Positions 1 through 64,000 of a DNA stretch of 64,000 nt are shown piece after piece. Origin of the DNA: Megalonaias nervosa (lineage: Eukaryota; Mollusca; Bivalvia; Unionida; Unionidae); assembly GCA_016617855.1 (NCBI GenBank), contig JAECUM010003186.1:1-64000 (forward strand). The letters run 5' to 3'. The stretch's first letter is position 1; each line of letters starts with the position of its first letter. Both the position numbers and the translations under genes were made by a program. Below the pieces are notes generated by a model. The model was not told where the DNA came from, did no database searches, and worked only from the letters and a program-made list of their open reading frames with translations.

Positions 1-1316
1 TTCTTCTCCAATGAAAATCATTGAGTGAATTGGCTTTTAGAATGTTTTGTCTCTTTCAACATGTCTTGTTAATATATATTTAATTTTTTTTAAAAAAAGG
101 AAAAAGAAAATATATCTTCTGTTGATCGTATATACATATTCATATCATCAAAAACAATTAAATACTAAGCAGAGAAACACATTATTTCTTAAATGGTTTA
201 CCGACAAGCAATTAGTTAATAATTGTAGTTAATAACCTTTAAAGCTGGTTGTTTTTTATGGCTCAAGGACTTCTGAAAAGACTAGCATATTGTCAGCACT
301 AATCTGTGTCAGCGCCCTTATGAGGTCGTTTTGTAACCCAGTATGCTATTGTGACCTTTTTCTGGTTTTGCCTAACAGATAAAACGATGCTGTACATGCT
401 AATAGTAATTAACGTGTCAAAAATTTTGCAGCTAAAATACATTTGCAAGCTTGAAGAAAGTTTCGGTTGTATGTTTTTCTAAGCTTAAGACTGAAATTTG
501 GGATCAAAATGTCTTCAATGTTCTGATTAAAGGAGTTTCGGTTTACTGGGGAAATATGATGATATTAAAGAAGCAAAGACCCGCGAGTCCAAAAAGTTAT
601 GTATATTTAATTTGTGTTGTGTGTTGGCTTCTCTCCATTGTTATGTGCTATTTATATCTATGTTGTGTGGTTGACCTTGATTAGTAATTGAGTTTCTGGC
701 TTACTTGACCAAAATCTTGTTATTATATTTTGAACAACATATTACATAGCTAATATTTCTCTATGATTTTAGATTATGTTTTTAAATCATTATTACTGGA
801 GGTACACATGTTACTTGTAGCTGAATTTAGGACATTCGATTTTCACTTGGAAAGTCCTGATCTTGTTGATAATTTGGAATGTTCTAGAAATGAAATTTTG
901 ACCCCCATCCTGCTCCTAATAGTGTGACTTACGTTTTTATAAAAGGGGGAACTAAAGAGAATTACTAGTTCCATTTTTAACATTAGTCTTAAAAAGGAGT
1001 CAATTTTAGTTGTGTTTCAGTAAATTTGGAGAAGATTTATTTATTTAAATTATTCTATGGAATAACAATTTGCTGATTAATAATATTTCGAAGTATACCA
1101 ACATTTTGGGATTATTGTGAATTCATGCAAGGGCATTTTAGATTATATCACCGTGTTGCATTAAGACTGGTGGCACATTATAACGTTTGAGGCTACTGGC
1201 ACATCAGCCCCTTCATTATTGAAATTTAATTGGAACACAGCTGGAATTCATTCGGACCTCTAGACCAATGGATTTGTAATATAAGATTTTGGACCTTTTG
1301 GGATTTAACGCACAAT
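1..1316. other. AT-rich flank, no gene recognised
   Basis: This stretch left of the Polinton is AT-rich with many stops in all frames. Short open frames at 47-232 and 451-684 show no recognisable domain or codon structure. I see no RNA gene, no terminal repeat and no copy of a repeat seen elsewhere in the window. Confidence 0.6.
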
Positions 1317-1383
1317 AGTAGTGAATGGGGATACCATGGGGCAAATGAGAACATATAAGGAAAAACAGGGGGTTGTACCCTGT

Positions 1384-1459
1384 GGCAGTATACGGGAGTT
1401 TAACATTGTGGGACTATCTGGGGCAGTATATGGGAGTTTAACATTGTGGGACTATCTGG
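1384..1459. repeat. 38-bp tandem duplication inside left TIR
   Basis: Two adjacent 38-bp copies, 1384-1421 and 1422-1459, each start GGCAGTAT and end ACTATCTGG. They differ at about one base. The right arm has only one copy, so this is a private duplication of the left arm. Confidence 0.9.
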
Positions 1460-1649
1460 TTCACTAGATAGGAATGGAACAGGTGGGATGCGCGGCTACC
1501 TAGGTAGGGACAAATACAATAGAGACAGAGACATAGAAACATGGTTAGAGACATAGACATATACAACACAACCATAGATTGATGAACATCAAGCTATCAT
1601 AGCTAAATTATACAATAGACTAAAAAAAATTTAGGGACGAAAGAGTAAA

Positions 1650-1685
1650 TCTTTTCGAGGCAATGAAGTGGCCCCGAAAAGGGCC
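1650..1685 (-). terminator. Histone-mRNA-type 3' stem-loop (SL1) with purine box
   Basis: On the minus strand the hairpin GGCCCTTTTCGGGGCC (1670-1685) has a 6-bp stem (last pair T-G) and a TTTC loop. It is preceded by AAA and followed by ACTTCA. The box GAAAAGA (1650-1656) begins exactly 13 nt after the stem. This matches the known metazoan histone 3' processing signal. It lies 24 bp past the stop of the gene at 1710-2060. Confidence 0.85.
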
Positions 1686-1709
1686 TTTGGATTTCTTCAT
1701 CTTTGTCTT

Positions 1710-2060
1710 CTAAGTTCTTCTTTTCTTCCACCAACTTCTTATTTTCTGTCCTACACTCTTCTTTTTCTTCTGTTTTTTTTCCTCCTGTTTTTCCTTTTCC
1801 TCCTCCTCTTCCTGTTTATTCCTTTTGTCATTCTCCTCCTCTTTCTCAATTTGTTTTTCATTCCATTCCCTCATCCTCTGTTTGTCTTCTATATCTTCCT
1901 TTTCTTCCTTTTCAATTCTAATCATCTCATTTAAGATCTCTTTCCCTTTCTTCAAATTGTTGATTTGAGGACTATAAGCCCCAAACTGCATTCTAACTAG
2001 CATTTCCTTCACCATATCTTGTGTATCTACTACCCCCTGCAATCTCAGCATTCTCTCCAT
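1710..2060 (-). CDS. Small charged coiled-coil protein, SL-terminated gene 1
   Basis: Encodes about 116 residues. I chose the ATG at 2058-2060 because a TATA box lies 55 bp upstream (2115-2121); the open frame continues to 2150 but that part precedes the TATA. The first half contains a short amphipathic segment; the second half is a long Glu/Lys/Gln-rich region that should form a coiled coil, ending in a basic, Trp-containing tail (SWWKKRRT). It is the outermost gene on the left, read outward, and ends just before the stem-loop in the TIR. I do not recognise a family. It shares its promoter layout with the next two genes, suggesting co-regulated small regulatory or accessory proteins. This frame looks intact. 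Confidence 0.75.
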   Translation of the reverse strand: MERMLRLQGVVDTQDMVKEMLVRMQFGAYSPQINNLKKGKEILNEMIRIEKEEKEDIEDKQRMREWNEKQIEKEEENDKRNKQEEEEEKEKQEEKKQKKKKSVGQKIRSWWKKRRT

Positions 2061-2114
2061 GTTACTAGCGATTTTGTATTCTGTGTAGAATGGCGCGAAT
2101 GACGAACGTTTCAG

Positions 2115-2152
2115 TTTATATGTCTCAAGCACGGACGTGAAGGAAAACATCC
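2115..2152 (-). promoter_or_regulatory. TATA box plus shared 20-bp upstream box (copy 1)
   Basis: Minus-strand ATATAAA at 2115-2121, then an 11-bp gap, then the box GGACGTGAAGGAAAACATCC (plus-strand reading) at 2133-2152. The same box with the same spacing occurs at 3281-3300 and, with three changes, at 3990-4009. Confidence 0.8.
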
Positions 2153-2160
2153 CTTACACT

Positions 2161-2531
2161 CACTTCACATATTATATACTATCCACACAGACTGGGAGAG
2201 AAGAAAACACACCATATCTACTATACACACAAACGTACGCGAACGCATAAAACACACACTCTATTATCCACACAGAAGGGAAAAAAAGATAAAAACATAC
2301 CATATCTACTATCCACACTGACGGGAAGAGAAGAAAAACACACACTCTATTATCCATACAGAAGGGAAGAGAAGAAAAACACACCATATCTACTATCCAC
2401 ACAAACGTACACGAACGCATAAAGCACACCTTATATACTATCCACACAGAAGAGAAGAAAAGAGAAAACCACACCACATCTTCTATCAAAAACCAAATAT
2501 CTACTATCCACACAAACGTACGCGAACGCAT

Positions 2532-2590
<59 letters not shown>
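2161..2590. repeat. Diverged tandem repeats ending in (CA)n
   Basis: Repeated segments built around ATATCTACTATCCACAC, CGTACGCGAACGCATAAA and CAGAAGGGAAGAGAAGAA recur several times, followed by a (CA)n tract at about 2538-2587. Open frames here, such as the Cys/Val-alternating ones, are by-products of the CA tract. The block fills the space between gene 1's promoter and gene 2's terminator. Confidence 0.85.
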
Positions 2591-2593
<3 letters not shown>

Positions 2594-2661
2594 TCAGTAA
2601 AGGAGTGAGTGTTTATAGTCACACTACTCCACATTCACACAAATTGGCAACTTGAACAGTG

Positions 2662-2697
2662 TCTTTTCTAAAGATTTGGTTAGCCCTGAGAAGGGCT
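2662..2697 (-). terminator. Histone-mRNA-type 3' stem-loop (SL2) with purine box
   Basis: Minus-strand hairpin AGCCCTTCTCAGGGCT (2682-2697): a perfect 6-bp stem with a TCTC loop, preceded by AAAAC and followed by AACCAA. GAAAAGA (2662-2668) starts exactly 13 nt after the stem. It is the 3' signal of the gene at 2808-3209. Confidence 0.85.
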
Positions 2698-2807
2698 GTT
2701 TTCTCTTCGAACTCCAATTGCACCTGGCTAATCGTGGCACCTCCCTGGTCGGGCACCACACACGCACCGTCTGCTCCAGTCCTGCTCCCAATTTAAGGTT
2801 GTGGCTG

Positions 2808-3209
2808 TTAGCACAGAGGGGGCTTGACTAGCTTCACTCTCCCAATCTTCACTTTCAGGTATTGTGAAGACTTCCTCTGTCTTCTTCTATTTTGTAGCCG
2901 GGGATGATAATTAGGTCTCTGCTGCTCTACTGGCACTGGTACTTGTGGCTGTGGCTGACGTTGTGGAGTTGTTGCTAAGGGTTGTGGAGGCGTCCTCACC
3001 TCAGGCTTGACCTCATACAGAGGTCTCAGTATGAGGTGAGGTAGGATCCCTCTCTTCTTTTCCACTTCTTCTGTCTTCTTTTTCCCCTCTTCCTCCTCTT
3101 CAAGCCTGGTGGCCTCTGCTATGGTCTCCATGGCATGCTCATCTAAAATGCGCCTGGCATACTCCAGGTGCATCTGAAGCTCCAACAATTTGGCAATTCT
3201 GTTACTCAT
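2808..3209 (-). CDS. Small Leu/Glu- then Pro/Arg-rich protein, SL-terminated gene 2
   Basis: Encodes 133 residues from the ATG at 3207-3209, 53 bp below a TATA box (3263-3269). Residues 1-35 form a likely amphipathic helix, residues about 36-55 are an acidic then basic charged stretch, the middle is Pro/Gln-rich, and the end is Arg/Lys-rich. No catalytic motif is visible and I do not recognise the family. The frame is intact. Its promoter and 5' leader resemble those of gene 3, indicating a duplicated gene pair. It is followed about 110 bp later by the stem-loop SL2. Confidence 0.75.
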   Translation of the reverse strand: MSNRIAKLLELQMHLEYARRILDEHAMETIAEATRLEEEEEGKKKTEEVEKKRGILPHLILRPLYEVKPEVRTPPQPLATTPQRQPQPQVPVPVEQQRPNYHPRLQNRRRQRKSSQYLKVKIGRVKLVKPPLC

Positions 3210-3262
3210 TTTGTTACTGTTGACGAATCAACGATGGGTAGCCAGACTGATTATCGCACCGT

Positions 3263-3300
3263 TTTATATCCCTGGAGCGCGGACGTGAAGGAAAACATCC
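3263..3300 (-). promoter_or_regulatory. TATA box plus shared 20-bp upstream box (copy 2)
   Basis: Minus-strand ATATAAA (3263-3269), an 11-bp gap, then GGACGTGAAGGAAAACATCC (plus reading) at 3281-3300, identical to copy 1. The gene's ATG lies 53 bp downstream of the TATA. Confidence 0.8.
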
Positions 3301-3517
3301 ATTGACATAAAAATTTACCATACCACTATTACCATTACATGGAACGCGCAGACCTAAAAGAAACACTCACGTTGACTTTTTTACTTACAAATACTGACAT
3401 GCAATATCGGACAAGACAGAGAAACGAAGCGCTTATAGACACACTTCTATTTATTAAACATAACCACACAAATGTTTTGGAAACTGAATTAGTATGGCTT
3501 TTAGAGAGTGTTGGGGT

Positions 3518-3533
3518 AGCCCTGAAAAGGGCT
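3518..3533 (-). terminator. Histone-mRNA-type 3' stem-loop (SL3)
   Basis: Minus-strand AGCCCTTTTCAGGGCT: a perfect 6-bp stem with a TTTC loop, preceded by AAAAAC and followed by ACCCCA, very close to the histone consensus tail ACCCA. The downstream purine box is weaker here (TAAAAG about 14-15 nt after the stem). It ends the gene at 3564-3920. Confidence 0.8.
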
Positions 3534-3563
3534 GTTTTTGTTGAAGGGGGAGATGGCAATCTT

Positions 3564-3920
3564 TTATCGTCTAAGATTGCGTCCCCGTCTGGCAGCAGAC
3601 TTTCCTACAGGTTTCGGTCTGCTTCTTCGGAAAGAGAAGGAGAACTCCTTGGTGTCTACTCGGCAGTCGACAAAACGTCTGTCTGGTTCCTGCTGCTGTT
3701 GTTGTTGCTGTTGTTCTCTCTGCCGCTTCTGAAGTCCATACTTTTCTGTCCAATCTTCTTGTTCTTTCTTGATTTACTCTCTGAAGAATTCTTCTATCAG
3801 GTCTTCGGTCACCTTCAACATCCTGACATTCTCTATCCCATCAGGCTTCGGTATCAGGTTTTGCCTGACACGGTGTAAATTCACGTAAGCTTCGTTCAGC
3901 AGGGTTAATCTTGAAGGTAT
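3564..3920 (-). pseudogene. Broken small helical/Gln-rich protein, SL-terminated gene 3
   Basis: The region downstream of the TATA at 3972-3978 aligns with the leader of gene 2, but the position of that gene's ATG reads ATA here (3918-3920), so the start appears lost. The frame runs through a helical N-terminal half, meets an in-frame TAA at 3774-3776, then continues into a Gln-rich (CAG/CAA run) and basic C-terminus ending at TAA 3564-3566, 30 bp before SL3. I read this as a paralogue of gene 2 with a lost start and one nonsense mutation. An alternative is that the upstream open frame (to 4172) is used, but that would start upstream of the TATA box. Confidence 0.65.
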
Positions 3921-3971
3921 CTTCGTAGGTTGACGAGTCAAAAATGGATGGCCAGACTGGAGTCTGCCTCG

Positions 3972-4009
3972 TTTATATGTGGCAAACGTGGACGCGATAG
4001 AAAACATCC
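3972..4009 (-). promoter_or_regulatory. TATA box plus diverged upstream box (copy 3)
   Basis: Minus-strand ATATAAA (3972-3978), an 11-bp gap, then GGACGCGATAGAAAACATCC (plus reading) at 3990-4009, three changes from copies 1 and 2. The preserved spacing argues for a functional site that has since drifted. Confidence 0.7.
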
Positions 4010-4141
4010 CTACTGGGTTTTTGTTCGGTCGGAAGGCTATGATAGCTAATGTCATGGTGAGGGATAGAGAGAAGCCAAAGAGCATATATTCACAATGTTT
4101 TTGAAAACAAACGGCAAACACATTTGTTTTTAAAACACATT

Positions 4142-4147
4142 TTTTAT
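4142..4147 (-). terminator. Poly(A) signal AATAAA after the protease gene
   Basis: Plus-strand TTTATT, i.e. AATAAA on the minus strand, 22 bp beyond the protease stop codon. It shows that this structural-type gene uses an ordinary polyadenylation signal, unlike the stem-loop genes next to it. Confidence 0.5.
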
Positions 4148-4168
4148 TCAACAAACAACTACCAACTA

Positions 4169-4773
4169 TCAATTAACAATAACATCAAAAAAACTTTTTT
4201 GACAAGGTTGACAACGTTGTGAAATCATGTTAGATTTCCATTGATGGAAGTCATGAGGCCATTGATGTACACTACGTTTCCCAGCTAAAGACAAAAGATA
4301 GCCATAATGGTCACAAAACCATTGATCTACTTTCTCATCGTTTCTAGATGCGTTACGATCAAAATAAGTCGCTAAATGTTCCAAATAATATCCAAGACCG
4401 CGTTGATGAAGAAAATACACACAATATTGTCCACACACCATGGAATCTGAGCCTTGTAATTTCACATTATTGAATCGTGTCGTCTGGGCATTTCTTCTCA
4501 TAAAGTCAACGATGTCGCCTTCCAAAGGGAGCATCCATACAAATCAAAATGCTCCACACAACCCTCTTTAGGGAAGTAGACGGCTACCGAGTGGGTTCCT
4601 GGGAGATGACTCTCGTCGGTGTTGATGACATAAGATTGATGGTCTTGAGGTTTGCGGTGAGGCAGTTCATCTTTAGCACACACGACAGGATTCCAAGAAG
4701 CAGTGTACGAACTGTTGTTCAAAAGGTAATAAAGTTCCCAAGTATCCATTTTTTGTTTTGGTTTTATTTCCAC
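4169..4773 (-). pseudogene. Adenain-like cysteine protease (PRO), frameshifted
   Basis: About 200 residues in two overlapping frames (4773 to about 4510, then to 4169), close to the usual adenain length. The catalytic His is in PGTHSVAVYF, the acidic residue in EHFDLYGC, and the catalytic Cys in MVCGQYCVYF. The Trp that normally follows the His in this family is Ser here. The C-terminus has a Cys-rich tail (RCQPCQKSFF). In Polintons and adenoviruses this enzyme matures capsid proteins. One indel near 4510-4530 separates the active-site halves, so the copy is broken. It follows the small gene 4776-5156 on the same strand with a 2-bp gap. Confidence 0.9.
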
Positions 4774-4775
4774 AG

Positions 4776-5156
4776 TTAATGATAAGTCATCAATTCAATT
4801 CTTACTTTTTGTTTGAAAATCTTTGACAAGTAACTGTTTCTTTGCTTCGTCTCCGCACTCTGGGCTAAGATAGCTTCGATGCGATAGATCTCTAGAGTAG
4901 TCAGTGGAGGGCAGGAATGATCACCCAAGCCTTTATACGACTCATGCAACACTGCTTCTTCCAAGATGAGACTCCAAGCATCGTCTCGATACTCGTCCAA
5001 TTTTCCTTCTTGGCTCATCATCAGACATTTATCGTGTTGAATTTAACTGGGATGATCGTTTTGACATCCATAGCAATCTTTCGTGGTCATTTCCGTAATT
5101 TTATCTGCCAGGTGTTTGGCAAAACAGGACACTAAATGTTGTTCTTGTTCTGCCAT
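4776..5156 (-). pseudogene. Small conserved Polinton protein with CxxC/DHPS/HxxxC motif
   Basis: About 126 residues from the ATG at 5154-5156. The N-terminal third contains CYGCQNDHPS, then an in-frame TAA (5043-5045) where related Polinton proteins have Gln, then IQHDKC. This arrangement looks like a small zinc-binding motif. The C-terminal part is helical and acidic. Genes of this type commonly sit between the capsid and protease genes in animal Polintons; the exact role is unknown to me. One C-to-T change would explain the stop. Confidence 0.7.
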
Positions 5157-5233
5157 CTGGGCGTGACCACTATGTCCTCTTCGTCTTTGTCTTGGGGTTC
5201 ACGGTTTCCTCCCATTCCATTTCCAAAGACTCT

Positions 5234-6587
5234 CTAGTGTTCAAGGAGGGTAAGAGTCTTCCATAGTTTATAATATTCTAGAATGACTTCTCTCAAACTG
5301 TTGATTTCTATGGTATTATCGAATTCAGCATACCAGACCACGTTCACCGTCTCGGCGAGGGCATCTGCAAACTGAAGTTCCACACGCAGTTGACCGGATT
5401 TTATAGGGTGGAAATGTCCCTCGTCGCTCCCTTGGTCTGGGGTGAAATCAAAAGGTCCACAAAGTGTAATCTCCTACATAAACGTCGTATGAAATGCCGT
5501 GACTGGTGTTGGTCCCTAGCTGTCCGGTAGCTTCGTACAGGGACAAGTAAGATCTCAAGTAATTCTTCTGGGCAAAGTTAGGTTCGAAGGGTCTGGTACA
5601 CAATGTCTTACCATCGCGACTGACTTCGATCTTGGACACTATAGTGCTCAAACTGGAAAGGATTTTGATCGTGGGCTCCGTTGAGGGTTGCATTGCTGAC
5701 GATACCAACAATTAAACGTTTGGGTAACTGTCCTTGGAACAGATGATCTTCGATCTTGGATCGGAGTCCAGCACCAATGGTTAAAGTTTTCACTTCTACG
5801 CGTCATATCGGATACTTGGCGGTCGTTCTGCTCAATGTGTGACTGATGTCGTTTCCCGCTTTGGGTAACACTTCTACGCGGCGCTCGTAAAGTCTGGTTT
5901 CTTGGATGATGGTTTTGTACTCGTTGGCATGAGCCATCAAATAAAGAGCGACATTGCTGCGATTCAGTCTCAGGCGGATATCCACTCCTTTGAGCAAATA
6001 CTTGTCTTGCAACCACATGTTCAAATGCAAATGATCCATGAGTTCCAAACTACGACCTTGCAGGATTTTCTTTCGACGCTCGTTAAAACCCACATTGTGA
6101 GGATCGTCATCTGCTGTTAGGGTGTGTCGTTAAACTTGTCCTAACCTGCGGTGTCAGGTTTCCAAACCACGCAAGCATCCAGATGAGTGTTCTTGGCCTC
6201 TTTTCCGTACGTCAAGAGATTTTCCAGGTACGCTAGGTAAGGGTAAGTATCCATGCTGCTGCTGACCAGTTTGTTATTCAAGTACAAGTCCACATCGCTG
6301 AAGAAGAAATGCATGAAATTGTTGACGGGAGCTACTCTGGCATCGGCTCCCGGACTGGTGTTGTCCGTTTTGATCACTTTGAGTTTCAGGTACACGTAAC
6401 TGCTATTCAGATCGATGTAATCTTCCGGCTGTAGTTTGATTTCAAACTCGATGAGAGCTGAGTACGTCAAAGCGGAGACGGGATGAAATTCGACCCATTG
6501 GGATTCTTGATTCGTCATCATGGTGGGTGGTATGGCAAACAGATCCAGTTCCGACTTAGAACAGAGGCAAGACTCTTTGTGCATCAT
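5234..6587 (-). pseudogene. Major capsid protein (double jelly-roll), broken
   Basis: About 450 codons across several frames. The N-terminus has the Polinton capsid signature SELDLF..PPT, then YIDLNSSYVYLKLK and DVDLYLNNKLV, the expected start of the first jelly roll. The middle (6093-5803) has LNMWLQDKYLL and RLYERRVEVLP. The next part (5793-5450) has LPKRLIVGIVSNA and ends in the Pro-Phe-rich FEPNFAQKNY region. The last part (about 5450-5234) has EFDNTIEINSLREVI, the usual end. There is a stop near 6139 and frame changes near 6120, 5800, 5650 and 5450. The product would have formed the hexon-like capsomer. Confidence 0.9.
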
Positions 6588-6716
6588 TTTCTTTCTTTCT
6601 CTGATTTAATTATGAAAAACGTCTAAGTCTCGGACGGTACTTCTGTTCCACATCTTTGTAGTTCTGGGTGTGTGAAGTCGTCTGAAGGGGTGTCTTCGTC
6701 GTCTCTTTCTGCCTTG

Positions 6717-7046
6717 TCATTGCTGTGGCGTCAGGGAAGTAGGTATGCCTGACTCGTCAGCGTCCGGGACATTTATTGGAGTTTCTCGTCGGCCCAAAAT
6801 GTGTTTGCCTGTTTGAAGCAAGACATTTTTTCCTGCTCCCAAGAAAGCTTCCTTGGGATTTTGTTTGTCAATGATGACATTTTGGAGAAATTCTTTGCCT
6901 TGCGTCAACACGGCATCTCTCAAGATGTGCAATCCCCGTGTCACCATCGGTTTCACAAAGAGACCCACCGAACGAAATGCTGATTGCATCATATCTTCTA
7001 AACCATGTCCTCGCTGTCAAGCGACTCCTTGGTACAGAGGATACAT
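6717..7046 (-). pseudogene. Small amphipathic virion protein, pVI/pX-like position
   Basis: The ATG at 7044-7046 opens with YPLYQGV, an in-frame TGA (7017-7019), then QRGHG and an amphipathic Ala/Gly/Lys-rich helix region ending at 6717. Genes with an N-terminal YQRG(H/Y)G and a helical body sit between the two capsid genes in many Polintons and are considered minor virion proteins. A short basic reading frame continues to about 6604 in another frame and may be a displaced C-terminus. Function is inferred from position and composition only. Confidence 0.6.
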
Positions 7047-7059
7047 GCCTTACAAGGGG

Positions 7060-7965
7060 TTAGAGTAATCGTTTTCGAAAATGGAGTTTGACTGTGACTT
7101 TCCCTTTGGTGAATAGAATATTTTGTCCCAGATCTCCTTTTATAGTAATGTTGACAGTGTCGATATACGACTTACTGACGGACAAATAGTGACGATGTAC
7201 AAATTCGCGGTGAACGTGATAGGTGTTTCCACCTTCCTTGTCAGCGTTCGTGACAGAATCCACTTTGAAAGGAATGACACGCAGTAACGGTACGGAGATG
7301 TGTCTCACCACGTTGTACTCCACGACATCGGAGTACACACAGATCAAATTCAGTCCTTGGTTCATTTTTAAAGGGAATTGAACATATTTCGCAAAATCCA
7401 AGTTGCCGGTAACGGCTGGTATTTCGTTGTTAATCTTGATCAACTTGCGATCTCCACCCAAAATGTTATACAATTCAGGATCAAATGTAATGGCCATACT
7501 TTGTCCTCTGAAAATTTGATCGGTAGGCGACGAGATATTTTATGGTACTGGAGGGTGACACTTTTTCTGGTTTTCTCCAAGATTTTTCCAAACACGGTAT
7601 TGAATTTGATAGCAATCGTGTTCACCAAATGTTGACCGCTAAAAAAATAGCCTGCAGGAATGGTCAAGAGATAGGTGAACCGTATAGTTTTAAGGTCTTG
7701 TGTTTTCATAGAGTCACCTACAGTGGTCCGTTCATCCAAATTTTGTTGCACTTGCGCGTCATGAACTTCCACCTTTAAAGTGGTTTGATTCGGAAGGATA
7801 TTTAGGATTTGTGTAGGGTGCATCATTTCCACTAAAGCCACTTACTATGTGCTTCGTGATCTAATTGGATGGCCTGAGGTTATTTGGCCGTGAAACAGCA
7901 TTAGGTGTTGTGGGGAAATCCCTCGATGGAACTATCATTGGGAAACGTTAAGTAAAATTGGTTGT
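7060..7965 (-). pseudogene. Penton-like minor capsid protein, broken
   Basis: The N-terminus (about 7965-7845) reads NQFYLTFPNDSSIEGFP with two later stops. It leads into VEMMHPTQILNIL (from 7830), a central LTIPAGYFFSGQHLV region, and a C-terminal half (7497-7060) with NLICVYSDVVEYNVV and GKVTVKLHFRKRL. This order matches the single jelly-roll penton protein that is widespread in animal Polintons. The two large frames overlap by about 57 bp at 7440-7497, marking a frameshift. The product would occupy capsid vertices. Its start overlaps the end of the membrane-protein gene upstream. Confidence 0.85.
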
Positions 7966-8382
7966 TCAGAATTCCAGAGTTCTAGTGTCCAAGGGGTCGC
8001 TGGAGGTCAGAGGAGTGTCTAAAAGAGGATTGTTGTTAGAATGGTGACTGTTGGAATGTGGACTGACGTTGGACGCACGGCTCCCGTTGTTCCGGTTAGA
8101 GGAGTATTTCAGGGATAGATTGGGATGAAGGTAACCGCTGCGTAAAATAGTCCACAATTGTTTGTCTCCTTTTTGTAAACTCAAATTGGCAATGGCAGCA
8201 CCAATGACACAATATACCACAAAGATTTGACAGAAAAAGACTATTTGCGTTTTAGGCACACGTTCTCTACACCAGAACCACAAGGGTTGCCTTTGTAGAT
8301 CTTGCAGAGAAGAACTTGGGGAAGGAGTGGTCAATGCTGTAGTGGTAGAAGTTGAGGCTGTGATGAAGGGCATGATGGTCAC
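7966..8382 (-). CDS. Small single-pass membrane protein
   Basis: Encodes 138 residues: a Ser/Thr-rich N-terminus, one hydrophobic segment at about residues 48-68 (IVFFCQIFVVYCVIGAAIA), a following NLSLQKGDKQLW stretch, then an Asn/Ser-rich tail. The frame is intact. A short membrane protein next to the integrase is common in Polintons, and the hydrophobic segment followed by LSL..(G/P)D..LW resembles those; this is recognition by eye. The likely location is a host or virion-associated membrane; no enzymatic motif is present. Confidence 0.65.
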   Translation of the reverse strand: MTIMPFITASTSTTTALTTPSPSSSLQDLQRQPLWFWCRERVPKTQIVFFCQIFVVYCVIGAAIANLSLQKGDKQLWTILRSGYLHPNLSLKYSSNRNNGSRASNVSPHSNSHHSNNNPLLDTPLTSSDPLDTRTLEF

Positions 8383-8387
8383 TTATT

Positions 8388-9530
8388 TTATAGTCGATGA
8401 TTTGCGAAGCGTCGCTCCAAGAGTCAAAACTGGGAGGATATCCTTTCCAACGTACTTTGACTTATTTGACACGTCGTTTTCCCTCTGTTCGGGTTCTTCG
8501 ATCGAGAATGCTTTCTATCTCGTACAGTTCGTCTTCTTTTTTGGTTACACGTTGTAACTCGGGCAAGTAAAACAATCCTCTTAACACTTCCCCATTCATG
8601 TCTTCCAATGTATAGACGGGAGGATGACGGCCACACACTCGTTCAGTGACACTAAACAATTCAGTGGTCCAGTTGGGTAAGGAACCTTTGTCGAAAGTGC
8701 GTTTGGTTCGGCCAATGCGCACCCAATCTCCTGCTGCCAACACTCCACCTTTCTTGGGGATAGTCACAGTCGGGACGTATCAAACAGACGCTCGAAGACG
8801 GCCACTTCGTTGTCGGGAGTCACTTCTTGGGTGCACGTCCTATGCTCCAATGGTAAAATTGGTTTTACTTTTGGACTAGGTGCAGTAAGACGTCGATGTA
8901 CTTGAGAGTGTTTTGATGAGTAAGATATTTCCGTATTAGTTCTTTCAAGGTGCGTTGAAAACGTTCCACGATGCTGGCTTTGGTTTCGAGATTCTCGGTG
9001 AAAAAATGAATGTCACGTTTCTTCAATTCCTTTTGGAAAGCTTAGATCAGAAATTCGGTGCCTTTGTCGGTTTGCCATAGAAGAGGGTGACGACCGCTTT
9101 ATTTCAACACCAGTTTGAGGGCTCGCACTAACTCACTGCTCGATTTGGAAGTCAACGGCACGACCCAGGCAAATTTAGAAAAGACGTCGATGACACAAAA
9201 CAAATATTTGTAGCCACGATTGCAGGTGGCGAAATGAGAGATATCGGCTAAATCGGCTTGCTATTGATGATTGATACCCTCCACTCGGGTGCGGCTTCTT
9301 TAAAATTTTCGTCGAATGGGTTTGTGTAAGGTGTACGTGGCTTGTTCTTGTAACCATTGTTGCACTTGAAGTAAACGGACACTGTTCAGTCCAGTTTTGG
9401 CAGCATGATACAATTTCTGAACTCCTCCGTAACCTGCAGGATGGGATGGATCGTAGTTAATGCTGGCTAACACCTTCACCGTTTTTAATAAGTTACCCAC
9501 TCTTCGCTGATGATACTCTACATGGGACGA
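8388..9530 (-). pseudogene. Retroviral-type integrase with C-terminal chromodomain, broken
   Basis: The N-terminal domain (9500-9300) reads INYDPSHPAGYGGVQKLY and ends YTLHKPIRRKF. The catalytic core keeps all three acids: D in VIDVFSKFAWV (near 9190), D in WQTDKGTEF (near 9065) and E in KASIVERF (near 8975). An SH3-like part (8767-8560) follows, then a chromodomain: YEIESIL, then VRWKGYPPSFDSW (about 8430). Stops or frameshifts occur near 9265, 9100, 9045, 8880-8770 and 8463. One TAG (near 9260) sits where the family has Trp. The enzyme would insert the element's DNA; the chromodomain would target chromatin. The start codon is unclear; the frame extends to about 9530. Confidence 0.9.
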
Positions 9531-9711
9531 GGGGGCTGTTTAGAAACGGCTTTACATGTCCGATGTGCCACAGGAGTAGAAGTGGAAAGAGTTTTGGTGG
9601 TGGTGGTGGTGGTGGTGGCGGTAATGGAATGACTTTGTTCTTCTTTTCTTTTTTCACTTTCTGTTTCTCTTCTTTCTTTATGGCTTCTGTCGAAGGAGTT
9701 GTGGACATCAT
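9493..9711 (-). CDS. Lys- and Pro-rich open frame upstream of integrase
   Basis: A 72-codon frame with a Lys/Glu-rich N-terminus and a run of nine prolines encoded by a (GGT)n-like tract (9598-9625). It overlaps the integrase start. It could be a displaced C-terminus of the Pro-rich gene at 9721-10662 or a small separate protein. I do not recognise it. Confidence 0.35.
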   Translation of the reverse strand: MMSTTPSTEAIKKEEKQKVKKEKKNKVIPLPPPPPPPPPKLFPLLLLWHIGHVKPFLNSPLVPCRVSSAKSG

Positions 9712-9720
9712 CTTTTTAAC

Positions 9721-10662
9721 CTAAGCTTTAAGTTCTTCTGGTTGAGGTGTAGGGGAAGGGGTCAACAAGGACGCTGTAATCTTACTAGGGATGGGAGCTG
9801 GTGACGGTGTTTGAAAGACTTCTCTTACCTCTTCTTCCTTATGCATTCGTGGGGCTGCATCTGTCTTGACCGCTGGGGGTGGTGGTGGCGGTGATGGACT
9901 TTTGATCAGGGTATTAAATCTTTCAGAGTTGGCAGAGCTGTTTCGTCTGAAGCTTTCTGGTGAAAGTGTTGCAGTCGTTGCAACAGTTGACCTTACTGTT
10001 GCGATTATTCCGTTTCGGACAAATGGCTGCGATCCATCAATGATTGCAGTTCGTGTTGTAACTGGGACACCTCGGTCAAATGAGGATTGGGAGGTAAATG
10101 CGGTGTCGGTTGTTCTTGCCAACGATGGTATTCCATCCATCGTTTGTTTGGTACTAAAGCCAGTTTTCGTCCTTCCATCTGGATTTCAATGATCAGGTCT
10201 GAGATCTTTTGATTCCAGAGGTCCCTTTTATCTTCTTGACCCTTTTGTCTTGGAGCTGTGGCGGGTAAAACACTTCCCAACATACCCAACATAGGTCTCG
10301 CTATTGCTTTGGTAATAAGTCCTAAAAGTGGTGAAAATTCTCCGCGTTGCACCAACATGTTTTTGTTTTGACAAATGGGTATTTTCTTTTGGACCATTTG
10401 GCAAAAAACGTGTCAATGTTTGGCTAAAGATTCTTTCTGATGTTTAGACAAAGGTATCGTTCCTTTCAAGACAATCAGAGAACATTCGCTGAAGGTATCG
10501 ATGACGTCTTTGAAGGCTGTTTAAAGGAGTTTTTTCCGTATGGGTGGAGAAGCATTGGACAGGACGGACAACACGTCCCAATGTTTGACTAAACGAGGAG
10601 GCAGTCATTTCCTTTTCTTTCTTTTGTGGGGTAGAAGAAGGATCTCCTTTGGGAGGAGACAT
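9721..10662 (-). pseudogene. Conserved Polinton virion-type protein with Gly/Leu hydrophobic stretch, broken
   Basis: Likely starts at the ATG at 10660-10662 (SPPKGDPSS). After a frame change the body (10530-10260) reads LIVLKGTIPLSKHQKESL, then QRGEFSPLLGLITKAIARP. This is the layout of a small protein common in animal Polintons: Leu/Lys-rich helix, Gln/Lys motif, then a hydrophobic FLPLL-type stretch. The C-terminal part (10140-9721) is Pro/Ser-rich with two polyproline runs. At least two frameshifts separate the pieces. A membrane-active or capsid-interior role is possible but inferred. Confidence 0.55.
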
Positions 10663-10737
10663 CTTTGTTTGTTTGTTGTTTGGTTCCGAGACACACACCA
10701 AACATACACTAGCGTCGATGACTTGGCACACGGCCTT

Positions 10738-10977
10738 TTATCCTTTTTTGACTATTGCTTGGTCAAAAAGGTGACGATTTGTTTTCCAGAATCGCCAAAG
10801 AATCCTCCTCTTTGGTGGCTTCTCCTTTTTTTTTAGAAGTCTGCGTCTTTTCTGGGGGTGATGTCGATGCTTATGTAAATGTTTTTTCGGATGGCGAGAC
10901 TGTCCATTTCTTTTTCCTTTTCCTTTCTAGACAGGAGAACGACGATTGTAGTAGTGTACACTTCTTTGAGGGGACAT
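10738..10977 (-). pseudogene. Small highly basic protein, tandem copy B (MSPQ family)
   Basis: An 80-codon frame from the ATG at 10975-10977, beginning SPQRSVHYYNRRSP, then an in-frame TAG (10927-10929), then a Lys/Arg/His-rich body (SRHPKKHLHKHRHHPQKRR). Composition fits a DNA-condensing core protein like those of adenoviruses; this is inference. The gene is one unit of a 299-bp tandem duplication with copy A. A TATA-like GATAAAAGG (11022-11030) lies about 45 bp upstream, and its own stop overlaps the TATA-like box of the next gene. Confidence 0.6.
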
Positions 10978-11030
10978 CTTTGAGGCACAAAATACACTGA
11001 CATCCATGGCTCGACATGCGTCCTTTTATC

Positions 11031-11276
11031 TTATTTTCTTTGGAGCTTGTCATCTAAATGTTTTCCTAAATCATTTACTAACTTATCCATTAAAAAGAAA
11101 AATCCTCCACTTTGGTGGCTTCTCTTTTTCTTTGGACGAGTTTGACTTTTCAGGGACAGATGTCGTTGTTGGGCTAAGCGTTTTTTCGGATGACGTGACT
11201 GTCCTTTTCTTTATCCTTTTCCTTTTTGGATAGACGAACGACGATGGTGACGGTGTGCACGTTTTTGGGGGGACAT
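11031..11276 (-). pseudogene. Small highly basic protein, tandem copy A (MSPQ family)
   Basis: An 82-codon frame from the ATG at 11274-11276, beginning SPQKRAHRHHRRSS, an in-frame TAA (11211-11213), then a basic body with GQSRHPKKRL. Start and body align with copy B exactly 299 bp away. The start is in frame with the gene upstream (11277-11863), so it could be read as that protein's C-terminus or as a separate product. A core or nucleoprotein role is inferred from charge only. Confidence 0.55.
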
Positions 11277-11863
11277 CTTTGGGCGTTCAGGAGCACAAAA
11301 ACTCTGATCCCCATCCTTTACCTCAGCTCGACGGCTGGTGGTATCATTTTCATGGCAGGCATCACGCGTCGTGGAGGGGTTCGCAACGGACACAATCGAG
11401 ATAGTTCTTACATATGGGATAAATATAAAATCCAGTAAACTCTTTAACATGCCTGATCTCTCTTGGACTTTGATTGTGGGGATAGGTACTTCGTGATCAG
11501 CGGCCACTGCCGCTAAAGAGGAAGAGGATGGAAGAGAAGTTCTTGGAGACGCGGGTTTCCAATTTGTAATGAAATTAATGAAGACACGTGTCAAATCTGC
11601 TTTGGTAGGCATCACCAGCAACAAAGACGTGGAAGAAGCTGAGGCTACTGTAGACACAGTCACCGTTGCGGCAGGTCGTTGTTTGCGAATGTAAGGTTGC
11701 GTCCTGGCTGCAGTGCCTTTCTTGCGAGTAGAAGCTGTTTTCTGTGGGCTGTTCTTTTTCCTTTTCTGAGGCTTTGAATTGGTCTTGACACTACTGCTCT
11801 TGTTCTTTTTCTTCTGGGTACGTCGGGGAGTGGCTTTTTTCTTTTAGAGGACTTTGGGGGCAT
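11277..11863 (-). pseudogene. Basic protein with Lys/Arg/Ser-rich N-terminus, frameshifted
   Basis: The ATG at 11861-11863 opens with PPKSSKRKK. After a one-base frame change near 11845 a very basic Lys/Arg/Ser/Thr region continues, then an Ala/Ser/Thr-rich and partly hydrophobic region (SLLDFIFIPYV) down to 11277. The basic start resembles virion core proteins of adenovirus-like elements; the rest is unrecognised. It leads in frame into copy A of the MSPQ family. Confidence 0.5.
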
Positions 11864-11902
11864 TGGGATCCCATTATAAGAGGGAGCGAATGATGACAAC
11901 TC

Positions 11903-12202
11903 CTAGAGAACCGCTACCTCCAGGTAGAAAAATGATTTGCTTTTGGTTTGAGTGTCGATGCAAGGATCGACCAGTTGCGTCAAGGCTACTTTGTTTCTCT
12001 CAAAAGAGGGTTTGGTTTGATGTGGAATGTGAATGATGCCATGCAGTAACTGACATGCTGTCACCGTAAACCATCGTAAGACTTCTTTGAGACTGCCTTC
12101 TAAGACACGAGCACGCATTTGTGGATTTTTTTTTTTCTCACTACTGATGCCATACAAGGGACGAATCAATTTGACGGGAAAATGAGACTGAAGGGACGTC
12201 AT
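11903..12202 (-). CDS. Hypothetical 99-residue protein downstream of ATPase
   Basis: The ATG at 12200-12202 lies about 40 bp below a TATA box (12241-12251), which is why I prefer it to the longer open frame reaching 12316. The protein has an N-terminal basic/aliphatic half (QSHFPVKLIRPLYGI) and a helical middle (LKEVLRWFTVTACQLLHGI). No domain is recognised. The frame is intact. Confidence 0.55.
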   Translation of the reverse strand: MTSLQSHFPVKLIRPLYGISSEKKKNPQMRARVLEGSLKEVLRWFTVTACQLLHGIIHIPHQTKPSFERNKVALTQLVDPCIDTQTKSKSFFYLEVAVL

Positions 12203-12240
12203 GTTGAGGCTGTGTGAGACCGATCCACAGTGACCGAGGT

Positions 12241-12251
12241 TTTTATAGACT
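12241..12251 (-). promoter_or_regulatory. TATA box for the 99-residue gene
   Basis: Minus-strand GTCTATAAAAA, about 40 bp upstream of the ATG at 12202. The 40-55-bp TATA-to-ATG distance is the same as for other genes of this element, implying very short leaders. Confidence 0.6.
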
Positions 12252-12267
12252 TTTTTAGTTGTTGTTT

Positions 12268-13109
12268 TTAAGTCGACGACGGGATCGTAGACACGACAGG
12301 CCCTCCGTCTTGGCACCAGTGTTGAAACAGATGGGTACGAAATCGCAAATATTCAGGGGTAGTGGGTTTTAAATCCACGAGTAAATAGGCGTGTGGAGTT
12401 TGAGTGGCATCGTCGTACGCATTTGTCAGCCAAGGCGTTCCTAACAGTTTGGCTAACACTTGCACTTGCGATTTATCTCTAGGGCTTTTAAACAAGACCA
12501 CGCAATGAGCATTGAGACTAATGGTGCGATGGGCGTTAGTTTGTTGAAACATATTTTGGGTGATGTAAATGACACTGGCATTACGATGATGCCCTTTGCG
12601 CGTAAGCCAGAGTTTAATTTCTTCCTCGTCTTCTCCTAACATGTCGTCGAAGATGACCAGATGTGTTCGACTGGAGTCAGACACGATCCCGTCGTCTTCG
12701 CCAGGAATGCCTTCCACCAAGACGATGGAATTGCCTTGACTTTCTCGCAGAAGGCTGTACGCCGATTGCCACTCTTTGCAACACCACACAATCCGTTGAG
12801 GTGGACGATCGATCAAATGATGTCTATGTTTGATCAAACGTTTCACAAATTCGGTTTTGCCTGAACCGCTAGGTCCGGCAATGAGCATGTTAAAGGGATG
12901 GCGAAATACAAAGACTCCTAACTGGTACGATATAAGTGTTCGTCGATAACTTTGAAAGTGGAGGAAGAGGGAGCAGAGACAGTAGAGGTAGCTATCGTAG
13001 TGTGAGGAATGTCGCATTTGACACGAAGACAGAAAAGACAAGGGTTGTTATACTTTTTTTTCAGGACACTTTTATTGCCATCTTTAAAAGTGAACAACAC
13101 GAAAGACAA
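12268..13109 (-). pseudogene. DNA-packaging ATPase (FtsK/HerA, A32-like)
   Basis: The main frame (13041-12268) starts its core with GVFVFRHPFNMLIAG, Walker A GPSGSGKT (near 12865), IDRPPQRIVWCCKEW, and Walker B LVIFDDMLGEDEEE (near 12650). The sensor region IYITQNMFQQ and the arginine-type SPRDKSQ follow, all as expected for Polinton packaging ATPases. An N-terminal extension (13109 to about 12918) with CLFCLRVKCDIPH sits in another frame, so one indel near 12920 breaks the gene. The core domain itself is uninterrupted. The product would pump DNA into capsids. Confidence 0.9.
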
Positions 13110-13116
13110 AAATAAA

Positions 13117-13881
13117 TTAAAGCAAAATATTTAAGTACATGAATAAAAGACACATTAAAATGATCATAGTGTAATATAAATAAGTCTCTGTACAACATTT
13201 TTGGTGATCAAGGTGTGGTGTCATAGGGACATTGTGTAATGTTCTTAGAGTCTCTACACTGAGCACAGTGGCACATGAGTCCTCTCGTAATGGTCTTTCA
13301 GGGATGTCAATGACTATCCTGTCCTGTCCTGAAGGGAGTGGTTCTTCTTCTTCCTCTGGCACTGTCACTAACACAGGTTATAAAGTTACCATTTTCATTG
13401 AAAGTTGGAAGTCAGGATTACACATTTTGGGCATAGTGCGGCACTTCTTTTGTTCAAACCTCGAAGCCCAAACGTTTCCAGTCACGTGCATCTTTCCAGT
13501 GAGGGTGTAAGTCACAAGCTACACACACATCATCGTACACATCTTCAGTGCCTAAAAATTGACGAATCTTTCTTTCCTGTAGAGGTCGAGAAGTATCGAG
13601 ATGAAAGCGCTAAGCTTTTAACAGAATGAGTCTCTCGTTTACATCTAAAGGGACCACTTTCATGTTTTGGTTGGCATGTACTGTTCGTAAAGAGTCCACA
13701 AGGAATCGACTGGTAAACGAAATCCCAGAAAGCAAGTCACCAAGACACACGCCACACGTCGACCCCAATTCAATGGACACAGTTCTCGTAAAATGTGATA
13801 GTAATCCTCCACCGTCTGAATATTGTCATTGACTTCCTTCCACGAAATCTGTTGTATCACGAATGACAAAGGTCGTGGCAT
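13117..13881 (-). pseudogene. Tail-anchored protein with NWGR motif, broken
   Basis: About 255 codons in pieces. Residues 1-73 (13881-13660) carry a helical segment with YYHILRELCPLNWGRRVA; NWGR followed by V-A is the core of the Bcl-2 BH1 motif. A middle part in shifted frames has CVACDLHPHWKDARDW. The last 85 residues (13374-13117) are acidic/Pro-rich and end in a C-terminal hydrophobic helix (YYTMIILMCLLFMYLNILL), a tail anchor. The layout resembles a membrane-anchored apoptosis regulator, but the spacing of a possible BH2 is too long and no BH3 is visible, so the assignment is only a hypothesis. It sits beside a BIR-like gene. Frame breaks occur near 13650, 13610 and 13440-13370. Confidence 0.45.
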
Positions 13882-14001
13882 GGTAGTCCGTTTTTATACC
13901 TCTTTTTGTCGGAGGCAGTAACTGTAATTTCTGCACAGAGATGATCGTACTCCAGTGACGAATCTAAATTGTTTAGTCACTAACATGCACATCACACAAC
14001 G

Positions 14002-14858
14002 TTAAGAAGTCTCCTCTTGAACAAAGATTACATTGTGTAAATGATTTTGGTAATCCTCTAAGTCTTCTTCTGGAATTTGTTGCAGTACGTCTGCCTTGTG
14101 GTAAAAAGAATCAGTAACAAACCAATCCTTCTGGCATAGGGGTAGTTGAACAATGTCTGACCATTGGAACGCTTTCATTAGAATCAGTCCTCTTATAGCA
14201 TTTAGGTACCAGTGGTTCCAACATCGGTGACGTAACGGATGCAGTTGTTCTTTCCAACTGACTTGCATTTTGACCATCTCTCGGTAAACGCGTTCTCTCA
14301 ACTCCATAGGGAAACCACGAATGTTCTCATGTAAAGTATCCATGACGATGTCAGTCAAACACTTCTCCTAGAGCGAAAGTGACGGATGTAGTGAGTAATT
14401 TCTGGCCACTGCCATTTCAGGAAACGGTCAGGAATGTCATTAAAATAATCTAATGTAAATGGTCTAAAGCCCAAGTAAACAAATCCGGCTCTGGCTAATC
14501 ATTCGGGGGTAGGTCCTCCCAGAGATTTGAAACATTTTCCTCGGAAAGTCGCAGTATTCAGGCAAACGCACAGGGAACGAATATTCGTCTTTCACAGGTT
14601 CATTGCGATGAGGGTACGGTGAAATCCGCAGGAGTTTGCTCAGTTTTGGATGACATCCGTAGGGTGGTAGCCGCATGGTTTCATAATGACATCCACCATG
14701 AAAACTAGTATAGTGAAAAGGTGTACGATAACGAGTGGCATCGCTTTCGGATCCATCTGTTTTGACACGCACAGCATCTCTTTCCATGGTAGGTATAGTC
14801 ATAGCAAAGTTTCCATGATTTCATACTGAAATCGCTGAGGTCACATCGTACGGCATCA
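14002..14858 (-). pseudogene. Gene with degenerate BIR-like motif, broken
   Basis: Pieces: 14802-14464, then a shifted frame to about 14360, then 14358-14002. Around 14545-14400 the frames give CDFPRKM, then (after a TGA) LARAGFVYLGFRPFTLDYF and FLKWQWPEITHYIRHF. The LA.AGF.Y.G core and the W...H...F end match baculoviral IAP repeats, but the zinc-binding Cys pair is absent and no RING is seen. The remaining C-terminal 118 codons are helical and unrecognised. It would be an apoptosis-related factor if the BIR reading is right. A TATA-like ATATAAAA near 15002-15010 lies upstream, past the polymerase end. Confidence 0.45.
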
Positions 14859-14975
14859 TGGCAACGCAAGATACAGCACCGTAGTCGAGTTTCTCATTGG
14901 ACTTGAGTCGTACGCTTGATACTTGCTGTGTGAAAGGATTCACCTTTCTCGCTTGGTGTTGGTAGTTACAATGAA

Positions 14976-17900
14976 CTATCGGTCTTGGAAGTTGTCGCTT
15001 TTTATATGCTGACCAATATTGACGTGACAGGACGGTGAAGTGAAGTGATTTGGAAACCGCACTCGCTTCTGGTATACGATTTGATATACTATTTCCAAGG
15101 GTCGACTGACGATTTGGTGTGTGGGTAAACGTACAATCTTGTGAGGCTGGTAGGTGGTTACTTTAAAGTTTCCATCCTGTCCAGACTGCAAGGCTTCTTT
15201 CAATACACCAAAGTTCACCACTTGACAGGTGCGATAATTGAGAGTCAATCCTTTCACTTTACACTCAGTGTGCACTTCTTCTTGTGGCTCTCGGTATTCG
15301 TAGCCGTAATTTTTGGGACCGCCACTAGCAAAACTTAGAATCTTGTTGTTGGACGGACGAGTCCAGGCTCCTAAACGGTCTCCTTCGATGTCAGGGTGAC
15401 AGTGACCCAGGCGATCGATGTAAATGCAACTGTCCGTGTCAAAATACAGGACAGGATCTCCTAAATGGTGTAACGCTATGTAGAGTTTTAAGCGAGCATG
15501 GGCTGTCACGTAGGCCACAATGATAACATTTCCAAATTCGTCGGCTTGTACAAAGTTCAGTTCTTCTTCGTATTTAATTTAAGATCAAGTCCTCATGAAC
15601 GACGTCCACGTGTTTCATGTATTTGGTTTTGTCGTGAATCATCTGGAAGTAGCGGGAAGGTTCTGTCAAATACTCCGTCTTGGGTAAACACGGTCGTTGT
15701 GCCATTTTGTCCCACAAGCAATATAACATCACTTTGGCAAACGATCGCCTTTCTTCGTTTTTCTCGATGTGGTCTAAGGTGATCCCTTCCTGCTCCCAGT
15801 AATTGTCTTTGAATTTATTTTGGTCTTCGGGAGTGTGGTAGTAGGAAGGATAGCCGCTGGCTTCTTGTTTCAGTTTCAAAAAGGCATTCACGTAGTCTGC
15901 AAAAATGCTTGCCTTTCTGAGTCTCGTCGCCCTTGTGGTATTTTTTTGTCTTGGGAAAGTGGTAAATTTCGTACACTTCTAACAGTTGATATCCCAGGTC
16001 CAGAGCTTTGAACAGTTCTACGCTGACCCACGTTCCCGTTAAGGCACGTTCTTTCTGAGCGTGCTGACAAGTTCGGTCTTGGTTGCACGTTTCGGTACAA
16101 GTGCGGCACAAGGGAAACATCAGTTTTCCTTGGCAATGGAGAGGGAAAACGGGATGGCACAAGTACGTGGGAGGCAAGACTTTGCACTTGATCAATCCTT
16201 CGTATTCTCGAACTTGTCCAGGTCGATGTGTTCCGTCAGCAATTGCGGGTACCCTGCGGAAAGTGACAATATTTGCACACGTAAGGATACAGTGAACACA
16301 CGTCCAAGTATTTGATTTCTTGTAATTTCTCCTTGTCGCCTTGGTACAGCAAACGAGTGGCATTCGTCCGTCCTCCGTGCAATCTGTCCCGTGGGTTCAG
16401 AGGGTCCACAAGCTTCTAACTTTCCACAGTGCGTTTAAACTCGGGATCGGTTTTCAATCGATGATCGTGCTCGTGTTCCCACATTTCCATCACTTGGTAT
16501 CCATGCTGTTCTAACTTCAGGCGCCGCTTACAAGTGGCCTGGTACAAATCTTCCATGGTCCGTTGTAAAACTTGATTTTTAGTGCCACGTTGAAGGTAAC
16601 AGATCGGACATCCGTGAAATAAGCACCCGTTAAACTCGCACACGATCTTAGGGTTTTCTAAGTCCCAACCATACTACGAATACGTTCCGACAGTCTTTCC
16701 ACCTCTTCCGTTGCGGGCATGCTGGATTAATTTGTCTTCCTTGTCACACAAGTAATGTAGCCAGCGTAGGGCTTTGACCGAGTATTGACGTTTGACAAAA
16801 TTGGTCGTTTGATTGATTATGACAGCTAGAGTGTTTTCGGGCATGAATCGTTGACAGTACACTAAGGAACACGCTTTGGCAATGGTACAGGCTTCTTTCA
16901 AAGGATCGATCCCTCTGTGCTCCATGAACAGTTCTCGAAATTTTCCACAGCAACGCCGTATAATGTCCACGTCGGAACGACAATATTTTAACATTTCTTC
17001 CTGAAAGTCGAAAGGGTCCGAGGCGTGAGTGTGGTACCAAGCATAGATAGCTTCTCGTTGTTCAGTACGCATGTTGTCGGGGTCGTAGTAGTGAGCCTCA
17101 GGCAAATGGGGTAGAACGGCGTGTTGATTGACTTCGGTATTGAAAAGTGCGGAAAAATAGCCTTTGGCCATTTCTCTCATTCCAAACGTTTTAGGCATTC
17201 GACTCAATGGCATGGCTAAGTAACTCATCGAATCGTTAACCTGCACTTGTCTTACTTGCATGGAAATGATTTTGGCTCCGTTCAAAGTCACTTTAGGACG
17301 TTCGGTGCCTTGTTCAATATAGTATCTGAAAAGAAATTGCCCATCGTAACCCGAGAAATTGTAAACCATCACCGTAGCATTGCGATGAGAATCTCCGTAA
17401 TGTTCGATGTCCTCTTGTCTCCACGTCTCGTCGATAGGGTTTAAGATCCATTGGGCGAAATCAGCTAGCGTGTTCGGTCCCCGAAAGATTTTTTCACGTC
17501 CTCCAGGAATCTTGCTGCAGTGAGGGCAAGAACTAAAGAAAGGCTCTTGGATGCACTTCTCGCACGCTCGATGAGCCACGCAGAAATTATGAATGTTAAT
17601 ACCGGTCTCTTGCATGCATTCGAACTCGAAAGAAATGAAATTGCCTTTCTTCTGGTCATCTTCTTCCTCTTCATGTTTGGAATGTTATTTTTGAATGTAG
17701 CATTCGTGTTCCAAGTCTACGATTTGGCTACAAATACGTGAGCATTGACAATATTTGTTCGTATGCCATGTCCACAAGTAAGGCACTCTCAGGAGTTGAG
17801 AAGCACTTTTCCGCTGTGAACCTTGCGTCTTCAAATGTTGTTGGTAACAGGTTGGAGAGACAAAAGTTCGCTCACATGCAGAGCAATGTACTCGTTCTTG

Positions 17901-18980
17901 TTCTTCGTCAAGACAAGGTTTAGGGCCAAACATCCCTCACATTTCGATCTACAATGCTTGTGTTGCTCTCGATTGTTATAGCCATAGTCACATTTCTCAC
18001 AATAATAACCGTATCCCAGGAATGCAGTAATACTGGTAATGGTATCGAAATGTTCATCATGATGATAGACGTGAATGTATTTTCCGTCTTTGAAATTTTT
18101 GCCTCGAAATAACAGAGGTCCATGCACTTCTTGAGGGTGCAGTTTCAAGGTGTAGCGTGCAGCTAAGACGTCTTGTAAGTTTTGCATTTAAGGAATGCCA
18201 CAGGGTGTGTCTTTTGCTAGCCCCGTTTGCTGTAACATGAGTTCTGCTTCTCTTTGTTATTTGGTTCGGCTAGATTTTTGAATCTTTTCCCACTCTCTTT
18301 ACCAGTCTGCCGACTTGTTCTTGTCGGCATATGTTCGTCCTACCACGATAGCACGGGGTAAACACATCTTGTCTTGAGGATTGTTAATTCGGACGAGGCT
18401 CGTTTTGGTGCTGCGAAGGTCGTCTAACATTAACACCCTTTTGCGTCCGGTCCCTTGGGGAAGAGACACGTGGATCATGAACAGTGTCGCTTTTCCATCG
18501 GTGATGTGAAACTTGTCGTTGGATTGTTGCACGTGTTGAATCTTGTCGATGACTTTGGAAGGTGTCAATTCTTATGGCCTGCTAAACTCGATCCAAATGG
18601 GGGACTTCAAGCTGTCGTGATGAATGGAAAGTCTCACGCGATCGTCTTCTTTGGCTTCACATTGCTGTTTCAGTGTGGTTAACAAAGAATCCCACACATC
18701 GGTGATGAACCCTTCTACTTTATCCAACGGTACGTCGGACTTGAAATCTTTAAACTTTTTTCACCGTGTACGTGTAGGCTGTGGTTCTAAATTTTCTAGA
18801 GGAGCGTTTGTCCGTCTCTCGAATGTGAAAGTACTTTTCAGGGTTTACTGGTGGTGGCAGTGGACTTTGTTTGGGTGTAGACTCTTTTGGTCTGGATTCT
18901 GGTTCACTCATGTCATCTTCAAAATCGCTGGCATGAATTTGATCCAAGACTTCAGCTACTGTGCAAGGCGATAAGTCACG
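14976..18980 (-). pseudogene. Protein-primed family B DNA polymerase (pPolB), broken
   Basis: About 1,300 codons. The N-terminal region (18570-17830) has CLPRAIVVG and HFDTITSITAFLG, then a Cys/His cluster starting YYCEKCDYGY. The exonuclease part has YNFSGYDGQF (near 17355) and YCRSDVDIIRR (near 16980). Then come CEFNGCLFHGCPICY (near 16620) and polymerase motif A DVCSLYPYV (near 16300). LMFPLCRTC and ERALTGTWVS follow, then motif C YFDTDSCIY (near 15435). This order is that of Polinton polymerases. Stops include TAA at three sites between 18300 and 18187; frame changes occur near 18745, 16660, 16400, 16250, 15900 and 15580. The far N-terminus and start are not resolved. The enzyme would replicate the element. 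Confidence 0.92.
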
Positions 18981-19105
18981 ATTCTGCCTCTTACTTTCTT
19001 CTCCTTTCTGTACGAAATGATGCGATCGTTTGATCTTGACTGCAAAAAGTCAAATGACTACATTTGAAACGCCATGGACACCTTTATGTCCATGTCAGAC
19101 CAGTG

Positions 19106-19115
19106 TATATATAAA
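19106..19115 (+). promoter_or_regulatory. TATA box of plus-strand zinc-knuckle gene
   Basis: TATATATAAA, 54 bp upstream of the ATG at 19169. It lies in the gap between the divergent polymerase gene and the zinc-knuckle gene, so the two may share a control region (18980-19168). Confidence 0.7.
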
Positions 19116-19168
19116 GGGCTAGTGCCTTCTCTCCCAGTATTCATTTCACTCTCAAGCCTACCAGAACG

Positions 19169-19536
19169 ATGGAACAACCCACACAGATCGAACTTCTGAT
19201 CAGAGCTATGCGAGGTGTCATACTAAAGTTTTCGTCAGACAAGCCGACGGACTACTCCCCCTCCTTTTGAGATAAAAGTCAAGATACTTGCTATATCTGT
19301 CAGAAGAAAGGGCATTGGGCTACAGAATGTCCAGACGGTCAAAAAGCAAGACAGGTGCCAAAAGAGACAAAAGTCAAGATACCTGTTATCATTGTCAAGA
19401 GAAAGGACATCAGTCTTCAGACTGCCCTAAGAAACAAAAGGAGCAGGAGGAAGAAGAAGAGGCACCCTCAGCAAAGGAAGAACCCCGACACGTTCAGAAA
19501 GAGAAGAAAAGAAGACGAGAAAAAAGTGAGGAATAA
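19169..19536 (+). pseudogene. Double CCHC zinc-knuckle protein, broken
   Basis: The ATG at 19169 reads EQPTQIELLIRAMRG and stops at a TGA near 19268. The same frame continues with a CCHC knuckle, CYICQKKGHWATEC (about 19290-19331). A second knuckle, CYHCQEKGHQSSDC (about 19384-19425), lies in a shifted frame followed by a Glu- then Lys/Arg-rich tail. The two knuckles arise from a roughly 96-bp internal duplication (AAAGTCAAGATAC repeats). CX2CX4HX4C knuckles bind single-stranded nucleic acid; a nucleoprotein role is inferred. The gene lacks a stem-loop 3' end. Confidence 0.6.
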
Positions 19537-19832
19537 GAGGAGAAAAACCTGTGAAAGTGAAGAAATTCAAAAAAAATATAAAAAAAAAAAAAAAAAACCA
19601 GAGAGTGAACGAAAAAAGACACAGAAGAAATCTACGAACTTTTTAAAGTGTTGTCTTGTGTTGTGAATTGGATTGTAAAATTTGTACCGGAATAGACCAG
19701 AGAGAAAAACGTAAGTGTCTCCTAGTTTTGATTTTTAGAATGATAAGGACCTACACTCACGCACTCAGACACGTAGATCATACGGTAAAAAAATGGATTT
19801 TAGTTTTTATTGATTTTGGCAAAATGAATATC

Positions 19833-19868
19833 TCTTTTCGAAAGAAGTGAGTGGTCCTGAAAAGGACC
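19833..19868 (-). terminator. Histone-mRNA-type 3' stem-loop (SL4) with purine box
   Basis: Minus-strand GGTCCTTTTCAGGACC (19853-19868): a perfect 6-bp stem with a TTTC loop, followed by ACTCAC. GAAAAGA (19833-19839) starts exactly 13 nt after the stem. The stem sequence differs from SL1/SL2/SL3/SL5 but its pairing is complete, i.e. compensatory changes preserve structure. Confidence 0.85.
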
Positions 19869-19881
19869 GTTGGGTGATTGT

Positions 19882-20536
19882 TTTTATAAAAAAAAAAGCA
19901 AACTCCGGAACGAGAAGCAATCAGCTTTATCTGCCTTAAGCCTTTGCCACGGCCAAGACCAACTTCTGGACCTGCTTCCGTCGATGATTTAGTAGAAATC
20001 ACTAGGGCTGGTCTTTCAGGCGTGGTAAAAAGGTTGGGTTGTTTGGCTCGAGAAGGTCTTTTTCTCATGGGTCGTAATAAAGAAGTCTGATACATTTGTT
20101 TCAAACTCCTTAACTCGGCGAAAATGTCCAAGAGTACCGCTACCGTTTGACTTTCACTGTTCTCCTTCTCTCCAAGACCTTGTTTTTTGTTTGCTTCTTC
20201 TTCCTGTCGTTTTCTTCTTGCCTCTTCTTCCTCTTGCTGTTGCTTTTGAAGCCGACAAGCTTGTTCTGCTTGTTTCTGCTGTTGTAAAAATTTCTCCAAT
20301 TCTTCTTTCTGTCTCTGTTTAAAATCCTCGAGGTGTGGAAAAGAAGGAGAAGGTAGCGAAGGTACTGGTACCGGAACAAATTGTTGTGAAGAAGAGAGAA
20401 AATCCACTAAATCATAATTAAAATCGACCTATTCTGGAAGTAGACCTGTGTTAACTTTGGTAGCCACTGCTATGCCATCGCTTCTCGTCTCCACAGCCGG
20501 TGCAGCCCAATTCATCGTCTTCTTAGTTTTCGTCAT
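19882..20536 (-). pseudogene. Gln/Glu-rich coiled-coil protein, SL-terminated gene 4
   Basis: I place the start at the ATG at 20534-20536 (TKTKKTMNWAAPAVETRSD), 52 bp below a TATA-like CTTATATAGG. An in-frame TAG at 20429-20431 interrupts it; the open frame then runs to 19882 and beyond. Residues after the break are Gln/Pro-rich, then a long coiled coil (EELEKFLQQQKQAEQ, EEARRKRQEEE), then a basic tail (LLRPMRKRPSRAKQ). A poly-T tract (minus strand) near 19885-19897 probably hides a slip, because the annotated frame otherwise reads through SL4. Function unknown. Confidence 0.65.
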
Positions 20537-20587
20537 GTTTCAAAAACAATGTCGCATCGATTCACTGCGCACAGACGCTAGCGCACC

Positions 20588-20715
20588 TATATAAGGAATG
20601 AGACGTCACGGGTAGCTCTCTTCGGATTGGAAGACAGACCTTCGCGCAGTTGTAACGCGTATTGGGATTGGTGAAAAATTTCAATCCGTTTCGATCCGCT
20701 CTTCCACTATAAATA
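20588..20715. promoter_or_regulatory. Divergent promoter region between terminal genes
   Basis: Minus-strand TATA-like CTTATATAGG (about 20587-20596) and plus-strand TATAAATA (20708-20715) face away from each other, each 50-55 bp from its gene's ATG. The region between contains GACGTCAC and two ATTGG/ATTGG-type sequences (near 20627 and 20663) that could be CCAAT-class sites. The two outermost right-end genes, both stem-loop-terminated, are therefore fired from one divergent control region. Confidence 0.6.
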
Positions 20716-20757
20716 AACGCGATTCACTTCATTTCCTTCACCTGTTCTCGTCACAAG

Positions 20758-20986
20758 ATGTGGACAAACGTTGAATCTTCTCCTATCGTCGATGATGTTC
20801 CGTACGGACTTGCCTATGTATGTTAAGTCATCATGGACCATCATCCGGATCACCTAGACGACCGTTTGGAAAAGAAGGATCTATGTGGAAAGACAAGGCT
20901 GTCTGAAGCGGGTCCTCATCTACGGACCAGAGGTTAGACGAAGTTTAAGAAAGAAAGGAAGACCTTTGCGATGCCCTCTGTGTTAA
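20758..20986 (+). pseudogene. Small basic protein, SL-terminated gene 5, broken
   Basis: The ATG at 20758-20760 opens with WTNVESSPIVDDVPYG. The frame then shifts near 20820 and meets a stop near 20853. The C-terminal part, to TAA at 20984-20986, is rich in Arg/Lys (YGPEVRRSLRKKGRPLRC). About 75 residues if whole. No family recognised. It is the outermost gene on the right and its stop is 28 bp before the stem-loop SL5 in the TIR, mirroring gene 1 on the left. Confidence 0.6.
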
Positions 20987-21011
20987 CGGAATGGTGTTAA
21001 CATAAAAAACT

Positions 21012-21392
21012 AAAGGCCCTTTTCAGGGCCACTTCATTGCCTCGAAAAGATTTACTCTTTCATCCCTAATTGTTTTTTAGTCTATTGTATAATTTAGGTA
21101 TGATAGATTGATGTTCATCAATCTATGGTTGTGTTGTATATGTCTATGTCTCTAATCATGTTTCTTTGTCTCTGTCTCTATTGTATTTGTCCCTACCTAG
21201 GTAGCCGCGCGTATTCAGGTCAGTCACTTGCAACATTGTTGCCAGTACCGTGACGTCATCCCACCTGTTCCATTCCTATCTAGTGCCCCAGATGGTCCTA
21301 CAATGTTAAACTCCCATATACTGCCCCAGGGTACAACCCCCCGTTTTTCCTTATATGTTCTCATTTGCCCCAGGGTATCCCCATTCATTACT
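21012..21392. repeat. Polinton 1 right terminal inverted repeat
   Basis: Reverse complement of 1317-1688. It differs by a 47-bp extra block at 21211-21257 that contributes to a palindromic TGACGTCA at 21251-21258. It lacks the 38-bp duplication of the left arm. The outer end reads CCATTCATTACT, matching the left terminus. Confidence 0.95.
21015..21050 (+). terminator. Histone-mRNA-type 3' stem-loop (SL5) with purine box
   Basis: Plus-strand GGCCCTTTTCAGGGCC (21015-21030): a perfect 6-bp stem with a TTTC loop, preceded by TAAA and followed by ACTTCA. GAAAAGA (21044-21050) begins exactly 13 nt after the stem. It lies at the inner edge of the right TIR. Confidence 0.85.
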
Positions 21393-22418
21393 GACTAACT
21401 AATTACTCAGTAACTAACTAACTCATAAAGTATGTTTTGTGTGATTCTGATTTTGGTGAATGTGACCTTTGACCCCTCCATATTACCCAGAGGAAGATAG
21501 GCAATATGAAAAATGAAACAAAATGAAGATTTTATGACATTCATATATAAAATGAAGAGACTATGTGTGTGTGTTTGTATGTGTGTATATGTGTGTGTGT
21601 TTACGTGTGTGTATGTGTGTGTGCATACAAATAAAGTTATATGCATGTTGTTGCCCGCCTAGATAAATGAATAAGAAAAATTAATGTGCAATGTGTCATG
21701 TTTGATTTTCTAGTTATTATTTAGCTGTGTAATAGTCTGTATAATTATGATCGCTAAAGAAAAATAATTAATAAAATAAAGAAAGACGAAGCAGACGGTT
21801 GCTGATAGGTATTGTGCAGATATTGGATAAATCCAATAAATACAAGAAAGAAAACAAACAATGTAATATTTTATTGGTTTATCCATCAAATGATTTTTGC
21901 TGGTTAGTTTGTTGTAGATATATCTCTTCAACAGGGGCACATAGTAAATATTTAATTGAATTAATTCTAAGTTTGCTTTAGATGCAAGAAGACAAATTTC
22001 ACTATTTGTAGCAACAATGTATTACAATAAGTCATACACGATGTTCAAATGTTTAGTTTAACAACAAGAGGTGCCACTCTTTACTTCAGTCACCGAAGTC
22101 GCTCGTAATTCTGTTCTTTATCGGGAGTGTTCGAAACATAGTGATGTAATAAATTCCGTTCGAGAGAGAATGCAGAGAGGTAGCACCGCGTTATCAAAAG
22201 GATTTGAGAAGAAAAAGGGTGATCTGATAACAATAAAACTCGGGTGAATATTTGTGATCGGCTAGTTCGCTGGAATACTTTGAAGAGCTAGTTCGTGAGG
22301 AAGACAAACCCGGGTGTTGCGGATTTCGATATTAATAGGGAAGCAAACGACACAGACTTGTAAAGATAATGTACGTCTGTTATGCCTTTAAAGAAAAAAA
22401 AAATACTCCTAAATGCTT
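21393..22418. other. Spacer between Polinton 1 and helicase transposon
   Basis: AT-rich, no gene recognised. It starts with a (TAAC/TAACTAAC)-like stretch and contains GT-rich DNA at about 21560-21625. The open frames here are short and without motifs. Confidence 0.6.
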
Positions 22419-22427
22419 GGACGAGTA
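22419..22427. repeat. Target-site duplication, left copy
   Basis: GGACGAGTA, identical to 33543-33551, directly abutting the TIR terminus TAGTCTG. Confidence 0.9.
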
Positions 22428-23410
22428 TAGTCTGTTTCCCAGCTTAGTATGCTCCCTGCGTTGCGCTCCGCTATACTAAGTCAGGTGAACGCCGACGCCA
22501 TATTGTCACGTGATCAAAACAAATGGCCTCGTATGGAGAGATCTCGTTAATCTAACCATGGCACATTTATTCCTTTAATATTCTGTTTGTTAGTGACAAA
22601 ATGCGATCTTTGCTAATACTTTCGATTTGAACTATAGCAATTGTTATCTTGTGTTCAAGCTTAACCAGCAAATTGGCGACGTAGGTATTTTTACAAAAAT
22701 TTCTACAATTAGGCGAAGACGAAGTATAGGGATACACACAACAATATTTTGTTAATATTGCACGTTTCCCACAACGTCATTTCAAAAATTCCTTTTCCAA
22801 TCGATTCCTTGATAAATTTTACGTCGAAATTGATATGAGATTATGCACGGCAGCTTTAATTTTGCCAAAGATAAGACGAAAATATCTTCCCCATTTTACC
22901 AGGGGTGAGGGTAACAATTGTTTTGCAAATATTGCCCTTTTCACACTGCGTCATTTAAAATATTCTAGTTGCAATGAATTCCTTGATCAATATTACATAA
23001 ATGCGTATATATCGTTTTCCATGACAGCCCAAATTTTGTCAAATATTAGGATCGATATAACAACCCTCTTCTACGAAGGGGCGAAAGTGACAATATTTTG
23101 TCAAATATTGCACATTGCGACTGCATCATATACGACATTCCATTTGCTATCGATTACTTGACAATTATTACGTCGGAATTGATGTAAGGTGATAGGTGAC
23201 AGCCTTAGATGGCCAACGATCAATACCAAAATACCAAATTTCGTCTATGAAGGGGCTGGGGTGGGGGGTGGGCAAATGCTGCCAAAAACTGAACATTTTA
23301 GATAGCATCATCTCAATGTTCCATTTGCAATAAATTCTTTGAGCAATTTACATTGATGTGAATATATTGTTCTTTGTAACAGCACAGGTTTTGCCAAAGA
23401 TTAATCATGA
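22428..23410. repeat. Left TIR with internal tandem subrepeats
   Basis: About 980 bp, inverted relative to 32565-33542. From about 22690 onward it consists of four diverged units of about 175 bp. Each contains versions of TTTTGCCAAAGAT, a GAAGGGG(T/C)G(A/G) block, ACAATATTTTGT and TTCCTTGATCAAT. Subrepeated TIRs often act as arrays of transposase-binding sites. The outer 250 bp are unique and include CTCCCTGCGTTGCGCTCCGC. Confidence 0.85.
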
Positions 23411-25123
23411 TTTAGCTAGGAGTTCCTCAAAGAGAGTAGCAATTTGGTCGAATGATTCAGGGGCACTTTGTAAATAAAAAGGTACATGTTTTTGCAATAA
23501 AAGGACTTGATGTATCTTATTCAGTTTTGGATATCACCGTTTTTGGAAGTAGAGATAAAACGTCATTCATGACTTTATGTTAGATTATATAAACATTAGA
23601 AATAAGAGGAGTCAATATAAAACAACACAGTTTGAAAGAATTGCTTAAGAATTGTGGAGAGAGTCAGAGGGGAGAAATCTAGAAGGGCACGGGTGGGTGG
23701 GGGTGGGGGGTAAAGGATCCCTCTGTTCATGTGTAGCTAGCACTTATTAAAACCCCAAAAAAGAAAAAAAAAATCCACTAGCCGTCATTTATGAGGGTTT
23801 GCTGGAGGCTTGGATTGAGATCGAGTAATGGAATGTAAAATCTCATTTTGACTGATTCATCCAAAATGTACCAAATTGGTAAAATCTTATTTACTCTGGT
23901 GTTCTGTATTTACATGGTCATATTAAAAAAAAACACGCATTAAATTAAACTATACATGCATGACAAAGTTTATGATGAAATCTTCATGGTATTAAGTTAA
24001 ATAAATATCCTTTTCTTAAGGGAACTTAAATTTAATAGTGTATGTTTAATGAGTGACAATATAACAAGATATGTGAATCATTTATCATAAAAGATGCTTT
24101 CAATAATATCTTTATTATATCTATTTTCACAATAGAAAATGGTTACAAAATTAATAATAATTATTGTGTCATTTGAAACACTGAATTGATTCTTTGATAC
24201 CTAGTGAGAATAAAAAATAAAAGACAGAGGTCATCACCAACAGGAAAGACTCCATTGCAGATAGAGAAGCACAGACAGAGGTATGTTATACTATGCATTT
24301 ACAGTTGCAGTTGGCAACATTCTGTACTGATTCACTTTGCACAAAGTTTGAATGTCTATCATCAAGGTTTGCATTCAAGACTTTGTTTAAGGAGATGCTC
24401 ATTTTATGTTGATACTCACTGTGCCTCAGATCTGTTACAAAAGTGAAACATATTCTCATAAAACTATACATGAATTTTTTGCATTTAACTCATCAGTAAG
24501 ACAAGTAAATAAGTACAGTATTAATTAAAATCAATTGTTTATCATTATTTATGTATTTGTAACGTGCACATGGGAATATAAAAGTATTATTATAATGAGG
24601 TACTGTAATGAAAAATCATAGAGTCACTCTATATATCTGAATGTTTACCATGCCATTATTATATGCATACATCAAACAGTGTGACACTTACATTTACTGT
24701 ATTACAAGACCACTGTATTGTATTTTATTACATCATGTGTGTTTTTACATTGAGATATAAATGACATATAAGCACACATTTCATTGGCTTATAGCTTGTA
24801 ATCCAGTATTATTTTCATTATATACTCTGTGTAATATCTTGGTTGTTATAATAGTTGTTAGCAGGTAATTTTCTTACATTATTATGCAGTTAGCAGCCTT
24901 TTAACATTAAGGGTGGGGGTTGAAAATGAGGTCTTTATTTTCAGAAGACAATAGGTAAATACTTGCATTATTAAGTAGCAATAGCTATTCAACTAACAGT
25001 TATTTGTCTTTCCAAATTCTTGATAAAAGTATTTGTTACTGAGTCTGAGATTTATACGACAAGTATCAACTCGTACTTACAGTTAATTTCAAACATTATA
25101 GCTCATAACTGTTTATTGATTGC
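23411..25123. other. Transposon interior, no gene recognised
   Basis: AT-rich DNA without convincing coding signal. It holds a G-rich stretch (about 23692-23712) and short open frames such as 24204-24446 that show no motif. Confidence 0.5.
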
Positions 25124-25941
25124 AGTTCCCAGACCAAATAGATCGTACAAGAAATGGAGCAAAGAGAAGTTAGCAATGATGGAGTTTGTGGAGGAGCATG
25201 GGATACCATAAGCAAATGTTAGCAAATTCTGGGAGGAGTGTGCACACTACATTTTCCAAACTACTGGCCCTGTGAAGTCAGGTTACATTTCGCAAAATAT
25301 ATACAGAATATGAATCTCCTTGGATCTTAACACTGCCTACTTTTGAACTGTCCCGTCACACACTCAGGACCAATATACTTAAATTGAATACATTCCGTTA
25401 ACTATATTCATTGAATAACCTTCATAGAATGAATTTGTCTGAAATTTGTGCCCTCATCGTTGCATTGTACTGATTAATTTTACAATGTTACAATTGCCCA
25501 GAGTCATATGCTTTGAGGGCAATGAAGATGTTGATCAGGTTATTAGTCTGTCCAGATTTTGGAATGTAGGTATAGAAAACACTTTGATAAAACAATTTAT
25601 TTACAGCATGTAAGGTAATTATGATGCATATTGTGATTTGAAAATATTTTATTAAAGGTCTTTGATTAGGAAATATTAGTTTTTATTATCAGCTTGGCTT
25701 GGTTGTAAACTTCACACTTAGTCCAGGTCTTTTGTTTTTAAAGGCCGATGAATTTCTAAATGCTAGAACTGGTGAATCGGCATAGTTTAGTGTATCATAA
25801 TGAGTGAGGCTTCATTTTCTTGAGTTTGTGTGGCAAAACGTCTATGATTTATTGCTAGATCATCAAGAATCCAAAGGTTGATAGTTCCAAACCATTGTGG
25901 CAATACCCCATTTAATATATTTCCTTGTCTTTGCATCATGT

Positions 25942-26046
25942 CAGGCATTATTAGCCAGTTGTCATAGTTCAGGCATTATTAGCCACATGCCATAGGTCAG
26001 GCATTATTAGCCAGTTGCCATAGGTCAGGCATTATTAGCCTTTTTA
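25942..26046. repeat. 28-bp tandem repeat, about 3.7 copies
   Basis: Unit CAGGCATTATTAGCC followed by (A/C)(G/A)(T/C)..CCATAGGT. Copies start near 25942, 25970, 25998 and 26026. No coding potential. Confidence 0.85.
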
Positions 26047-26159
26047 AGTTCTTGTTGTCACTGATGTTGAGCATACGTGCCATAGTAAAGATTGACATTT
26101 AGAGCTAATTATTAATATTGTTGAGTAATTAAATTTTATTAGTGCATGCGATGTCATTA

Positions 26160-26352
26160 AAGCCATGGCCACATTATAAAAAAGTAATGGAATGTGGTCT
26201 TGAGTTCAAGTCTCACATGGCCAGTGTGGGTCAGGAAGCTTGCCAGTAGCTTCCCATGGGTCGGTGGTTCTTCCCACGGTTTTCCTGGGTTCTTCTTCCA
26301 CCAGTTAAACTGAGAAATGGCAATAAGTTCACAGCAACAACAATAAATCAAT
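26160..26352 (+). mobile_element. tRNA-derived SINE, 5'-truncated
   Basis: Shares with the copies at 36701, 38282 and 47109 the B-box-like GAGTTCAAGTCT, the core AGCTTGCCAGTAGCTTCCCA, the block GGGTTCTTCTTCCACCAGTT and a CAACAACAA tail. The A-box half is degraded. It lies inside the helicase transposon, so it inserted after that element. Confidence 0.75.
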
Positions 26353-27880
26353 CACACCTAAGCAAACAATACGTCCACCTGGAAGTTTTTGTCTACTATT
26401 TTCATGCAAATTTTGGCTCTGAAACTAAATTGATTTGTTTATTTTGAGGGAAAACATTTTCAAGAAAGTCCATTGACCTACTTAGCCTAATATTTTTGAT
26501 TATTTGGTTGTAGCATGTACAGTCTTATAGCTTGTGGCTGTGTAATCCTTTTATGTTTTTATATTGAATAGGCATGGTGCGTGTTTAAAAAAATCTTTAT
26601 ATGAATTTTTCTATATGTTCAGGAGCTTCATGCAGATCACAGCATGCCAGAGTGAAATGCTTGTTCCCTTCTGCATGTTTGGCCACTGATGATAGCACCA
26701 TCATTAGTGACGTGTCCAACAGTTCAACTAAATATGAAGCATCAACTCAGTATGATCACATTTATACTTGTACAGTATCTACACAAACAGACCCAGTCTT
26801 ACCAGTGTTGGACATAAGGTATAAAACATGAGGTATAAATTTGTTTAAAAAGCATCACACCATAATACAAATTTAGAGGTAGAGACAGTGGAGAAGGTAG
26901 GTTTTTGAGTAAGCATTTTAAGTTGAAATTAAATACAGGTAAACATCATTTAAATTGTGATATAATTCAAAATCTTTTACACTTAATGACAGTCTGGATA
27001 TAAGAAATTGACAGGTGCTGTAGTCCAAAAATGAGAAAAGACTGTTAAACTATAATCTTATTTTGTTTCAGCAGATAATATCTTACATGCATTGCTGCAG
27101 CCAATCAGTCTGGAGAAATGGCTTTACATGAGCTACTATACCTCAGTTGCAGTGTCCATTGACACAATTAAAAACCTAAACTCAGTTCCTTGTGGTAGCC
27201 AAAGTACGTCTATCTGAACACTCACTCATTTTAACTACACACAACATGCAGTCCTTCCACTTAATCTTATTAAAACAAACATGATATATGTATTATTTGA
27301 TCTTTACATATCTTTCTTTCAGAGAAACTGAAAGAGAGTGGAGCTATATTTCTGTTCGTATACATTACCAACATCAAAAAATGAAGTGGAAACATTAGCT
27401 ACCAAATTATCAGATACAAAATTATCATCATTGATGATGTAACTCTCTCTGATAGAGCGAAATTGCTGCATTCTGCTCTATATACTTCACTGAAACAATT
27501 GCAGAGACTGTGTTAAATAGCGATTCACTCGGAAAAGCTGTAAAGATGTTATTCTTTGGGAAATTGAACAAAAGGCATCTTCAAAATGTATAAGGGATGA
27601 AAATAGCATCTTATATCCTAATACTGACTTAACAGCCTTTTCATGGAATGATATATGCACAGAAAAACTGTTTTTGAGTAACCCGATATCGGCTGAAGTA
27701 TTACTAGCAGTAGCATTGCCAACAGGCAAACTTGACATGATTCAGCCCATTAGGTTACTTCTGCCCAAGTTAGGACTTGTATACTGAATACTTATGAGCA
27801 ATAGATTTGTGGAATTATCACTTGTACAGAAGATAATAGCTGTCACTATAAAAAATGAACAGACTCATGAAAAGGTCTAA

Positions 27881-29574
27881 GTTATTTTCGTTTGTTATAT
27901 ATTGTTATCATTGCAATATTCCAACAGTTTAACTTCTTGACAATGCATGGCATACTTTCTGAATTTTCATGGTTTTAAACATTGTATTCCAAACTTTTTC
28001 AGTGCTTGAACACTTTAATAGGAAGCTAGCACTCAGTGTATTATTTTGTCAAATGGTGCATCTCAGAATTCTTATTTTTATTTTCAGATGTTATTGCTAC
28101 TTGGATGTTTCATTGAACTTTGGTTCATCTTTCCTTAAAGTCACAGGATACTCTTACTTTTAGACCAACTAAAAACAGACATTGAATTCTCATCATTTTG
28201 AAATAATCATAATCTAGAAGTCAATAGTTGTGATCAGTATTGCCAGCAAGTAGGGAAAGTTATTTTCTATTGACACATTTGATTTTTATCATACATGATA
28301 AAATTTGGGTGACAGTGATTGAGTTGGACACTTTTATTCACCTTTACTTATTTGCTACACGATTGCTGCCCTCTTACCCAAACGTTTCTAACTGCATCTT
28401 GATATTTTGCATGCATATTTTCAAAACCTTGCATGTGAATTTGTTATGTTGTTCTGAATGATTTCCTTCTGTTTTTTAAAACTGTTTTCATGTTTTATAT
28501 GTTCATTATTTCTGGCCCTTTTCTTACCCTTTTTCAGATTTCTAAAGGAAAACAAAGTGATAAGAACAGCTTTAAGAAACTTTTATTCTACCATGTAATT
28601 AAGTTTCTGAGGAATATACGAGCCATTTCCAGTTCTGTTTACATGTTCTTTAGATTAAATAACAGGTAATAACATGAAATTTTATATGGATAAAGGATGA
28701 GTAAAAGTTCAAACCCTTTTTAGCTGAATAGTAAGTGCATAACCTTAACGCTTAGAAATGTAACCAGCATAACCAAGTTCCAGTAATTATCATTTAAACT
28801 TTAATGGACCAAACAATTTCATAAATTTCATTCCGTTTTCAATAAAATGTTATACAATTAATAATATTATATTTAAAAATACTGGTATACATTGTAAATG
28901 GCTGACAGGATATGATCAAACTACATTGTCAAATGCATATTGTGAATCAATACCCTGATATAACACTCATTTTCTACCAATGTTTATTTATAAGGTTTAT
29001 TTTGGATGAATGGCTTGGCATTATAAGCTACTATAACTTAGTGGCCGAGCATCTGTAGACACAGATTCAGGTTCATATCATATGTTTGGCTGATCACTCA
29101 CATGCTGCTAGTTTATTATACATTTGTCAATTTTATAAGCAGTCAGCTGTCACAGATGGCAATATTTTATGTTTCAAACACACATTAAAACCTAGTATTG
29201 GATTCATGCTTGAAAGGCAAGTAATTTCTCATATCCTAAAAACAAGTTCAGGATATGGTGGAAGTCAATATAACAATGGGTTTTCCTGCTTCATTTTCCC
29301 TATTAAAATTTAAAAGGAAAATATGTCCATTTTCAGTAGACTTGATGAGAAGAGAAATATTTATACATACATGTATTTGAATTAAATATTCTAAGACTCC
29401 TAAAATAAACTAATTGAACTGGTAAATTAATTAAGGACACAAGGAAGAAGTTCATTTTCTATCACTGTTTTGTGCACAGACCTTTTCTTAAAGGACCAAC
29501 AGACTCCAAGTATTATATCTGAGGCAGTAGAAATATGCAGGTATCAAATTGTATATATTTTCAGACTTAATATA
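27881..29574. other. Transposon interior, no gene recognised
   Basis: AT-rich, stop-dense on both strands. Open frames at 27969-28163, 28240-28461 and 29086-29313 have no motif and are probably chance. The missing 3' exons of the minus-strand helicase (after the splice donor near 29615) should lie here but were not recognised. Confidence 0.45.
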
Positions 29575-30671
29575 CATATAACAGAGACTGATTTTATGGT
29601 GTGCATGAGTATACCTTCCACTGAAGATGGGGATCCAGCATGAATCACTCTATGCACCTTTCTAAGGTCTGCCCCGATTCCAAGTGCAATCGTCGCAAAA
29701 ACGATTTTTACGTGATTGTTTTCACTTGAAAGACAGCACAGAATATATTCATTTACTTTGTTATATTGTGGAGTGTGGTATTGCACAACAATGCAGTTTT
29801 CTTTCTTTTTTTCTCCATTGTACAGTTGATCACCTAGAAGTAGCTTAGCTTGCTCAATAGCTTTACCACACCATACAAGTCTTGTGAAGACTATTGTGAC
29901 AGGAAAGCATGGCCCATTCTCCTTATTCTAATAAGATCCTCAAACAGTGATTTGAAAACACAGTCATAAGGCGAAGTTGATGTTGTGTCACTTGAATATG
30001 GAGGTCATCTTCTTACCAACAAACTGATATTTTTTTCTTAGAAGAGGTGTACGGTTAATTATGCTGCATCTGGAAAGTTTCAACTCTTTCTTGATAGATT
30101 TGATGCTGCCTTTATTAATAGTTACAGTCATAGCACAGATTGTACAAACTGGGAAAGGAGCCCGAAGATTTTTAATCTCCTTGTATGCAGGTCTAAATTC
30201 ATCCTGCCACTGCAGAATGCAGTGGGCCTCATCAATAATCAAGCATACTTGTTGCTTTGTCCATTCAGCCTCAAGTAGACATTCAAGAACATTTTTATCC
30301 AATATGTCTTCTGGGTATCCAACCATATATGAAAATTCACCCATGCATAAGGTACTGTGATCTTGAAAATGTTCAGTGCCGCGTATCACATGCCCATCAA
30401 GTGTGGAGCAAAGCTGATTAAGAATGGCATTGAGAGGTTCCAGTACTACTACTTTGCACTGAAGGTAGAAAGGAATCAGTTTAAAAATCATAGTTTTTCC
30501 ATATCCTGTGGGAAATACAACAACTAAGTCTTTGGACTCTCTCAGGTTGTACAAAGCATCTATTTGTCTGGGCCTGAACCCAGTAATTGGTGTCTGTAAA
30601 GCAAGAATTGTCTGGTTATATTTCATGACAGCTCGTTTGAGATTACATATCTGATCTAAGTAAGCCATCTG
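29575..30671 (-). CDS. RecQ-like DEAH helicase, two exons visible (partial)
   Basis: Exon a (30671-30017) follows a splice acceptor TTTGCAG. It contains TGFRPRQIDAL (motif 0), Walker A VFPTGYGKT, LEPLNAILNQL, motif II IIDEAHCILQW with the RecQ-type aromatic-loop continuation EFRPAYKEI, and a weak motif III. It ends at a donor GTAAGA (30011-30016). Exon b (about 29985-29615) reads SPYDCVFKSLFEDLIR, a frame change near 29910, then a motif IV-like FTRLVWCGKAIEQAKLL and motif V IVFATIALGIGADLRKV, ending in a GT donor. The arginine-finger motif VI (GRAGRDG type) is not seen. The enzyme would unwind DNA 3'-5'. Placement inside a TIR transposon implies a role in mobility. Confidence 0.75.
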
Positions 30672-30944
30672 CAAATAGGATGAAAATGAGAAAGCTTTAA
30701 TAATGTAACACTGGCAAACAACCTAGTTTATGAAGGTTGCTATATATCAATAAATATACATGTGATTAAACTAATTTTTTCAGTCAGCAGAGCAATCTTA
30801 GTATGAAGCCATTTATCATTCATGCAGTCTATCTTCTGAAACATATTTTACAAACACCATGTCATTAAAATACTGAGATTTTTTTATGTCAATAAAAGCT
30901 ACTACTATTTACTTGAAGCAAGTTTGTTTTAGAGGTTGTTCTTA

Positions 30945-30945
<1 letters not shown>

Positions 30946-30989
<44 letters not shown>
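30946..30989. repeat. (GT)n microsatellite
   Basis: About 22 uninterrupted GT dinucleotides inside the helicase transposon, upstream of the helicase exons. Confidence 0.95.
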
Positions 30990-30990
<1 letters not shown>

Positions 30991-32564
30991 ATATGTGTGT
31001 TGGAAGATACCATTACTATCTGAATGATAAAGGATATTCAATACCATACAAAGTGCTTTGTGTCATTCAATTTAGTTGAAATCTGTTGATGTTGGAAAAA
31101 CTCCTTTGAAAATGTTCATTCTTTCTACATAACCCACATTTTAGTTTTTCTTTGTATAGCACAACTTAAGCAGAAATCCTCTATGCTTCAAAAGGACTGC
31201 ACATACACATACTTTACGAATATTTCACTGATTAACACTTAACCAAGTCTGAGTCATATTCTGTAGATGTATATTAAATAATTATCATGAAAACTACATG
31301 CATCATAATAGGCTGGCATGTGTTTCAGTACTAATTCTGTACAAAGTGTATGTAGAATGTGTGTTTAAGCTGATGCCCATCGTAACACAAGAATAATTGA
31401 TACTAGATGTTGAACTCTTTTGAATCAGTCGATATGAATGTTACGTAACTTATTTCTTATTAATGAACTCATTTAAGATTATATATACACACACAAAACA
31501 ATCATAAGAGATGCTGTCACATTCAGTTTGCTTTTCCTTTCATATGTGTACACATGGGGGTAATTTGAAATATGTATCACATTTGCATATAACTATGTAT
31601 TCATTTATAAGAACATGACAATGACAGATGACAAAGAGAAACTAAGAAAGTCACATATGCAAGTGTTATATTCGATACATTTTCATTTAAATCAAAGTAA
31701 CTCAGAGTTATTGCTGTCCATATTTAATCATACAAAGCTCATTGATTTCTTTAATGTACGTGTCTGTGTGTTTTATTTGTTTTTATATTTTAATCTAACA
31801 ACACATTTGGTTAAATTGAGAAATCGCTGTTAGGACATATATTTGGATGAATGATTGTGACAGTATAAGAAATGAAAATACTGTCCAGTTTCATGTCATA
31901 CTTCAGTAATGATGAAAAGTACAAAATAAATATGAAACATTTGTCTCAACTTGTCTACAATGTTAGCCTTAATAATGCATCTCTCAACATTACATTGATA
32001 CGGAAAAATTAAGTTTATACTAAGTTTTGGAATTTTATTAACTAAATATTGAAAAAAGCATTCATTATGGAAGCAAATCAAATTAGTGATGAGATCATTA
32101 AAACTTCTGTACAGTGCTTAACATTAAATGTACTAACATTGTCTTCAGTTATGATGATATAGTGAGTGAATGTTCAAGAATCTTAACAATAGAATCATGT
32201 GAATGAAAACGGAATGCAATTCATGGTTTGTTTTGGAAATCTTGCAACACAGCAGCACATTAAATTTTTATCATGTGGAGGCAATTATTGTACCTTGCCT
32301 AATGAACAGAATATATTTACAGTAAAATATTATTATCAATGTAGGTGGTGTAGCAAGAAATTTGGCTTCTACTCTTATTGATAGAGCCCACTCTCAATAA
32401 AGTTTGTCTGATGGTATTTTAGGTTCCTTCTTCCCCACCCCAGGCTGTAGGGGATGCTATGCTACTTTCTTTCAAGACATCAGTTTGAAATGGAACTGTT
32501 CAGATGACAGTAAGAAACGTCCAATGTTAGCCAAATTGTCAGCCTAGTAAAAAATGGTTGGTAT
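30990..32564. other. Transposon interior, no gene recognised
   Basis: AT-rich. Upstream exons of the minus-strand helicase would be expected here but none is recognisable. Open frames (31615-31833, 31896-32081, 32199-32381) lack motifs. Confidence 0.45.
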
Positions 32565-33542
32565 TTTGGTCTTAGTCTTTCGCAAAATGTGGGTTGTCAT
32601 GTTGAACGAAACATCAATATCAATGTAAAATTGATCAAACAATTGATTTAAAATGGAACATTGAGATAATGCTGTCTAAAATATTCAGGTTTTGGCAACA
32701 TTTGCCCCCTGCCCCCCCACCCCCCTTCATTTCAGGGATTTGGTATTAACCTTTGGCCAATTAAGGATGTCATCTATCACCTTATACCAAAATCCGACGT
32801 AATAATTATCAAGTAATCGATAGCAAATGGAATGTCGTACATGATGCAGTCGAAATGTGCAATATTTGACAAAATATTGTCACTTTCGCCCCTTCGTAGA
32901 AGAGGGTTGTTATATCGATCCTAATATTTGACAAAATTTGGGCTGTCATGGAAAACGATATATACGTATTTATGTAATATTGATCAATGAATTCATTGCA
33001 ACTAGAATATTTTAGATGACGCAGTGTGAAAAGGGCAATATTTGCAAAACAATTGTTACCCTCACCCCTGGTAAAATGGGGAAGATATTTTCGTCTTATC
33101 TTTGGCAAAATTAAAGCTGCCGTGCATAATCTCATATCAATTTCGACGTAACATTTATCAAGGAATCGATTGGAAAAGGGATTTTTGAGATGACGTTGTG
33201 GGAAACGTGTAATATTATCAAAATATTGTTGTGTGTATCCCTATACTTCGTCTTCGCCTAATTGTAGAAATTTTTGTAAAAATACCTACGTCGCCAATTT
33301 GCTGGTTAAGCTTGAACACAAGATAACAATTGCTATAGTTCAAATCGAAAGTATTAGTAAAGTTCGCACTGTGTCACTTACAAACATAATATTAAAGGAA
33401 TAAATGTGCCATGGTTAGATTAACGAGATCTCTCCATACGAGGCCATTTGTTTTGATCACGTGACAATATGGCGTCGGCGTTCACCTGACTTAGTATAGC
33501 GGAGTGCAACGCAGGGAGCATACTAAGCAGGGAACCAGACTA
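32565..33542. repeat. Right TIR with internal tandem subrepeats
   Basis: Inverted copy of 22428-23410. The 108-codon open frame at 32809-33135 is the mirror of 22835-23161 and differs from it at only about four residues, showing how similar the arms still are. The inner end fades around 32565. Confidence 0.85.
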
Positions 33543-33551
33543 GGACGAGTA
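33543..33551. repeat. Target-site duplication, right copy
   Basis: GGACGAGTA, identical to 22419-22427, directly following the TIR end CCAGACTA. Confidence 0.9.
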
Positions 33552-34060
33552 CTGCATCATATCAGGATCACCCACCGTATCAAATACAGCGTAGTGTTAG
33601 CTTCTTGTGTTTACAACAGTGACGCCTACAAATTGTGTGTTGCAGTATTTGACTGAAACTATTTGACCCACGAATGTCGCCGATCAACATTGGTTAATTC
33701 GAACACATGTGAACCATTTCTGGGTTTCTCAGTTCGAGGGAGAAATTACATGGCTCATACTGTGATGAAACGTCGATATTATATGTTTTTAATGGAATCC
33801 AGCCAATGTCTTTCAACACTGACTATTATTCAGATGTTTTGGCATATACAACGCTTGGCACTGGAGCTTTAAGAGATCAAAATCATACATAGTTTGGTAG
33901 ATTTGACAATATTAGCCACAAATAATTTACAGCAGAGGTCTGCATGCAATATTAACTTAGATGGTTAAAAGTCTTCCAAATATCCTAGTGCAAATTATAC
34001 TCATTAATATATAACCTCCTTCAAAGCAGTATAAACAGTATATATTTTATTCATATTTCT
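33552..34060. other. Spacer, no gene recognised
   Basis: Unique sequence right of the helicase transposon; the 69-codon open frame at 33663-33872 shows no motif. Confidence 0.5.
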
Positions 34061-34283
34061 TGTCCATACAGGCAGAGTTGTGTTGCACGTGGAAATCATT
34101 ATTCGTACAGGCAGAGTTGTGTTGTCCGTGAATTGCATGTCCATATAGGCAGAGTTGTGTTGTCTGTGAATTGCCTTGTCCGTACAGGCAGGGTTGTGTT
34201 GTCCGTGAAATTCATTGTCCGTACATGCCGAGTTGTGTTGTCCGTGAATTGCATTATCCGTACAGGCAGGGGTGTGTTTATCA
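34061..34283. repeat. 39-bp tandem repeat, about six copies
   Basis: Unit GTCCGTACAGGCAGAGTTGT followed by GTTGTCCGTGAATTGCATT. Because 39 is a multiple of three, the repeat keeps frames open on both strands (34004-34390 minus, 34133-34426 plus), giving repetitive peptides. I see no promoter or domain to support a gene. Confidence 0.9.
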
Positions 34284-35909
34284 GTCTGTACCTTTCGAGT
34301 CATGCAATGACACGCTCTACACCGATGCAATCCTTCGGGACTCAACTCAAATCTGTCTCTTTGTTCACTCTTTTGAGAGCGTCCTTTCACGAAAGATGGA
34401 ATGTTAAGCTTGACATGCCTGGCTAGAGACAGTGTAGGAATCCAGATTATTTGGTTACATAATTATCACTAGCTCCTCCACCATAATTAGGAGAAATATA
34501 TAGACCATATCCATTTTGACCTATGCAACGAGAACCTTGACTGTGTTGTTGCCCTTCTTTGGGCTCTATATTTGCTCCATGTTTTAAGATAAAATGGTCT
34601 TTAAAAGGGCGTCTCTTTGGAGTCAATCATACAAGGTAGTCTTATAATACAACTTTTTAAATGACACTTGCAATGCTTTCCCAACATTGTCTCGTGGAAG
34701 CCATCTGTTGCAGTCGGTAACTGTCTGATAATTCCATAAATTACCATAATGTTGGGAGTTTAGAATTTTATCCTTTGCACACATGTACATAGAAATTACA
34801 CCGCCTGTTAAATCCACGTGAAAGGCAAATTTGTAATTTTCATTTTTCTTCCTTTGATTGATTCGGCATTGTAAATATCGAAAGCAGACGACATATAATG
34901 TTACTTCTACGTACAGACGTGTGTAGTCGTGCAAACACCCCTTCGCTGAAAGTGGACTTGTCCAGGAACTGGAAATGATTGGCAAACAGGTCGTCTTTAC
35001 ACTGAAAACTTCCGTTTGGGGAAAGAGAGAGACGATAACAGTGTTAGGGTCCCACTTGGGCATAATCAGGTTTGAAATTATAAATCAATAAATGAACTGT
35101 CTGAGTTCTGTGCATCTTTTATCTCATTTGTGCTTTTCGTCTTTTAAATCGGTATGGGAGTACAAACAAACGGGGATATATGTTCAGACTATAACTGTGC
35201 ATGCGGATAGGTAATACCCTGTACATGTAAAGTCAAAATAAAAATATCAAAATATATTTTATTTCCCTCTGTTTGAGTAGATATATAAAGTTACTAAAGA
35301 AAGTATTTCCTGTAGATAATCGAAGCCAAAAGCTCAGTTCAATTAAATTTTCAACTATATACATAACTGCTGGCAGCATATATACACTAAACGTAACAGT
35401 TTATATACAGGTATACTAAACCAGTCTATAACATGCATACTAAGATTGATTTCACGTAATTGGCATACTGATATATCAAGTTCAACATGGACAGTCTTCT
35501 CTCGAAAAACAAGTAAACTTGCATACATTAATTTCTATGCATTTGCAATTTGTTTAATAGAGAGGCTAAGGAGGAAGACCATAAAGCGATGCACTACATG
35601 GCTCCATTTGTTCTGATTGTTTCCTGTTACGCTTGATTATTTTAGTTCGTTTTTAATGCCAGGATATCACTTTTAAATATGCGTATTCTGTAAAGCCATA
35701 TAGGATGGTAATTCATATTTGGCGAAACTAATGGGAATAATGCGGTAGGTATGGATGTACGCCTACAAGACGGAGACTTTTGTTCCGGGCGTTCTTCGAG
35801 AAGAACGATCCTTTTGCAGTCGTAGAGGGTATGATATAAGTAGCTAAATAATCAAATACACAAGATAATCCCATATACAAAACTATTCTAGTGTAATCTA
35901 AAATGGAAA

Positions 35910-35959
<50 letters not shown>

Positions 35960-35999
35960 GAAATGGATGTTGCATGTTTTATTTGAAATGTCAAATGAG
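34284..35999. other. Spacer with one 146-codon open frame and a (GA)n tract
   Basis: The minus-strand frame 34623-35063 (146 codons, MPKWDPNTV start) is the longest. It has several aromatic and Cys residues but no recognised domain, and could be a host exon or chance. A (GA)n tract lies at 35916-35956. Nothing else is recognised. Confidence 0.4.
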
Positions 36000-36477
36000 G
36001 GTTGATCTTCAAGTCATCTGTGTCTATATCTTTACGTAGGAGACACAGGGCTTATTTACAAGAAAAAGATAGTAACAAACTCTTGAAATAACATATCCAT
36101 TCAGTTTGCCTATATATGCGTATAATACTGTAGATGAAAGACAGAAACTTGATTCCAACATCCGCGTTCCACTTGGTTATTTTTATATGCAGTGCATTCT
36201 AAGAACTAACGTTATGCTGATAAATGGGTACAACATTGCCCTATATACGAAAAAAAAAACAACAAAAAAACAAAACAAAACAAAACAAAATGAAACACCC
36301 CCCAAAAAACTAACCCCCCCCAAAGAAAAACCAAACAAAACAAAAAACAAACCAAACCAAAAAAAACCCCCCAAAAAACAAAAAGACAGGCTCAAATGAC
36401 ACTTCTATGCAAGGCAAGATGAAAAAGCAAAATATGTATCTTATGTGCTTATAATAAGTATTTGTTCTCTATTGTGT

Positions 36478-37375
36478 CCTTTGTGTACCTGACAGAAGGC
36501 TGACAAGTCATTTTAGTGTCTTTAGTGTATATGACTGAGGGGTACTAAGTCATTCTAAATTTTTCTTTGCGTACCTGACGGAGGGCTAACAAGTCATTTT
36601 AGTGACCATTGTGTACCTGAGAGTGGGCTAACAAATCATTATAGAGTATAATTTGTGTGCCTGACGGAGGGCTAACAAGTCATCCCAGAGTGCCTTTGTT
36701 GTTGTTGTTGTTGTAGGGTTTAACGCCATTTTTCAGTACAAGATAGGCTATACATGGCGGCCAGTATTAATGGTGGAGGAAGAACCCTGGAAAACCCAGG
36801 GAAGAACCACCAGCCCACGAGAAGCTACTGGCAGGCTTTCTCACGTACCCACGTTAGCCGAGCCTGAGACTCGAACCCACGCAGACAGAGGTGAGACGGC
36901 AGAGATCTGTAACGGTGAGCGCTTTAGACCATTCGGCCACTCGGGGCCCAGTGCCTTTGTTTTCCTGACTGACGGATACTCAGTCATTGAAGAATCTCCT
37001 TTGTGTACGTGACAGAGTGTTAACAAGTTATTCTAGTGTGTCCTTTTGTACCTGGCGGAGGTATAACAAGCAATTCTAGAGTGGTCTTCGTGTACCTGAC
37101 GGATGGGTAATAAGTCATTCTAGAATTTCCTTTGTGTACCTGACGGAGGACTAACGAGTCATTCTAGTGTCCTTTGTGTACCTAGCAGAGGGCTAACAAG
37201 TCATTCTTGATTGTCCTTGTATACCTAACAGAGGCCTGACAATTCGTTCTAGAGTGCTCTGACTCTGTATACCCGAAAGATGGGAACAAAATTATTCAAG
37301 AGTTTTTCTTTGTGTACCTGACAGATGGTTTACAAGTCATTCCAGAGTGTCCAATGTGTACCTGACGGAGACCTG
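36478..37375. repeat. Degenerate minisatellite, left copy
   Basis: Units of about 45 bp of the form GTGTACCTGACGGAGGGCTA, ACAAGTCATTCTAGAGT, CCTTT. Many units, each with point changes and small indels. It is interrupted by a SINE. Non-coding. Confidence 0.85.
36701..36949 (-). mobile_element. tRNA-derived SINE with 12-bp target duplication
   Basis: On the minus strand it begins GGGCCCCGAGTGGCCGAATG, a tRNA-like A-box region, with a B-box-like GGGTTCGAGTCTC, the shared core and a (CAA)n tail. The direct repeat AGTGCCTTTGTT occurs at 36689-36700 and 36950-36961. The insertion is absent from the equivalent position in the right segmental copy, so it postdates the duplication. Confidence 0.9.
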
Positions 37376-37717
37376 TAGCCTTTTGGTTCTTTACAATATA
37401 TAGTTCAAGCGATGAGTTTGTGCGATAGTATTAATATATCCTGCCTACATGTAGTGGAAGCGTATTCCTGCAAGGTACAGTTAAATAAGTCTTTGTAAAT
37501 CTTCCAGTAATTCACTCAAAACCCCACATGCTACAAGCACCCAACACATAGTCACTAACTGCATAAAAGTATTAATAGTGGTATTGATGGTATTGGTTAT
37601 CCAATGGCTGTTAGAGGTGTTCCATAATTGATCAATGTGATCTCACCATTTTCGAAGGTAGGAGACGTGGTGCTGACTGTATGTCGGTGTTCGGTGCCAA
37701 ACAGCGAAATTTGTTCG

Positions 37718-38281
37718 TCTAAAGCCGCGAAATGGAATCAGCAACAGAACCACCACTTTATTTCAGACGAACGACTGATTATCCAACCACACTTTCTTCA
37801 AATGCATCAAATCCCGCATATAACACGTAGTAGACTGTGATTTCCAGTTTGCACGCATATAAATCAAATGGAAGCATTTAGTGAATAAAGTGGAAACAAT
37901 GACCCTATGTAATACAAAGTGTAGTTAGAGAATCACATGCATATGCAGAACACCTGGTTACTTTTCTGCCAAAATTCAACCCTTCTCGTAAAAACGTCGC
38001 AGAAGTCATGCAAAGCAGAATTCGATAACAGAGAGAAAATGGTAGAGGTTTCAATCACACGCCAAATAATATTAAGCAAAGAGAACCGATCTAAAATGAT
38101 CTGTTATAGATAGATACATACATAAAAGGGGATATGGAGAAAAATATTGCCATCAAGATTGGACAATTTTTTTTGAGATTCGAATCCAGGGTCCCCGAGT
38201 TGCGGTACCTATTGCTTTGGTTGCATGCAACTAGCCCCATACCCTCTATATACATATCCCCATATATAAACACAGAGAGGA
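37718..38281. other. Spacer, no gene recognised
   Basis: Unique sequence between the left segmental copy and a SINE. Only short open frames without motifs. Confidence 0.5.
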
Positions 38282-38541
38282 GGACCTGGGTGGCCGAGTG
38301 GTCTTAAACGCTTGCCTTTGCCGATCACTGCCATTTCACCCCTGTCCGCGTGGTTTCGAATCTCAGGTTCGGCGAATGTGGGTATGTGAGAAAGCTGTCA
38401 TTAGCTTCCTGTGGGTCGGTGTACCTTGCCGTGAATTTTCCGTGTTCTTCCTCCACCAGTTATGCTGGCTGCCATATAGAACCTATCTTATGCTTAGCAA
38501 TGGTGTTAAACCCAAAACAACAACAACAACAACAACAGCAA

Positions 38542-38543
<2 letters not shown>
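38282..38543 (+). mobile_element. tRNA-derived SINE followed by (GA)n
   Basis: Starts GGACCTGGGTGGCCGAGTGG (tRNA A-box-like), with a B-box-like GGTTTCGAATCTC, the core GTGGGTCGGTG, TTCTTCCTCCACCAGTTATG, and a CAACAACAA tail. A (GA)n tract follows at 38546-38592. A near-match ACACAGAGAG / ACACGGAGAG at the two sides may be its target duplication. Confidence 0.8.
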
Positions 38544-38594
<51 letters not shown>

Positions 38595-39006
38595 ACATCT
38601 TTGTACGTATAATACAATCCAGAGTTGTATCGAAATGACAAATCAGAATATACTTATATTTCAGATCGCTCGTGCTAAATAAAATGATATTGAGGCTTTG
38701 ACAATGCAACAACAACTAATACATCGCAAGTTCTCTGTCTGTCCATTCGTTTGAAAATGACACATGAAACATTTAAAAATTGCCACGTTCACCGTAAACA
38801 TATGATCATAAACGGTGCATTTCAAGGCAACCATAGCCAGCTCTGATCGAAATTTGTTTGCGTCATTTCAACAAAAGAACATAACAGAGATTCCTATATT
38901 TAGGACTAAGATAATTTTAAGATTTTTAAGAGGTTTATTTTTTTCACTTATTCATCCCATGCAGTGCTGCCTGATCAGATTCTCATCGTAAAAGATCTTC
39001 ACGATG

Positions 39007-39374
39007 CTATTTATGGATAACTCCGTACGCTGCTCTCGCACTACTCAGTTTTTGTTCAATTTCATCTCGCGTGAAATTTTCCAGATACGTGTATGATGCT
39101 GCAGCAACATCTGGACTGATTTTTCCATGCACTTTATACATGATCATGTTAATCGTGCTTCAATGGTCTTGTTGTTTTCAAACATAAGTGGTTCGGGAAC
39201 AACTACATCGTCGTCAGGAGCGTTTCCAGATTGATCATCGAGCGCCATCACACCCATGATGACCTCCACGTCCTCGTACTCTAAGCCTACCTGCTGACAT
39301 AAATTACGTTTGTCGATGGCACCGCGCAGTGTTCGATTGCCGCGAAATCGTTTTCGTGAGTCGACCTTTTCCAT
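39007..39374 (-). pseudogene. Polinton 2 hypothetical protein a
   Basis: Two frames: 39374-39144 (KVDSRKRFRGNRTLRGAIDK) and a shifted continuation (HGKISPDVAAASYTYLENF) to the stop at 39007-39009. The upstream frame may extend to about 39470 across a stop. It looks like a real decayed gene: codon-like composition and a helix-forming end. Family unknown. Confidence 0.45.
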
Positions 39375-39477
39375 GCACTCGTGATCTTCTCGGTGCGCGT
39401 CATCGTCTTCCTATCGACCACAGTCGTCGTTTAATGTATCCGGTTTTCACGATCACGTCCACGAGGCTCGGATGCAG

Positions 39478-39786
39478 CTAAGTCGATTCTCTGTCGTTAT
39501 AAAATTTACGTACAGCAAAATACTTGTCAATGGTGTCTCTGAGCTGCTGTTGTCTCATGAGTCCAACTGAAATATGAGCCAGTTTTATCTGATTGTGTTT
39601 CCACTGTTCATATGCATTTTCTGGGGATAACTTCCTCGCGTTTCTCACCTGATAGATATCTCCATAAATCCCCGTGGTCTGCTTGAGAACGTGATCGTCA
39701 TTTTCAGCATACGACGCATCCTGTCTGTAAGTATCGTCAAACAATAACTGGTAAAGTTCGATAGCTACTCGGACAATTTCCGCCAT
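39478..39786 (-). CDS. Polinton 2 hypothetical protein b
   Basis: Encodes 102 residues from the ATG at 39784-39786. Mostly helical with evenly spaced hydrophobics (AEIVRVAIELYQLLFDD). No recognised domain. The frame is intact, and it lies 40 bp below the end of the fibre-like gene on the same strand. Confidence 0.5.
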   Translation of the reverse strand: MAEIVRVAIELYQLLFDDTYRQDASYAENDDHVLKQTTGIYGDIYQVRNARKLSPENAYEQWKHNQIKLAHISVGLMRQQQLRDTIDKYFAVRKFYNDREST

Positions 39787-39828
39787 GGCGAAATCTATAT
39801 AATGCTAAAATAATCGGCTTAGATCAAC

Positions 39829-41200
39829 TCATCCAGTGAAAATTTGGAAGTAACTTAATCCAGGATTAGAAAGTTCTGCCGTGAGCGCAGTAAAATTAAA
39901 CGTGGAATACTTCGTGGTCGTGCTCGAGGTGGCAATGTAAAATTCCAGTGTGGTGACTCCGATCGCTGCTGTACGGTTGTAAAGCACATCCGCGTTGCTG
40001 TCAGGTTTGATGCTATCGAGTCTCTACGTGAGGATGAGTTGTGTTCCAGAGCTGCTCCCACGCACTTGCAATTTCCAGATGGCTATTGCAGCAGGTAAAT
40101 GCACCTGAAGCCAGAAAATGGATGTAATTCCAGCCGTTGCCCACTCGTTTTCAGCATTGGAAGCCACCAGGTGATTGGCAAAAACATAATAAGCCTGGTA
40201 AGAGCGTGAGAATTCTGATGCGGCTGATACAGAAACTCCACATCGGTTTCCACTATTTCCTGTGAGTGTTGGAATGTATCCTGAGCTGTTTCGGATGCGG
40301 TGCATGTCCACGTACATTTTCGTGGCTGCCTCATTGTTAGTTGGGGCTGGAAAATGCGTAACTACCAACCTGGCTCCAGCCGCAGCGGTGAGACTTCCTG
40401 TGAGTCTTGCTCCCCTGGTCGATAATTTTGTGCCACCAAACGAATTTAACTGAGAATACGAGATCACTTGGGTGTTATCGGCGATAGGCCATGTAGTGGG
40501 AAGTCGGTATAATTTTTGTCCTTCTAGCGATGTCATTCTGTGCAGGCTAATTTTGGCGTTGTTGATGTCTACCAGCCACTGATAAATTGAACTGTTCACG
40601 TGAAGTCCTTCCACTGTTTGAATCAAGATCGGTGTATAGGTTCCTGCAGGTTCTCTATCGATCCATATAGAATGGTCCGTAGTTCCAGTATAATAAACCA
40701 TCGTCGATTTCGTGTTCAGCCCGGTACTCACTCCGACTAACATAGGATTCTGCGACGTTGTTCTAGATGGAAGTGGCGACATGGAAAGATCGCTAGTCAC
40801 TTGGCCAATCACTGATAAATTTCCAGATATCACACCACCCGTTTTACCATATTTGTTAGCCAGTACCACATCCAGATCTGCTGAGGAGACGGCCGGAGAA
40901 GATCCAAGAGCCTGTCATGTTGGAGCTGATAAACCATACAGAATGTTTCCTCCCATGTACATATTTTCTGTAATTTCTCCTCCGGTCAACGACAATTTAG
41001 TCTTTACCCGTCTATTGACGTGTGACCATCGTGCTGTGTTGGCATCTGTGGGTGTGTACCTTACATCGTCAAGACTGGCGACCGTTGAGATTACCCTATA
41101 TGGAATGCCCGGCGCGGTTGACCTTTTTATCAAACTCATCCTGACTGGTAGAAGAGCTGCTGATTGACCCGATAAGCGTACCCAAGGAAGTGTAAGACAT
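39829..41200 (-). pseudogene. Fibre-like protein with GG-x-I repeats, broken
   Basis: About 455 codons from the ATG at 41198-41200 (SYTSLGTLIG). Short shaft-like repeats occur: GGEITENMYMGGN, GGVISGNLSVIGQV, RLTGSLTAAAGARL, and the phage/adenovirus-fibre type phrase NNEAATKMYVD. The C-terminal part (about 40260-39829) would form a globular head. Frame changes occur near 41110, 40915 and 40025. By position and repeat style it resembles receptor-binding fibres; that role is inferred. Confidence 0.6.
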
Positions 41201-41311
41201 TGTTTGCAGATAAGATGGACTCACGTGAAAATGAACATCATTAATTTCTATTCTAAGGCAAAAACGAAAGCGCACCAGCATCATTTTTATTTTTGGCCAG
41301 ATTGCCATTAT

Positions 41312-41747
41312 ATGATCGTGGGCCCGACCGGTCGTGGATCCGGATCAGATACAACCCGTAGAAGAAATGGTTTCTGACACGAATAAGATCATCGTGTTTG
41401 ATGATATTAAAATCGACCGAGAGAACTTAAACCCCATCTGCGAGTGTTTTTCATTGTCGATAAACAAGCACTGCAGTACCATTTATCTCGCGCAGTCGTA
41501 CTACGATGTGCCTAAATACATCCAAGGGAACACGGGATGTTTTGTGTTGTTTTCAGGACTAGATAACCGAGACATCGACGCAATAGTGAGATACCATTGC
41601 AGTGGCATCACCGCGAAAGAATTCAAAGACTGCTATGCCGCGCAGACGTCGTCCTCTAAGCACGACTTTATGACGTTTCATCGCGATGTAGAAACGATCC
41701 CAGAACAATATCGAAAAGTCTTTGACGAATATTACCACCCTGATTAG
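41312..41747 (+). pseudogene. Polinton 2 packaging ATPase, internally deleted
   Basis: Begins at the ATG at 41312 with a degenerate Walker A (VGPTGRGS), then in another frame EEMVSDTNKIIVFDDI (Walker B) and IYLAQSYYDVPKYIQGN followed by CFVLFSG, a typical A32-like sensor region. The segment normally between Walker A and Walker B (tens of residues) is missing and the Walker A Lys is lost, so it cannot be active. The family differs from the element 1 ATPase. Confidence 0.75.
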
Positions 41748-41771
41748 TATAACCACAACGTAGTTTCGGAC

Positions 41772-42230
41772 ATGTCATTCGAAAAAGCTCATCATTCGTC
41801 GTCAGCGCGAGGATGTCCTCAAGAAGTTTTTCAAGCAAAGGGCTGCATTACGTCAGCGCGTCCTCGAAGGCAAAGTAGGACAGCAGTCCTTTCAGAGCTA
41901 CGTGGCCGGAGAACTGTTGAAGCCACTCCTGACGAAACTCGACGAAGCCAAAACGATGTACGATGTCAAGCGAGATCAGTTGCTGGACACGCTGAAATCC
42001 ACTCAACAACAGCAACAACGACTGCTGGAGGAGTTAACACCACCACGGAAGACGAACAAGAAGGAGAAGCCAGGAATGCTGAACTTAAAAAATGAAACGA
42101 ATAGAAAAAGAAACATCGGCGTCATTCTAGCAGATGCAAGAAGAAAAGACAAAAACCGAAGCTGGTCTAGAATTGCTCAAAAAAGAGGAAGAAAGGATTT
42201 AGCTGAAAGAAGAAACATTTCAGAGTGAAT
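41772..42230 (+). pseudogene. Polinton 2 coiled-coil protein
   Basis: The ATG at 41772 (SFEK), then a frameshift into a frame reading REDVLKKFFKQRAALRQRVL and LLKPLLTKLDEAKTMYDVKR, then a Gln run (CAACAACAG) and a Lys-rich tail. Highly helical; resembles small coiled-coil proteins that follow the ATPase in this Polinton group. Role unknown. Confidence 0.5.
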
Positions 42231-42238
42231 TTTCGGAA

Positions 42239-42754
42239 GTGAAAATAGGCGAAAGGCATGAGCAGGCTATGATCAGTCACGCTGTGAGGGATCTGGTCTT
42301 TTGCATCGGTTATCAAAATCCTTATATTTTAAGCAAAGAATTGTTAGAACATTTTTTGAAAGAAACACTTTCAGAAATCAACGATTATATATTGCTCTTA
42401 TCGTCTGCCGAGGATAATTACTATAAAGCGTTAGCTTCACGCGGATTGGTAAGTAGCGTCAACCGAATGTATGGACCCTGGATTAAGCAAAACATGAAGG
42501 AAATCTTCATCGAGCTGCTCGAAGAGTCAAAAGAGTACAATAGGGTGGTGGGAGAGGAACTCAAAGTCAGAGTAAAAGTCTATCGCTCGGGAGCCAGACC
42601 CATGTTTCCAGTGGCAGATACAACCTTTAAGCAGCCTGAAACACCAACAGGATTAGAGTCTACTCGGTTGAAAGAACAAGCGGATCCAGAGGCGGAGAAA
42701 GGAGCAACTGCTGAATTTACAAAGAAGTCATTGAGAAAAGTGGGAGTTTTGTAA
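42239..42754 (+). CDS. Polinton 2 hypothetical helical protein
   Basis: A 171-codon open frame reading AMISHAVRDLVFCIGYQNPY and SEINDYILLLSSAEDNYYKA, with a Glu/Lys-rich C-terminus. Codon-like and intact, but no family recognised. It may be joined to the preceding coiled-coil gene across stops near 42150-42230. Positions 42755-43057 downstream carry only a short conserved-looking piece (VTPHQYKIMYEDL near 42970-43015). Confidence 0.45.
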   Translation: MKIGERHEQAMISHAVRDLVFCIGYQNPYILSKELLEHFLKETLSEINDYILLLSSAEDNYYKALASRGLVSSVNRMYGPWIKQNMKEIFIELLEESKEYNRVVGEELKVRVKVYRSGARPMFPVADTTFKQPETPTGLESTRLKEQADPEAEKGATAEFTKKSLRKVGVL

Positions 42755-43057
42755 GGAAGAAACTTGCCGAAGAAAATGAAATAATCAACCGTTCTTTTGC
42801 GCTGGCAGAGAAACGTCGTCAAGAAGGAGAGGAGGATGTGACGACGACTGGATAAGGCATCAGCTACTATCATAATCCAGCCGAGATCATCTGACGGTTA
42901 AAGCGGGGACTGTCGGAGTGGAAATGGTTGACGAGATGGTAAAGATCCCCAAATCGTCTTCTGGACAGCAAGCTGGTGACGCCACATCAATACAAGATTA
43001 TGTACGAGGATTTGATTTAGTAGCAATCCGTTTACATAGAAAACAGAGTTTTCCAAC

Positions 43058-43474
43058 ATGGCTCTAGACGAAACCACGCTGCTGTTCGGTTCGCGTTTGG
43101 TCATTTCCACGGTGAGGTATAATCCATCATTCTCCGTTTTAACGCAGGTACTGTCTTAGATGGAAATGGAGTACACGAAGGAGATCTTCCCATCAATATC
43201 GCCGACGTCAACAGTCTCCTCATCAACTGCTCCATCGCTCAGGGATCGTTATCCTCGGTCGGTTCAGCCTCCAACGTGATTTATTCCACGTCGATTAGCG
43301 TCCCACCAAGATCGCTCATGCAAATTCATCCTAATCCTTTCATCTACTATCCCATCCTGAACACGTGCATAATCTCGGAAATCACCATGTGGCTCACCAA
43401 TCAGTCCGGAAATTTCGCCGATAATAACAACGAAAGAATCTCCTTTTATTTGCACTTGAGGAGGAAGACGTAAT
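43058..43474 (+). pseudogene. Polinton 2 conserved jelly-roll-like small protein
   Basis: The ATG at 43058 reads ALDETTLLFGSRLVISTVRY and stops at a TAG near 43157. A shifted frame then reads LDGNGVHEGDLPINIADVNS, SLLINCSIAQG and CIISEITMWLTNQSG to 43474. Alternating hydrophobic strands suggest a beta-sandwich; genes of this type are common in mollusc and cnidarian Polintons and may be minor capsid proteins. Inference from composition and recognition by eye. Confidence 0.5.
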
Positions 43475-44264
43475 TGTCTCAAATCCACTTAGCGTCGCAA
43501 TGTCTCAGAGCCGTCTACAAAAAATGTTCAGAGATAAAATAGAAATAATGAGACGATTACGCGTACAGCGACGTAAAATCGTGGATGGACTTTTATCCAT
43601 ACTGTTTTTCTCGGTGCGAGCAGCACCTCCAAGGATTGCAGCAAAATCAGTTCCGATTGCCCTCAAAGCGGCCGAAGCGGAAGCCACCGGAGCAGCCTCT
43701 GCCGTGGTGTGTACCAGTGCTAGATTCTTTACTCACAGCATTTTCTGTGTTGGTATCTCAAAGATTCTCCCGCCGACATTGAAATGCAATGGACTATTGT
43801 CAATCGAGGTGGCGATTACATCTATTACGTTCTGATGATTTCCGATCGATTCATGATGCTTGACGTGCTCAGTGGAAAAATGAAGATAATCGTCTTGCAT
43901 CGCATCTTGTCTTAAGTGCAGACGATCAATTGTGTAAACATTGTATAGACAAAGCCGAAAATAAAGTCGTCCACACGTTCGGAAACCAAACGTGAGGGTG
44001 GCTCCACCGCCAGCGCGATCGTTCCATTCGTGAAGACCACGACACCAAAGTTGTTTACGTCAGTTTTTGCTTCGCTGTGGTTTGCGGTGTCGACAGGGGC
44101 CATCACTGGAGTCACACATAAAGCGGTGATGAGAAACAGAGTTTACCGTAGCAGAAACTTCCGCGATCTCCGACAAAAACGTGCCATCGTGACATCGTCC
44201 ATTGGCTACCAAAATAAATCCGTCAAAAGAAAACCCCAATAATACTAGCATTTAATATAAGACC
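43475..44264 (+). other. Decayed coding-like stretch in Polinton 2
   Basis: Two open frames with some protein-like content, 43500-43835 (basic N-terminus LQKMFRDKIEIMRRLRVQRR) and 44030-44242 (VSTGAITGVTHKAVMRN), in different frames. They probably derive from one or two Polinton genes now scrambled by indels. Not assignable. Confidence 0.35.
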
Positions 44265-44700
44265 ATGCCATACATTCCAGTTGATGTTACGCTGTCACCA
44301 CGGCATAGGAAAAGTTTCGCTGTGGTATCCATCAGGCTTAAAGCGTCAGCGCTCACAGGACTGGATAGACTCATGCTGACTCATCGTGAAGCCACTGTAC
44401 GAGAAGGAATTGTTCTTAACTTATCGGCGTCGCAGCGTTCCAAACAAGTAGGATTTTTATCGCACCCCTGTTAACAGGCATCGCTGAAACGTCACTTCTA
44501 GCATTGCTTGGCTTCGGACAAGGACTCCAACTTCCTGGAACCAACCGTCGTAAAGGACTTTCAGTAGAGGAAAAAGAAACAAAACGGTTTTAGCGCTGGA
44601 GACAAGGTCTCCTGAAACAATGTTTCCTCCGCTCTCCAACATCAACCTCGAGAAAGAATTAGTACCCAGCGTTGGAAATTTCAGAGGTGCATTTTCTAAG
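44265..44700 (+). pseudogene. Polinton 2 MPYIPV-type conserved protein, truncated
   Basis: The ATG at 44265 opens with PYIPVDVTLS, followed by LTGLDRLMLTHREATV and GIVLNLSASQ. This N-terminus (PY.PV, then G.D.LMLT, then a G.V.L.(L)S..Q phrase) is characteristic of a small protein in PLA2-bearing Polintons. The frame stops at 44474; shifted pieces continue to about 44700. A virion-associated role is assumed, not shown. Confidence 0.55.
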
Positions 44701-44729
44701 AATCAGCTACCGGAACAAATTACACTGGA

Positions 44730-45050
44730 CTAGAGCTGCGTAATTAACCTGCAAAATTATTACGATTGACATGGCATTCATTGCGTTGCCGTGGTTAACG
44801 ATCCAAGTTACGGCGATGTCAAGTATATCCATTCGTTTGGTTTACCTCCACCCGATGAGGTTGTGCGATACCTCCAACCATCGCATAAAGGAGCAGTGTA
44901 TAACTCGTTACAGCTTCAGGACGGCAACGATGCACGTGTGGATGGTACTGCATCGATTATATCCAATGCAGGTACTGAGGAAAATCACCCCTCAAAGTCA
45001 TTTTGTCGCCAAAATAATGTACACTATAACGTAACACAGCCAACATGAAC
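44730..45050 (+). pseudogene. Polinton 2 cysteine protease, broken
   Basis: Across frames: HCVAVVNDPSYGDVKY (catalytic His region), then YIHSFGLPPPDEVVRYL, where related proteases have YIDSFGLPPP, so the acidic residue appears changed to His. YNSLQLQDGNDAR follows, and after a one-base shift CGWYCI, the expected Cys region (about 44935). The sequence type is distinct from the element 1 protease. Confidence 0.65.
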
Positions 45051-45229
45051 TAGTGGTGCCTTAAGTGCAAAACCAGAATGGAGAATATCGATCCCGTCGA
45101 GGTGGTCAGAATCATCGCCTCATGATCAAATCAAGATGGGCTTGTTTGTTTCCAAACAATTACACATCTTCACAGGTAAAGCGACACCAGCAGAGTCGCT
45201 CAGGAAGAAGAAACCAATAAAATGTAGAC

Positions 45230-45765
45230 TATGTGCAACTATGCTGCCGACGACAGATTGGTATGCGACTTGTCATGGCTCCATATACAAAATGTAACAT
45301 TGTAGGAACTGTGACATCGACACGAGCAGTGAAAACTTTAAGCGTGGAAAGAAATCAGTGCATGGGAGATTGTAAATGCTGCGTAGATAGACAAATTCTC
45401 GGTGGCGCCGTGGACGTCCATGCGCTGATCGGAAAACTTATAAGACCACGTGGCGGGTGGACTTTGCCAGGACATAAATACACAGGATCGTGGAATCCGT
45501 CAGAATAGGAACAGGACGACAGTGAACAGCCGCCCCTGGTCAGGAGCCTTACAACAGCATAGATACCATCGCGATGCAACATGATATCTGTTACAGAGAT
45601 CATCCCGTTCAAAGTGGGATGCGATCGAATTATGTTTGAGGGACTTTGAAGCACTCAAGCCAAAAAATTTCAGAGAACGTGTAGACCGAGCTCTTGTGTG
45701 TGGAATCATTGGCACCAAAAATAAGCTGGGCATCGGGATTCTAGGTAAAATGAAAAAGTCAGCTG
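45230..45765 (+). pseudogene. Phospholipase A2-like Polinton protein, broken
   Basis: Frames give LIRPRGGWTLPGHKYTGSWNP (the Ca-loop region, about 45445-45500) and, in a second frame, AMQHDICYRDHP (about 45573-45608) with the HD-x-x-Y catalytic pair of secreted/parvovirus-type PLA2. RALVCGIIGTKNKLGIGILG (45700-45750) matches the usual basic end. Such domains help virions leave endosomes in parvoviruses; a similar task is inferred here. Stops and shifts separate the motifs. Confidence 0.65.
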
Positions 45766-46690
45766 TGGTAGAAGATCTTTCGACGCTCGCAAAAGAACTG
45801 CATAAACCTTCACGCATGCACTTTTCACGAAGCAGAGTCATCGCGGTAGCTGCACACGATATATGGTTGGCAGACCGTCGACATGAGAGATTTCAACGCG
45901 TACAACGATCATTTAAAATATCTCATGACTGTCATCGATGTGTTCAGCAAATAAGCATGGGTGGTTCCTCTCAACAAAAAAAAAAGGAAATTATATCGTT
46001 GAAGCGTTTAATACCATTCTAGGTGCACAAAAACCAAGTACAATATGGGCAGATCATGGTAGTGAATTTTATAACAAAACCGTCTCCGATTGGCTTCAAA
46101 AAGAATATTATCTTGTACAGCACACACAATTAAATCAAAGCGGTCGTCGTAGAGCGGTTTAGCAGAACTCTCAAAAAGCGCATGTGAAAGAGATTTACCG
46201 GCGATAACACCAACCGATACTTAGACTTTTTGCCAGAAATCATTGACCAACAAAATTACACATGGCACCGCAGCATTCAAATGACACCCACGGAAGCATC
46301 TTCGGCTGACAAAACAAAACAGGTCACAGAATCCTTATTTTTTAGATCCAAATTCAAAGTAGGTGACCACGTCAGAATTAGCAGACAAAAACTACATTCG
46401 AAATGGGATACACCCCTAAGTGGACCGAAGAAGTCATTGTCGTCGATACCGTTCAAGAAAACCATTCCACTCACACTCAAAGATTCCTCAGGAGAGTTCC
46501 GTTCAAGGTTATTTTTACGAGCAGGAATTACAAAGAAAACCAGATAAGACGTCTTCAAGATAGAAAAAGTGATCTCTATCCGAGGTAAAAAAAAAAAATC
46601 TCTCGTCAAGTGGTTTGGTTATCGTGAACAATTCAACTCGTGGATTCCAACGGCATCGCTGACGCCATTGTCTCATCAGACTCCAACAAC
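45766..46690 (+). pseudogene. Polinton 2 integrase with chromodomain, broken
   Basis: Pieces read AKELHKPSRMHFSRSRV, then a core with TVIDVFSK (first Asp, about 45925), IWADHGSEFYN (second Asp, about 46050) and, after a frameshift, VVVERFSRTLKKRM (Glu, about 46150). Then MTPTEASS, an SH3-like part, and a chromodomain-like LVKWFGYREQFNSWIP (about 46600-46650). All three catalytic acids survive, but a TAG after VIDVFSK and several indels break the gene. Confidence 0.75.
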
Positions 46691-47097
46691 TCCAAAATAA
46701 TCTTATCATACCCTTGCATATGCTCTTCCCAGAGACCGTCTTATATTTCGTCGCATGCTCGTAAAGACCCGTCCTCTCAAATATAAGCTTGAACACATAG
46801 TCAGATTTTATAAATTTCGCACGACCTAACAAATTAACTCGGGTGGCCTTTTCAGCCAATAATAAAATTGATCTCGCTGTGGCGCTGACAAGTTAAAACG
46901 CTTCATCTTATTTTCTAAGTAGTATTGCTGATTATACCGCTGAACCGGACGCTGATGACAATACAACCCCAAGTGTTCCAGAAGCCCCAGCAGCTCCAAT
47001 AAAAGTGAGCTTAAAGAAAGTGGTCCAAAACCCCCATTTCTCTAAAGCGGTCCAGAACTCCCACAACACAGTTGTATAGAGCCATGGTGAACTTCTC
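46691..47097. other. Spacer with possible short coding remnant
   Basis: A plus-strand stretch at about 46930-47080 reads like an Asp/Pro/Ala-rich peptide (EPDADDNTTPSVPEAP) ending at a TAG near 47079, possibly a Polinton 2 remnant. Nothing else is recognised. Confidence 0.35.
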
Positions 47098-47108
47098 AAG
47101 CAGTTTTA

Positions 47109-47364
47109 GGGGCCCCGAGTGGCCGAGTGGTCTAAAGCGCTGTCCGTTACGGATCACTGCCATCTCACCTCTGTCTGCGTTGGTTCGAGTCTAAGATTCG
47201 ACGGATGTGGATATGTGAGAAAGCTTGCCAGTAGCTTCTCGTGAGTCGGTGGTTCTTTCCGCGGATTTCCCGGTTTCTTCCTCCACCATTAATACTGGCC
47301 GCCATGTATAGCCTATCGTGTGCTGAAAAATGGCGTTAAGCCCCACAACAACAACAACAACAAC
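47109..47364 (+). mobile_element. tRNA-derived SINE with 11-bp target duplication
   Basis: Starts GGGCCCCGAGTGGCCGAGTG, B-box-like TTGGTTCGAGTCTA, shared core, CTTCCTCCACCATTAATACT block and a (CAA)n tail. The direct repeat AAGCAGTTTTA is at 47098-47108 and 47365-47375. It inserted between Polinton 2 and the right segmental copy. Confidence 0.9.
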
Positions 47365-47409
47365 AAGCAGTTTTATCACGCAGTCCAGAACCCCCATTTT
47401 CTTATACTA

Positions 47410-48724
47410 CTGTTGATCTTCAAGTCATCTGCGTCTATACCTTTACGTAGGAGACATTGGGGTTATTTCCGACAAAAGATAGTAATAAATTCTTGAAATA
47501 CAATATCCATTTAGTTTGCCTATATATGCGTATAAAACTGATGAAAGACAGAAACTTGATTCCGACATCCGTGTTCCACTGGGTTAATGTTATATGCAGT
47601 ACACTCTAAGAACTCACGTTATACTGAAAAATGTGTGCAAAAATGACCTATATATGGACAAAACAAATCAAACACTAAAAAAAAAAAACAACAACAAAAC
47701 AATACAGGTTAAATGACACTTCCATGTAAGGGAACATGAAAATGCAAAATATGTATTCTATGTACTTAAGCATATGTTTTCTATTATGTTTTTTGTGTAC
47801 CTGACAAAAGGTTAACATGTCATTCTAGCGTGCTTAGTGTAACTGACGAAGGGATACTAAGTCATTCTAGAGCTTCCTTTCTGTACATGACGGAGGGGCA
47901 CTAAGTCATTCTAGATTTTTCCTTGCGTACCTGACGGAGGGCTGACAAGTCATTTTGGTGAACATTGTGTACCTGAGAGTGGGCTAACAAATCATTATAG
48001 AGTATAATTTCTGTTCCTGACGGAGGGCTAACAAATCATTCCAGAGTGCCCTTTGTATACCTGACTGACGGGTACGCAGTCATTCTAGAATCTCCTTTGT
48101 GTATCTGAAAGAGTGCTAACACGTTATTCTAGAGTGTTCCGTTTGTACCTAACAGAGGTATAACACGCAATTCCGGAGTTTCCTTTGTGAAACTGACGGA
48201 TGGGTAATAGGTCATTCTAGAATTTCCTTTGTGTACGTGACTGAGGGCTAACGAGTCATTCTAGTGTCCTTTGTGTACCTGAATGAGGGGAACAAAGTCA
48301 TTCAAGAGTTTTTCTTTGTGCACCTGACAGATGGTTTACAAGTCATTCCAGAGTGTCCAATGTGTACCTGACGGAGACCTGTAGCCTTTTGGTTCTTTAC
48401 AATATATAGTTCAAGCGATGAGTTTGTGCGATAGTATTAATATATCCTGCCTACATGTAATGGAAGCGTATTCCTGCAAGGTACAGTTTAATAAGTCTTT
48501 GTAAATCTTCCAGTAATTCACTCAAAACCCCACATGCTACAAGCACCCAACACATAGTCACTAACTGCATAAAAGTATTAATAGTAGTATTGAAGGTATT
48601 GGTTGTCCAATGGCTGATAGAAGCGTTCCATAATTGATCAATGTGACCTCACCAGTTTCAAAGGTAGGAGACGTGGTGCTGACTGTGTGCCGGTGTTAGG
48701 TGCCAAACAGCGAAATTTATTCAT
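47410..48724. repeat. Segmental duplication, right copy
   Basis: Direct copy of 36000-37717, from GTTGATCTTCAAGTCATCTG to GCGAAATTTATTC. It lacks the SINE of the left copy and has fewer minisatellite units. It ends exactly where the Ty3/gypsy fragment begins, which may have set the boundary. Confidence 0.85.
47793..48376. repeat. Degenerate minisatellite, right copy
   Basis: Same roughly 45-bp unit family as 36478-37375 (GTACCTGACGGAGGG, CTAACAAGTCATTCTAGA). Fewer units; non-coding. Confidence 0.85.
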
Positions 48725-48995
48725 CCTTCCGGGTCTTTGCATTGAGGGTCCTGTAGTAAATGCAGAAACGCTGGCTGTTATCTCGTTTCCGAACCAACAC
48801 AACATTAGAGGAGTAAGAACTATCAGATTCCCTGATTGCACCAGCATCTAGCATTTCCTTAATATGTTGACGCACGTCCTCATACATCCCCGGGGGTATT
48901 CTCCTGTTGTTTGAAAGGTCTATCATTGTTGAGTACAATCTTATGCTTGATGAGGTCAGAATTGTATTCTCCACCATAGGCGTAGATACAATGAA
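48717..48995 (-). pseudogene. Ty3/gypsy reverse transcriptase fragment
   Basis: The minus-strand frame reads RRIPPGMYEDVRQHIKEML, AGAIRESDSSYSSNVVLVRK and RFCIYYRTLNAKTRKDE. This is the N-terminal RT signature (VLVRKKDGS..FCIDYR.LN) of Ty3/gypsy LTR retrotransposons. It ends in a stop after RKDE and no LTR, protease or integrase is nearby, so it is an isolated fragment. Confidence 0.85.
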
Positions 48996-49143
48996 TAAGA
49001 TGTCGTTCGTGCAGAGACGATACGGCGAGCACCTAGGACATTTATTAAGTGCATGGCGCTCGACCTCATCGTCCCCTTCATGCGCCTCGTGTACTGATCG
49101 ATCGCTCACTCACGCGTTCACTCATGACAAACACGCACCTGTG

Positions 49144-49277
<134 letters not shown>

Positions 49278-52055
49278 TCATTCATTGCTCTTTCAAACGC
49301 TTGTATTGTCAACTCTGGTAAATATAGTGTCCGTATTTTAATTACTGCTAAAATCTGGTGTACTTTTGACTAGTCTGGACATTTTTTTCAGGCACATGGA
49401 ATCAATCATTTTTATTAGCTTGTCTGTAGTGAACATCGCTGTTTACCAGACACTACATATAACGACATTTCAGTCACAGTACACGAACATATCATAGAAG
49501 CACGCCAACAATCTCTCGATTGTGTTCTTTAGATAAGCACATTACTACACCTTATACCTGTCCAACTTTTAAAAATACGCTTAATAACCTTGGAGAGCAA
49601 ACTAAACAAATTGGTTTTAAAGAAAACGCCGTGATAATTTAGTGGGCATAACTGAACCTGTCGTCTTGAGAAAATTGGTGTAATTGTGAGGTGAGTCTAG
49701 TCTGTACACTAATGTGACATTGCCACACTTGAAGTTTATACGGGCTCTTTTGAGACAAATTTCGTACAAAATTACATGTCTGGGCTGGGCTGTGCTGGGC
49801 TGGGGTGGGAAGATTATTTATGAGTGCAAGAAACAGTTGCTTTATAATAGTAACTAATACTAAAGCCTTGATGGCATGTGCAAGGAGTCAATTTTTAAAA
49901 TATTTATTGAAAGCATTAATTCAAAAATAAATGACGCGTTGAAACAGTACGCTTTATCAACGCAAATTTAGCCCAACCCGACATACATCTACGTATCTAT
50001 GCACCTATCCTTCTCTGTCTATTACTATTTCTGTCTGTATGTGTGTATATAAGTCTGTATGTTGATAGGTATTTGTACATCTATTACTCATGATAAAGAT
50101 TTTAAATGTCATCTTACCGTGTCCAGTCAATAAACTTTGCTGTTATGATATCAAGACTGATGTTGAAGCAATATGTGACCCAATATAATTCCAACACTCT
50201 ACTGTATCGTTACCTGGTCTTGTAAATAGTATTTTAATGTATCATATGACTTTACATATATCCGTTTGACAACGTCACCATCTCGTCGTGATCGCACCAA
50301 TAAATATTTGCATAAGGCTTAGAATCGGCAGCGCGTAAAACAATAGTGTAAGGCATGGTCTATGTGTTGAAACAAAAATGAAGTATTACCTTCATTTTGA
50401 TGAAAACAGGAAATAAAAAACATCGTGGATTACTAAGTTATTATCTAATCATAAATTAAAGCTGGAATGAATATTTATAAAATTCCTTTGCATGTTTTTA
50501 TGTCTGTGTTCCTCTTTGTCTGTCATTCTGTTTCCATCTCTCTCCAAAATGGTCAGATATTTGCCATGATAAAAGTGTTATCAGTCTATTCCAAGCCTAT
50601 AGTTGGTAGAAAAGAAGTAGCATGTTGGGGGACATATATATATAATGCATACTGAGCACAGGAAAGGAAACTTTTAAAATCGGATAAATAATATCATTCT
50701 TTGGTCAAAACATGAACCATAGAGGGGAATGAAAACGAACTTGCATTTCTGGCAGGCGTACAAAGTATGTTTGACAGTTCCTCTATGTTTTACTTGTAAA
50801 AGACGGCAGACAAAATGTGACCTTCACCTTTAAAAATGATAAAGCTCTTGTGCAGGGCAAGTGTGATAAGATCATTTTGACTGCAAGGTGTCCAGTATTC
50901 CAGGCCATACTATTTTTTGGACTGTTTGGGCTGGTGGTTACAAATAGTTATTCAACGGAATCATTCAGGTTGATCTTAAAGTGTGAATATGTGGTTTTGG
51001 GATCTAAAATCACAGTATTGTTGATGACATCAGAATTAATGAAATAGTGAGCGACCAAGAAGAGAGAAAACATGCAAATTATGTACCCTTATAACAGTCT
51101 AACAGTTTACTGCGAATAGTAACTGTAGCTATGTGAAAAGGCATGCCTTTTAATTGCATTTGCCTTCGAGATTTCTAGATGAATAGTTAGGAAGAGCATT
51201 CAATATTTATCAGAGGTCCTGAATTCGGAATTTGTAATTTATATTTCTTAATGTTTATCGGCCACGTCTTTTTTAGCACAGTTCGTCAGACCAGAACCCC
51301 CATATTTTGCGCTCAAATGTAAACACAGTTAAGCTCCTCGATTTGTCTCATTACATAAAGCAGAATTCTATTCAGCTTTCAAACACCATTTCACAAATAT
51401 TATAGGAATAGTTTCAAAATGTGTGCTGATGCAGTTAATGTGTTTATAACGTATTGATATGCTTACGAGAAGAATAATTAGAACAGATTTAACAAAACTA
51501 CGATCATGGTAGTATGCTATATCTAAATTCTACTGCAAAACAATTTATTCTTGTTGAAGCAAGTAGTAAGATTGCCAATGATTTCCAATTACTTTCTTCA
51601 GTCATTGTGGACTCCTTTATAATGAGAGCAACTCATTCATATAAAAATTAGGTCAGCATGAAGTATGAAGAAAGTGACTGGCAATTGTTGGCCATCTTAC
51701 TTCGACTATTGTAAATTTTGCCAAGCAAATAAAATGGAAACTGAAAGGTAATAGTTGCGAAAGACATAAAAATGGAAGAGATGGAAAGCACAGTACCATT
51801 TATTCATGGCAGATGTAAGGTTTGCGGACATAAACATAAACATGATCGTAGATATTCAATCCTATATTGTAAGCAATTGACGATAAAGGTTTTAATGGAG
51901 TTGTAGTAGGTCTATGAAATATATTTTTTGATAAATGTCACGAATCTATGGTCATAAACTAAGTAACAGTAAAAGCGAAACCAAAACGTTTTCTAAAATT
52001 CAAGATATAATTTATTTCCATAGAAAATAAAGTGAAAATTTAAAAGGAACATACC
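49278..52055. other. Intergenic DNA, no gene recognised
   Basis: AT-rich and stop-dense. Open frames at 50467-50655 and 50817-51047 have no motif. No RNA gene, SINE or TIR seen. Confidence 0.5.
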
Positions 52056-52365
52056 TTGTTTTGAAATAAATCCCAGATAATCCTAAAAGTTATATCACAA
52101 TTCCAAAAGTATAGAGTGTTCGTAATGAATTCCAGTGGTGTTACAAATCAGTTCCAATCTTGATAGTGATAATATATCAATAGCCTTGAATGTACCAATG
52201 TGCCAACAGTCGCAATTGCTGTATCACTTTAATATAATGCACAACGTACTTCAATGAGTTCATCACAATTCCAAAAGATTGATTTAATCCGAAAGTCAAT
52301 GAGCACTTTATAGTTGTAATGAATATTGTAAATAAATAAATTCCTCTCAAATTATAACTGAACAC
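52056..52365. repeat. Dispersed repeat, copy 1
   Basis: Diverged direct relative of 61620-61930. Shared phrases include TATCACAA.T.CAAAAG, GATGTACCAA/GAATGTACCAA, CCAACAGTC, ATCACTTTAATATAAT and AGCACTTT(A/G)TA. It may be a short interspersed or MITE-like element; ends not defined. Confidence 0.5.
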
Positions 52366-54488
52366 ATCTAAAAGACTAATTTCACAAGACAGATGTTATG
52401 ATAGAAATGAATATCTTTTTTATGTAAACAACCTTATATAAATTCCCATCTGGCCTATGTCGCAAAAACCTATTCTGTCAAAACTGCATCATCTTAATGG
52501 AAACTAATTCCAAACTGTAAACAAGCTCAGGTCCGTTAACTTAAATTTTTGCGAATCAACCTGACAAGTGGAAAAAAATGTTCTAACTCAAATTCAAGCA
52601 AACATGTTTACAGGCATTATATTAAGGTTTACTCTAAAGTCATGGACAAAAGTTAGCTATGTAATATGTTGTTTACAATATGACCCTTACAAGCTACAAT
52701 CATGGCAAAATTAAACACACAGTAGGGATATACATAACACAAATAACGAGAAAATAAAAAATAAATTTGAGAATCGCAATTATGAATATATACGACCCAA
52801 AAGTAAAGAAGCTAAATAGGAATTTTCCAAACAAGTAAATGAATAACACAAGAATAAATGTGTTATAATTTATGATTAGTAGATATAAAGTCGGGAAGTT
52901 TCTGTACATGCGCGTCGATCGGTACGAAACCGTATGCTTTTATATACTTAGCAAGCAAAGGGACATACTAAACTTTCTCTTTAGCTCTTCAAATTAATTC
53001 TAGACGAAATTTAAAAATATAATTGCGATTAAAGCATTCAGTTAGGTCTATTTAGTGCACAATGTTACATCAACGAAAGATTTATTTACAATCTTAGAAA
53101 TCTGCAGAAAAAGGCCTGTTGAAGTGATTGTCTTGTGACTTGTGATTGCATTGGGTTATTATTTAAAATAAATATTATCCAAAACATTGATGTCTTGATA
53201 TGAGATCACTATGTATCATTTCCCATGCAGTTTACAAGCCAGTTGGTAAGTAATCATTACCTACCTTAAAAAGAATGACATATTGAATATATTTGCACAG
53301 AAAAATGCATGATTTATAACCGATTTGATAATTAACAGAAGTAAATCTAAAATATGAGATGTTATATTTCTGCTTTGTGATTGTACGGTAATTGACATAG
53401 CTACTATTGTCTCTCAAATACAATTTTCAATGGTTTATTATCATCAGCATTTACATGGTTACATAATACATATTACAAATATTAGAATACAAATACAGAG
53501 TCGGCAAGTAAACTATTACAGCCAGTAACTACTTTACTGATAAAACAAAGGTAACATTTCGTTCGTTGGATTCTCATTTTCAGAATGAGCATTCCGGCAA
53601 GAAATCCGAAAATTTCCCCTTCAAATAGTAACCAAATAATCACTTGTCTAAGGTTGCGTAATGACTATTTCTCAATCGGTGGTTCAATTTTCTTGATAAG
53701 TCTTGAAAGTACATATACCTTACTGGAAATAAATATATAGTTATCACGAATCAGTCTGATAAAATTACACACATCATGAAATTTGGTTAATCTTTGACAT
53801 GTCAATGTTTATATTTACCACGAATAAACTTACGAACTTGATTACAAATTATGTAGATATTACACATTTCTTTTAACCTTTATTGACCTAAATTATGTCA
53901 CATGGTTATCTGAGGCTAGCAGCCACGTAAGAAATATATTCTCTTTATGTTCCCTTATTGATTATTATTATTCTATCACCAGGAAGTTTAAATACGCAGT
54001 AACCATGGACAGAATAAATCAATTCCTTACGACGGTTTTATCATATTCACAAATAAGTATTTAATAAGTTGTACGGCAATGATTTATTTGAAGTTCTGTC
54101 ATCAAGTTATTCCAGGAGAGATAGATTACCATTGCCTTTGATGCAACTAATGCAATATCCTTGACTCATAAACGCTTCATGCTGAGCACTCTTTGACATT
54201 GCCTAAAGCGCCATTGTCACCAGGCTAAACTATATGATCACAGTCGTCATAGGTCTGGAAGTGGCCTAAAATACCTGAGTTTTCAAAGTTTCCATTGCAA
54301 AATTTGATCACAAGTACAAGTTTCCTTAATAAGGATTACTTCTCCATTGCAGGTTGGTAGCAGACCCATTCACTTTAGTCGGATTGAGTCATCGGGATAA
54401 ATTGTATTTGACAGTAATACAACAACGGTACCCACGGTAAGTTCAAGACACGTCAATTTTAAGACTAGACTGTCACATATCAGCTAAT

Positions 54489-54489
<1 letters not shown>
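52366..54489. other. Intergenic DNA, no gene recognised
   Basis: AT-rich. Open frames at 52700-52909 and 53232-53423 lack motifs. Nothing recognised. Confidence 0.5.

Positions 54490-54530
<41 letters not shown>
54490..54530. repeat. (CT)n microsatellite
   Basis: About 20 CT dinucleotides. Confidence 0.95.
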
Positions 54531-54533
<3 letters not shown>

Positions 54534-56525
54534 AGTGTGAACTGCGATCGTTTAGTAGTTATTGTGCCGGACACACGACCAGAACGGTGAAGGTCGGATG
54601 CCGTGTTATCTCTCTGGACAATTCAGTTTTCTCTAATAGTAGCTGTATGATATAATAATTGAAGTGTTCATTTTCTGCAAAGTAGAAGTTGTTGTACTTA
54701 CCGCAGCAAATTGTCGCTTACAAATTGAGTTGCTGTAAACCGACATTCATGTTCATGAATTGTGATGGAATTGTTTTATACCGTGTAGCAGAAGGAATTT
54801 GTTTATTTGAAGGTTATGAAATCATGTAACAAATACTTTTATTTCGTATCTAATTTGCTAAATGTAACTTGTTTCCACTTATTAAGGGTAAACTGGGTGA
54901 AATGAGAGAATACTCATGTTGTCCGTGACTCCATTGGCCAAGAAAGCGGATTGTTAAAGACTAAAAGCAAGTAGCCAAACATGCGTCCCTTCAAGGTATC
55001 CTGGATTAGTTGTAAAATCAAAGCCATTAGCTGGGTGTGTGAAAATAGATAACATTTCATAATTGATTTTTTTCATTGACTTATTATTTATAAAAGTGAC
55101 ATCCAAAGTGGCATCATTTACTGAGTCAGTCTATGGAAATTCTGTTTTATTATCTTGTTTCAAATATGTGGAAAAAGAAGGAAACATATCATGAACTTAA
55201 TTAATTTAGTGATACATTGAATAACATAAACTGGAAAAACCATTGTTTTGGTAATTAAGCATTTTAAATGAATTCACACTTATTTTTTATATTAAAAAGG
55301 GAAATACGTATGTAAATTAATTATTGGGTGCAAATTTGCAGAATTTAATGCTGCAAAATATGTTGTCATTAACAAAGGTGATAAACACTAGACCTAGACT
55401 AGATACTCTTGTTTACAAATCCTCCCTTCTAATACACATCAATATGCTTGCATAGCTTTGAATTTATTTAAAACTCCATTTGTGTGCAGAATAATACAGT
55501 TGGGTACGTATTTCTCGTATTTCTTATGTGTTTTTATTGTTGTGCTAGAATTGTAAACGGGTGAAAAAGCAATCTTCCGTTTCAGCAAATAATGCATTTA
55601 ACCTATAATTTAATCAAGGGGTTTGCAGTGCAGGTAAAATCAAACTAACTGACAAAATCAATGAATCTTAAGTTTTATTTCACGGACGTAAAAATAGTGG
55701 TAGCACAGGTAGAATGCCGAATCGTGTAAAGCACACAACAATAAATCATTATACTGAAACTGAGTCATGCTCAGTCAACAACCATGTACAACTTTCGAAT
55801 ATCATGTGATTTCCCCAGAGAACGGATTAGTAGATTTAAAATCGACGGTAACGTTTAGGATAAAGGAGAGATTTATTCTTGTTTCTGCACAGAAGTAGTA
55901 TCATAATAAGCGATTGAGACCACGCTTATCTATCACATATCCCAATCCAACACCTTTATTCCTCGTGACTTTCACTTCACTTTTCAATCCCCGGTGAGTG
56001 AGCGTGGAATTTGCTTCAGGGATTGAAGGGATGAGGAGACGTGATAGGTGAGCGGTCTCAAAACACGCCGGTTATGATCCTTCATGGACTGCCTCGCTGC
56101 GATAATGATCGCGGCTGTGGAAATGAAAATATGTGCTGGGCAAACAAGAATCTTAGAGTTGTCTTTTCCGAACCCAGCATTTTCCTTGATTTCTTTCTGG
56201 ACTTACCCTCGCTTCATTATCTGTCAACCATTTGTCTCCTTTTGACCATCATTGTTGCATAAAGTGGTCTTTGAGGTTTATGGTAAGCGTCTGTCATTTT
56301 TGAGTTTTATGGTAAAATGTCCGGCTACTGATGAAAGCATTGAAATTATTAAGAGCTTATTTAATGTCTCTGAAAAATGATCTTCCATTGCTGATATTGT
56401 CTGATATAGCGATGATATTTTCTTCCACGCCATCTAATCTACACATCATTGAATACATTCAAATATGAACTGAATAATTGTGTATCTTTCTTGCTAATAT
56501 CGGACCTTTTAAAGACTTAATTCTG
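54531..56525. other. Intergenic DNA, no gene recognised
   Basis: AT-rich. The 73-codon frame at 56041-56262 has a hydrophobic C-terminus but no recognised motif or promoter. Confidence 0.5.
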
Positions 56526-57385
56526 TCAAGTATAGCTTGTAGATCCATTGGATTGATAACAGATGTCTTTATAGCTGGGCAATGTTTGATGGCATTGCAT
56601 ATCTGATATAATTTGTTTGATTTGATTCCATCTAGTTTTTGGACATCTTTTACAGGAATGTAACCAAGCAGCTTTTGTATTTCTGCAACAGTTTGCGACG
56701 GAAGATCTACATGTTTTATTTTGGTTCTTTATAACTGATGAATTTCCGCACCAAAGGGAAAAATTGATACATTTAAATATCAAGTCTGCATATGATTCAC
56801 GTGCTTGAATGTTTGCCACAATTACCTTTATCAAACCCATATTCAAGTATGATTTCTCTGTAACCTGTAAACTACTTCCATATTTCAATCCTCGGAAATG
56901 ATTTGCAGTAGCTGCCCCAATCTTGAATGAGTGTAATTTGTCGTTATTCCATTCAATCCCAAAATAAGCTAGAGATTTATGTAGACCAGCAGATAAATGA
57001 TAGCGGATGTTTAAACTGCTGCAAAAATTTGATTTAATTGTAAGTATATCGTGTAAGCAGAAGTGACGCCGCCACTGAATGACGGGTAACGTGCAACCAG
57101 GTATCACATCTGTTTCGATCTTCTAACATCATCAAACATTTTTGTGGGAACGACGTTATGATCTATGTCTTGATAAACCATTTATTTACATTTAAAAGCA
57201 TATGGCGGACACATAGCCAAACCTTGGATGGACAAATATGCAATAAATTGGACCTTCTTTTCCAATCGTGGGATGTCAACTGTGTGCCAAATTACATTGC
57301 CAAATAAATTGATGGAAAGAGACCAAGCAAATTTTATATGCATCATGTTTATTTTATGACAAAGAAGCATTGAGCCGTTTGTCAA
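56526..57385 (-). pseudogene. Tyrosine recombinase (Crypton/DIRS-like) remnant
   Basis: The N-terminal piece (57385-57182) contains IPRLEKKVQFIAYLSIQGLA, the core-binding start of metazoan tyrosine-recombinase transposon proteins. After decayed DNA, the frame 57107-56526 has IRYHLSAGLHKSLAYFGIEW and LHSFKIGAATANHFRGL, the conserved HSFRIGAAT-type catalytic box (the usual Arg is Lys here). The remainder resembles the C-terminal extension seen in such elements. Loss of the catalytic Arg and frame breaks mean it is dead. Confidence 0.65.
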
Positions 57386-60300
57386 TTTCAGACCGCATAT
57401 GATTTACTTGAATTGCATTCGTCGCCCAGTTTCCTATAGGCATCTGGTTCTAATATCCTGAACCGCTGCCAATGTTTGAGAGATCATTCCAGGTATATGC
57501 TGAGCACGGAAATGTATGCCATGTTTCATAGTGAAAGTACAAACTGACTGATTATGTGTATGCCCCGTTTCCACTAGGACATTTGCCTGTTTAGGATAGT
57601 CCTCAATGTATTTTTGTCAATATTAAATAATATTTTCTTGTCTGCAAGGAACTTTACAAATGATAATGGAAAGAGCATTGAGGATGGGCTCTAAAATATG
57701 ATGCCGTTCATTATGCCTGAATCAGCCGACTATCTAGGCCATGAAAAATGCACCTGCTTGCAGCAATATATCCCTCACAACCCAACTTAAACGAACCTGC
57801 ACTACCTGTGTACAATTCAGCAACATTACAGCTTGTCCAAGTACTCTCAGAAAGTTGAACAAAGACGACAATGAGGACGAATGATGGCTAGCATTGCATC
57901 ATAATGCGTCTAATAAAGACTCTCACCGGATCAAATGGCTTCGAATATAAAATTTACAAACAATTAGAACACCTGCTAGTGATTAGAATCCATTCAGAGT
58001 TATCTTTCGCGTGTAAAGACATGCTCTAATAGCACAGTTAAATCTTTCTTTGTATTTTTTTGGATTCGTATCAACAAGTGTTCAGAGTCAATTTCCAGGC
58101 TTTCAAGGGTTAACCCCGTAACTTGACCTACTGATGTATCCTCAACTAACATAACTTTTAATTATAGACAAGCTTGTGAAAACAGGACTTAAGCAATTTA
58201 CAATGGTCAGTTCCCTACCTTCCTGCAAAACTGTACTTGCTAAGTAATAATCCAATTTATTCAAACCAAATAAAAACCAAGCCAGCAGTGCTAGAATGTT
58301 AAAAATATTTCACATTCTGCAGGTAATCGACCACCACATAAGCCCATACGTCTATGTATAATACTGGCTCTTAAAAAGAATGACAATAAATCAAAATCCA
58401 CAGTATAATCGGTGGAAAGATAAAATGCCGACTAAATATCCTACTCACTTAAAAGTCCACTATTTTCCATGCCTCTTTCATTTCCACACACTTATCAAAG
58501 GTAGTGCGTTGTACTGAACTATATTTTGGTCATTAAAATCATTTGCACTGCTTTTATGTGGATATGATAATTGAGTGACATCCTCCGAACCAATTACTCT
58601 CTGAAGCCATTAAACTGAAGAAATGCGCAAATTAGAAGTAGGTAACTTTGTGATAAGACCAACTGTTCTACCTAATATCATCTTCCCTTTCGATGTTTTC
58701 TTTTAACACATGTTTATGTGCAGATATGTGCCTTTTGCTGAGAATATATGTCCAGTTTCCTGTATATTTCCACCTAAATCCAAATGAAAATTCTTCAATT
58801 TTATATTTAGCTACCTAATTAATGGGGTTTGTCAATAAGGACTGCGTGATCGTTTTAACATTTACTTGTGTTTTGCCGAGGTCCCACATGCATTTGATTT
58901 TCTGAGAGTTGTTTTCAAATTTGCTGCTACTGTTTGAATCGCTAAAACTCCTTGAAGGGTCTCTAAGCTATGGGGATTGATAGGCAGTTTGCTTCTTGGA
59001 GCATTAAATGAGGCACGTTATCTTTGCAAGGTAGACGCAGATAAAGTGTGATCATCACCACCACGTATACACTAATGCTTGTATGTGCAAAAGTACACAG
59101 AAGATGATCCTCTGTAACTGAAAATGATGCATTTAACTCTTGGACTTTTTCCTGCGTATCAAATCAACTGTTTTGTATTTGTAGAAACATACAGGCTAGA
59201 CATGGGGTCACGGTGTTGTTGCTGTTGTAAAGGTCCGTATTGAGCTTAGTTTCTCTGGTAACTTTGTCTGTAGTCATGCTATTTCATAATTTAGATTTTG
59301 TAGCAATAAAACTTCAAAATAAATACATATTATTTCACATGGAATCGAAGAGTACTCTAACGCCATCACCAAAATTACTGGATGTATTACTGCTACCACT
59401 ACATTATTTATTCTTGACCTTGTTCTACATCTTATTATCACTGATCACATAGGCCTTATTGTGAAGCAAAGTTTAGGTTGATAACGTAGCTTATTCTTGA
59501 TGCACATGATGCTGAGATAGTGCAAAAATTTTAAAAATAGTGCTGTTACTCAGTATTGCCCAAACACTTATGAGTCATTCTAAATCGACCATCGACTTCA
59601 AAGATTGTACTTGATAAACCTGTATCCGAGCTACTGAGATTAATTCGACGGCGTAACGAGGATGATTATGTCCCAGTGTCAAGAGTAAACTGGAGGAACT
59701 CGCGCGAGGTCTGCACATGGACGTACAAGATATGCCTAAGTTAAAAGTTCGTCTACTCATATATTGTTAATACGAAATTCTGAAACGGGTGTTGGAGCGA
59801 ACTTCATGGTATTTACATCATGCCCAATGACATCCGCTTATTTAACTTCATCGTTCAATCTGAGAGGACAGTAGGTAAGATTACACTTTTGGAAAAGTAC
59901 ATCTTTCGATTTCTAGATGAATTCATAGATACTGGATCTTAAATAACATTATGAAGGAGACACATATGTACACAGAATTAACTTTAATTGTATTATTCGG
60001 TGTGATCATCTGTGAAAGGGCTATCGGAAATACGAATATGCTTCAAAGGGTGGGTGGGTGTTGTATAGCCAAATATCATGTATAGTTAAAATGTTCGATT
60101 ATTTACTTTCAAAGAATTGTCAATGATATGTGGAGGCACCGTCTGTTTTATGGAATTATTAAGTGTCAGCGATATTTTTTCTCAGTGCATGCATACTAGA
60201 TATTGCTGTACCCTGCGAAAAGCTCTGTAGAGACGAACGGTATGGAATTGTTTGATTATAAGATATTGTTTTACACACTCACATGAAAAATTTAATTGAA

Positions 60301-60739
60301 GGAAAAAAGATATTACTAATAACATAATTTGTAGCAATTTCTTCACAATCGGAGTACCATCACCACCAGCCTGTACTGAATCGTGAATTACCAATAGTCC
60401 TTAAGTTTGAGTGAGATGAATATTGCCTCGCGCAGGTAATGTTGTACAGCGATCGCAATGTCCTACTTGTTGTACTTTGATAACTATACCGGGTTCAATT
60501 TATATTCTGTCACTGGAAACATTATTTACCCGTGCTTTAACCTCCGAACAGGATCAAGTTATTATTGTGTACGGTATTTGATATGGAATTATTCAAATTA
60601 TGTCTTTTCTGGAAATACAAATATGCACTGATAACATTCCTTGAAATATACAGTACACTCTTATTACACAAACATTTAATGAACATATACAAGGCTGCAT
60701 AACTGGACCTGAGATGCATCGGCTCCATTGGCAAATTTT
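57386..60739. other. Intergenic DNA, no gene recognised
   Basis: AT-rich with no convincing coding region. Frames at 59240-59452, 59575-59760, 60182-60394 and 60537-60734 lack motifs. No SINE core seen. Confidence 0.5.
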
Positions 60740-61386
60740 CTTTTGGTTGATGCTACAAATAAAACTTGTGTGTTCTCTAGTACTTCAAGACTGTGATAGT
60801 GTAATTCACTTCTATCTGATTCGTCTGCAGAAACTTCAAATAGTTCAATGCATGACTGCTCGGATGATCCTTAGAGCACGAAGAACTGAGCACAGGTGCC
60901 CCTACTCTGTAACTTTTACTGACTACCCGTAAGATCCATAATCAAATATAAAATCTGTTCACAATGCTACATTACTTTGACTGGCTGCAGTCCGTTATAC
61001 CTATCTAACCCCACCCATGTTTACACTACATTTAGAAACCTACGCTCAACTTCCGACACTCAAATTCTCAATGTTTCCATTGTTAAAATGAAGTCATACA
61101 GACAACGTTCTTTTTCATACCAGGGCCCAGTTATGTGGAGCGAATCGTCCATAGATCTTAGACACAGGGGCACCATGATCTCATTCAAGAGTGCTCTTAA
61201 ATCTCATCCATTTCAACTACAAGAACAGACTTAAAGACTTTATAATGTTTAATTATTGTCAGCATGCTTTTATTTTGTAATTTCATGGTGTTTATATTTG
61301 TGAAACTTATTGTATATGTTTTAATGTGTTATTTAATATTGTCAAGCGCTTAGTGCTTCTAAAGATTAGGCATTGCACTAAGTCCA

Positions 61387-61420
<34 letters not shown>

Positions 61421-61425
61421 CAACG
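60740..61425 (+). mobile_element. 3' end of a non-LTR retrotransposon (CR1/L2-like)
   Basis: Frames read LQKLQIVQCMTARMIL, then CSPLYLSNP, TFRNLRSTSDTQI, RQRSFSYQGPVMWSESS and FKSALKSHPFQL (to 61234). This is the C-terminal end of a CR1/L2-type reverse transcriptase ORF. The 3' UTR contains AAGCGCTTAGTGC-like sequence and ends in (TTA)n (about 61388-61420), the usual tail. It is strongly 5'-truncated with a frameshift near 60930-60975. Confidence 0.8.
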
Positions 61426-61619
61426 TGATATGTATTTATTTTTGAATCAGATCGGAATGCTGCAAATTACACATATAATAGTTGTTCTCACAAATTCATG
61501 TACACATGGGTATTATGAGACTATGTTTAGTACGATATTTTACCAAAAATATTTCTCTATGATTGTTATGACTCTATGGTTTTAATCTTAGTAAGCTGAA
61601 ATGTTATAAAGAACTTACA

Positions 61620-61930
61620 GTTTTGTGAACTAAATCCCCAATATTCCTTAAAGTTCTATCACAAGTGCAAAAGAATATAATTCCAAATAATTCAAGTGGT
61701 GATCTGAATTAATTCCAATTTTGAATGTGCTGATGTACCAACAGTCTAGAATATTGCGATGTGTAAATAGTCTTGAAGTATCACAATAATATAATCCTAA
61801 ATATCCTTAAATTAATTCACACTAATTCACATTAATCCCAAAATAGGGATTAAGTCGGAAAATATTAAGCACTTTGTAATTCCAGTGAATAATTTAAAGA
61901 AAAAAATCCTCCCAAATATTAGCTAAAATA
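61620..61930. repeat. Dispersed repeat, copy 2
   Basis: Diverged direct relative of 52056-52365; see shared phrases there. Ends not defined and no target duplication found. Confidence 0.5.
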
Positions 61931-62769
61931 ACCTTATTATTTATTTGTCTTAAACCATATGAATTGTCGCTCGGGGACCCAAATTTCTGATTTGTAATCT
62001 CATGTTGTTTCACATGTGTGTGAATATTGGTGTGTGAAGAGAGAGATGGAGGCAGAAATAATAAATGAGGAATATAAGTAAGTCAGTGAAAAAGAGACTT
62101 AATCGCGTAAAAGTCAGAAAGAATGTCGTGGTCATGCAATAAATCAGTTAGAGAATGTTAAATCGTGTAAAACCTTAGATATTGTATAATGGGGGACTTA
62201 AAGGGGACATTGGCAGAGATAAAATCCAGCGCTATAGAGCCCTCAATTTTTGTACCAATACCTCTTTAGACATCCCACTCAACGATATGATGTAGCTAAT
62301 CGTTTAACCCACTCTATCAATCGACATGTATACATCTGAAGGCGAAATGTATGCCACTGTTAAAGTGGTCGCGGATGTTGCAGTCGGTGCATGTCCCGTT
62401 CTATATCGTATGGATCTTCCACCTTAGTGGCTGATGCAAGGACGGATACTACAAACGTGTGGATTCTTTTTTTTTTTTTTATCACAATTACCAGTGCTAA
62501 ACGTATCACTTTTATCGATTTCTGCATTTAGTGCTCATTGTTCCTGCAACATTTCTCTTATAATTGAATATATTACAAGCTGTGGTACTTTTCGATTTTT
62601 ATTTTTTACCGATTCTTTATTGATTGCATCTGAGTTTGACATGTGTTTTATACTGTCCCTGCTTTTATATAATTGCGGACTTTCTTTCTTTATTATAACA
62701 GCGGACTGAAAAAAAAGATCTCTTGCCAAGTTTGTGTTGCCAAACTGTTTGATTCTGAATTTTCAAGTA
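61931..62769. other. Intergenic DNA, no gene recognised
   Basis: The 91-codon frame at 62434-62709 is Phe/Leu-rich with no motif and begins in a poly-T tract. Confidence 0.5.
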
Positions 62770-62799
62770 TTCGTTCGTTCGTTCGTTCGTTCGTTCGTT

Positions 62800-62861
<62 letters not shown>
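62770..62861. repeat. (TTCG)n-(GA)n compound microsatellite
   Basis: About seven TTCG tetramers (62770-62800) followed by about 30 GA dinucleotides (62801-62861). Confidence 0.95.
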
Positions 62862-62865
<4 letters not shown>

Positions 62866-63372
62866 TGTGCGTGGATTATTTTTTATAAGCAGCTTTAAAG
62901 AAACGAACTTATGAAAAACTATTTAGAAATTACCGACATCAGGCCGGAATCCTGAATATAATTGTACACAGTATGCTCAGTTTACTTCTAAAGAAAGATA
63001 AACAAGATTTTAGCTTATACAAATTATTAAAATTTAATGTATGATTAAGAGCTCTATTTCACAATCAACGATTTTTAAAGGCATTTTCGTTTTTATTATA
63101 TTATCCCGGTTAAAGAGTATTAGGGCATATATTACCACCTAGGACCTGTTTTCATTTCACAAGTTGTATGCGTCAATTAAAACGTTTGCCATACATGCAT
63201 AACTTATACGGTATTAAATTTCCGTATGCTGATGTGAGCAATAACAGGAACACTGTCAGCATATTATAGTGTGATTCATTAAGGCACATGTAAAATGAAA
63301 AAAAAAAATCGTATTTTGAAGATTTTCGCCCGTCTCAAATCAATAATACTGATGACGAACACAGGTGTGTGC

Positions 63373-63434
<62 letters not shown>

Positions 63435-64000
63435 AACGTTGGGCTTGGGTTCTTAGCTATAATCAAGGTGGTCGACAAATTACAACTCTCTAACATGTTT
63501 CACTTAAATGAAGATGAAACAGATCTCAGACTGTAAAGGCTATTAAAATGTATTTAATAAACATCTCCTGTTTATTTATGTGCTCAGTTTCATAGTCAAC
63601 GACTTTATTTAACGCATTTCCTTCTTTGATTCTATCCTGGTTGAAAACTTACAGAACCGTCTAATAGATATTTATGACCTCAATTTCAGTCGGAGATATT
63701 TTTTCATGCATTTACTCCTTTGCCTTTTTCCCGGTTGATTAATTATCTAACAAAATAATTGGTGTGTATTTCCAACCTAAGACTTGGTTTTACTTCACAG
63801 ATTATTTGCGTGGATTGGAATTCTTGTCATACGTTCATAAATTATAAAATTGTATGTGTTCTGTATTCCTACAAATGGTTGTTCTCCGATTCACCTGTAA
63901 TACGAAAATCTTCATATTTACACATATCTTAACTTGCCGCTTGAGTTCATAGCTACATTCCAGGTGGGCGACAAATTATAACTTTGTAACATGTTTCAAA
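62862..64000. repeat. Diverged tandem duplication of about 0.5-0.6 kb, runs off the window
   Basis: Two units each follow a (GA)n tract (62801-62861 and 63378-63431). Shared phrases: CCCGGTT(A/G)A, ATTTCCAACCTAAGACTTG / ATTACCACCTAGGACCTG, TTTTACTTCACA / TTTCATTTCACA, and GG(T/G)CGACAAATTA(C/T)AACT at 63470 and 63967. Non-coding; the second unit continues past the window end. Confidence 0.6.

Follow-up and report, generated by a model that had tools for sequence, protein, structure and literature searches.

Histone-type stem-loops at gene ends of a Polinton in the bivalve Megalonaias nervosa

The window analysed here, a 64,000-nt stretch of M. nervosa DNA (contig JAECUM010003186.1), contains a Polinton, a virus-like mobile element, with five hairpins of the histone class, at which its transcripts are likely cleaved by host SLBP and U7, leaving messages that end in a stem-loop without poly(A); we put the probability of this reading, drawn from sequence, at about 0.84. 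Hairpin and downstream box are of the same kind as those of two host histone genes, hence the suggestion that the messages are cut in the histone manner. What the sequence itself shows is a module that resembles H2A and H2B ends, lies in sense orientation shortly past stop codons and is retained in element copies. The histone-type reading, proposed in the original prediction, held in most sequence tests (the covariance model for three of five hairpins, identity of SL5 with the H2A and H2B hairpins, spacing and orientation) and drew further support from a shared TTGCC motif, persistence in diverged copies and the absence of poly(A) signal enrichment.

The element and the genes ahead of its hairpins

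Like Polinton/Maverick (adintovirus-like) elements, this one has terminal inverted repeats separated by about 20 kb (15–25 kb being the Polinton trait), a family B polymerase, an A32-type ATPase and a candidate piece of an integrase. Its features are as follows.

1317–1694, no strand: left terminal inverted repeat, with SL1 in its inner edge (arms 1490–1694, 95%, and 1317–1443, 90%)
1710–2150, minus: small gene preceding SL1, a 146-aa ORF with its stop 24 nt ahead of the stem
2808–3209, minus: small gene preceding SL2, 133 aa in the present copy
3774–4172, minus: ORF preceding SL3, disturbed in its coding frame; distances from the ends of open frames to the stem are 30 and 37 nt
9099–9260, minus: piece of a retrovirus-like integrase core (PF00665, E 6.2e-6, under the curated cut-off); gene broken
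12268–13041, minus: A32-type packaging ATPase (PF04665, E 1.5e-7)
16674–17615, minus: part of a family B DNA polymerase (PF03175, E 3.3e-13; 99 homologs)
19327–19536, plus: zinc-knuckle ORF (PF00098, E 2.9e-7)
19778–20407, minus: gene preceding SL4; its ORF reads through the hairpin in the present copy
20758–20986, plus: small basic-protein gene preceding SL5, frame broken; stop 28 nt ahead of the stem
21006–21392, no strand: right terminal inverted repeat, with SL5 in its inner edge (arm 21006–21210 pairs with 1490–1694, 95%)

Three further ORFs (6141–6587, 4169–4534 and 4498–4773) we take to be capsid or adenovirus-type protease candidates by resemblance; a Pfam search matched none of them, and a PDB search with 4498–4773 was likewise without a match. 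None of the 20 ORFs scanned matched a histone protein, and a scan for histone-type hairpins past the end of the zinc-knuckle ORF gave none.

Each hairpin had been predicted to lie shortly past a small gene in the correct orientation. This is so for SL1, SL3 and SL5, at 24–37 nt, but not in the present copy for SL2, at 110 nt, or for SL4, where the frame reads through; reading frames ahead of SL2, SL3, SL4 and SL5 are all disturbed in this copy. At SL2, another frame stops 30 nt ahead of the stem, and on visual inspection its end is similar to the C-termini of two proteins from other species, P0102 and P0103. Among relatives, the SL4 gene's frame ends ahead of the hairpin in several loci and does not in L083, and the small basic protein ahead of SL5 is 77 aa long. 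A TATA-like ATATAAA inside the 5' part of the SL1 gene's ORF suggests that this gene starts later.

A three-part module shared with host histone genes

All five hairpins are present at the predicted positions and on the predicted strands, but SL1 and SL5 are not independent: each lies within the inner margin of a terminal inverted repeat, and the two are one signal copied.

1670–1685, minus: SL1, histone-type stem-loop GGCCCT-TTTC-GGGGCC, one U-G pair (RF00032, 35.1 bits)
2682–2697, minus: SL2, stem-loop AGCCCT-TCTC-AGGGCT (25.1 bits, under gathering); retained in copies
3518–3533, minus: SL3, stem-loop AGCCCT-TTTC-AGGGCT (25.1 bits, under gathering)
19853–19868, minus: SL4, stem-loop GGTCCT-TTTC-AGGACC, pair 3 U-A (37.7 bits)
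21015–21030, plus: SL5, stem-loop GGCCCT-TTTC-AGGGCC, same letters as the host H2A/H2B hairpin (36.6 bits)
1650–1656, minus: GAAAAGA box (HDE-like), 13 nt past SL1
2662–2668, minus: GAAAAGA box, 13 nt past SL2
3497–3503, minus: SL3 box site, altered in the present copy; mostly GAAAAGA at 14 nt in relatives
19833–19839, minus: GAAAAGA box, 13 nt past SL4
21044–21050, plus: GAAAAGA box, 13 nt past SL5
2646–2650, minus: TTGCC, third motif past SL2, 18 nt from the box start
19818–19822, minus: TTGCC, third motif past SL4, 17 nt from the box start, read from the sequence

With the Rfam Histone3 covariance model (RF00032; gathering cut-off 34 bits), the predicted class membership stood for SL1, SL4 and SL5 (35.1–37.7 bits), but SL2 and SL3 fell short of the cut-off (E 0.004 each). 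No further match at or above gathering was found across the 64-kb window, and a loose hairpin scan added one hairpin outside the element, at 33721 on the plus strand, which has no box. SL4 does carry a different stem with its pairing intact, as predicted, and scores highest of the five. Single-strand folds of SL2, SL3, SL4 and SL5 include the claimed hairpin; for SL1 of the present copy an alternative pairing is preferred.

The predicted start of GAAAAGA exactly 13 nt past the stem was confirmed for SL1, SL2, SL4 and SL5. At SL3 the present copy reads CTAAAAG, and relatives with this hairpin mostly have GAAAAGA or a one-letter variant of it at 14 nt. When perfect hairpins were sought 3–29 nt upstream of GAAAAGA, the spacer was 12–14 nt in all 69 found (exactly 13 in 58), many of these loci being copies or hairpin-chosen; a control word in place of GAAAAGA yielded two hairpins against the 69. 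TTGCC was present in 50 of 57 modules from 50 protein-chosen loci, 40 times at +20 from the box start. The module has three parts: stem-loop, 12–14 nt, GAAAAGA, about 13 nt, and TTGCC. We know of no description of a TTGCC some 20 nt past the box start in histone-type ends.

The 16-nt SL5 hairpin is letter-identical to those 3' of the host H2A (L069) and H2B (L066) genes, which have GAAAAGA at 12 nt and TAAAAGA at 13 nt, respectively, followed at +20 by TTGCC in H2A and TTGCA in H2B. These were the only two with a histone-type hairpin among the 18 host histone loci scanned (11 PF00125 and seven H4 matches); since the H2B frame runs through its hairpin, L066 may represent a variant gene or one in decay. 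Two other candidates from this search were rejected, the L090 hairpin as part of a Polinton sequence and the L089 stem as unrelated. As for the machinery, the host SLBP domain (PF15247) gave two matches over the cut-off on one contig (C954). A genome search for U7 snRNA with RF00066 returned five sub-threshold matches and none over the cut-off, and among 40 folded Sm-site matches (20 of 435 for one pattern, 20 of 28 for another) none had a convincing 3' hairpin.

Copies, relatives and competing explanations

The genome (2.19 Gb) contains 8,964 exact matches to the hairpin-plus-box pattern and none to a reversed-pattern control. The first 100 of these places repeat the outward layout of the window: among 48 neighbour pairs closer than 25 kb, 15 point outward at 13–21 kb and none inward, while 27 lie on the same strand within 3 kb and none on opposite strands. 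All 36 examined Histone3 matches, of 75 listed genome-wide, look like Polinton copies, one (L126) being assigned by 43–49% protein identity without a blastn match to the element and two (L117, L127) having blastn matches (60 and 73 nt) that span little beyond the module itself. L077 and L078, with identical matches, are probably one locus on two contigs.

In 30 loci chosen by protein (the window's own counted), 25 held a total of 40 sense hairpins, 35 of them with a box (at most one mismatch); three hairpins were antisense, none with a box, and five loci lacked an intact hairpin. Among more diverged copies, 17 of 20 retained a hairpin (at most one mispair) and box (at most one mismatch). Hairpins might have proved absent from equivalent gene ends of related Polintons; within this genome, that did not occur.

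Such persistence bears on the strongest competing explanation, that an ancestor picked up one histone 3' end, which multiplied along with the element and no longer has a role, polyadenylation taking place elsewhere. The copies are many and related, stems in some decay in the ordinary way, and common descent alone accounts for part of the conservation seen among copies of a single family. Around SL2, identity is 76–77% in the flanks versus 86–91% in stem, loop, spacer and box, with the 30 nt past the box also at 86% (48 of 50 loci aligned per column, two without an anchor dropped), a comparison that carries little weight because the module itself served as the alignment anchor. The present copy also has AATAAA about 60 nt past SL3 and about 40 nt past SL4, making polyadenylation possible there. 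Against this, AATAAA is not enriched, occurring within 120 nt downstream of three of 68 modules against a background of 0.11 per searched interval (those of the 83 modules with less than 124 nt downstream were dropped); the same parts recur at nearly equal spacings at gene ends with differing coding flanks; boxed hairpins in the scanned loci are solely sense-oriented and shortly past stops; and stem variants preserve pairing (pair 1 A-U or G-C; pair 3 C-G, U-G or U-A). We consider mere inheritance unlikely.

Less probable still, and in our view very unlikely, is that the hairpins are transcription terminators or DNA structures serving replication or packaging at element ends, rather than U7/SLBP signals. 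SL1 and SL5 do lie inside the terminal inverted repeats and point outward, but SL2, SL3 and SL4 are internal, and a role in DNA would not require hairpin and box to match host histone genes. Chance or a model artefact has already been refuted by the genome-wide count: loose 6-bp stems do arise at random (0.74 per dinucleotide-shuffled element), but none of the 200 shuffles contained a hairpin-plus-box, nor did a collection of viral contigs.

In that collection, one hairpin-alone match was set aside as probably chance, lying inside a long GC-rich 784-aa ORF with no box seen, and scans with the ATPase, the capsid candidate and a polymerase alignment confirmed no relative. The only cross-species relatives, known from proteins alone, are P0100/P0101 (75/74%) and P0102/P0103 (54/50%). 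By eye, the C-terminus of P0101, QKPFSGPLTLLENIY, allows a reading as the translation of a hairpin with GAAAA 13 nt further on, which is suggestive only.

Known systems and implications

The general view is that histone-type 3' processing occurs almost exclusively in replication-dependent histone genes. The module resembles the metazoan form of these ends in its 6-bp stem, 4-nt loop, G-C second pair (five of five hairpins), purine box 12–14 nt downstream and, for SL1, SL3 and SL5, short stop-to-stem distance. It differs in serving genes of a mobile DNA element instead of histones, in the A-U rather than G-C opening of SL2 and SL3, and in the extra TTGCC about 20 nt past the box start. In the giant virus mimivirus, a 'hairpin rule' marks viral mRNA 3' ends; these are alike in placing a hairpin there, but the transcripts are polyadenylated and are not known to use the histone sequence or box. 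Viral histone genes, such as polydnavirus H4, also borrow histone biology on the virus side but encode a histone-like protein, whereas the element shares the mRNA 3'-end signal only. The 'Histoid' genes of adomaviruses, mentioned in the available part of PMC11071296, belong to the same comparison. Histone-type gene ends set this element apart from known Polintons: that part of PMC11071296 has no such feature, and a literature search of partial coverage found no description, just as the original prediction knew of none in Polintons.

The element probably took the signal from a histone gene of its host and later put it to use again at several gene ends. SLBP would bind the element hairpins, GAAAAGA would base-pair with host U7 snRNA and cleavage would fall a few nucleotides past the stem; the resulting S-phase bias would bring element expression into step with host DNA synthesis. 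More broadly, we lean towards the view that a large animal Polinton lineage runs several genes as pseudo-histone genes, with a three-part module shared with host histones and viral mRNAs that would be non-polyadenylated, SLBP-bound and S-phase-timed, TTGCC being a third processing part. With about 9,000–12,000 such hairpins, the element would then account for most histone-type 3' ends in the genome of its host, competing for SLBP and U7 when expressed. If a DNA virus-like element does end several of its genes in this way, it would illustrate how a replicating parasite can couple its expression to the S phase of the host and do without a poly(A) tail. It would also explain why expression of such elements could escape notice in RNA data selected for poly(A), and its thousands of candidate processing signals would offer a natural set for dissecting U7/SLBP rules, the TTGCC box included.

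Histone-type hairpins in a Polinton

In the 2.19 Gb host genome, of which the window is contig C2677, a repeat search revealed inverted repeats delimiting window positions 1317-21392. Profile searches identified within this interval a family B polymerase piece, an A32-type ATPase, an integrase core piece and a zinc-knuckle ORF. Given the inverted repeats and this coding content, Polinton is a fair name for the element; its capsid and protease candidate ORFs had no Pfam match. The zinc-knuckle ORF is located as follows:

19327-19536, plus strand: zinc-knuckle ORF (CCHC) lying within the Polinton, with no hairpin of histone type found after the ORF

The record of one polymerase homologue (P0011) is labelled as a Solemya velum gill symbiont, and may be animal-host DNA within a bacterial assembly. 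A mir-297 Rfam match at window 21563-21633 (44.5 bits against a cut-off of 90) is likely a simple repeat.

All five hairpins of the original prediction, SL1 to SL4 on the minus strand and SL5 on the plus strand, lie where it had placed them, and the 13 nt spacing from stem to a GAAAAGA box, similar to the histone downstream element, was borne out in four of the five. Against the Rfam Histone3 model, SL1, SL4 and SL5 scored over the curated cut-off, as did no other site within the 64 kb, while SL2 and SL3 (25.1 bits each) fell under it. Dinucleotide-shuffling the element 200 times yielded no hairpin-plus-box. Among SL3 relatives, most have at 14 nt either GAAAAGA or a sequence one letter away from it, a comparison by which the altered SL3 box of the window is a local change.

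Across sites, stem pair 1 is A-U in SL2 and SL3 and otherwise G-C, and pair 3 is C-G, U-G (in many SL4 relatives) or U-A (in the window's SL4). Because these rows were selected by demanding pairing, they illustrate covariation and do not measure it. Free-strand folds contained the expected hairpin in four of the five cases, with SL1 favouring a different pairing.

Gene ends and upstream sequence

At SL1, SL3 and SL5 the stop lies 24-37 nt ahead of the stem. At SL2 the stop is 110 nt ahead of the stem in this copy; an alternative frame stops 30 nt ahead, and its end resembles, by eye, the C-terminus of two cross-species homologues (P0102 and P0103). At SL4 the upstream open frame reads through the hairpin in the window, and the frames of several fetched relatives end ahead of it. 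Downstream of the modules (hairpin, 12-14 nt and box, with or without TTGCC), AATAAA occurs within 120 nt in only 3 of 68, under the background of 0.11 AATAAA per search window, and AATAAA or ATTAAA in 5 of 68; in the window copy, AATAAA is present after SL3 and SL4.

A block, ATGTTTTCCTTCACGTCCG[CT]GCT, stands upstream of both the SL1 and the SL2 gene, with a TATA-like ATATAAA behind it (minus strand, 2110-2160 and 3255-3305 of the window); the arrangement suggests a common promoter. Between the SL2 hairpin and the SL1 gene (2172-2590, minus strand) are a GT-rich microsatellite and degenerate repeats (TGTGTGGATAGTAGATATGG...), with like sequence in several copies.

Copies elsewhere in the host genome

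The small gene upstream of SL2 has at least 150 scored relatives in the host genome. Among the best 30 of these loci, a set that contains the window itself, a strict scan found 40 sense hairpins, 35 of them followed at 13-14 nt by a box with no more than one mismatch, and three antisense hairpins, none with a box. The 40 sense hairpins are spread over 25 of the 30 loci; within this genome, related Polintons do carry such hairpins at equivalent gene ends. Of 20 further, more diverged copies, 17 retained the box and, with at most one mispair, the hairpin.

Genome-wide, 75 of many first-look candidates were scored and listed as Histone3 matches, and 36 of these 75 were examined. By blastn 35 of the 36 align to the element, although at L117 and L127 the aligned stretch is barely longer than the module. 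The remaining one, L126 (G000:C19536), encodes a diverged homologue (43-49% identical) of the protein of the right-end gene; it is a strongly diverged lineage, with the box 13 nt after the hairpin and TTGCC absent. Inspection by eye of the sequence upstream of these 36 matches showed no histone frame.

The exact pattern hairpin-N12-14-GAAAAGA occurs at 8,964 places in the genome, and the hairpin without the box requirement at 12,076, while the reversed-pattern control gave 0 for each. The first 100 of the 8,964 places include 48 neighbour pairs less than 25 kb apart: 15 outward at 13-21 kb (inward in this range, 0), 27 same-strand at less than 3 kb (opposite, 0), and six others, comprising four same-strand at 13-21 kb and one same-strand and one inward at 11-12 kb. 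In the main, these pairs repeat the window's layout. At G000:C207:36235-54421, four minus-strand modules are followed by one plus-strand module, representing either one left-side module beyond the window's three or adjoining copies. The exact hairpin-plus-box was found 0 times in the IMG/VR viral collection.

Likeness to host histone genes and proposed processing

The SL5 hairpin is letter-for-letter identical to those 3' of host H2A (L069) and H2B (L066), the only 2 of 18 fetched host histone loci with an SL5-type hairpin. Their boxes are GAAAAGA at 12 nt after the stem in H2A and TAAAAGA at 13 nt in H2B, whose frame reads through its own hairpin. Across 50 loci selected by protein similarity alone, TTGCC follows in 50 of 57 modules, exactly 20 nt from the box start in 40. 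In a wider set, which takes in both host histone genes and hairpin-selected loci, it follows in 68 of 83 modules against 0.03 expected per window. Host H2A has TTGCC at +20 and host H2B has TTGCA at the same place; TTGCC is absent after SL1, SL3 and SL5 in the window sequence. As this third part is common to both, the sequences argue for one and the same module in the Polinton and in histone genes, and perhaps for descent of either one from the other. The weak H4-like match at L090 (G000:C16888; 51%, E 9e-5), which lies some 0.9 kb away from a hairpin of a Polinton, is probably unrelated.

The original prediction knew of no such description in Polintons; likewise, we found none of a histone stem-loop in Polintons, adintoviruses, transposons or polydnaviruses, or of SLBP/U7 on viral mRNA, in the accessible, mainly open-access literature, and the examined passages of PMC11071296 describe no histone-type gene ends. 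An SLBP RNA-binding domain is present in the host (two matches on a single contig); a search of the host genome with the Rfam model and inspection of 40 candidates from two Sm-site patterns identified no U7 snRNA. The reading to which we commit, from the cis signals present, is that element transcripts would undergo histone-type processing. SLBP would bind the stem-loop on transcripts of several element genes, U7 would pair with their GAAAAGA, and cleavage would fall a few nt past the stem, yielding histone-type mRNAs that would be expressed mainly in S phase.
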